Origin: Verrucomicrobiota bacterium
GTDB taxonomy: Bacteria; Verrucomicrobiota; Kiritimatiellia; UBA8416; SLMC01
DNA length: 34,270 nucleotides
Direction of reading: 5' to 3'
NCBI GenBank assembly: GCA_030018915.1
Contig: JASEHE010000009.1
Location: 1-34,270 of the forward strand
A program made the translations under genes and the position numbers. Positions within the stretch are counted from its first letter, which is position 1; every line of letters starts with the position of its first letter. This document shows positions 1 to 34,270 of this stretch, in pieces. The notes under the pieces were generated by a model. That model was given only the letters and a program-made list of their open reading frames with translations. It had not been told where the DNA came from and did not search any database.

Positions 1-65
1 CCGCACAGAGCGGCACTGAGGGCGATGCATGGAAAAGACGTGCAAGATTCAGGTTCTAGCAGGGA

Positions 66-370
66 TTACTTACGGACCAGGCACAGGCCCTGGCAGGCGA
101 TTTCGCCGCGGAAACGGACGGTAATTTCCACGTAGAGAACTTTGCCGCGCGCTGTCCGATAGAAGCGTGATTGCTGGGCGCGGGCGGCAGGCGCTCCGGC
201 TGAGCGATATTCGACACGACAAACCGCTGGCTTCGCCGGTCGCCCAGCCGGACCGTCCAGCCGTCCATGGCGGGATTCGATCCGGCGGCAGACTGTGGCG
301 AGGCGAGCGGATTCCGGTCTTTGCCGGCTTGGATTGCCGTGACCGGCGCAAGACGGTGGCCGCGGATCAT
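66..370 (-). pseudogene. possible small gene broken by a frameshift, downstream of the V-ATPase operon
   Basis: Two overlapping minus-strand frames each look coding over part of this stretch. The first opens at ATG 370 and reads plausibly to about base 165 (it includes MDGWTVRLGD and RRSQRFVVSNIAQPERLPP), with mostly G or C in third positions. Beyond that its codon use worsens. A second frame, ending at TAA 66-68, then looks natural (GKVLYVEITVRFRGEIACQG). One base gained or lost near 150-175 would join them into one protein of about 100 residues. I do not recognise the product, and no good ribosome binding site precedes ATG 370. It lies about 110 bases beyond the K subunit stop, on the same strand. 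Alternatives are two chance open frames in GC-rich DNA, or a sequencing error in an intact gene. Bases 1-65 show nothing I can name. Confidence 0.3.
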
Positions 371-478
371 GACGAGCCGCGTCGCTTTCCACTACCATGC
401 GGCGCCAGCGCCCGCCGTCGCCGAGGCAGGGACAGCGGGAGTTCGGCCAGGAACTCGACGGCCGGCCGGCTCGAAGGC

Positions 479-946
479 TCAGGCAAAGACCACAATGAAA
501 ACCATGACGAAAATGGCGACGGACTCGATGATGCCGAGGGCCAGCAGATAGTTCGTGAATCCCTGGCCGGTCTCGGCAAAGGCGTCCGCCGCAGCCGCCG
601 CGATAAGGCCCTGCATCCATGCGGACAAGCCGATAGCCGAGCCGCCGAGAAGCCCCCAGGCGATGGTGGCCGGGTAGTTGGCGGCCGTGGCCGCCATGGG
701 GAGCAGCTTGACCGTCATCACGATGAGGCTGTAGAAGGTTTGTGTGATGGGGGCGCCCACGCACACGACGAGTTGAACGAACGGGGCCGGTTTGTTCTGA
801 GCAAAGCATTTCTTCCACGCGCCCACGGCGGCTTGCCCCGCGGCCCCGATCCCAAGACAGGATCCCAGAGCCGAAATTGCGAGGGCGAGCGCAGCCCCGA
901 TCTTCCCCAGTGCCAGCCCCATTGCGTCGGCCGCTGCCTGTTCCAT
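479..946 (-). CDS. atpK: V-type ATP synthase subunit K (membrane rotor proteolipid)
   Basis: This is the ion-carrying rotor subunit of the membrane sector (Vo). The 155 residues form four hydrophobic helices, i.e. two fused hairpins, as in bacterial V-type K subunits. The essential carboxylate is Glu141 in helix 4 (LGIIESVAIF). Thr68, Gln69 and Tyr72 (PITQTFYS) and Gln112 (MQGLIAAAA) match the Na+ ligands and the supporting Tyr of Enterococcus hirae NtpK. Start: ATG 946 is preceded by TAAGGAGTAATGCC, a strong AAGGAG site that contains the stop codon of the I subunit gene, so translation of I and K is probably coupled. A longer reading from an upstream codon would only add I-subunit tail sequence. 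It is the last gene of the ATPase operon. The assignment is firm; the ion specificity is inferred. Confidence 0.95.
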   Translation of the reverse strand: MEQAAADAMGLALGKIGAALALAISALGSCLGIGAAGQAAVGAWKKCFAQNKPAPFVQLVVCVGAPITQTFYSLIVMTVKLLPMAATAANYPATIAWGLLGGSAIGLSAWMQGLIAAAAADAFAETGQGFTNYLLALGIIESVAIFVMVFIVVFA

Positions 947-957
947 GGCATTACTCC

Positions 958-2745
958 TTAGGTTGCGGGTTTGTTGTCTGGTCCGCGACCCGCGAAAGGT
1001 TCGTATGGAAAGCCCGTCCATTCAAGCCCGAAATGCATGGAAAACTCCAGCGCATTGAGTCGGATGCCGTGAACGAGAACGCTGACGGCGCTCAGCGCAA
1101 TATTGAGCGAGTGCCCGGCGAAGAGAATCACGGCGGCCACCAAGCCGGTGAGCGGGTTGGAAAATCCGACGGACAGCGCCATGACGTTGAAAGCGCCGGC
1201 CAGCTTCAGGCCGGCAATGCTCAGCGCGAAAAGCCGCAGGTACGACAGGACGTCGCCGAAATTCGACATAAGAGTCAGGGGCAGCATCAAATGGTTGACC
1301 CATTCGGTTTTCAATCGCTGCGGCGGCGTCATGAAGAGAATCACGGCGGCCAGGCCGGCGGCCGCCAGAAGGAAGAACCAGGAGGGGCGCGGGACGCCGA
1401 CGATCAACTGCCGCGCCAGCAGGAAGATGGACCACGTGACGGCGATCCAACCCGCCTGGGCGATGGCTTGCAGGCTGTTGACGGTTCGAGCCAGGTTCCA
1501 CGCATGCGCGAGCGACAAATGGATGGCGCTGATGATCAGGCAAAGGTGCATGACGTTGAGGTTGTCGCCCAACCAGTCAATCCGGAACCGTCGGAGAGGC
1601 GCCGGCAATTCGGTGATGCCGAAATAGACGCCGCACAACACGCCCCAGACGATCGTGCAGACGCTGAACAGCGTCAGAAGCTGAAACGGCCCCTTGGGCG
1701 CCTGGCGGGCTTTGAGCCGAGCCAGCGCGGTGATGAGCAGGAACACCAGGCCGTAACCGACGTCGCCGACGATCATGGCAAAGAAAAGGCTCAGGAACAC
1801 GAGGAAAGCGACGCTGACGTCCGCTTCGCGGTAGCCGGGCAGGATGTTGATGGTGGAGAAGACTGCCTGGATGGGCCGAACCCATGCCGGGTTGCGGATC
1901 AAGGTGGGCACGCGATCGGCCGGATCGGGGTCGTCCACGACGAGACCCCAGCCCTGATTCATGGCCGCCTTCCGGATCGTGGCCACCAGGTCTTCCGGGC
2001 AGAATCCCTGGAGATAGGCGAGCGCTTCCGCGATTCCCATGCCTTCCCGCGCTTCAATGAAGCGAATCCGGGCCCGAAGCGCCGCGATGGTTTGTCGAAT
2101 CTCCTCGCCTCGTTCGGCCAGCGCAGCCAGTTCGGCGGTGATCCGATCAAGTTCCGTCAGGAGGGCGGCCTGCTCGTCGCGAATCTCGCGCGGGCGGCGG
2201 GCGGGGAGTGGAATTTCGCGCGCGTCGGCGCGCGCGTCCCCAATGCCGACCACGACGAAATACTGTCCGGAGTCGTCCTCGCGAATGAGGACGAGGCAGG
2301 CGTTCTCCGGCGGCGTCACGGGCTTGCGCGACGGCGAATGATAGAGCCGCACGCTCATGCCGCGCGCGGCCATATCCCGGACCAGCGCCGGGTCAAAGTC
2401 GCCGAAAGGTTCCGACTCCATCTGCTCGGCTCGGAGGGCATCCAGCCGTTCGGCGAGTTGGCGCTTGCGGGTGAGCCGGTCATGAACAGCGGCGACGGGG
2501 TCCGCGCGCATCGCCGCGGCGTGGGCCGGCCGGGGCAGTCCCTTTCGCGCGCGAGCGCCCGCCGAGAGCGCGTTGAGCGCCGCAGTGGCGCGGTCCAGGG
2601 CGTGGCGGGTCTCGGTGAAATCGTCCGTCTCCGGCCGGGCGAGCGGGACGAGATGCAGCGCGCCCAGGTCGCGAAGCGCCTCCAGCGTCGGCGGCCGGTC
2701 GGCCGCCAGACACAGGAGCGTAATTTTCTTCATCTTGACGATCAT
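958..2745 (-). CDS. atpI: V-type ATP synthase subunit I (membrane stator)
   Basis: This subunit forms the membrane stator that carries the ion half-channels and connects to the peripheral stalk. The 595 residues have the family architecture. A soluble N-terminal half (MIVKMKKITLLC, then long charged helices to about residue 320) is followed by a hydrophobic C-terminal half with about seven membrane segments. That half contains the recognisable FLSLFFAMIVGDVGYG and FGDVLSYLRLFALSIAG stretches; the latter holds the conserved Arg that faces the rotor carboxylate. Start is uncertain: in-frame ATGs lie at 2757, 2745 and 2733 and none has a convincing ribosome binding site. I chose 2745 because MIVKMKK resembles the usual family beginning. 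The stop is built into the ribosome binding site of the K gene. Confidence 0.93.
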   Translation of the reverse strand: MIVKMKKITLLCLAADRPPTLEALRDLGALHLVPLARPETDDFTETRHALDRATAALNALSAGARARKGLPRPAHAAAMRADPVAAVHDRLTRKRQLAERLDALRAEQMESEPFGDFDPALVRDMAARGMSVRLYHSPSRKPVTPPENACLVLIREDDSGQYFVVVGIGDARADAREIPLPARRPREIRDEQAALLTELDRITAELAALAERGEEIRQTIAALRARIRFIEAREGMGIAEALAYLQGFCPEDLVATIRKAAMNQGWGLVVDDPDPADRVPTLIRNPAWVRPIQAVFSTINILPGYREADVSVAFLVFLSLFFAMIVGDVGYGLVFLLITALARLKARQAPKGPFQLLTLFSVCTIVWGVLCGVYFGITELPAPLRRFRIDWLGDNLNVMHLCLIISAIHLSLAHAWNLARTVNSLQAIAQAGWIAVTWSIFLLARQLIVGVPRPSWFFLLAAAGLAAVILFMTPPQRLKTEWVNHLMLPLTLMSNFGDVLSYLRLFALSIAGLKLAGAFNVMALSVGFSNPLTGLVAAVILFAGHSLNIALSAVSVLVHGIRLNALEFSMHFGLEWTGFPYEPFAGRGPDNKPAT

Positions 2746-2845
2746 GACCGGGGCCATGGACCAGAAGCCGTTGCCTCCGGGCCGGGGAGCGGCTCATCAT
2801 GCGTCGCGGGTTCGACGCGCGACAAAGCAACACGCAATATTCCAC

Positions 2846-3502
2846 CTATTCATCCAGGTCGCGCGCCTCAACGGCAACCGTTCGCGCCTTGGCGACCTTG
2901 CCGCGGACCACGCCGGCAGTCTGTTCGTCGCCCAGGAAAATCTTGATGACGCGGATATTCTCGCGGCACCCGGGAATCTTGACTTTCTCGAAAAGGTTGA
3001 CGCGTTGCGCGGTGACGCGCAGTTCTTCGGCGATCCTGTCGCGCTGGTTACGCAGTATTTGCCGCTCAACGCGAAGACGGATCAGCTTGTCCATCATCTC
3101 CTGGGCGTCGTCGAACCAGGGCGGGGTCGTGAAGAGGTCGAGAACGTTGCGGACAACGGTCACGTCGCGCAGGATGGGAATGCTGACGCCGGCGATATTG
3201 CTCGCGTCGGTAGCAACCGCTTTCAGCGTGACGAGTCCCTCGATCGGCTGGGCCGGCGCGGCTTCGCAAGGGGCGTGAACCTCGGCCTGCGCGTCCGACG
3301 CAAAGAGGCCCACCCAGCGTTCCAGGTCGTTTCGGAGACCGGACTCCACTCGATGCTTCTCCTCGATCTTGTGGTCAATCGCCTGAATCTCGGCCTGGAG
3401 TTGCTGCTTTTTGAGCAGGAGTATGGGCAGAAAGCGCAGGTAGCGCGCGAGCGCCTCGCGCTGCGCCTTCAGCTCGTTCTTGGTGTGCTTGATCTGTGCC
3501 AT
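2846..3502 (-). CDS. atpD: V-type ATP synthase subunit D (central stalk)
   Basis: Subunit D is the central rotor shaft, an antiparallel coiled coil that enters the A3B3 head. The 218-residue protein begins MAQIKHTKNELKAQREAL and continues as a long Leu- and Gln-rich helix (RYLRFLPILLLKKQQLQAE). It ends with a second long helix (LRVERQILRNQRDRIAEELR), which is the typical D-subunit layout and length. Start ATG 3502 fits the family N-terminus, but its ribosome binding site is weak. It is separated from B by an unusual 268-base gap and from I by about 100 bases. That second gap holds a perfect 6-base-stem hairpin at 2803-2823 (GTCGCG/CGCGAC, 9-base loop). Confidence 0.93.
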   Translation of the reverse strand: MAQIKHTKNELKAQREALARYLRFLPILLLKKQQLQAEIQAIDHKIEEKHRVESGLRNDLERWVGLFASDAQAEVHAPCEAAPAQPIEGLVTLKAVATDASNIAGVSIPILRDVTVVRNVLDLFTTPPWFDDAQEMMDKLIRLRVERQILRNQRDRIAEELRVTAQRVNLFEKVKIPGCRENIRVIKIFLGDEQTAGVVRGKVAKARTVAVEARDLDE

Positions 3503-3770
3503 GTTGGAACTCTACTTGATTTCTGATTATCCAGAAAGAGATTCAGGCTGCTGGTGAAATTTGTCTGTTCCGCGCCCGAAAAAGAGACGTTCTTTTGCAG
3601 CCCGATCCTCTGGAGTTCGAGAAGCTGGTGGATGGTCTGTCGAACAGCAAAACGATGAATCCAAGTTCCCTGTATCGGCCTTCATTTTTCGGTTCCCTTC
3701 TCTGTTTCAGCATCCATCAGTGTTGGACATCTCCGTGTCACTAATCGGCGCGACACCAACCGACCACCGA
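3503..3770. other. AT-richer gap inside the V-ATPase operon, ending in an ACCGA-word repeat
   Basis: This 268-base spacer splits the B and D genes, which are otherwise tightly packed. By hand count 3521-3690 is about 48% GC, well below its neighbours. Near its B-side end, words of the type ACCGA recur (3757-3790), and TAATCGG (3742-3748) faces CCGATTA (3767-3773) as a perfect 7-base inverted repeat. The B stop codon lies inside the right arm, so the last B residues are encoded by the repeat. A 52-codon minus-strand frame (start 3685, stop 3527) and an open plus-strand frame (from about 3519) both exist, and neither is recognisable. It may be an inserted or decayed sequence. Confidence 0.5.
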
Positions 3771-5102
3771 TTACCGACCGTTGCTTACCGATGAGATCGG
3801 CGTTTCCTTCTTTGCGGGCCAGAACTTCTCGATCAGCCGTGTGGGGATGCCGGTCTCCATGGGCTCGAAGCAGTCGGCCAGGATCTCCCACCCGAGGTCA
3901 AGCGCCTGTTCCAGCGGGATGTTCACCGAGAGGTCCATCATCTCTTTTTCGAACCGCTCGCCGTATCGGAGAAGCTTGTTGTCCCACTCGCTGGCGCGGA
4001 AGCCCATGGAACGCTTTTCCACGCTTTCGTTGTGGCCGGCATAGAGCTGGATCAGGGTGTTCATGATCGCGCGATGGTCTTCGCGGGTTTTCCCGTTGAC
4101 CTGCTGCTTCAGGCGGCTGAGCGAGCCGAACGGCTCGATGCGGCCTTCGCGAAGGTAGAATTGGCCCTCGGTGATATAGCCGGTGTTGTCCGGGACGGGG
4201 TGGGTGACGTCGTCGCCCGGCATAGTGGTGGCCGCGAGAATGGTGATCGATCCCGAGGTGTCGAAGTCAACGGCTTTCTCGTAGCGCACAGCGAGCTGAC
4301 TGTACAGGTCGCCGGGATAGCCGCGGTTCGATGGGACCTGTTCCATGGTGATGGCGATCTCCTTCATGGCGTTCGAGAAATTGGTCATGTCGGTCAGGAG
4401 CACGAGCACGCGCTTGTTCTGGAGCGCGAACTGCTCGGCGACGGCCAGGCTGATGTCCGGCACGAGCAGGCATTCGACGATCGGGTCCGCCGCGGTGTGG
4501 ATGAACATCACGGTGCGCGAGATCGCGCCGTTTTCCTCCAGATTGTCGCGGAAGAACAGGTAGTCGTCGTGCTTCAAGCCCATTCCGCCGAGGATGATGA
4601 CGTCCACCTCGGCCTGCAGGGCAATGCGCGCGAGCAGCGGGTTATACGGCTCGCCCGCCCGGGCAAAGATGGGGAGCTTCTGGGATTCGACCAGGCTGTT
4701 GAACACGTCAATCATGGGAATGCCGGTCCGCACCATTTTGTCTGGAATGATCCGCTTGGCCGGGTTGACTGGTGGCCCGCCGATCTCGATGAGGTTCTCG
4801 GACAGGGCTGGCCCCTTGTCGCGGGGCGTGGCGCCGCCCGTGAACACGCGGCCGAGCAGAGCGTCCGAAAATGGCACGCGCATGGCGTGGCCCAGGAAAC
4901 GAATCTGAGCGTCGGTCGTCACCCCGCTGGCGCCGGCAAAGACTTGGAGGGAGACCTCGTCGTTGTTCAGGCGAATGACCTGTGCGCGCGATGTGCCCGC
5001 GCGCGAAGAGACCTCGGCCAGTTCGCGGTATTTCACGTCGCCGGCGCGGACGTTGATGACGTTTCCGGCAATCCGGTCCACTCGATGGTAGAGCCTACGC
5101 AT
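3771..5102 (-). CDS. atpB: V-type ATP synthase subunit B (non-catalytic nucleotide-binding subunit)
   Basis: B alternates with A in the soluble V1 head and has a structural/regulatory nucleotide site. The 443 residues start [20 protein letters not shown]. They contain the B-specific stretches [20 protein letters not shown]-like (here [18 protein letters not shown]), [39 protein letters not shown] and [15 protein letters not shown]. The classical P-loop is absent, as expected for B. Start ATG 5102 lies eight bases inside the end of the A gene (A stop TAG 5095-5097), so the two are translationally coupled; longer upstream readings run antisense-like through A and are rejected. The C-terminus (SSVSNGR) runs into the ACCGA-word repeat of the following gap. 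Confidence 0.96.
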
Positions 5103-6828
5103 GGGCAGTCGCCTCCGTGACCATGTTCTCGATTCTTTCCTGAAGCGTCTTGAACTCCGGGTCGTCCATGGCCGCGCGGTTCCACTCTTTGGTGGTCTGG
5201 GTGAGCTGGTGGAAAAATCGCCTGGCGGCGGTCTTGTCCGGGAAATGCGTCGGAGCGCGCAGGATGGCGCCAATCACCCCGAACATGTGGCGCTGCCGCT
5301 CGGCCGTCGAGGCGCCGTCCACCTTATCATAGGCGTCCTGCTGCAGATAAGAGTCGTCGAGGTATTCGGCTTTCAGGTAGGTGACGAAGTCGTCCATCGA
5401 GGTGCCTTCCTCTCCGACGACCTTCATCATCTGGCCGACTTCGTTGCCGGCGCGCAGGGTTCGGCGGGCCGTCTCAACTTCGTCGCGGGAAACCACGCCA
5501 GCGTATTTGCTCCAACTGTCCAGCGGATCAATGGCCGGGTAGCGCCGCGCGTCCGAGCGGGCGCGGGACAGGCCGTGGAAGGCGCCGACGACCTTGAGGG
5601 TGGCCTGAGTTACGGGTTCGTCGAAATTGCCGCCGGCCGGACTGATCGTTCCGCCGATCGTCACGGAGCCCGTGGCGCCGTTCTTGAGCCGGACGCCGCC
5701 GCCTCGCTCGTAGAAGTTGGCGATGACGGAATCCAGGTAGGCGGGGAACGCCTCCTCGCCCGGGATTTCCTCGAGGCGGCCGGAGGTTTCGCGCAGCGCC
5801 TGTGCCCAGCGCGAGGTCGAGTCGGCCAGCAGCAGCACGTTGAGCGACATCTGGCGGTAGTACTCCGCGATGGTGACGGCCGTATAAACGGAAGCTTCGC
5901 GCGCAGCCACCGGCATGGCGCTGGTGTTGCAGATGATGACGGTTCGCTCCATGAGGCTCCGGCCGGTGCGCGGGTCGATGAGGCGGGGGAACTCGCGGAG
6001 CGTCTCGACGATCTCGCCCGCGCGCTCGCCGCAAGCCGCGATCACGACAATATCCACGTCGGCGTGGCGACTCGTGATCTGCTGGAGCACCGTCTTGCCG
6101 GCTCCGAACGGGCCGGGAATGCAATAAGCGCCGCCGCGGGCAACGGGGAAGAACGTGTCAATGATCCGCACCTTGGTCACCAGCGGTTCGGTCGGGCGAA
6201 GCCGCTCGGCATACAGGCGAATCGGGAAACGAACCGGCCATCGCTGGACCATGGCGACCGATCGCTCGACGCCTTGCGCGTCGAGCAGCCGCGCGATTTC
6301 CAGGTCCGCCGTGTAGGCGCCGGCTGGCGCGATTTGGGCGACCTTGAACGCGCCGGTGAGGCCGAATGGAACCATGACGCGATGCGTGAAAATACCTTCC
6401 GGCACGCTCCCGAGCGGGTCGCCGGCGACCACCGAGTCGCCGACTTTGACTTCGGGCGTGAAGTCCCATCGGCGGTCGCGGGGAAGGGCCGGGAGGCGCG
6501 CGCCGCGCCGCAGGAAAAATCCGCACATTTCCGCGAGGCGCGGCAGAGGGTTCTGGAGCCCGTCAAAGACCTGCGCAAGCAGGCCGGGGCCCAGTTCGAC
6601 CGACAGCAGATTGCCGGAGAACTCGACGCGGTCGCCCACGCCCAGGCCCGCGGTGTCTTCGAACACCTGGAGGTCCGCCCGGGTCCCGCGCACGCGGACC
6701 ACCTCGGACATCAGTCCGACGTCGCCCAGTTTGGCGAAGGCCACTTCGTTCTGGCCGACAACTCCATCGAATTTCACGGTGATCATGTTGCCTGTGACGC
6801 CGATTATGGTTCCTGTTGTCCGGCTCAT
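5095..6828 (-). CDS. atpA: V-type ATP synthase subunit A (catalytic)
   Basis: A is the catalytic ATPase subunit of V1. The 577 residues have an N-terminal beta-barrel ([15 protein letters not shown]) and the extra 'non-homologous' region typical of V/A-type A subunits (about 110-190). Walker A, GPFGAGKT, is at residues 239-246 inside [19 protein letters not shown]. Further on come [17 protein letters not shown] and [19 protein letters not shown]-type motifs. Start ATG 6828 gives the usual N-terminus ([10 protein letters not shown]) and lies four bases after the stop of the upstream DUF2764 gene, so both are probably read from one transcript. The 3' end overlaps B by eight bases. Length is normal for the bacterial V-type family. 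Confidence 0.97.
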
Positions 6829-6832
6829 CGCG

Positions 6833-7387
6833 CTATTCCCGGCCGGTCGCCGGCCTCGTGTTGTTTTCGGAGTCGCGGTTCACAAGTTTGTCGACCCGTT
6901 CGCGGCCCGCTTCTGGATTCATGGCGGCCCATCGCTCGACAAGTTTCAGTTTGAGGGCGTAGGCGAGAAGCGCGGCGCCCGTGAAAGGGTCGAAGCCGGC
7001 CAGTTCATCAAGGATCGTCCAACGCAGACGGTCGAGCGCCCGTTCTCTCTCCGCCGGTGTCGGCCGTGAAAAAGCCTCTGCCACGCGTTTCTCAATCAGA
7101 AGGTCCACGCCGTTCTGCGGGCGAACGTCGGCTTCCGAATCCTGCCGCAGGCGGCCGGCGCGCAGGCGGACAACCGCGTTGCGGACCTGCGTATCCTTGT
7201 TGCACCAGGTCCGAACAAACGCCGACCGCGATTCCGGACGCGCGCGCCTCAGGAGCTCCTCCAATGCGCGCAGGTCCGCAGCTCGGAGATGCTCCCGGCA
7301 GAGGCTGAGGAACCGGTCAAAGGAGAGTGGCGGCGGCGCATCGAGGGAAAGCGCCGGCAAACTGGCCGCGAAGAAATAGTAGCCCAT
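6833..7387 (-). CDS. DUF2764-like protein of the V-ATPase operon
   Basis: The 184-residue protein begins MGYYFFAASLPALSLDAPPP and is followed by LSFDRFLSLCREHL. I recognise this opening from DUF2764 proteins, which occupy the same place, between E and A, in V-ATPase operons of Chlamydiae and relatives. It is helical, Arg- and Leu-rich and has no membrane segment or signal peptide. No separate C or F subunit gene is seen in this operon, so the protein may stand in for one of them (probably C, the adaptor between stator or rotor and head); that is inference from position only. Start ATG 7387 gives the family N-terminus. The stop precedes the A start by four bases. Confidence 0.78.
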   Translation of the reverse strand: MGYYFFAASLPALSLDAPPPLSFDRFLSLCREHLRAADLRALEELLRRARPESRSAFVRTWCNKDTQVRNAVVRLRAGRLRQDSEADVRPQNGVDLLIEKRVAEAFSRPTPAERERALDRLRWTILDELAGFDPFTGAALLAYALKLKLVERWAAMNPEAGRERVDKLVNRDSENNTRPATGRE

Positions 7388-7401
7388 GTGAAATATCCGG
7401 C

Positions 7402-8022
7402 CTACCGCGGACCGCCGGCCGAGCGCACGATCTCCGCCAGGCGCGGCCGCGCGATTTGGCAGAGCGCGTCCACAATGGCGTCCTGCGTGAAGTCGTGTTC
7501 GACGTTTTGACCTTTGACGCGCGCCTTGAATCCGCGCAGGATCGAGCCGTCCGCCTTGATCTCGACCCCTTGCTTCAACTCGCGGACGAACTGGGCCATC
7601 AGCGAATCCGCCAGCTTATTCCGGTCGTCCTGGCTCAGAAGAAGCTCGATTCCGCCTCCGCCGGCTCCGCTGCGGCCGTAGACTTCGACGGCCTTGAGCA
7701 GAATCGAACGCAGGGCATCCTCGCGCAACGCCTGGCCGACGTCCCGACGGACGATCTCGCGCAGAACGGCGTTTAGCGCCTCGCCGATCAAGAGGATAAC
7801 GTCCCGGGCGGCTTGTTCGAGGGTCTTGCGGCCGCGTTCCACGGACTCGCGCGCCGCCCGGTCAACGTCGGCCCGCTTGGCCCGGGCTTCTTGTTCGGCT
7901 TGGGCGACGAGCGCGCCGGCCTTTTGCCGGGCGGCGTCGAGGATGCGCGCGGCTTCAGCCTGGGCCTTGTCGGCGCCGTCTTTCTTGATTCGTTCCAGGA
8001 GACTTTGGAGTTCTTCCGCCAT
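7402..8022 (-). CDS. atpE: V-type ATP synthase subunit E (peripheral stalk)
   Basis: Subunit E is the peripheral stalk that holds the V1 head to subunit I. The 206 residues show a long Ala-, Glu- and Arg-rich N-terminal helix (MAEELQSLLERIKKDG, then AEAARILDAARQKAGALVAQ). A small globular C-terminal domain starting near residue 105 follows. I chose ATG 8022. A GTG at 8076, overlapping the stop of the oxidoreductase gene, would add 18 residues (MTVQPIRPVRPG...) that do not look like the family. The intergenic distance to the upstream oxidoreductase is therefore about 50 bases, short enough for co-transcription. The Gly-rich loop GRSGAGGGG near residue 120 is slightly unusual. Confidence 0.9.
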   Translation of the reverse strand: MAEELQSLLERIKKDGADKAQAEAARILDAARQKAGALVAQAEQEARAKRADVDRAARESVERGRKTLEQAARDVILLIGEALNAVLREIVRRDVGQALREDALRSILLKAVEVYGRSGAGGGGIELLLSQDDRNKLADSLMAQFVRELKQGVEIKADGSILRGFKARVKGQNVEHDFTQDAIVDALCQIARPRLAEIVRSAGGPR

Positions 8023-8072
8023 TGCATCGCTCGCTTTCCATCCCGGACGGACCGGGCGGATAGGTTGAACCG

Positions 8073-11000
8073 TCACATGCCGGCCATTTTCCGGAGCCGC
8101 TCGTAGCGGGCCGCCGTCAGCTTGTCGGCTTCTTCGAGGAGCTTCTTGGAAATCTCCGGATCGGTTTTCGCGAGGATTTTGAACCGGTTCTCCTTGAGCG
8201 CGTGTTCGCTGAACTTCATGGTCGGCGCGCCGCTGTCAAGGATCAGCGGATTTTTGCCGTCTTGTACCAGCGCCGGGTTGTAGCGGTAAAGCGGGAAATG
8301 GCCGGAAAGGACCGCTTCCTTTTCCCGCTCGAGCCCCTTGCGCATGTCAATACCGTGCGCGATGCAATGGGAGTAGGCAATGATCAGGGAAGGTCCGTTG
8401 TATGCCTCGGCTTCCACGAACGCCCTGACGACCTGATTGCGGTTGGCGCCCATGGCGACCGTGGCCACATACACGTTGCCGCAGGTCATGGCCATGAGGC
8501 CGAGCTCCTTTTTCATCGCCGGCTTGCCGGCTGCCGCGAACTTGGCCACCGCGCCCATCGGAGTGGACTTGGAGGCCTGGCCGCCGGTGTTGGAATACAC
8601 TTCGGTATCCAGCACCAGGACGTTGATATTTCGGCCGGAGGCCAGCACGTGGTCGAGGCCGCCGTAGCCGATGTCGTAGGCCCAGCCGTCCCCGCCGAGC
8701 GCCCAGACGGATTTCTTGACCAGGTAGTCCGCGACCGAGCGGAGCGCATCGCATGCCTCGCAGGGGCAGGCCGCCAGCCACGTCTTCAACTCGGCGACCC
8801 GGCCGCGCTGTTCCTCGATGGCGGCCTGGGACGATTGGTCCGCGCTCTTGATGGCGTCGAACAGGTCCGCCGGAACGTTCTTGCAGCCGGGCGAACCCAA
8901 GAGAATCCTGTCGAGAAGTTCCCGAGCGTACTCATTGAACTTGTCCACGGCCAGGCGCATGCCGAAGCCGAACTCGGCGTTGTCCTCGAACAGCGAATTG
9001 GACCAGGTCGGCCCGCGGCCGTCGCCGCGCTTGCAATATGGCGTGGTGGGCAGATTGCCGCCGTAAATCGAGGAGCAGCCGGTGGCGTTTCCGATCATGG
9101 CGCGATCGCCGAAGAGCTGGGTAAGCAGCTTGACGTAAGGGGTCTCGCCGCAGCCGGCGCAGGCGCCGGAGAACTCGAACAGGGCCGTGGAAAGCTGGCT
9201 GCCCTTCACCGTCGCCTTGTCGTAGAGTTTCGGATCGAGCTCGGGAATCTTGAGGAAGAATTCGAAGTTCTTCGCTTCCCGCTCACGCAGCGGAATTTGT
9301 GGCGCCATGTTGACGGCGCGCCGGCCGGTTTCCTGCTTGGTCGCCTTGTCCCGCTCGCGGCCCGGACAGGTTTCGACGCACACGCCGCAACCGGCGCAAT
9401 CCTCGGGCGCGACCTGAACCGTGAATTTCCTGCCCTCGAAGCCCTTGCCCCTGGCATCGAGCGATCGAAACGCCGGCGGGGCGCTCTCGAGCGCGGCCGG
9501 CTCATAGACTTTCACGCGAATCGCGGCGTGCGGGCACACCAGCGAGCAGGCGGCGCACTGGATGCAAAGCTCTGGGGCCCACTCCGGGATTTCCACGGCG
9601 ATGTTGCGCTTCTCGTATCGCGTGGTGCCGATGGGCCATGTGCCGTCGTCCGGCATCTTGCTCACGGGCAGCAGGTCGCCTTCCCGCCGCATGATGACGG
9701 CGGTGACGTTCTTCACGAAGTCCGGCGCATCGGCCGGAACAGTGGGCGGCATCTTGATCTTGCCCGCCGGCTTGGCCGGGACCTGAACTTTATGCAGGGC
9801 GGACAGGGCGGCGTCCACCACCCGGAAGTTGCTCCGGACAACGTCTTCGCCCTTCTTGCCGTAGGTCTTCTTGATGGCGCTTTTGAGCGACTCGACGGCT
9901 TTGTCGCTCGGCAGAACGCCGGACAGCGCGAAGAAGCAGGTCTGCATGATCGTGTTGATGCGCGCGCCCAGTCCGTGCTCGGCGGCCAGTTTCACCGCGT
10001 CGATCACGTAGAACCGAATCTTCCCGGCGATTATCCGCCGCTCGACCTCGTCGGGCATGTGGTCCCAAATCTCGTCGGCTGGGTAGTGGGAGGCCAGCAA
10101 AAACACGGCGCCCGGTTTGGCGTTGGAGAGCATATCGCATTTTTCCAGGAAGGAGAAATTGTGGCAGGCCACGAAGTCGGCCTGAGCGCACAGGTAGGGG
10201 CTGCGGATGACGCCAGGTCCGAAGCGGAGGTGCGAAACGGTCATGGCGCCGGCCTTCTTGGAGTCATAGACAAAGTAGCCCTGCGCAAAGTTGTCGGTGT
10301 CGTCGCCGATGATCTTGATCGAGTTCTTGTTGGCCCCGACGGTGCCGTCCGAGCCGAGCCCGTAGAACATGCACTCGACGCGGCCGTTCTGGGGAATCTG
10401 CCAGCCGTGGTCCACGTCGAGACTTTGATGCGTGACGTCGTCAACAATGCCGACGGTGAAATGCTTCTTCGGCGCCTGGGCGCCGAGGTTGTCGAACACG
10501 GCCTTGACCATGGCGGGCGTGAAGTCCTTGGAACCGAGGCCGTAGCGGCCGCCTTGGACCACGGGACAGTCCTTGCCCTTGAGCCACTTGTTCTCCATCG
10601 CTTCGCCGAGGGCGGCGCGGATGTCGGTGTAGAGCGGTTCGCCTACAGCGCCCGGCTCCTTTGTGCGGTCGAGCGCCGCAATGGCCTTGACGCCGGCCGG
10701 CAGAGCGTCCACGAAGGCTTTCGCGTCGAACGGTCGGTAGAGCCGCACCTTGACCACGCCGACCTTTTCGCCGTGGGACACTAAGCGCTCGACGGTCTCG
10801 TGGACCGTTTCGGCGGCCGAGCATATAACCACGGCCACGCGGTCCGCGTCCGGCGCGCCCACATAGTCGAAGAGGCGATACGCGCGGCCGGTGAGCTTGG
10901 CCAATCGGTCCATGGCCTTCTGGACGATGGCCGGCGTGGCGGCGTAGTACTTGTTAACGGTCTCCCGGCCCTGGAAGTAGACGTCCGGGTTCTGCGCGGC

Positions 11001-11657
11001 GCCGCGCAGGATCGGGGCGTCCGGAGTCATCCCGCGCCCGCGGTGGGCAAGGACGAGCTTCTCGGCGATCATGGCGCGCAGGACGTCGCGGGAGACCATT
11101 TCGATTTTCTGGACCTCGTGCGACGTGCGGAACCCGTCGAAGAAATGAAGGAACGGCACGCGGGATTCCAGGGTGGCCGCGTGAGCGATCGCGGCAAGGT
11201 CGCAGACTTCCTGAACGCTCGCCGACGCGATGAGGGCGTACCCCGTCTGGCGGACGGCCATGACGTCGGAGTGATCGCCGAAAATGGAAAGCGCCTGGCA
11301 GGCGAGCGAGCGAGCCGTGACGTGAAACACGGTCGGGGCGAGTTCGCCGGCGATCTTGTACATGCTGGGGATCATGAGCAGAAGCCCCTGGGAGGCGGTG
11401 AAAGTCGTGCAGAGCGCGCCGGAGGTGAGGGCGCCGTGCAGGGCGCCGGCTGCCCCGCCCTCGGATTGCATCTCGACGACCTGTGGAATGGTTCCCCAGA
11501 TGTTGGCGACGCCGCCCGCGCTGAGTTCGTCCGCGGTCTCTCCCATGGGCGAAGACGGCGTGATGGGGTAAATGGCGCAGACTTCGCTCAGAGCGTGGGC
11601 CACCGTGGCGGCCGCCGTGTTGCCGTCAATCATCACGACGTTTTTTTCTTTGGACAT
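8073..11657 (-). CDS. nifJ: pyruvate:ferredoxin (flavodoxin) oxidoreductase, single-chain
   Basis: The enzyme converts pyruvate and CoA to acetyl-CoA, CO2 and reduced ferredoxin in the cytoplasm, a hallmark of anaerobic metabolism. The 1194 residues carry all domains in the usual order. The pyruvate-binding domain comes first (MIDGNTAAATVAHALSEV, YPITPSSPMGE), then the gamma and CoA-binding domains. Two 4Fe-4S motifs follow, CIQCAACSLVCP near residue 694 and CAGCGVCVETCP near 752. Last is the thiamine diphosphate domain, with CAGCGETPYVKLLTQLFGDR, GDGWAYDIGYGG near 986 and TEVYSNTGGQASKSTPMGA. Start ATG 11657 is preceded by AGGAAACAATC, a fair ribosome binding site. Next on the same strand is subunit E of the V-ATPase, only about 50 bases away. 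Full length, with no sign of damage. Confidence 0.97.
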   Translation of the reverse strand: MSKEKNVVMIDGNTAAATVAHALSEVCAIYPITPSSPMGETADELSAGGVANIWGTIPQVVEMQSEGGAAGALHGALTSGALCTTFTASQGLLLMIPSMYKIAGELAPTVFHVTARSLACQALSIFGDHSDVMAVRQTGYALIASASVQEVCDLAAIAHAATLESRVPFLHFFDGFRTSHEVQKIEMVSRDVLRAMIAEKLVLAHRGRGMTPDAPILRGAAQNPDVYFQGRETVNKYYAATPAIVQKAMDRLAKLTGRAYRLFDYVGAPDADRVAVVICSAAETVHETVERLVSHGEKVGVVKVRLYRPFDAKAFVDALPAGVKAIAALDRTKEPGAVGEPLYTDIRAALGEAMENKWLKGKDCPVVQGGRYGLGSKDFTPAMVKAVFDNLGAQAPKKHFTVGIVDDVTHQSLDVDHGWQIPQNGRVECMFYGLGSDGTVGANKNSIKIIGDDTDNFAQGYFVYDSKKAGAMTVSHLRFGPGVIRSPYLCAQADFVACHNFSFLEKCDMLSNAKPGAVFLLASHYPADEIWDHMPDEVERRIIAGKIRFYVIDAVKLAAEHGLGARINTIMQTCFFALSGVLPSDKAVESLKSAIKKTYGKKGEDVVRSNFRVVDAALSALHKVQVPAKPAGKIKMPPTVPADAPDFVKNVTAVIMRREGDLLPVSKMPDDGTWPIGTTRYEKRNIAVEIPEWAPELCIQCAACSLVCPHAAIRVKVYEPAALESAPPAFRSLDARGKGFEGRKFTVQVAPEDCAGCGVCVETCPGRERDKATKQETGRRAVNMAPQIPLREREAKNFEFFLKIPELDPKLYDKATVKGSQLSTALFEFSGACAGCGETPYVKLLTQLFGDRAMIGNATGCSSIYGGNLPTTPYCKRGDGRGPTWSNSLFEDNAEFGFGMRLAVDKFNEYARELLDRILLGSPGCKNVPADLFDAIKSADQSSQAAIEEQRGRVAELKTWLAACPCEACDALRSVADYLVKKSVWALGGDGWAYDIGYGGLDHVLASGRNINVLVLDTEVYSNTGGQASKSTPMGAVAKFAAAGKPAMKKELGLMAMTCGNVYVATVAMGANRNQVVRAFVEAEAYNGPSLIIAYSHCIAHGIDMRKGLEREKEAVLSGHFPLYRYNPALVQDGKNPLILDSGAPTMKFSEHALKENRFKILAKTDPEISKKLLEEADKLTAARYERLRKMAGM

Positions 11658-11732
11658 GATTGTTTCCTACCCTATCACCGGCCGGTCCTCAAGTACAGCC
11701 TCACTTTTTACTTGCGGCTTTGTCCTCGCCAT

Positions 11733-11888
11733 TTAGACGCGCCGCTGAATCTCGGTTTCCCTTCCGGAACTGAGTTCGAAATCCGCCCGCGTATGGCGCT
11801 CGCGCAAGGCTGGGACGGAGGCGACGAAATAGCCGTCTTCATCCTGCTCAATCACGACGTTGAATTCCCTTTGTCCTTGCGTCCCCAC
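11733..11888 (-). pseudogene. truncated HicB-like antitoxin
   Basis: A 51-codon frame from GTG 11888 to TAA 11733 encodes the beginning of a HicB fold. The stretch REFNVVIEQDEDGYFVASVP is nearly the family consensus. The following PALPGCHTQG-type segment is altered to PALRERHTRADFEL, losing the Gly-Cys, and the product ends soon after. HicB antitoxins are normally 70-150 residues and have a DNA-binding C-terminus, which is missing. AGGGGGTG lies five bases before the GTG, so it could still be translated. No HicA toxin is visible beside it. It occupies the spacer between the divergent nifJ and gyrB genes and is best read as the remnant of a toxin-antitoxin pair. The rest of the 367-base spacer holds only the gyrB promoter and leader. 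Confidence 0.6.
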
Positions 11889-11953
11889 TCTTCACCCCCT
11901 AATCTTCCGTCCCCCGCCGCCATTGAGAATTGTTAAAACGCGTCCTCGAACCC

Positions 11954-11983
11954 TTGCATTTTGGCCCCCGATTCGCTTATACT
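11954..11983 (+). promoter_or_regulatory. sigma70-type promoter of gyrB-gyrA
   Basis: TTGCAT (11954-11959) and TATACT (11978-11983) are separated by 18 bases, a close match to the vegetative consensus. Transcription would begin near 11990, giving a leader of about 35 bases before the gyrB ATG. Supercoiling-sensitive control is common for gyrB promoters elsewhere but cannot be shown from this sequence. Confidence 0.65.
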
Positions 11984-12006
11984 CGCTGGCTTGTTGGGAT
12001 CGGTAA

Positions 12007-14445
<2,439 letters not shown>

Positions 14446-14446
14446 C

Positions 14447-16936
14447 ATGGCGACCGAGAAAGAGAACCCGCCCCAGCCGCCCGAGCCGTCTCCGCCAGCC
14501 AACCTCGGCTACATCAACATTGATGAGGAGATGCGCTCCTCCTACATTGACTACTCGATGAGCGTCATCGTGGGCCGCGCCCTGCCGGATGCCCGGGACG
14601 GGCTCAAGCCGGTGCACCGCCGCGTGCTCTACGCCATGCGCGAGTTGGGCAACACGCACAACCGGCCGTTCAAGAAATCCGCCCGCGTGGTCGGCGACGT
14701 CATCGGCAAATACCACCCGCACGGCGACCAGGCAGCCTACGACACGCTGGTGCGCATGGCCCAGGATTTCTCGCTCCGCTACCCGCTTGTCGAGGGCCAA
14801 GGGAACTTCGGCTCCATTGACGGCGATCCGCCGGCTGCCATGCGGTACACCGAGGTCCGCATGCACCTGCTTGCCGAGGAAATGCTCGGCGACATCGAGA
14901 AGGAAACCGTCGCCTTCACCCCAAACTACAACAACGAGTTCCTCGAACCCAGAATCCTGCCGGGCCGTCTGCCGAACCTTCTGCTCAACGGCTCCACCGG
15001 CATTGCCGTGGGCATGGCCACGAACATCCCGCCGCACAACGCGAACGAGACCGTGGACGCGCTCGTCCACCTCGTTGACAACCCCGAAGCCACAGTGGAC
15101 GACCTGATGAAGTTCATCAAAGGCCCCGACTTCCCCACCGGCGGCGTCATCTGTGGGGCCGACGGCATCCGGAACATGTATCGCGCGGGCAAGGGCCAGA
15201 TGACGGTCCGCGGCCGCGCCCACATTGACGAGACCAAGAGCGGCAAGGAGATCATTCTCATCACGGAGATTCCCTACGCGGTCAACAAGGCCAGCCTCAT
15301 CGAAACAATCGCCGAGCTGGTCAACGACAAGACGATCGAGGGCATCTCCGATATCCGCGACGAATCCAACAAGGAGGGCATCCGGATCGTCATTGACCTG
15401 AAGCGCGGCGGAGTGTCCAAGGTGGTCCTGAACGCGCTCTACAAGCACACTCAGCTCGAGACGACCTTCGGCGCCATTCTGCTCGCCCTCGACCACGGCG
15501 CGCCCAAGATCATGAATCTCAAGGAGCTGAGCCAGTGTTTCATCCGGCACCGTTTCGAGGTCGTTACCCGCCGCGCGCGATTCGATCTCGCCAAGGCCGA
15601 GACCCGCGCCCACATTCTCGAGGGGCTCAAGATCGCGCTCGACAACCTCGACGCCGTCGTCAAGACCATTCGGGCCGCCAAGAACCGCGACGACGCCCGG
15701 ACGAATCTCATGGGCAAGTTCCGCCTCAGCGAGGCGCAAGCCAACGCCATCCTCGACGTGCGCCTCTATCAGCTCACTGGCCTCGAGCGCGAGAAGGTTG
15801 ACCAGGAGTACCTCGAAGTCATCAAGAATATCTCCTCCCTCAAGGACCTTCTGGCCAACGAATGGAAGATTTACGCCGTCATCAAGCAGGAACTGCTCGA
15901 AATCAAGCAGAGATACGGCGACGGCCGCCGCACCGACATCGCGCCCGCCGAGGGCGAGATGAACGTCGAGGACCTCATCGCCGACCGCGGCTGCGTCATC
16001 ACGATCAGCCATCGCGGCTACATCAAGCGCGTGCCGACCGACACCTACAAAGCCCAGCGCCGCGGCGGCAAAGGCGTGGCCGGCATGACCACGAAGGAGG
16101 AGGATTTCGTCGAGCATCTTTTCGTCGCCAACACACACGACTACATCCTGTTCTTCACCGCGCGCGGTCGGGTGTACTGGGAGAAGGTCTACGAGATTCC
16201 CGAGGCGGGCCGCACCGCCGCCGGCAAGGCGATCGTCAACCTGCTCAATGTTCAGGGCGACGATAAAATTGCCGCCATGATCCGAGTTCGGGAATTCGAG
16301 GAAACCAAACACCTCGTCATGGCCACCGCCGGGGGCACGGTCAGAAAGACCAACCTGTCGGAGTTCGGCAACCCGCGCAGCGGCGGCATCATTGCCATCA
16401 ATATTGAGGAGGGCGACCGACTGATGGCCGTCAAGATGACGGACGGCGCGAACGACGTCATGCTTACGACCCGCCGGGGCATGAGCATCCGCTTCGGCGA
16501 GAAACTGCTCCGCGACATGGGCCGGGCCACCTACGGTGTCAAAGGCGTCAGACTCGTCAAGCACGATTTCGTGGAGAGCATGGAGATCGTGAACCCGCAA
16601 GCCACGCTGTTGACCTGCACGGAGAACGGCTACGGCAAACGCACGAGCTTCGACGAATACCCCGTCCAGGGCCGCGGCGGCAAAGGCGTGATCGCCATCC
16701 GAACCTCGGACCGCAACGGCGTGGTCGTCGGCGCGCACTCGGTGATGGGAACCGACGCCCTCATGCTTATCACGGCCAAGGGCAAGATGATCCGGCTGCC
16801 CGTGAGCGACATCCGTGTGATCGGCCGCGCCACGCAGGGCGTCCGACTCATCAATCTCGACGAGGGCGACAAGCTCGTCTGCGCCACCATCGTGGAACCC
16901 GAGGACGAGTCTGCGCCGCTTCCGCCGCCGACCTGA
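14447..16936 (+). CDS. gyrA: DNA gyrase subunit A
   Basis: This is the DNA-cleaving and wrapping subunit of gyrase. The 829 residues contain the catalytic Tyr134 (AAMRYTEVR) and the winged-helix region [20 protein letters not shown]. The C-terminal beta-pinwheel has the GyrA box QRRGGKG at 537-543, which marks a true gyrase rather than ParC. The residue equivalent to E. coli Ser83 is Gln95, while Asp87 is conserved as Asp99. Start ATG 14447 follows the gyrB stop by one base, so the two are co-transcribed and probably translationally coupled. The Pro-rich N-terminal 18 residues ([11 protein letters not shown]) are an extra tail. The C-terminus is also Pro-rich (SAPLPPPT). The convergent ruvB gene ends 96 bases further on. 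Confidence 0.98.
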
Positions 16937-17032
16937 TCGCCGACTTGCGCCGGATATCGGGGAAACGGATTGAGTGGTGTCAACCGAATCTCGGCGCCTC
17001 GCCAGCGGATCGAGAGATGGCCGGCCGCGACT

Positions 17033-18079
17033 TCATTCCAGTCTCAGTTCTCCCTGGCGGGCGGGGCCACCACCACGCGACTTGAGGCCGAGCCGCTCGT
17101 AGCCGAGCGGGGTGACGACGCGGCCCTTGGGCGTGCGCTGAAGGTAGCCCTCCTGAATCAAGTACGGCTCGTACACTTCCTCCAGCGTGTCCGACTCTTC
17201 CCCAACCGACACGGCTAAGTTGCTGATCCCGACAGCCCCCCCCGAGAACTTCACGGCGATGGTCTCCAGAATCCGTTTGTCCATTTCGTCCAGGCCGTGC
17301 TTGTCGATATCGAGCATCTCCAGGGCCTTGTCCGCCGCGGTTTGCGTGATCTTGTTGTCGGCCTTCACCTGCGCGTAGTCGCGAACCCGCCGCAGCAGGT
17401 TGTTCGCGATGCGCGGGGTGCCCCGGCTGCGTCCGGCGATCTCGGCGGCCCCGGCGTCGTCAACGTCCACGTCGAGAATCAGCGCCGATCGCTTGACGAT
17501 CGTCCGGAGGTCCTCCGTGCCGTAGTAGTCGAGCCTGTTGGCCAGCCCGAATCGCGAGCGCAGCGGGGCCGAAAGCAGCCCGCTCCGTGTCGTGGCGCCG
17601 ATCAGGGTGAACTTCTTGAGTTCCAGTCGCACCGACCTGGCGTTCGGGCCCTGGTCAATCATAATATCAATGACGAAGTCTTCCATGGCCGCATAGAGAT
17701 ACTCTTCGACCGCCTTCTGCATCCGGTGAATTTCATCCACGAAAAGAACATCGCCCTTCTCCAGGCCGGTCAGCAGCCCGGCCAGGTCGCCTGGCTTGTC
17801 TATCACCGGCCCGGAAGTCACCTTGATGTTGACGCCCATGGCTTCAGCCAGGATGAACGCCAGCGTCGTCTTGCCCAGGCCCGGCGGGCCGAAGAGCAGG
17901 ACGTGGTCGAGCACGTCGCCCCGCTTGCGCGCCGCCTCGACCGCCAGCTCGAGCCGTTCGCGCGCGCGCGCCTGGCCCACGAAATCCGCGAAGCGCGTGG
18001 GCCGCAGGCTCATGTCGAGCTCGCGGTCCGGCTTATTCAGCGTTTCCGTGACCTTGATTTCCGCCGCTTTCTTTGCCAT
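17033..18079 (-). CDS. ruvB: Holliday junction branch migration helicase RuvB
   Basis: RuvB is the hexameric AAA+ motor that drives branch migration of Holliday junctions with RuvA. The 348 residues have Walker [10 protein letters not shown] at 64-72, Walker B FVDEIH near 113-118 and sensor 1 [10 protein letters not shown] at 161-170. The C-terminal winged helix includes [13 protein letters not shown] and [16 protein letters not shown]. The start ATG 18079 is supported by GGGGATACGGAT just upstream. It lies 176 bases after ruvA on the same strand, and the space between them is filled by a long inverted repeat. It converges with gyrA. A branched hairpin can be drawn in the 96-base gap (16937-17032), but it has no T-run and I do not call a terminator. 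Confidence 0.98.
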
Positions 18080-18126
18080 ATCCGTATCCCCGCTACGAAC
18101 CGCACAGCGCAGGAAGCCGCAACCAA

Positions 18127-18204
18127 AGATTCCTAACAGAAGATCGCAAAGAACGCGGAGTTTGCGTCCCGCTCTGCGGCCTTTGCGGCCTTCTGTTAGA
18201 ATCT
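18127..18204. repeat. long inverted repeat of CGCAAAG/TCTGTTAG words between ruvA and ruvB
   Basis: The left arm (18127-18160, beginning AGATTCCTAACAGAAG) and the right arm (18172-18204, ending CTTCTGTTAGAATCT) are reverse complements over about 33 positions. They differ at five aligned bases and one single-base gap, with an 11-base loop. Within the arms, words such as CGCAAAG and CGCGGAG/CGCAGAG repeat with slight changes. An ruvA-ruvB transcript would fold here into a long stem without a T-run. It could be a processing or stability element, or a mobile palindrome. Confidence 0.7.
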
Positions 18205-18255
18205 TCTCTTCCTGCGAAGAAGTTGGCCATGAGTGTCACAGGGGACAGGCCCCGG

Positions 18256-18864
18256 TCACGCCCTGCGGCCGCCGAGCGACCGGCGCACGAGGGCCTCGAC
18301 CGACAGGCCCGCCGAATCCCCGCCTTTCATCGCGCCGGCCGCCATCTGCCGGGCCTCGGCTTGCTTGTACCCCAGCGCAATCAGCGCCATCACGGCGTCG
18401 CGAAGCTTGAGGTCCTCCGCGGACGCCTCACGGGCTCCGGCCACCGCCTCCAACGCCTCGCCCGGCCCGATCTTGTCGCGCAGTTCCATCACGATGCGCT
18501 CGGCAATCTTCTTCCCGATCCCGGAGATGGACGCGAGCCGCTTGGCATCCCCGCCCACGATGGCGGCCCGCAGCTCGCGCGCGGACAACCCGCTCAGGGC
18601 GCGCACAGCCAGCCGCGGCCCGATCCCGCTGACGGTCATGAGCAACACGAACATGCTCCGCTCGGGCTCGGTCATGAATCCATAGAGCTGGTGGCAATCC
18701 TCCCGCAGGTGCTCGCAGGTCAGAATCCGACACGACTGCCCGGTCGCCGGCAGCCGGTCGAAACTGCTGAGCGGAATGATCACTTCGTAGCCCACCCCGC
18801 CCACGCTCATTACGACGTGCGTCGGCTGTTTCTCAACCAGTTGGCCTTCCAGAAACGCGATCAT
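18256..18864 (-). CDS. ruvA: Holliday junction recognition protein RuvA
   Basis: RuvA binds four-way junctions and loads RuvB. The 202 residues show the N-terminal OB fold (MIAFLEGQLVEKQPTHVVMS, GGVGYEVIIP) and the two helix-hairpin-helix motifs (VSGIGPRLAVRALSGL and ISGIGKKIAERIVMEL). A C-terminal three-helix RuvB-binding domain (LKLRDAVMALIALGYKQAEAR) completes the family set. The start is ATG 18864. A longer in-frame reading would add residues such as RETGNWKLETGN that are only translated repeat DNA. Just after the stop comes ACCGGGGCCTGTCCCCTG, a short GGGG/CCCC hairpin. It probably belongs to one transcription unit with ruvB and perhaps with the two upstream genes. Confidence 0.97.
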   Translation of the reverse strand: MIAFLEGQLVEKQPTHVVMSVGGVGYEVIIPLSSFDRLPATGQSCRILTCEHLREDCHQLYGFMTEPERSMFVLLMTVSGIGPRLAVRALSGLSARELRAAIVGGDAKRLASISGIGKKIAERIVMELRDKIGPGEALEAVAGAREASAEDLKLRDAVMALIALGYKQAEARQMAAGAMKGGDSAGLSVEALVRRSLGGRRA

Positions 18865-18922
18865 GTGCGTAGCGAGGCTGCGCCTCAGGCCGACGAGACA
18901 TGGTTCGGCCGAAGAATCACCT

Positions 18923-18999
18923 CGCGAAACCGGCGACTGGAAACTTGGAAGTCGGGATGCCGAGTTTCCAGTTTCTAACTTCCAATTTCCCGTTTCGCG
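18923..18999. repeat. CTGGAAACT-word inverted repeat upstream of ruvA
   Basis: CGCGAAAC (18923-18930) and GTTTCGCG (18992-18999) form perfect outer arms. Inside them, variants of CTGGAAACT, TTGGAAGT and GGGAAATTGG occur in tandem on one side and inverted on the other, so most of the 77 bases can fold back. Read as protein it gives the low-complexity ETGNWKLETGN, which argues against coding. Of the 194-base spacer 18865-19058, the remainder shows no gene or clear promoter. Confidence 0.7.
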
Positions 19000-19058
19000 C
19001 AACTTGACCCATTCGCATGCGTTCTACCGGAACAAGGACTCTGGCTGGCGGCTCCGGG

Positions 19059-19232
19059 TTACTGCATCACGGTCTTGCCCAGCGTCGAGAGCCATGGCGC
19101 GCACCACTTGATCAGGAGCGCCACGATCAGAATGGCGCCGACCAGGCAGATCACAGTCCAGACGAAGTTCCGGACGCTGCTGACGATCTTCACCCGCGTA
19201 TGCTTCGGCCGCTTGTACGGATACATGCTCAT
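19059..19232 (-). CDS. 57-residue single-span membrane protein
   Basis: A short frame from ATG 19232 to TAA 19059 encodes a basic N-terminus (MSMYPYKRPKHTRVK) and one clear membrane segment (about residues 24-43, FVWTVICLVGAILIVALL). A short amphipathic tail follows (KWCAPWLSTLGKTVMQ). GAGGT lies six bases before the ATG, a good ribosome binding site; codons end mostly in G or C. The positive-inside rule places the N-terminus in the cytoplasm. It sits 45 bases after the histidine phosphatase gene and before ruvA on the same strand. I do not recognise a family and offer no function. A second ATG at 19226 is possible. Confidence 0.7.
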   Translation of the reverse strand: MSMYPYKRPKHTRVKIVSSVRNFVWTVICLVGAILIVALLIKWCAPWLSTLGKTVMQ

Positions 19233-19248
19233 GGCGACCTCAATTCTT

Positions 19249-19274
19249 CATTCGGCATTCAACATTCGCCATTC
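19249..19274. repeat. four CATTC words at exact 7-base period
   Basis: CATTC occurs at 19249, 19256, 19263 and 19270, each followed by two variable bases (GG, AA, GC, AC). The tract fills most of the space between the histidine phosphatase stop (19278) and the small membrane protein start (19232). Confidence 0.7.
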
Positions 19275-19277
19275 ACG

Positions 19278-19913
19278 TCACGTGCTTTCCCCCGGCAGAA
19301 GATGTTTCGCGCAATTGACCAGTTTCGCCACGGCCGAGCCCGACCGCCAGACATCGAGCACACTGACCGAGGCGTTGCCGATGTCAAGAAGAATGGACTT
19401 GAGCGCCGACCGACCGCCGAGCATCGGCATAACGGTCCGGATGAAGTTGCCGTGCCCCACCACGAGGACCTTTTCGCCGGGCTTGTGCGTGTGTCGCAAC
19501 CGGTTCGCGAAACGCTCGACGGTTTCCCGCTCCTTCTTGATCGCATCCCGGCCGGCGGGCCCGAATCCCGCCGGCACGACGATGAAGTGGTCGCGGCTGA
19601 CCTCGTCGAGTTCCTTCAAGACGGTCATAGGCGTATGCTTGTGAAACCGCATGATCTCCAGGGCGGTGTCATGCGCTCGCAGAGCGGAACTCACGTAGAC
19701 GTGGTCGAACGCGAGCCGGTCCAGGCGCCGGGCCAGCCGGACCGCCTGGCGGCGCCCCAGCGCTGTCAGCGGCGGATCGTCGTCCTTTCGAACGCCCGTT
19801 GAACCCTGGTCAACCGCCTCAGCGTGGCGCGCGAACACCACGGTCAACGGCGTGTTAATCGCGTTCTTCGCATGATCCGGCTTGGCGGATGTTGTGGCGG
19901 TCTTAGGTTCCAT
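19278..19913 (-). CDS. histidine phosphatase family protein (phosphoglycerate mutase-like)
   Basis: A phosphatase with a phosphohistidine intermediate. In the 211 residues the catalytic motif is FARHAEA (Arg-His-Ala, His31), a second Arg lies in the SALRAHDTALEI region near residue 83, and the second catalytic His is in VVGHGNFIRTV near residue 153. RHA rather than RHG is common in SixA- and CobC-like branches. The N-terminal 22 residues are polar and unlike the family. The substrate cannot be told from sequence; protein phosphohistidine, sugar phosphates or alpha-ribazole phosphate are options, with no pathway context nearby. Start ATG 19913 has AGGA seven bases upstream. It is divergent from the subtilisin gene, with 74 bases between them. 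Confidence 0.88.
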   Translation of the reverse strand: MEPKTATTSAKPDHAKNAINTPLTVVFARHAEAVDQGSTGVRKDDDPPLTALGRRQAVRLARRLDRLAFDHVYVSSALRAHDTALEIMRFHKHTPMTVLKELDEVSRDHFIVVPAGFGPAGRDAIKKERETVERFANRLRHTHKPGEKVLVVGHGNFIRTVMPMLGGRSALKSILLDIGNASVSVLDVWRSGSAVAKLVNCAKHLLPGEST

Positions 19914-19987
19914 CGTCTGTCCTGACCCTTGCGGAGGCGGACTATATCCCTTGCCACGGGGAAAATGAACAGCAAAATCCGCTAACC

Positions 19988-22900
19988 TTGCTTCCTCTCA
20001 CGAAAAAGCGCATAATAACGGAAGCGGCGATTATTACGCGCCGGCAAATTCAAAGAATCCGCATCCTGGCGCTGTGCGCCGGCTTCATCGCAGCCGGCGG
20101 CCTGTGGTTGTATTTGTCCGGCCGGCTTCAGCCGGCCGGCCGCTCGGCCGGCGGACTGCCGGTTCCTGACTCCGCCGAGACGCGGCGAACCGCCCCTCCG
20201 CACTCCGCCGCCGCCACGACGCCTACGCTCTCGGATCGCGCGCTCGCCGCGTGGCTCCGGGACTTTCGCCCGGCCGTTCCACCTGCAGGGGCTTCCTCGG
20301 GGTCATGGCTATGCCTCCAGACGGGATGGATTGACACCGACCGCCTGGGCCCGTCCGATCCGATGTCCCTTGGGCAACCGGTCGAGGCGCAACGGCTTAC
20401 CCCACGCGGCATGCTACCAGCGATCGTCCAGTTCAACGGGCCGGTGGGGGCCGCCGATCGCGCGCGATTGGAGCGCGCCGGCCTGATCCCGCGCGGTTAC
20501 CTCCCACGGAACGCCTTCCTCGTCGAGGGAAACATAGACCGCCTGGATGCGTTCCGCTCCGAGCCGGGCGCGCGCTGGATCGGGTGTTACCCGCCGCCGC
20601 TCAAGATCGAGCCGTTCCTCCAGACATTGCCCCGGACATGGAGCCGCCACGAGACGACGCCTTTCGATCCGGCGCTCCGCCTGCCGGTGACGATCCAGAC
20701 CCTGGCGCCTGACGACGTCGGTATGGTCGCCGATCGCGTAGCAGCGGCCGGCGGCCGCGCGCTTGCCAGCGCGGCAGGCCGACGCTGGGGTCTCGTGCGG
20801 GCCGAGATTCCCTGGCAGGCCGTGGAATCCCTGGCCGCCGAGGGCGCCGTTCAATGGATCGAGGTCTACCTTGCCCCGCGACTGGTCAACAACGTGGCGG
20901 TCCGGCCGGACATGATGAACGCCACCAACGTGTGGCTCACTCACGGTCTCACGGGGGCCAACCAGGTGATCGGTCATGCCGACACCGGCCTGGACGTGGG
21001 CAATCTGAGCTCGCTGCATCCCGATCTGCGAAACCGGATCAAAACCGCCATCGCGCTCGGCCGGCCGGGCGATTGGAGCGATCCGCACGGGCACGGCACG
21101 CACACCGCCGGGTCCATCCTGGGCGAAGGCGTGGCCAGTGCGGGCGCCATCAAGGGCGTGGCATTTGGCGCGCGGTTGGTCCACCAGTCCGTGCTCGACG
21201 CCGGCGGCGGCCTCGGCGGCCTGCCCGCCGACTTGAACGATCTCTTTCCTCAGGCCTACACCAATGGCGCGCGGCTCCATTCCGACAGTTGGGGCTCCTC
21301 CTCCTACGGCCGGTACACCATGGATTCCCGCCACTGCGACAAGTTCATGTGGGATCATCCCGACATGCTTCTGGTTTTCTCGGCTGGTAACGACGGCGCC
21401 GATGCCGACGCCAACGGCGTGGTGGACCCCGATTCCATCGGCGCGCCGGCCACAGCCAAGAGCGCGCTCACGATCGGCGCATCGGAGAGCAACCGGCCGC
21501 CTGGCTCCGAGAGCTACTCCAGCTACACGTGGGGCAGCGCCTGGCCCTGGGACTATCCGGCCAACCCGATTGCCGGCGACTACCTCTCCCGGCCCGCGGA
21601 TGGGATTCATCAAGGCTTGGCGGGCTTTTCCAGCCGCGGCCCCACCGTCGACGGCCGAATCAAACCGGACCTTGTGGCGCCCGGCGTGAACATCGTGTCC
21701 TGCCGCTCGCTCCTGGCCGGCGCCGGAATCGGCTGGGGCGTCTACGCGGCAAACGCGAACTACGTCTTCTCGGGCGGCACGAGCATGTCCGCCCCACTGG
21801 CGGCTGGCGCTGCCGCCGTCGCGCGGGAGTTCTACGCCACCCGGCGCGGCCTCGCCAACCCATCCGCCGCGCTCGTCAAGGCCTGTCTGCTCAACGGCGC
21901 CCGCTCACTCTCGCCCGGCCAGTATGGCGTCGGCGTCGGCCGGGAGATTCCTGACGCCGCGCCGAATCCGGTCGAGGGCTGGGGGCAGGTTGACATCGAG
22001 CGCGCGCTCTTCCCGCCGCCCGGCGAATACGTCGCCGAGGACGACGCCTCCGCCCCGCTCCAGACCGGCGCCACGAACCGGTTCGTCTTCGTCGTGTCCG
22101 AGACCAATCGTGAATTGAGTCTCATCGCGGCTTGGTCCGACTACCCCGCGACGGCGGGCGCCGCCGTCACGCTCGTCAACGACCTGGACCTGCGTCTCCG
22201 CGCCCCGAACGGCGAAGTCTACTGGGCAACCCCCGGCGGGGGCGATCGGACCAACCCGGTGGAAACGATCGTCCTCACGCCGCCGGTCACGGGCGTCTAT
22301 ACCGCCGAGGTGTTCGGCGCGAACGTGCCATATGGCCCACAGCCCTGCGCCCTGATCGTTCGCGGCGCCATTCAAGTTCCGCCGGTTATCGAGCATACGC
22401 CGCTGGACAACACGTTCGTCACCAACGTCCCCTACGATGTCGTGGCTGGGATCACGTGCCTCACGCCGTTCGATTCCAATTCCGTGGCCGTCTTCTGGAA
22501 TACCGTGGGCGTAACCGGCGCCTTCAGCCAGGTGGTCATGACGCAGCGCGTGGACAGCCTCTTCGCAGCCGCTCTGCCGCCACAGGGTTTCGGCGCAACC
22601 GCCCACTACTACTTGTCCGCCGGCCTGGCGCCAGCGGCTACGACCCACCCGTCCGACGCGCCGGCAACGCTCCACTCGTTCTCCATCACTGTCCAGCGCG
22701 CGCTGGTCGTATCGGGTTCTCCGTCAGAGCTGCTCACCGTTACGCCACCCTACGGGTCCAACATCATCGCCGATGGCGCGGCCGTCACGGCAACAGCGAC
22801 GGCCTACAGCAACACCTCCCCAACCACGCGCATCGCCTGCGCCGGCTGGACCGGCGCCGGGAGCGCGCCCGCCTCAGGCACGAACGCGTCTGTCGGTTTC

Positions 22901-25129
22901 GTCATTACCGCGGACTCCACCTTGACCTGGAACTGGGTCCAGCAGTATTCCCTGTCGCAGACCAGCTCGATCGCGGGTGTGCTCGGCACGCAGACCTGGT
23001 GGACGGCTCTTGCCGCCGCCGGCACGGCGCTGGCGCCTTCTTCGGCCTCGGTCACCGGCGTGGTCTATCGGTTCACCGGCTGGTGGGTGGACGGACAGCG
23101 ACAGCCGGACGACACCTCGCCCGCCGTGAATCCCGCCGGCGCTCTCACAATGGAGGCCCCGCGCGTCGCGCTCGCCGCGTACCTGCCAGAAAGCCAGGAC
23201 GCCGATGCCGACACGCTTCCCGACTGGTGGGAATTTTTCTACTTCGGCTCCACGAACGCGATCCAAAACATGGACGACGATAACGACGGATTCACCAACC
23301 GCGAGGAATACCTGGACGGCGCCAACCCGAGAGACTCGAACGACCGTCCGGAAGCTCCCACCATCGCGTTTGCGCCGCTCGCCGATCCGTATCCCGCCCC
23401 AGCGCCCTGGCCGATCCGCGCGACCGTCACGGACAACTGGCAAATTGTTTCGGTTTCCGTCTGGTGGAATCGCAACGGCGGCGGCTGGCAGGAGACAGCT
23501 CTTTCGCGCGACGCCGTGTCCGGAGACTACATTGGCCGGATTCCAGCGCCTGGCACGAACGGGGACTCCGTGGCGTACCGGCTGGAGGCCCTGGATGCGG
23601 CGGACCTGAAGGCCGTGAACGGGCCCTACTCGTTCGAAGCGCGCTATCCAGAGGCGCGCGTCGGCGCCCTCGCCCCTGGCCCCTATCTCCTGCGCGATGG
23701 AACCGCAACCAACGCGTCGCTGATCGTCTCCAACGTCGGATTCGCCACGCTCCAGTGGGCGCTGTCCGAACGCCTCCTGCTCGACGACTTCGAACAGGGA
23801 TCAATCGGGTGGAGCCATAACGGCGCGAACGATGTCTGGCACACGCAGCGGGCGCGTTTCTCCTCCGCCTCCAACGCCTGGCATTTCGGCGGCGGCCCCG
23901 GCGGCAGCTACCCGGACCTCGGCCACGCTTCGCTGGTGTCCACGGCATTCTTCCTGACGACGCCCGCGCAGTTGGTATTCAGCCACTGGGCCGCCATGGA
24001 GTACGACATGGATCAGTTGGACAACCACTACTGGGACGGCGGAATCGTCGAATTGTCCACGAACGGCGGAGTGTCGTTCTTTTCCATCACGCCGCTCGGC
24101 GGCTATCCCCACCTCATCACGGACAACCCCGACTCGCCGTTTCCACCCGAAACTCCTTGCTTCGGGAGCACCACCGGGGAGTGGGCCCAGGCCGTGTTCG
24201 ATCTCTCGCCCTGGACCGGCGTCACGGCTCAGGTCCGGTTTCGTTTCGGCGCCGATGCCTATGTCACGGACGAGGGCTGGTACATTGACGACGTGGCCGT
24301 CACGTCCCTGTCCGGCGACGTGGATTGGTTGACGGCGCCGGCGTCGGGCGTCGTGTCCGCCGGCGGCGTCTCCAACATCCCCATCACGCTGTCCGCTCTG
24401 CCGCTGCTGCCGGCCGATACGCGCTCCGCTGCGCTTCTGCTCACCAACAACAGCCCCATCGCTCCTTGGCGGACCGTCCACCCGTTGACGCTGCACAACA
24501 AGTCCCGCGAGATTCTCGTGACCGTCTCCGCTCACGGCTCCGTGGCGCCCGCCGGCCGTGTGCTGGCGGATTCCGGCTCGTCGGCGTCTTTCCTGATGAC
24601 GGCCGACCCATACTGTCAAGTCGTCTCGGCTCTGACGAACCAGGCCGCCGTGGCCGAGCTGATCGGCGCCACGGCCACGAATTGGACATGGCCGGACGTG
24701 ACGGCCAACGGCGCGCTCGACGTGACGTTCGACTGGATCCGCGTCGTTTGGGACACGCCGCTGTGGTGGTTGGTCGCCTACGGTCTGACCAACGCCGCGC
24801 CTGAGATTGAGGCTGTCGGCGACCAGGACGGCGACGGACTGCTCTCCTGGCAGGAATACTGGGCCAGAACGGACCCGACCAATTCGGCCTCGGTCGCTCT
24901 CCACATCTGGCGGCTTGCGACGCTGTCCACCAACGGCATCAGGCTGGAATGGCTGAGCTTCACCAATGTGACCTACCGCTACGAGGTCTGGACCGCGCGG
25001 GACCCGGCAGCCGGGTTCACCCCGACAATTACGAACCTGCCCGCCACCCCGCCCGTGAACGTCTGGAACAATTGGGCGCTCCCGCCCGAAGGCCGCCAGT
25101 TTTACCGAATCCGCGTCCTTCGGCAGTAG
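19988..25129 (+). CDS. large secreted subtilisin-family (S8) serine protease with accessory domains
   Basis: An exported endoprotease of 1713 residues. One hydrophobic segment (about 26-45, ILALCAGFIAAGGLWLYLSG) follows a basic N-terminus and serves as signal or anchor. The S8 triad is Asp332 (GHADTGLDVG), His372 (HGHGTHTAG) and Ser601 (GGTSMSAP), with oxyanion Asn468 (FSAGNDG). Then come a P-domain-like beta sandwich (about 680-790) and Ig-like segments. An Asp-rich thrombospondin-type linker near 1071 (DADADTLPDWW) and a jelly-roll domain near 1265-1450 (DDFEQGSIGW ... GWYIDDVAV) follow. A second Asp-rich linker near 1612 precedes a C-terminal module ending FYRIRVLRQ. The only early start is TTG 19988 without a clear ribosome binding site, so the true start is uncertain. 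It converges with mutS; the coding ends are five bases apart. Confidence 0.93.
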   Translation: MLPLTKKRIITEAAIITRRQIQRIRILALCAGFIAAGGLWLYLSGRLQPAGRSAGGLPVPDSAETRRTAPPHSAAATTPTLSDRALAAWLRDFRPAVPPAGASSGSWLCLQTGWIDTDRLGPSDPMSLGQPVEAQRLTPRGMLPAIVQFNGPVGAADRARLERAGLIPRGYLPRNAFLVEGNIDRLDAFRSEPGARWIGCYPPPLKIEPFLQTLPRTWSRHETTPFDPALRLPVTIQTLAPDDVGMVADRVAAAGGRALASAAGRRWGLVRAEIPWQAVESLAAEGAVQWIEVYLAPRLVNNVAVRPDMMNATNVWLTHGLTGANQVIGHADTGLDVGNLSSLHPDLRNRIKTAIALGRPGDWSDPHGHGTHTAGSILGEGVASAGAIKGVAFGARLVHQSVLDAGGGLGGLPADLNDLFPQAYTNGARLHSDSWGSSSYGRYTMDSRHCDKFMWDHPDMLLVFSAGNDGADADANGVVDPDSIGAPATAKSALTIGASESNRPPGSESYSSYTWGSAWPWDYPANPIAGDYLSRPADGIHQGLAGFSSRGPTVDGRIKPDLVAPGVNIVSCRSLLAGAGIGWGVYAANANYVFSGGTSMSAPLAAGAAAVAREFYATRRGLANPSAALVKACLLNGARSLSPGQYGVGVGREIPDAAPNPVEGWGQVDIERALFPPPGEYVAEDDASAPLQTGATNRFVFVVSETNRELSLIAAWSDYPATAGAAVTLVNDLDLRLRAPNGEVYWATPGGGDRTNPVETIVLTPPVTGVYTAEVFGANVPYGPQPCALIVRGAIQVPPVIEHTPLDNTFVTNVPYDVVAGITCLTPFDSNSVAVFWNTVGVTGAFSQVVMTQRVDSLFAAALPPQGFGATAHYYLSAGLAPAATTHPSDAPATLHSFSITVQRALVVSGSPSELLTVTPPYGSNIIADGAAVTATATAYSNTSPTTRIACAGWTGAGSAPASGTNASVGFVITADSTLTWNWVQQYSLSQTSSIAGVLGTQTWWTALAAAGTALAPSSASVTGVVYRFTGWWVDGQRQPDDTSPAVNPAGALTMEAPRVALAAYLPESQDADADTLPDWWEFFYFGSTNAIQNMDDDNDGFTNREEYLDGANPRDSNDRPEAPTIAFAPLADPYPAPAPWPIRATVTDNWQIVSVSVWWNRNGGGWQETALSRDAVSGDYIGRIPAPGTNGDSVAYRLEALDAADLKAVNGPYSFEARYPEARVGALAPGPYLLRDGTATNASLIVSNVGFATLQWALSERLLLDDFEQGSIGWSHNGANDVWHTQRARFSSASNAWHFGGGPGGSYPDLGHASLVSTAFFLTTPAQLVFSHWAAMEYDMDQLDNHYWDGGIVELSTNGGVSFFSITPLGGYPHLITDNPDSPFPPETPCFGSTTGEWAQAVFDLSPWTGVTAQVRFRFGADAYVTDEGWYIDDVAVTSLSGDVDWLTAPASGVVSAGGVSNIPITLSALPLLPADTRSAALLLTNNSPIAPWRTVHPLTLHNKSREILVTVSAHGSVAPAGRVLADSGSSASFLMTADPYCQVVSALTNQAAVAELIGATATNWTWPDVTANGALDVTFDWIRVVWDTPLWWLVAYGLTNAAPEIEAVGDQDGDGLLSWQEYWARTDPTNSASVALHIWRLATLSTNGIRLEWLSFTNVTYRYEVWTARDPAAGFTPTITNLPATPPVNVWNNWALPPEGRQFYRIRVLRQ

Positions 25130-25134
25130 CGATA

Positions 25135-27666
25135 TCATTCCCCGAACAGCATCAGTTGGCGCGAAGCGTCGTCCTTGGGCCGGCGCGCGCGGCGGCGCGC
25201 GATCTTAGGCTGGCCGGTTTCGCCGAGTTCGTCTTCCTCCAGGTTGGCGAGAATCTCCTTGGCGCGGTCAACCACGTCCGGCGGCAGACCCGCCAGCCGC
25301 GCCACCTGGATGCCGTAGCTCTTGTCCGCCCCGCCCGGCGCGATCTTGCGCAGGAACACGACTTGGTCGTCCTTCTCGCGGACCAGCACGTTGTAGTTCT
25401 TGACGCCAGGCAGGGTCAGCGCAAGGTCAGTCAGCTCGTGATAGTGGGTGGCGAACAGGGTTTTGGCCTTGACCCGCTCGTTGTTGTGCAGGAACTCCGC
25501 CACCGCCCAGGCAATGCTGATCCCGTCGAACGTGCTCGTGCCGCAGCCGATCTCGTCGAGCACGATCAGGCTGTGCCGCGTCGCGTTGTTCAGGATGTTG
25601 GCCGTCTCCTGCATCTCGACCATGAACGTGCTGCGGCCGCGCGCCAGGTCGTCGCTCGCGCCCACGCGTGTGAACACGCGGTCCACGAGCCCGATGCTCG
25701 CCTCGTCGGCCGGCACGAACGAGCCCATCTGGGCCATGACTACGATCAACGCCACCTGCCGGATGTGCGTGGATTTCCCCGCCATGTTCGGGCCAGTAAT
25801 GACGAGCAACTGGTTGCTCTCGTTGTCCAGCAGCGTGTCGTTAGGCACGAACCGCTCGGCCTCCGGCATCTGCTCGACCACCGGATGACGCCCGCCGCGA
25901 ATCCGAATGACGCCGTCGTCGCCGATCGCCGGGCGAACGTAGCCGAGCGCGAGCGCGCGGTCCGCCAACGCGGCCAGCGCGTCGAGCTGTCCGAGCGCCT
26001 GGGCCGCCGCCTGGATGCTCGGCGTCTGCCTTGCAATCGCCTCGCGCACCGCCACAAACAGATCGTACTCCAGTTGCTGGGCGCGGTCCTGAGCGCCGAG
26101 TATCTTGTTCTCGTGCTCTTTCAGCTCCGGTGTGATGAACCGCTCGGCGTTGACCAGCGTCTGCTTGCGGACGTAGTTCTCCGGCACGCGCGGCAACTGG
26201 CCCTTTGACACCTCGATGTAGTAGCCAAAGACCCTGTTGTGCCGCACCTTGATCGTCTTGATCCCAGTCCGCCGCTGCTCGGCGTCTTGATGCTTCGCCA
26301 GCCAGTCCCGCGCCTCGCCGGCGATAGTCCGCAGTTCGTCGAGGTCCGCGTTGTACCCGGCGCGGATGAGCCCGCCCTCCTTGATCGCGATCGGCGGCTC
26401 GTCCACGATCGCGCGTCGGATCAGGTCCGCCAGCTCCGGCTGTGGAACGATCGCCCGATCGAGTTCCCGGGCGAGGTCCGCGCCGAGCGCGGCGGCCTGT
26501 TCCTTGACCGCCGGAACCCCGGCGAGCGAAACGCCCAGCGCGGCCGCGTCCCGCGCATTCCCGCTGCCGGACCCGATCCGCGCAATCAGCCGCTCCAGGT
26601 CCCGGATGCCGGCCAGCGCGTCCCGCAGCCCTTGCAGGGCCGCCCGGTTCTTCGCGAGCGCCTCCACGGTGTCTTGCCGGCGCCGGATCGCTTCGACGCG
26701 CGCCAGTGGGCGGAGAAGCCAGTCGCGCATCGCGCGGGCGCCCATAGCCGTCCGAGTAACGTCCAGCACCCGCAGCAGCGTCATGCCGCCTTCCTGTCCG
26801 CGAAGCGGCGCGAGATCGAGGTTCCCGCAGGTCGCCTCGTCGAGCACGAGATAGTCGGCCGTGCTCCGCGTGTGGAACGAACGAATGTGCGCGACGTGGC
26901 GCTTCAATTCGTCCCGGACATAGTGGAGAATCCCGCCGGCCGCGCCGACCAGCGCGGGCTGATCTTCGCAGCCGAAGCCCGCCAGCGAGTGCGCGCCGAA
27001 ATGCCGCCGCAGACTCTCATGGGCCGCGTCGTACGCGAAGACCCAGTCGTCGCACCGGCTCGCCCGCGCGATGCCGAGATCGGCCAGGACCGAACAAATC
27101 TCGGGGTCCTCGGCTTGCGACTCGGGCGCCACGCATTCGCTCGGCGGCAGGCGCCGCAGGCTGTCCCGCAGGGCAGCCGCCCCGCTCAGGACTTCGCCGA
27201 AGAAAAGCCCCGTGGAAAGATCGAGCATGGCCAGCCCGAAGACCCCGCCATCGCGGTAGACCCCGGCCAGAAAATTGTTTCGGCTGGACTGGAGAATCTT
27301 GTCCTCCGTGACGGTCCCGGGCGTGACGATCCGCGTGACCTCGCGGCGGACGATCCCCCGGGCCGTCGCCGGGTCCTCCGTCTGATCGCAGATGGCGACC
27401 TTCTTGCCGGCCTTGATCAGGCGGGCCAGGTAGGCGTCCACGGCATGGTGCGGCACGCCGCACATCGGCGCGCCCTGGCGTTTCGTCAGGGCGACGTCCA
27501 GGATGGGCGCCGCCTCCTGGGCGTCCTCGAAAAACATCTCGTAGAAATCCCCGAGCCGGAAGAACAGAATGACCTCGGGGGCAAGTTCCTTCCTGATCCG
27601 GCGGTATTGCCGCATCATGGGAGTGAGGGCGCCGGCGCCGTTGCCTGTGATGTCGCGGGTGGTCAT
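25135..27666 (-). CDS. mutS: DNA mismatch repair protein MutS
   Basis: MutS recognises mismatches and starts repair. The 843 residues contain the mismatch-contacting Phe-X-Glu (FYE at 41-43, in RLGDFYEMFFEDA), the connector, and the lever and clamp helices. The ATPase has Walker A GPNMAGKST near 624, the VPADEASIGLVDRVFTRVGA signature and STFMVEMQETANIL; IVLDEIGCGTSTFDG is the Walker B region. This is the MutS1 repair type, not MutS2. Start ATG 27666 overlaps the ksgA stop as ATGA, so translation is coupled; a start at Met17 or Met18 (MMRQYRRIRKELAPE) is possible. No mutL lies in the window. Confidence 0.97.
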   Translation of the reverse strand: MTTRDITGNGAGALTPMMRQYRRIRKELAPEVILFFRLGDFYEMFFEDAQEAAPILDVALTKRQGAPMCGVPHHAVDAYLARLIKAGKKVAICDQTEDPATARGIVRREVTRIVTPGTVTEDKILQSSRNNFLAGVYRDGGVFGLAMLDLSTGLFFGEVLSGAAALRDSLRRLPPSECVAPESQAEDPEICSVLADLGIARASRCDDWVFAYDAAHESLRRHFGAHSLAGFGCEDQPALVGAAGGILHYVRDELKRHVAHIRSFHTRSTADYLVLDEATCGNLDLAPLRGQEGGMTLLRVLDVTRTAMGARAMRDWLLRPLARVEAIRRRQDTVEALAKNRAALQGLRDALAGIRDLERLIARIGSGSGNARDAAALGVSLAGVPAVKEQAAALGADLARELDRAIVPQPELADLIRRAIVDEPPIAIKEGGLIRAGYNADLDELRTIAGEARDWLAKHQDAEQRRTGIKTIKVRHNRVFGYYIEVSKGQLPRVPENYVRKQTLVNAERFITPELKEHENKILGAQDRAQQLEYDLFVAVREAIARQTPSIQAAAQALGQLDALAALADRALALGYVRPAIGDDGVIRIRGGRHPVVEQMPEAERFVPNDTLLDNESNQLLVITGPNMAGKSTHIRQVALIVVMAQMGSFVPADEASIGLVDRVFTRVGASDDLARGRSTFMVEMQETANILNNATRHSLIVLDEIGCGTSTFDGISIAWAVAEFLHNNERVKAKTLFATHYHELTDLALTLPGVKNYNVLVREKDDQVVFLRKIAPGGADKSYGIQVARLAGLPPDVVDRAKEILANLEEDELGETGQPKIARRRARRPKDDASRQLMLFGE

Positions 27667-28709
27667 GGCGACGGCTTCCCGCTGACTTCGCTTCGCTCGT
27701 CAACGCCGGCCGCGTATCCGAGCAGGCGCAGTTTCGCCGACAAGCCGCAGTCCGGCGCTTCAATCGTCTTGTTGATTTCGACCTGTGGCTCGAAGTTGCG
27801 CCGCTCAAGGAGCACTTCGTCAAAGCGCCGGTCGCAGAATGAGCGCTGAAACACCTGTTGCGAACGGGCGAGATTGAGCCAGTCCGCCGCGCCCAGATTC
27901 TCGGGCCGGGCATTCTCGGGAACGCCCAGCGCCTCGAGCAGCCCGCGGAAGTCATCCGCCGTGATCGGTTCGCCGCCCTTCGACGCGCCCGCCAGGCTCA
28001 CGGCCAGCTGCTTCCGACGATGCGCGAAGGCAAGCTTGGTCAGCGCGCGCGTCGCCTGCCGGTCGCTTAGCTTCGGCAATTCCGCCGAAGCCCGCCGCGT
28101 CAACCCCACGATGCGCGAATTCACGTCCGGCCTCGGCCAGAAGCAGTTCGCGCTCACCCGCTTCACCAGTTCCACGTCGTAGACCAACCGGCACCAGACG
28201 GTCGCCAGCCCGTAGCGCCGGGTCCCGGGCTCGGCTGCAAGCCGTTCGGCCACTTCCTCCTGCGTTGTTACAATCATCCGTTCCACTGGCGATTCCACGA
28301 CGGCCAGATTGAGCAGGATGCGCGTGCCCACGGAATAGGGCAGATTCGAGACCACCCGATTGACGCCGTAATGGGTCAAGAAGTCCGGAATATTCAGCGT
28401 CAGCATGTCCGCGCGGACCAATTCCAGCCGTCGCTCCCCCGCAAAGCGCCGTCGCAAATGCGCGAACAGCCGCTCGTCCTTCTCTACGGCAATCACGCGC
28501 CCGCAGGTTTCCACCAGCCGCTCGGTGACCACGCCCAGCCCGGGCCCGATTTCCAGCGCGCAAGCCTTGTTCGAGAGATCCGCCGCGCGGATCAGGATGT
28601 CGAGGACGTTCCGGTCAATAAGAAAGTTCTGTCCCAGAACCTTGGACGGACGAAAGTCGAGTTCGCCGACGAGTTGACGAACCTGGAAGAGGCTGGTGAG
28701 GTTGATCAT
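27663..28709 (-). CDS. ksgA: 16S rRNA (adenine-N6,N6) dimethyltransferase
   Basis: KsgA/RsmA dimethylates two adjacent adenines near the 3' end of 16S rRNA, using S-adenosylmethionine. The 348 residues show PSKVLGQNFLIDRNVLD, the SAM motif EIGPGLG at 53-59, the catalytic motif NLPY at 122-125 (SNLPYSVGTRILL) and FAHRRKQLAVSL. The family normally ends after the ENL-type segment (here PENLGAADWLNLARS). This protein runs about 65 residues further (through RSFCDRRFDEVLLERRNFEP) to DERSEVSGKPSP, which looks like translated spacer DNA. It lies 21 bases after the SurA-like gene and overlaps mutS by four bases. Confidence 0.96.
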   Translation of the reverse strand: MINLTSLFQVRQLVGELDFRPSKVLGQNFLIDRNVLDILIRAADLSNKACALEIGPGLGVVTERLVETCGRVIAVEKDERLFAHLRRRFAGERRLELVRADMLTLNIPDFLTHYGVNRVVSNLPYSVGTRILLNLAVVESPVERMIVTTQEEVAERLAAEPGTRRYGLATVWCRLVYDVELVKRVSANCFWPRPDVNSRIVGLTRRASAELPKLSDRQATRALTKLAFAHRRKQLAVSLAGASKGGEPITADDFRGLLEALGVPENARPENLGAADWLNLARSQQVFQRSFCDRRFDEVLLERRNFEPQVEINKTIEAPDCGLSAKLRLLGYAAGVDERSEVSGKPSP

Positions 28710-28730
28710 GCCGAGGCGCGGTTCTTCGGG

Positions 28731-29690
28731 CTATTCCTTGCGGTCGAGCACCGTTACGTAGGCCTTTCGCTTCAACTGTTCGATCCAGGCGTGGTACAAC
28801 CGCTCGGCTTCCTGCTTCCGCAACTCCTGCTCGATCTCCGCCTGGACTTCCTGCAAGGGAACCGGCCCCTCCGCTTTTCGCTCGCCGAGCTTTGCGATGT
28901 AGACCTCCTCGGACGTCTCTACCGCGTCGCTGATCTCCCCGGGCTTTAGCGCGGCGATCGCTTTTTGAAGTTCCGGCCGGAGATCCTCAAGCGCCACCCA
29001 GCCCCAGTCGCCGCCTTCGTCCGCGTTGGCGCCCTGAGACGCCTCCTTCGCCACAGCGCCGAAATCTTCGCCTTTGGCCAGCCGCTGCCGGACCGCGTCC
29101 GCGGCGCGCGCATGGTCGGCCTCTTTCTTGAGCACGATCACGCTCAGCCGCGCCTGGGCCGGCCGGATGTAGCGCGCGGGGTTCTCGCCGTAGTAGCGTT
29201 CCACCTGTTCCGGCAGGATTTTCACGTTCTGCCCGACGTTCAGGCTCCGCAGGGAAGACACGACAATGTGGTTCTCGATCTCTTCCTTCCAGCTCTCGAA
29301 CGTAACCTGGTCCTTCGACAGGGCCGCCATCAGGGCGGAGCGATCGCCTTTGAAGCTCTCGCGGATTACGGCCTCGACTTCCTGATCCACAGCCCAGGCC
29401 GGAATCTTGCCTTCCTGCTCCTTGTGGGAGTCCAGAATCAGATAGCGCTCGATGAGAACATTCAATCCGTCGTCATAGAGCTTCTTGATCTGGTCCTCTG
29501 GCGCTTTGCCCTTGTGCCGGGCAAACAATTCCTGCTGCCGGGGCGCGACCATGGCCTGCACGTCGCCCAGCGTGATCGCATGGGAGTTGACGTAGGCGAT
29601 CGCGCCGTCCACAAAGACCGGCTCGGCGCCCGGCGCCGCCGGCAGCGCCGAAGCCAGCAGAATCGCCGGCAGTATCCGCATCCCTTTCAT
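28731..29690 (-). CDS. SurA/PpiC-type periplasmic peptidyl-prolyl isomerase
   Basis: A periplasmic chaperone or prolyl isomerase for outer-membrane proteins. The 319 residues begin with a signal peptide (MKGMRILPAILLASALPAAP, cleavage expected near residue 20-22). The SurA-type N-terminal chaperone region follows (VDGAIAYVNSHAITLGDVQA, near residues 27-45) and then one parvulin domain (about 180-272; SVIVLKKEADHARAADAVRQ, GDWGWVALEDLRPELQKAI). A C-terminal helix completes it. E. coli SurA has two parvulin domains; this has one. Start ATG 29690 is preceded by GGAGAAACAGCC. Its partnership with ksgA recalls the E. coli surA-pdxA-ksgA operon, here without pdxA. It is probably transcribed from the promoter at 29761-29789. 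Confidence 0.9.
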   Translation of the reverse strand: MKGMRILPAILLASALPAAPGAEPVFVDGAIAYVNSHAITLGDVQAMVAPRQQELFARHKGKAPEDQIKKLYDDGLNVLIERYLILDSHKEQEGKIPAWAVDQEVEAVIRESFKGDRSALMAALSKDQVTFESWKEEIENHIVVSSLRSLNVGQNVKILPEQVERYYGENPARYIRPAQARLSVIVLKKEADHARAADAVRQRLAKGEDFGAVAKEASQGANADEGGDWGWVALEDLRPELQKAIAALKPGEISDAVETSEEVYIAKLGERKAEGPVPLQEVQAEIEQELRKQEAERLYHAWIEQLKRKAYVTVLDRKE

Positions 29691-29760
29691 GGCTGTTTCT
29701 CCGGGCCCGGCTTGACATTTTTCCGCCGGAAATTCCCAATGATTCAAATATCTCGTCCGT

Positions 29761-29789
29761 AATCTACCGTAGTTGAAGCCGATTGACAA
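29761..29789 (-). promoter_or_regulatory. predicted promoter of the surA-like, ksgA, mutS operon
   Basis: On the minus strand TTGTCA (29789-29784) and TAGATT (29766-29761) are 17 bases apart, giving a leader of about 65 bases before ATG 29690. The -35 box overlaps that of the opposite promoter at 29783. Confidence 0.5.
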
Positions 29790-29811
29790 TAACCGGGAAA
29801 ACGGGATTAAT
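29783..29811 (+). promoter_or_regulatory. predicted promoter of the small lipoprotein gene
   Basis: A perfect TTGACA (29783-29788) is followed after 17 bases by ATTAAT (29806-29811). The start codon is about 46 bases downstream. The -35 hexamer shares five bases with that of the divergent promoter, so polymerase could not occupy both at once. Confidence 0.5.
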
Positions 29812-29857
29812 GCCTGCTCAACCAGCGGGCTGCGCCCGCAGGCGAAAGGCTGAATCC

Positions 29858-30241
29858 ATGAGCCTCTTGCAGAACAACCGAGAAGTTCGCAAAAAGGTTC
29901 GCGTCGTCGGCGTCCTGGCGGTTCTACTGATCGTTGGAGTCGGCTGTGAAACGGGCACGGATGTGAATTCGGCGACCCAGGCCGAGATTCAGATTACCCC
30001 AAATTATACGTCGCTCGGCAAGGGCCAGGCGGCCGAGTTCACGGCCACGGGCTGGCATGAATACACGTGGAGCCTGGCGTATGCCGACTGGGGCACACTG
30101 ACACACAAGACCGGCAAGACCACCGTTTACACTTCGGTGATCACGACCAACGACATACAGATTCTCACGTGCGCGGCTACCGTCGCCGGGACCAACGCGT
30201 TTTCCACGGTCGCGGCGCAAGCGCTGATCGAGCATCACTAG
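29858..30241 (+). CDS. small exported or lipoprotein-like protein with a bacterial Ig-like fold
   Basis: The 127-residue product has a basic start (MSLLQNNREVRKKVRV) and a hydrophobic stretch ending in Cys (VGVLAVLLIVGVGC). This resembles a lipoprotein signal, although Gly at -3 is atypical. The mature part (EIQITPNYTSLGKGQAAEFT, then WHEYTWSLAYADWGTLTHKT) has the pattern of a single Ig-like (BIG2-like) domain. No catalytic motif is seen and the function is unknown. ATG 29858 was chosen over an upstream TTG because it begins the signal sequence and has AAAGG ten bases before it. Confidence 0.75.
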   Translation: MSLLQNNREVRKKVRVVGVLAVLLIVGVGCETGTDVNSATQAEIQITPNYTSLGKGQAAEFTATGWHEYTWSLAYADWGTLTHKTGKTTVYTSVITTNDIQILTCAATVAGTNAFSTVAAQALIEHH

Positions 30242-30261
30242 TCCTGCGGCAGAGCAGAAGC

Positions 30262-30383
30262 GATCGGTGATCAGCGCCGGAGATCGTGGAATGATTCGTT
30301 CGAAAGGCGCGGATCGCCCGGAAGGCGTCGGACGCCAACCGTCCGGACGCCAACCCAACCGCTGACTGCCGACTGCCGATCAC
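30262..30383. repeat. GATCGG/CAGTCGG-word repeats with 15-base tandem, upstream of the methyltransferase
   Basis: GATCGGTGATCAGC (30262-30275) is echoed in inverted orientation by GCTGACTGCCGACTGCCGATCAC (30361-30383, shown here only as its position and words GACTGCC twice). Between them GGACGCCAACC occurs at 30330-30340 and 30345-30355, a 15-base period, and GGCGTCGGACGCC is a palindrome. The 146-base spacer is almost filled by this element; no promoter is evident. Confidence 0.6.
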
Positions 30384-30387
30384 TCCT

Positions 30388-31215
30388 ATGACTACGACAG
30401 CCCGCCCACCCAGCCGGCTCTCCAGCCTCGGCAACCCGAGCGTCAAGCAAGTCGTCAAGCTGCGCATGCGGTCGCATCGCGACGAGCTCGGTCTCATGAT
30501 CGTCGAAGGCTACCGCGAGATCAACCGCGCGCTCGACAACCGGCATTGGCCCAGGCAATTGTTCTTCTGCCGCGGGATGTTCCAGGGCGAGAACGAGGAC
30601 ACGCTCATCCGCCGCTGCGCGGAAGCCGGCGCCGAACTGTTCGACTGTTCCGCCAAGGTCTTCGACAAGATGTCCTACCGCGACCGGCCCGACGGACTGC
30701 TGGCCGTTGCCTCGCAGGTGAAACGGTCGCTCCAGGACCTGGCCGTTCCGGCCGATGCCCTCGTCGTGGTGGCCGAATCCATTGAAAAGCCCGGTAATCT
30801 CGGCACGATCCTGCGTAGCGCCGACGCCGCGGGGGCGCATGCCGTGCTCGTGTGCGACCGATGCACGGACCTCAACAACCCGAACGTCGCGCGCGCCAGC
30901 ATCGGAACGCTGTTCTCCCTGCCGGTCGTCGAGACATCCAGCGCCGAGGCGTGGAAATGGCTGGCAAAAAAGAAGTTTCAGGTCCTGGCCGCTACTCCCC
31001 ACGCCGACAAGCTCTACACCGAGGCCGACATGACTCGCGCCACCGCGTTGGTCCTGGGAACGGAGCAATACGGCCTGAGCGAAGCCTGGATGAAGAAGGC
31101 CAGCCTGCGAGTGCGGATTCCCATGCTCGGGCAGGCCGACTCCCTCAACGTGGCCGCGGCCGCCACCATCATACTCTACGAAGCTGTCCGCCAGCGGTCG
31201 CCGGCAAAGCGATGA
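30388..31215 (+). CDS. SpoU/TrmH-family RNA 2'-O-methyltransferase
   Basis: A methyltransferase of the SPOUT superfamily that methylates the 2'-O of a ribose in rRNA or tRNA. The 275 residues have an N-terminal substrate-binding part (LSSLGNPSVKQVVKL ... LMIVEGYREINRAL). The three SpoU motifs follow: ESIEKPGNLGTILRSADAAG with the catalytic Asn and Arg, LVLGTEQYGLSE, and IPMLGQADSLNVAAAATIIL. The target nucleotide cannot be told; RlmB- or TsnR-like activity is possible. Start ATG 30388 lies at the edge of a repeat element and has no obvious ribosome binding site. The TGA stop overlaps an ATG (ATGA), but the 31-codon frame that follows is unremarkable. Confidence 0.92.
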   Translation: MTTTARPPSRLSSLGNPSVKQVVKLRMRSHRDELGLMIVEGYREINRALDNRHWPRQLFFCRGMFQGENEDTLIRRCAEAGAELFDCSAKVFDKMSYRDRPDGLLAVASQVKRSLQDLAVPADALVVVAESIEKPGNLGTILRSADAAGAHAVLVCDRCTDLNNPNVARASIGTLFSLPVVETSSAEAWKWLAKKKFQVLAATPHADKLYTEADMTRATALVLGTEQYGLSEAWMKKASLRVRIPMLGQADSLNVAAAATIILYEAVRQRSPAKR

Positions 31216-31292
31216 GGTCCGGCCTCGAAACACGCGGAGTAGAGATCACGCGCGGATTGCGCGAGTTCTGGCGAGACGATGTTCTTCACCAC
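31176..31292 (-). CDS. possible 38-residue small protein with a strong ribosome binding site
   Basis: GGAGG (minus strand, 31302-31298) lies five bases before GTG 31292 and eight before a second GTG at 31289. The frame reads VVKNIVSPELAQSARDLYSA, CFEAGPHRFAGDRWRTAS, then stops at TAG 31176. It follows the glycosyltransferase stop by about 28 bases on the same strand and overlaps the end of the convergent methyltransferase gene by 40 bases. No family is recognised. The good binding site is the main argument; chance is a real alternative. Confidence 0.28.
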   Translation of the reverse strand: MVKNIVSPELAQSARDLYSACFEAGPHRFAGDRWRTAS

Positions 31293-31320
31293 GGTTACCT
31301 CCGCTGAATGACCCGCGCGA

Positions 31321-32112
31321 TCATGTAGACCGCGCGCCGGCGGGGCGACGCGCGAGTTTACGGTGCGGCCACGGAATGAGCCGGCGACCGACCAGAGCGA
31401 TGTGCCGAAGGACAATCCGCAGGTTGTCGAGCCCCGGACGAAAGTGCGAGATGCGTTTGTCCGGCGGCTGGTAGGACACTCCGATGGGCGCGCGCTTGAG
31501 CGCCAAGCCGGCCCAACTGGCCTTGACGAGCACGTCGGTCTCGAAGTCGAACCGGTTGCCACGCAGCCGCAGGCGGGCCAGGTGCTTGACCGGATAGGCG
31601 CGGAAGCCGCTCTGCGAGTCTCCAGGCGAGACGCCCGTCTCAAGGCGCACCCAGAAGTTGGAAAACGCGCGGCCAAATCGGCTGCTCCGAGGCACGTTCG
31701 GGGCCGTAAAGTCGCGGACACCGATGACGATGCTGTCCGCGTCCTCGCGGAGCGCTGAAACGAACGCGGGAATATCCGCCGGCCAGTGCTGTCCGTCCGC
31801 GTCCAGCGTGATCATGAAGCGGCCGCCCTCCGCCTCGACGCGGCGCAGACCCGTGAGGAGGGCGCGGCCTTTGCCGAGATTGCGTTCGTGCCGGAGCACG
31901 ACGATGTCGGTCCCCGCGAGCAGGCCGGCGACGGAGGCGTCGGTGCTGCCGTCGTCAACCACCAGGACGCGCCGGAGCAGGCGGCGGCAGCCGGCGGCGA
32001 CGGCGGCGACCGTGTCGGCATTGTTGAAGACCGGAATGACGCACCAGATGTCGTCAGCGCCCGGAAGGAGGGGCGAAACAAGGGGAAGTTCCGGAGTGGG
32101 GTTCATGGGCAT
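31321..32112 (-). CDS. family 2 glycosyltransferase (polyprenyl-phosphate sugar transferase type)
   Basis: A cytoplasmic GT-A fold enzyme that transfers a sugar from an activated nucleotide, probably to a lipid carrier or envelope glycan. The 263 residues include VIPVFNNAD (25-33), VVDDGSTD (51-58), HERNLGKGRALLTGL (75-89) and the DXD-type LDADGQHW (103-110). GDSQSGFRAYPV and FDFETDVLVKASWAGL follow, which resemble dolichyl-phosphate mannose synthase-like enzymes. No membrane helix is present. I placed the start at ATG 32112 (AAGAAGA upstream is weak; ATG 32106 is an alternative). A longer reading would only translate CTCGTC repeats and is rejected. Confidence 0.88.
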   Translation of the reverse strand: MPMNPTPELPLVSPLLPGADDIWCVIPVFNNADTVAAVAAGCRRLLRRVLVVDDGSTDASVAGLLAGTDIVVLRHERNLGKGRALLTGLRRVEAEGGRFMITLDADGQHWPADIPAFVSALREDADSIVIGVRDFTAPNVPRSSRFGRAFSNFWVRLETGVSPGDSQSGFRAYPVKHLARLRLRGNRFDFETDVLVKASWAGLALKRAPIGVSYQPPDKRISHFRPGLDNLRIVLRHIALVGRRLIPWPHRKLARRPAGARST

Positions 32113-32129
32113 GGAAGTCTTCTTTCGTT

Positions 32130-32203
32130 CTTGTCCTCGTCCCTCGTCCTCGTGTTCGAACGACTGGGCGGACGAGTGGTCGAGGACGAGGACGAGCACG
32201 ACG
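32130..32203. repeat. CTCGTC-word inverted repeat in the spacer upstream of the glycosyltransferase
   Basis: CCTCGTCCTCG (32142-32152) and CGAGGACGAGG (32181-32191) form a perfect 11-base inverted repeat with a 28-base loop. Flanking CTTGTCCTCGT and ACGAGCACGACG extend the same hexamer-like word more loosely. It lies at the edge of the 317-base gene-free spacer 32113-32429. The middle of that spacer (about 32205-32370) shows no gene or promoter I can support. Confidence 0.65.
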
Positions 32204-32370
32204 AAAAACAAAGGAAATCCCACGCCACTGCCTCGTTCATGCCCCCAAAAAAACTTTGCGACAGCAGACTTTGACGAACTCCTGCCGGCCCCGCGTAGGC
32301 CGCGGCAACGCGGCCGCGCGCCGTTTGCGCCAACCAGGCGGGCGGCATCATCATCGCGTGCCCACGTTGT

Positions 32371-32411
32371 CACGTGGCGCGTAACTCACGTGGCGCGTAA
32401 CTCACGTGGCG
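32371..32411. repeat. 16-base tandem repeat, 2.6 copies
   Basis: CACGTGGCGCGTAACT occurs exactly at 32371-32386 and 32387-32402, followed by a partial copy (CACGTGGCG) at 32403-32411. Each unit begins with the palindrome CACGTG. Located 19 bases from the stop codon of the lipoprotein gene. Confidence 0.85.
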
Positions 32412-32424
32412 GCGCGAAGGGCGC

Positions 32425-32450
32425 ATGTTTCACGCGGGAGTGTGAAACAT
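32425..32450 (-). terminator. hairpin spanning the lipoprotein gene stop codon (terminator-like, no T-run)
   Basis: ATGTTTCAC and GTGAAACAT form a perfect 9-base stem with an 8-base loop. The stem contains the last codons (MFHTPA) and the TGA. There is no T-run, so intrinsic termination is doubtful; it may instead act as an mRNA end stabiliser or belong to the repeat class seen in other spacers. Confidence 0.4.
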
Positions 32451-33494
32451 ACCGGCCAGGGCCGCCCGCGCCTCCGCGATCTTCTCCTCGATGTACCGCC
32501 GAGCCGGCGGGTTGTCCGGGCCAGGCATCTTCCGCTCCAGCGCTGCCGCGTACGCCTCCAACGCTGCCCGCGCCTCGGCCGATAGGGGCCGCGGCGGTCT
32601 TACCACTACGTGCCCGCGAACGTTTGTCCGCGCCTCCTTCAGTTCCGTCTTCGCCAATGCCTTCACCACTGCCGATCCGTAGTCCGGCAGCCAATCCGGC
32701 CGATTCGCCCGTCGCAATTCTTCCATCAACAACCGATCACCAGCCGACGAATCCAACTCGCCCAGCGCCTTTACCGCCGCCCCGCACACCCGCTCGCCCC
32801 ACCCGTCGGAACGCGCCCAGTTTCTTCGAACGAACGCCCGCATTTCCGCGATGCTTGCGTCGCCCAACACGCGAATATAGCTGTGCGCCGAGGCGCACAC
32901 CACCGACACGTTCGAATCCCCGAATCGCTCCTTCAGGACTGCCCCAACTCGCGCATGGAGCGAGGTCGCTCCCGTCTCGCCAAGCGCCTCGATCGCCTCC
33001 AATCCCATAGGCGCCGACTCGCGGCTTAGAGCCAGCAGGGCTTCGACGCCTTCTTCCGCGCCTTGCCTTGCCATTCGAGTCAACTCCACCGGCAAGGCTC
33101 TTGCCCCCAGATTCGCGCTTCTGATCGCCTTCGCGCGATCCTCTGCCGTGCCGTTCATCCACTGGCCCGACCGTTTCAACGCTTCGCCAGGCGAAACCCG
33201 CTGCCCGGCTTCTTTCGTCTGCCTGCCGGGCAACTCGTCCGGCGCCGAACCGAGCGCCGGCGCCGGCGGAGTCGGCGGCGACTTCGCCGCGCTTTCCTCC
33301 TGTTGCCGCGCCTCGCTTGCCGGTCCGTGGGCGGGCGCGGGCTGGGCCGCCGGACGTTCCCCGGCGGTCCGTTCCTTGCTCCGGCCGTCCTCGGCCCCGT
33401 CAGGTTCTACGGACTTGCGAGGGCAACCCAACGCAAGGATCAATCCCGCCCACAACACCGGGCCCAGCATGGTTCCAACTTTCGCGCTTTTCAT
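32430..33494 (-). CDS. predicted lipoprotein with HEAT-like helical repeats
   Basis: The 354 residues start with a lipoprotein signal (MKSAKVGTMLGPVLWAGLILALGC; the lipobox ends LALGC, Cys24). A low-complexity linker rich in Pro, Ala, Glu and Ser follows (to about residue 110), then helical repeats to the C-terminus. Examples are GVEALLALSRESAPMGLEAI, ALGETGATSLHARVGAV and GAAVKALGELDSSAGDRLLM. This pattern suggests a HEAT/armadillo-like solenoid for protein binding at the outer membrane. No catalytic motif is seen. ATG 33494 has AAGGG eight bases upstream; an upstream extension is rejected because it overlaps the previous gene. The last residues lie in a hairpin. Confidence 0.75.
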   Translation of the reverse strand: MKSAKVGTMLGPVLWAGLILALGCPRKSVEPDGAEDGRSKERTAGERPAAQPAPAHGPASEARQQEESAAKSPPTPPAPALGSAPDELPGRQTKEAGQRVSPGEALKRSGQWMNGTAEDRAKAIRSANLGARALPVELTRMARQGAEEGVEALLALSRESAPMGLEAIEALGETGATSLHARVGAVLKERFGDSNVSVVCASAHSYIRVLGDASIAEMRAFVRRNWARSDGWGERVCGAAVKALGELDSSAGDRLLMEELRRANRPDWLPDYGSAVVKALAKTELKEARTNVRGHVVVRPPRPLSAEARAALEAYAAALERKMPGPDNPPARRYIEEKIAEARAALAGMFHTPA

Positions 33495-33523
33495 GTCACT
33501 ACCCTTGCCTTTCTTTTGCGGCG

Positions 33524-34270
33524 CTATTGCACCCGCACACGGAAGAATTCCTGACCGACGACTCGGTTCACGTTGACGGTGCGGCTGTTCACGTCCGGCG
33601 TGGCCGGGATGTTGCTGCTCACCGTCACCGGGAACCCGGCCGGCAGATTCGCGCTCCCGTCGATCGCGTAGTGCTTCCCGCCCACGCTCGACCAGCGCAC
33701 CACGAAGTTCGTGCCGGACACGAGCAACCAGTCGCTCACCCTCAGCAGCGAGTTCGCGTCGGTCGGAATCGTTCCGGCCCGCCATTCCGCGTAGTTGTTC
33801 ATCCCATCGCCGTCCGCGTCGTCGTTCGCGCCGCCGTTCGGCGCGTTCGCGCCGCCGAAGTATAGAATCTCCCAGGCGTCCGGCAGTCCGTCCCAGTCCG
33901 CGTCCGGGATCGCCGTCTGGTTCTGATCCGCGCCCACGTCGTAGTAGGGGCCGGCCCGCTCCTCGCCGTCAATGTCGGTCCCCAGTCCGACCGTGCCGCG
34001 GCACCGCGCGCCTATATCCGCGTCAGCCAGATGATAGTCGTTGCTCGCGGCGTTGACAAAGCTCACCGCCTGATTCGCCGCGTTGCCTTCCCGGCCGTCC
34101 GCCCAACCGTCCCATGCCGTTGCCGTCCCGTCCACCGAGACGCAATGACTCGCGTAGGCCGGCGCGCGCCCGCTCCTGCTCATAAATCCGTTCCCCATGT
34201 CCGTCGCGAGGCAGTTCACGTATCGCGCCCGCTCGCGGCTCGGAGCGTCGAACCGCGTCCCCGTGCAATT
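33524..34270 (-). CDS. 3' part of a beta-helix exoprotein (gene continues beyond the window)
   Basis: The frame is open to the right edge, so the N-terminal part is missing. The visible 248 residues start in a right-handed beta-helix type region (NCLATDMGNGFMSRSG, AVSFVNAASNDYHLADADIG, GTDIDGEERAGPYYDVGADQ), as in secreted polysaccharide-binding or lyase-like proteins. An Asp-rich linker follows (IPDADWDGLPDAWEILYFGG, then DDADGDGMNNYAEW). The C-terminal module (SLLRVSDWLLVSGTNFVVRW) ends FFRVRVQ and resembles the tail of the subtilisin-family protein in this window. A GTG at 34219 is internal, not a start. It ends 29 bases before the lipoprotein gene, on the same strand. Confidence 0.8.
   Translation of the reverse strand, partial: NCTGTRFDAPSRERARYVNCLATDMGNGFMSRSGRAPAYASHCVSVDGTATAWDGWADGREGNAANQAVSFVNAASNDYHLADADIGARCRGTVGLGTDIDGEERAGPYYDVGADQNQTAIPDADWDGLPDAWEILYFGGANAPNGGANDDADGDGMNNYAEWRAGTIPTDANSLLRVSDWLLVSGTNFVVRWSSVGGKHYAIDGSANLPAGFPVTVSSNIPATPDVNSRTVNVNRVVGQEFFRVRVQ

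Follow-up and report, generated by a model that had tools for sequence, protein, structure and literature searches.

The window, a 34,270-nt stretch of a Kiritimatiellia genome that is 90.5% complete, contains seven spacers in which short words are repeated with slight changes (3742-3790, 18127-18204, 18923-18999, 19249-19274, 30262-30383, 32130-32203 and 32371-32450). A sequence-only reading had described them as one family, alike in architecture but not in sequence, which raises the question of whether they share anything beyond their layout, and of what could have produced them. Repeated or palindromic words were found in each of the spacers, and the neighbouring genes were confirmed to be intact housekeeping genes. 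The seven spacers are, nevertheless, several independent repeat families and not one, as the description merges at least four sequence families. The features of the window are the following:

3752..3792: degenerate heptamer array ACCGACC/ACCGATT/ACCGACC..., overlapping the 3'-terminal part of the ORF 3771-5273 (minus strand); direct repeats, hairpin not significant.
18127..18204: long hairpin between ruvB and ruvA; 28-nt arms, 82% complementary, word CTTTGCG/CGCAAAG.
18923..18999: inverted heptamer-array pair GGAAACT...AGTTTCCAGTTTCTAACTTCC, on the upstream side of the start of the ruvA coding sequence.
19243..19277: degenerate heptamer array CATTCGG/CATTCAA/CATTCGC; repeats all direct, without a hairpin, period-7 score 13.
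30329..30355: CGGACGCCAACC, two copies with a spacing of 15 nt.
30358..30382: short heptamer array CTGACTGCCGACTGCCGATC, period-7 score 11.
32125..32206: GACGAG/CTCGTC hairpin with mixed 6- and 7-nt units.
32286..32461, plus strand: mosaic of palindromic modules, ending in hairpin H (by alignment).
32370..32411, plus strand: TCACGTGGCGCGTAAC, 2.5 tandem copies; internal duplication of one mosaic module.
32425..32450, plus strand: hairpin H, ATGTTTCACGC-GGGA-GTGTGAAACAT, with its core at 32428-32447.

The RNA of these spacers had been expected usually to fold back, and fold z-scores were computed against dinucleotide-preserving shuffles. The expectation was borne out for four of the seven, for which folding is exceptional: 18127-18204 (z -7.4), 32125-32206 (z -4.9), 18923-18999 (z -3.9) and 32365-32465 (z -3.2). 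No exceptional folding is seen for 3742-3790 (z -0.9), 19243-19280 (z -1.6) or the entire spacer 30262-30383 (z -1.7), so three of the seven sites are not clear palindromes. Genome-wide, counting repeats in a sample of 895 kb of stretches, 40 of 382 spacers contain inverted arms scoring at least 12, versus 1.4 in shuffles, and the palindromes thus stand up to the comparison with shuffled spacers. The hairpins at 18127 and 32130 are members of two further recurring palindrome families. The right arm of the former is found again at L123:173, with partial matches at L155:5510, while the GACGAG word family of the latter forms further hairpins at L022:7968-8030 and L159:11050-11115 and is also present at L022:16917-16962, L155:14440-14515 and L133:9196. 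The words GACGAG, CTTTGCG and GTTTCACGCGGGAGTGTGAAAC are each found again elsewhere in the genome, and are therefore not unique to their spacers.

The spacer at 32371-32450 is a separate REP/BIME-like hairpin mosaic, ending in the MITE-like 36-bp palindrome H. It had been considered unlike REP/BIME, which is not supported, as it belongs to a dispersed family of mosaic hairpins with target-site duplications; modules of the mosaic at 32286..32461 are partly found in L149, L170, L192, L195 and L202. H is conserved in sequence, is dispersed over the genome in about 57 copies, and takes part in mosaics of palindromic modules. Its consensus ends are YTAR-CCCG...CGGG-YTAR (H-type end sequence: CCCGGATATTTC), and solo copies, frequently located at stop codons, are flanked by 4-bp target-site duplications. 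For 4-bp direct repeats at the flanks, 74 of 96 positions match, compared to 50.8 when shuffled (0/5000), and there is no comparable excess in registers 2, 3, 5 and 6 or in the inverted register. The flanks of H behave as target-site duplications of dispersed copies, and these copies were presumably moved by a transposase. H resembles a mobile palindrome of very small size that restores the stop codon when it inserts at one. Its loop is GNRA in every case. A role as structured RNA was rejected for H, since paired stem positions match no better than shuffled partners, leaving no covariation beyond column composition, and no Rfam family matches in the window at the gathering threshold.

REP/BIME elements and REPINs are GTAG/CGTC-tagged palindromes associated with RAYT (PMC3733652, PMC3116915). 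H resembles REP/BIME in being a short dispersed extragenic palindrome and in forming mosaics of several palindromic modules, but its consensus has no consistent GTAG or CGTC tag and it is flanked by 4-bp direct repeats. The search for RAYT (PF01797) gave no matches in the 90.5% complete genome while the control search was positive in five known genomes, and strict REP transposition is therefore not supported. The terminal inverted repeats and the YTAR-like 4-bp target-site duplication are shared with MITEs, from which H differs in its length (about 36 bp, nearly all of it inverted repeat) and in that no autonomous partner was found in the sequence searched. DDE transposases are present in the genome; neither paired ends 25-3500 bp apart nor the surroundings of these transposases revealed a convincing partner.

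Degenerate heptamer arrays make up four of the seven window sites (3742, 18923, 19243 and 30358). The search for such arrays in this genome was itself confined to spacers, where they were found, and yielded 41 period-7 arrays versus about 1.4 in shuffles, two all-N contigs having been removed from both counts. Seven is the only over-represented tandem period: within the range of 4 to 22, lag 7 is far above all other lags, the second being its multiple 14, and, multiples of 3 aside, no other lag has a clear autocorrelation excess in the spacers. In the coding DNA of this genome, no lag-7 signal is seen. Each spacer had been thought to use a different word, but unrelated loci carry variants of one degenerate 7-mer, MMMCYGA (TCRGKKK on the other strand), which describes the arrays genome-wide. 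The shared-word EM score is 3.59, compared to 2.22±0.12 under column permutation, and 126 of 791 pairs of arrays at different loci reach a score of at least 11, compared to 17 when permuted. Words of the array at 3752..3792 are shared with arrays at L123, L134, L143, L147 and others, and the TTTCNAG word of the pair at 18923..18999 is recurrent genome-wide. With scores of 11-13, the arrays of the window itself are short, and the one at 18923 (TTTCCAG) is only a loose fit to the MMMCYGA word. An inverted partner (score of at least 12, at most 200 bp away) accompanies 31.7% of the heptamer arrays, compared to 1.2-2.4% in controls, which, together with the lack of any RAYT-type gene match in the 90.5% complete genome, supports the earlier suggestion of a local process making or keeping palindromic repeats. 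Units differ from one another in every column (0.11-0.29), with 84 transitions versus 79 transversions where chance predicts 1:2.

The common word extends to the relatives: the word matrix of this genome scores 1.79 on 58 of their arrays, compared to 0.63±0.16 (0/200). Three consecutive GTTTCNN units are present in 58 of 289 Verrucomicrobiota genomes, the backward control being near zero. In one related genus, arrays are also found inside genes, their site and phase being kept across several species while the words differ; in genus g33, most of the inspected arrays, which were selected by word and not by place, lie inside or overlap genes. For five loci with in-gene arrays, the lag-7 identity of the orthologues is 0.38-1.0 (at least 0.6 in 14 of 18), compared to 0.19-0.28 in the flanks. 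In hemN, the site stays fixed and the word drifts (GTTTCAG, ATTTCAG, AACTCCA, CATCCGG), and units match better within species (0.84, 0.84 and 0.88 in three species) than between species (0.44-0.78). Since site and phase are the same and the words differ between species, the units of an array change in concert. Some orthologous arrays (G085 and G193 in hemN, L264 and L266 in an epimerase gene) have a lag-7 identity of just 0.38-0.60, so the pattern may partly be the decay of one old array. The array-bearing species (n = 2) have a trmE that is 15-18 nt longer, in frame, than that of array-less species (n = 4). The identity of ruvB to its nearest relatives is 79-80% at most.

We consider slippage by 7 nt combined with template switching at hairpins, under a sequence preference, to be the best account of the heptamers, and a somewhat probable one, H being a separate element presumably moved by a transposase. 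Replication slippage near MMMCYGA-like sequences would create the arrays and keep them uniform, the inverted partner arm would come from snap-back (hairpin) template switching, and arrays would persist in any DNA that can accommodate them, between genes as well as at permissive positions inside genes. The preference for one period, the common word and the local excess of inverted partners are features of the arrays themselves, from which we infer slippage and template switching as the agents, as well as the reason for the word and its length. Arrays do keep their site from one species to another of a genus, with concerted unit change, and are present in some species and absent in others in trmE. 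Pure slippage alone does not predict a common word across loci and species. A further reading, which we regard as unlikely, is that a sequence-directed process (an enzyme or a polymerase property) writes or rewrites MMMCYGA in both orientations in many Verrucomicrobiota genomes, within and between genes.

It is rather more doubtful that selection maintains the arrays as binding sites or as structured gene ends (terminators, RNA stabilisers or protein sites), as would fit the strong folding of inverted arms at some sites, the shared word and the positions persisting between species. The arrays inside genes of the related genus make selection for structured gene ends, also raised by the sequence-only reading, unlikely as a general cause, and both the drift of the word in hemN and the three window sites with unexceptional folding argue against it. 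A sequence-specific writer (a reverse transcriptase, a telomerase-like or other templating enzyme) that adds the degenerate heptamer at breaks or nicks, in one orientation or the other, could explain one word at unrelated loci of several species and the closeness of both orientations. It is less probable still, as no candidate gene was found, the sole reverse transcriptase seen being a group II intron fragment, and as differences in all columns, leaning towards transitions, resemble ordinary mutational drift. Dispersal of the arrays as MITE- or REP-like mobile units, suggested by words common to several loci and by the sequence that L034/L125 and L137/L155 share beside or across their arrays, is very improbable and was rejected, since most masked neighbourhoods share only other, known dispersed repeats outside the array; target duplication was not seen at the heptamer arrays inspected, and no Y1 transposase was found in this 90.5% complete genome. 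Finally, that chance made low-complexity spacers read as patterns, as the three sites folding no better than shuffles might suggest, is hardly credible and is refuted genome-wide by the shuffled counts of arrays and strong palindromes.

Heptanucleotide tandem repeats are known from bacteria, among them the Calothrix repeats, GGGAATC in Xanthomonas and GGGGA(C/T)T in Nostoc (PMC4692102), and TAACTGA in Beggiatoaceae, cyanobacteria and Bacteroidetes (PMC4679880). In Xanthomonas, the repeats of two species mostly have the same genes on either side but differ in length and sequence (PMC4692102). The known repeats are mainly intergenic and, like the arrays described here, have a 7-nt unit, are patchy across species and occasionally form inverted pairs. 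Under the matrix of this genome, TAACTGA and GGGAATC score within the top 6-7% relative to column permutations of the same words, which is suggestive only, and GGGGACT, CCCCAGT and TTGGTCA do not fit. Unlike the known repeats, the arrays here are degenerate, with many variants of one word per genome, they commonly have an inverted arm, and the related genus keeps them in coding genes, with units changing in concert. Rickettsia palindromic elements, of about 150 bp, fall into sequence families (PMC10969869). They likewise lie within coding genes and keep the frame, whereas the in-gene arrays are heptamer arrays of 30-50 nt without conserved sequence.

An over-representation of heptamer repeats in bacteria has been on record since 2007, and we know of no accepted cause for it. 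The heptamer runs described here belong to this known but unexplained class of bacterial repeats. Their shared degenerate word, frequent inverted arms and concerted in-gene unit change are measurable handles on the generating process, and an array load that ranges from 0 to 73 (counted as three GTTTCNN units) within one genus permits a search for the responsible gene. If the sequence-directed writing of MMMCYGA were true, it would account for the excess of heptamer repeats that has long been noted in bacteria.

Repeats and palindromes exceed chance in spacers genome-wide. The genome is a draft MAG (2.12 Mb in 209 contigs, 90.5% complete, the window being contig C209), of which 895 kb were examined as stretches (L numbers denote stretches read, from this genome or relatives), with genes called by a simple ORF method and shuffled controls that keep dinucleotides only. 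Inverted arms scoring at least 12 were found in 40 of 382 spacers, versus 1.4 after shuffling, and period-7 arrays scoring at least 10 numbered 41 (two all-N contigs excluded), versus about 1.4; at a score of at least 14, there were 15 versus 0. Among lags not divisible by 3, spacer autocorrelation shows a clear excess at lag 7 only, which is absent from coding DNA. This is the comparison with shuffled spacers that the sequence-only reading had proposed. Of the seven window sites that it listed, four fold far better than shuffles and three do no better, and in place of the single family that it saw there, heptamer arrays (degenerate tandem runs of 7-nt units), two hairpin types and a palindrome mosaic were found:

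3742-3790, heptamer array, no inverted pair
18127-18204, long hairpin, arm word CTTTGCG..CTTCTGTT, seen again at L123 and partly at L155
18923-18999, heptamer array, the only one of the four array sites that is also an inverted pair
19243-19277, heptamer array, no inverted pair
30358-30382, heptamer array, no inverted pair
32125-32206, GACGAG hairpin, its word also at L022 (twice), L133, L155 and L159
32286-32461, mosaic of palindromic modules, parts of it also in L149, L170, L192, L195 and L202

The 16-bp tandem copies within the mosaic are an internal duplication. A rumen Kiritimatiellae locus (L075:55-170) contains GAACGCAAAGGCCGCAAAG twice, a word of the same type as that of the long hairpin. 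These spacers lie among ordinary genes, namely those for V/A-type ATPase subunits, pyruvate:ferredoxin oxidoreductase, a PPIC isomerase, a SpoU methylase and a glycosyltransferase, together with gyrA, ruvB, ruvA, mutS and ksgA. The window holds no tRNAs and no Rfam match at the gathering threshold. By RuvB comparison, the nearest named relatives are Kiritimatiellae and Lentisphaerae MAGs.

The hairpin at 32425-32450 (H) is a conserved palindrome, [YTAR]CCCGSATATTTCRCGC-GGGA-GYGTGAAATATSCGGG[YTAR], with 57 distinct copies evenly distributed between strands (28 and 27 pattern matches); 37 relatives gave three isolated one-mismatch matches in total. The tetranucleotides on the two sides of 24 solo copies were compared as direct repeats: 74 of 96 positions agree, versus 50.8 when pairs are shuffled (0/5000), with no comparable excess at other register lengths or in the inverted register. 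A 4-bp target-site duplication leaves this signature. According to crude ORF calls, the flank tetramer includes the stop codon of the neighboring ORF in about 11 of 30 copies, so that an insertion at such a place restores the stop. Every one of the 56 copies examined has a GNRA loop (GGGA 39, GAGA 11, GTGA 3, GGAA 2, GAAA 1), a possible sign of constraint from RNA or single-stranded DNA; the stem shows no covariation above column composition. Searches for the mover of H (PF01797 in the genome, and H-like ends in pairs and around DDE transposases in the sequence read) identified none. A variant at L022:19911-19960 has the same ends (CCCGGATATTTC), a longer centre and TTAG on either side.

Six H copies, several at contig ends, share the following 37-45 nt and then a group II intron (RF02001, 70.6 bits). 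Among group II introns, those of class C insert beside stem-loops. A reverse-transcriptase-like ORF (L196:37-438) begins in the intron at H, and this start alone reached no Pfam family. One intron copy is broken by another (L196:20-46). The intron uses H hairpins and accounts for some contig breaks, not for the H family itself. It and two further dispersed palindrome families lie as follows:

L134:1-80, L146:1-80, L196:820-900, L186:1-80, L200:1-60, L203:1020-1100 and L211, RF02001 intron beside H or H-like hairpins
L039:1661-1699, L128:458-490, L147:5640-5673, L154:6243, L146:3130, L159:6844 and L159:13057, palindrome family CTGAATTTCGCGCGC-AAG-GCGCGCGAAATTCAG
L153:2530, L153:7193, L138:7712 and L159:13101, palindrome family of the word CGCGAATCA

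A 35-bp palindrome, CTCAGCAGGCATCCCGCCGCGGGATGCCTGCTGAG, ends many contigs (L021, L024, L027, L034, L040, L122, L155, L160, L124), has 21 half-site matches in the stretches examined and is probably an assembly-breaking repeat.

Each spacer had been thought to use a different word, which does not hold for the arrays: aligned over phase and strand, the 41 fit one degenerate heptamer, TCRGKKK (MMMCYGA on the other strand), with a score of 3.59 versus 2.22±0.12 under permutation of the seven columns within each array, the fit of the window array at 18923 being loose. Array pairs from different loci match in 126 cases, versus 17 permuted. The same matrix scores 1.79 on 58 arrays of other genomes, versus 0.63±0.16 (0/200 permutations), and their own consensus, MNYTGAA, resembles it. 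The inverted arms are local, with a partner scoring at least 12 within 200 bp for 31.7% of arrays, compared to 2.4% when flanks of other arrays and 1.2% when random spacers serve as the control; for direct partners, the figures are 9.8% versus 3.0%.

GTTTCNNGTTTCNNGTTTC is present in 58 of 289 Verrucomicrobiota genomes, the backward control being almost empty, and its counts by species in the related genus g33 are 73, 44, 7, 3 and 0. The majority of arrays inspected there lie inside or overlap genes (presumably hemN, trmE, an epimerase and GH2, as judged from translation); these loci, from another genus than the window's, were picked via the GTTTC word and therefore show possibility, not frequency. 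At hemN, array phase is identical in five species while the word is GTTTCAG, ATTTCAG, AACTCCA/AACCCCA or CATCCGG by species, and units match at 0.84, 0.84 and 0.88 within three species versus 0.44-0.78 between species. Across five gene loci, lag-7 identity in orthologues is 0.38-1.0 (at least 0.6 in 14 of 18), versus 0.19-0.28 in flanks. The trmE genes of two species carry an in-frame array and exceed those of four array-less species by 15-18 nt, and a related array occupies the spacer adjoining a helicase-like gene in two species (L228, L232).

Slippage with homogenisation has a characteristic outcome, tandem units of constant length that resemble each other inside a species and diverge from one species to the next. 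The weakest link of this account is the shared word, which would require a sequence preference on top of slippage; the word would be easier to explain with a dedicated writer enzyme that generates the arrays, for which no candidate gene was found. Selection for binding sites is hard to reconcile with words that drift at constant positions within genes. Slippage by 7 nt with homogenisation would keep tandem units uniform, template switching at hairpins would leave a nearby inverted arm, and the repeat unit would be set by a polymerase contact length of 7 nt, as has been proposed (cited in PMC4692102; described in PMC4679880).

Follow-up and report, generated by a model that had tools for sequence, protein, structure and literature searches.

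The 1713-residue subtilase encoded in the window and a second protein at the window's end share a C-terminal module that recurs on the ends of many unrelated exoproteins in this class of bacteria. The module consists of an Asp-rich TSP3 motif followed by a beta domain of about 76 residues, here called the CTD, with the end FYR[IV]xVE. Position and sequence define the family well, and it is nameless in the libraries searched. We suggest that the module serves Sec-exported proteins of this Verrucomicrobiota-like class as a dedicated C-terminal domain for targeting or attachment, a reading to which we assign a probability of roughly one half. The window is the whole stretch of DNA that was analyzed, 34,270 nucleotides, and it is an entire contig of a 2.12-Mb draft genome that is 90.5% complete. 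Upstream of the subtilase gene are genes (window positions 958-8076, 8073-11657, and 12025-16936) which, from reading their sequences, we take to be V/A-type ATPase genes, a pyruvate:ferredoxin oxidoreductase-like gene, and gyrB/gyrA.

The subtilase gene (19988..25129, + strand) is a single open frame with a TTG start. The S8 catalytic domain is located at residues 323-647 (20954..21928, +; Pfam PF00082, E 6.5e-39), and the motifs HGHGTH and GTSMSAP are readable in the sequence. Pfam also places an InhA-like MAM domain at residues 1325-1439. There are two TSP3-like Asp-rich segments, so that the first-pass annotation was correct in describing a protease with repeated Asp-rich linkers. The first segment, at about residues 1090-1130 (23255..23377, +), was seen by reading the sequence, and an Amuc_1099-family model matches it at residues 1092-1122. 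The second, at about residues 1609-1630 (24812..24889, +; alignment A2), stands directly before the CTD (24890..25126, +), whose last residues are FYRIRVLRQ.

The second carrier (33524..34270, - strand) is a protein of 248 residues with its N-terminus cut by the contig end and FFRVRVQ as its last residues. Its layout is the same as that of the subtilase end, with a TSP3 motif (33755..33829, -; a weak PF18884 match at residues 151-172; alignment A1) and then the beta domain (33527..33754, -), which was located with the family profile and an AlphaFold model of the tail. The weak TSP3 match is the only one that Pfam gives on the last 248 residues of this protein. With the C-terminal 105 residues of the subtilase as the query, the second carrier was found at E 1.8e-8 with 35% identity, which bears out the proposal that the two proteins share this end, and three more places in the own genome were found at E 1e-4 or better. 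A 52-row family profile, which includes both window proteins, matches the CTDs of the subtilase and of the second carrier at E 2.6e-19 and 2.6e-22, respectively.

The profile search that the first-pass annotation had suggested extended the family well beyond these two proteins, to 11 places in the own genome and to 94 of 116 class genomes. A profile made from four own-genome tails with the TSP3 motif included (A1) matched the own genome and 19 relatives (20/20), with 3 to 52 matches each, counts that possibly contain TSP3-only matches. The relatives are MAGs whose labels read Kiritimatiellae, Lentisphaerae, Verrucomicrobia, or just 'bacterium'; these labels suggest a Kiritimatiellia-like class for the window. 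The class-wide figure comes from a profile restricted to the beta domain (A3), for which the matches per genome reach at least 48 among the best 49 candidates per genome; in the same search, no module was found in some class genomes, including six of one genus (f25/g27). An improved profile of 52 rows (A6) matched 64 of 194 genomes of the phylum, comprising 44 of the own class and 20 of other classes, and the matches in the other classes are mostly few per genome and weaker. The A6 profile gives 12 own-genome matches at E 0.01 or better, five of them at E 1e-9 or better and the remaining seven between E 1e-4 and 3e-3. These correspond to 11 places because one carrier is frameshifted. That carrier (L003, G000:C4:394-692) is split by a frameshift arising either in the organism or in the assembly.

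The Asp-rich linker belongs to a repeat type already known, TSP3 (PF18884), and is as such no part of a new signal; the CTD that follows it is a separate domain. A TSP3-like motif is found no more than 45 residues upstream of the CTD in 48 of 59 carriers, so the two behave as one cassette. This would suit the idea that the module has no function of its own, its C-terminal confinement being a relic of acquisition as a 3'-end cassette. We give that idea very little credence, since the motif residues are conserved among CTDs with unrelated passengers: W.S is present in 59/59 CTDs, and W, Y, and N are invariant over the 52 alignment rows. The mean column identity of the CTD is 38%.

The position of the CTD at the protein end was examined in 60 loci, drawn from the stronger matches and fetched with their flanks. 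The CTD ends 0-7 residues before the stop codon in 59 of these. In the own genome and its relatives, 29 of 32 CTDs end 0-9 residues before the stop; of the other three, one (L033) is internal, a second runs into a contig end, and the third is frameshifted and terminal in the other frame. All 11 distinct CTD places in the own genome are terminal. The exception among the 60 (L106) is also internal, making two internal CTDs, and outside the class but within the phylum 24 of 30 CTDs are terminal. These internal and non-terminal cases count against a targeting or attachment function, and a preference for C-termini could by itself stem from the way in which the domain spreads. The CTD is, furthermore, single in each protein, with one per frame in 138 of 138 frames by local HMM search, many of these loci being overlapping or redundant.

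The main rival explanation is that the CTD is an ordinary FnIII-like accessory module, binding carbohydrate, matrix, or wall, or acting as a stabilizing cap, whose place as the last domain is fortuitous, and that transport is by T2SS without a linear signal. The FnIII-like fold, the lectin-like or Ig-like domains in several passengers, and the occurrence of the T2SS secretin GspD in 116 of 116 class genomes are all in its favor, and we regard it as possible. However, ordinary domains of this kind do not show the same placement. In a control with Pfam fn3 in 12 CTD-rich genomes, 0 of the 30 best loci lie within 12 residues of the stop, against 59/60 for the CTD, and many of the control loci carry the usual strand-G sequence past strand F. 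The single copy per protein also argues against an ordinary accessory module.

The passengers are diverse. Over the residues before the CTD (up to 800) in 59 carriers, the mean column identity is 7%, and 70 Pfam families are found at E 1e-4, including S8 and M12B peptidases, RCC1, LamG, LRR, Calx-beta, and lamin-tail domains. At least 10 frames have both a C25 domain and a CTD, as judged by matching of contig and frame length. C25 (gingipain-family) peptidases are abundant in the class, with up to 10 per genome (G058, G116, G041, and others), and many of them are CTD-bearing. A strongly hydrophobic stretch is present near the N-terminus in 48 of 52 carriers with complete frames, using a crude Kyte-Doolittle cut in place of a signal-peptide predictor. 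These hydrophobic N-termini, which are the basis for the assignment, suggest that the carriers are exported by Sec.

The CTD has no name in the family libraries. Among 30 members of alignment A2, Pfam at E 0.01 named only TSP3_bac (PF18884), in 17 of the 30, and gave no name to the CTD; PF00041 (fn3), which was considered as a name, had no match among them at this threshold. With NCBIfam at 0.1, no T9SS or PEP_CTERM model matched the CTD in 24 members of A3. The first-pass annotation had named a match to a known type IX or PEP-CTERM domain as evidence against its proposal, and neither Pfam nor NCBIfam gives one on the CTD. Two weak NCBIfam matches to enoyl reductase models, in one member each at E about 0.012, were taken as chance.

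The fold was approached by profile comparison and structure prediction. In a search with the CTD profile, the Fn3-like structure 3mpc was matched at E 1.2e-4 over residues 17-74 of its 103-residue chain. The AlphaFold model of the subtilase tail shows six strands with nothing after them (pLDDT 76.4, pTM 0.65), and that of the second carrier tail shows five (pLDDT 77.4, pTM 0.49), both with middling confidence. By our own assignment of letters, the predicted strands of the subtilase tail would fit A, B, C, C', E, and F of FnIII. Of the seven FnIII strands A-B-C-C'-E-F-G, strand G has no predicted counterpart in the CTD, the chain stopping after the F-aligned strand. The Foldseek list for the subtilase tail is mostly FnIII, with no match of either model reaching E 0.001, and VIA-align gives Z values of 4.6 to 5.7 against FnIII and other Ig-like domains among the matches listed, a size that can reflect merely a common arrangement. 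The middling AlphaFold confidence and the Foldseek E-values weigh against the targeting or attachment reading. The FnIII matches leave about the last 16-20 residues of the target domain uncovered, spanning for example residues 12-77 of 96 in 3mpc and 17-81 of 99 in 8bw6. From the 3mpc sequence match together with the structure comparison, the CTD is read as a FnIII-like domain that probably stops after strand F. It resembles bacterial FnIII domains (3mpc, Pfam fn3) in sequence profile and predicted fold, but differs from them in the apparent lack of strand G, in an ATPPxN stretch before strand E, in its terminal position, and in its single copy.

The proposed mechanism for a dedicated targeting or attachment domain is as follows. 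The carrier would be exported by Sec, and its end domain would then be recognized by a partner in the periplasm or at the outer membrane or surface. Subsequently, the end domain would deliver the passenger to the cell surface or hold it there. We infer that the missing strand G may be the working surface, and an open-edged beta domain would be well suited to recognition by a surface partner. In a more specific version, strand G would be absent by design, and a strand of an outer-membrane receptor or translocon would complete the edge in trans, exporting or anchoring up to dozens of proteins per cell. We consider this version rather unlikely as it stands. If it were true, it would be a Verrucomicrobiota secretion or anchoring route with a mechanism parallel to those of T9SS and chaperone-usher systems and with a separate origin.

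Chaperone-usher pilins have an Ig fold without strand G, and the CTD is similar to them in having an Ig-like fold with the last strand apparently missing. In contrast to pilins, the CTD sits on the ends of large enzymes. Ushers (PF00577) were found in 0 of 116 class genomes in a search for which the E. coli control was positive; usher-dependent donor-strand pili were rejected as a route for the CTD. In RgpB, according to PMC4804311, the tail is an Ig-like domain; its last two strands are enough to act as the signal for T9SS, and its last strand can undergo swapping. The discussion of that paper mentions beta-strand complementation in pili. The CTD of T9SS (type A, RgpB) is like the present module in being an Ig-type beta sandwich located at the extreme C-terminus of many unrelated exoproteins, as PMC4804311 describes for the T9SS side.

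These likenesses raise the question of whether the module is a divergent type IX tail exported by T9SS. It is a beta sandwich of about 76 residues at the extreme end, it has many passengers per genome, and C25 peptidases are among them, in addition to the Ig-like nature and C-terminal strand signal of the RgpB tail. However, the module is FnIII-like, is predicted with middling confidence to have six strands (five in the second carrier) and not seven, and has no obligatory C25/PorU partner. T9SS tail models from Pfam and NCBIfam do not match the CTDs. No class genome (0/116) gave a match to the translocon marker SprA_N (PF14349), a result that is uncalibrated since the control genomes also gave 0/14. 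Of the 116 class genomes, 64 have C25 peptidases, the family of PorU. The search found none in five genomes that bear CTDs, namely the own genome, G094 (29 CTD matches on its single contig), G124, G085, and G030. Since these peptidases were not found in CTD-rich genomes, a C25 peptidase is unlikely as the general processing enzyme; a PorU-type partner was rejected on this ground, and many of the C25 peptidases are themselves carriers. Export as a T9SS tail is very improbable, and the parallel with RgpB would be a likeness of mechanism, not membership.

The other widespread C-terminal tag to be weighed is that of the PEP-CTERM/exosortase system, which, like the module, marks many exoproteins and is common in the class. 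In one explanation, the CTD proteins would be part of an exosortase (PEP-CTERM type) surface, docking on PEP-CTERM-anchored partners. Exosortase is found in 103 of the 116 class genomes, and several loci (L040, L044, L045, L175/L204, L176) line up a short CTD protein with a PEP-CTERM-like protein, a large YYYYH-tail protein, and an exosortase. However, a CTD frame is near only 3 of 27 loci with long exosortase frames, and this neighborhood concerns one CTD subtype; 30 exosortase regions had been fetched, of which three gave no exosortase match with the profile used. Furthermore, no exosortase was found in two CTD-bearing genomes, G047 and G064, with 11 and 9 CTD matches, and the CTD is a folded domain. 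No PEP motif, LPXTG-like motif, membrane helix, or basic C-terminus was found in the two window proteins and the 59 fetched CTDs. We consider docking on an exosortase surface quite unlikely, and exosortase was also rejected as a partner, since it occurs without the CTD and was not found in these two CTD-bearing genomes.

The first-pass annotation had also called for a co-occurring sorting enzyme, and on this point it was not borne out. Exosortase is present in CTD-free genomes as well. GspD, with 102 of its 116 matches above the curated cut-off, is found in every class genome and is therefore uninformative as a specific partner. With the T2SS secretin universal and exosortase near-universal, neither stands out as a partner. 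The occurrence of both in module-free genomes, and the lack of any transporter, receptor, or processing enzyme tied to the CTD, are points against the targeting or attachment reading. The annotation's broader claim, that the shared end is an uncatalogued sorting or attachment signal, stands as to the unrelated exoproteins, the C-terminal confinement, and the lack of a match to T9SS, PEP-CTERM, or LPXTG tags. The signal role is the part that we infer.

If a terminal tag marked up to dozens of proteins in a genome, the secretome could be listed from it, and the search for the transporter or receptor would become a concrete genetic question. In the literature searched, with most subscription journals outside its scope, we found no description of this module, which is not proof that it is unpublished, nor of how large exoproteins are exported or held in these polymer-degrading bacteria. 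The words 'secretion' and 'C-terminal' do not occur in the main texts of the Pontiella/Kiritimatiellales papers examined.

The exosortase neighborhoods showed a further feature. A gene row (L040, L044, L045, L175/L204, L178/L205) encodes a large protein with a YYYYH...WTP tail, a short CTD protein, a PEP-CTERM-like protein, and an exosortase frame of about 1350-1410 residues; in L044 and L045, the exosortase frame is fused with TPR repeats. In L176 (G060:C3), an XrtC-like exosortase gene is flanked by three CTD genes, a gene for a large YYYYH-tail protein, and a gene for a small protein ending in a membrane helix. The large neighboring proteins in L042-L045, L175, and L176 share a second C-terminal pattern, L.PG.AYYYYH......F.WTP, which may be another tail family.
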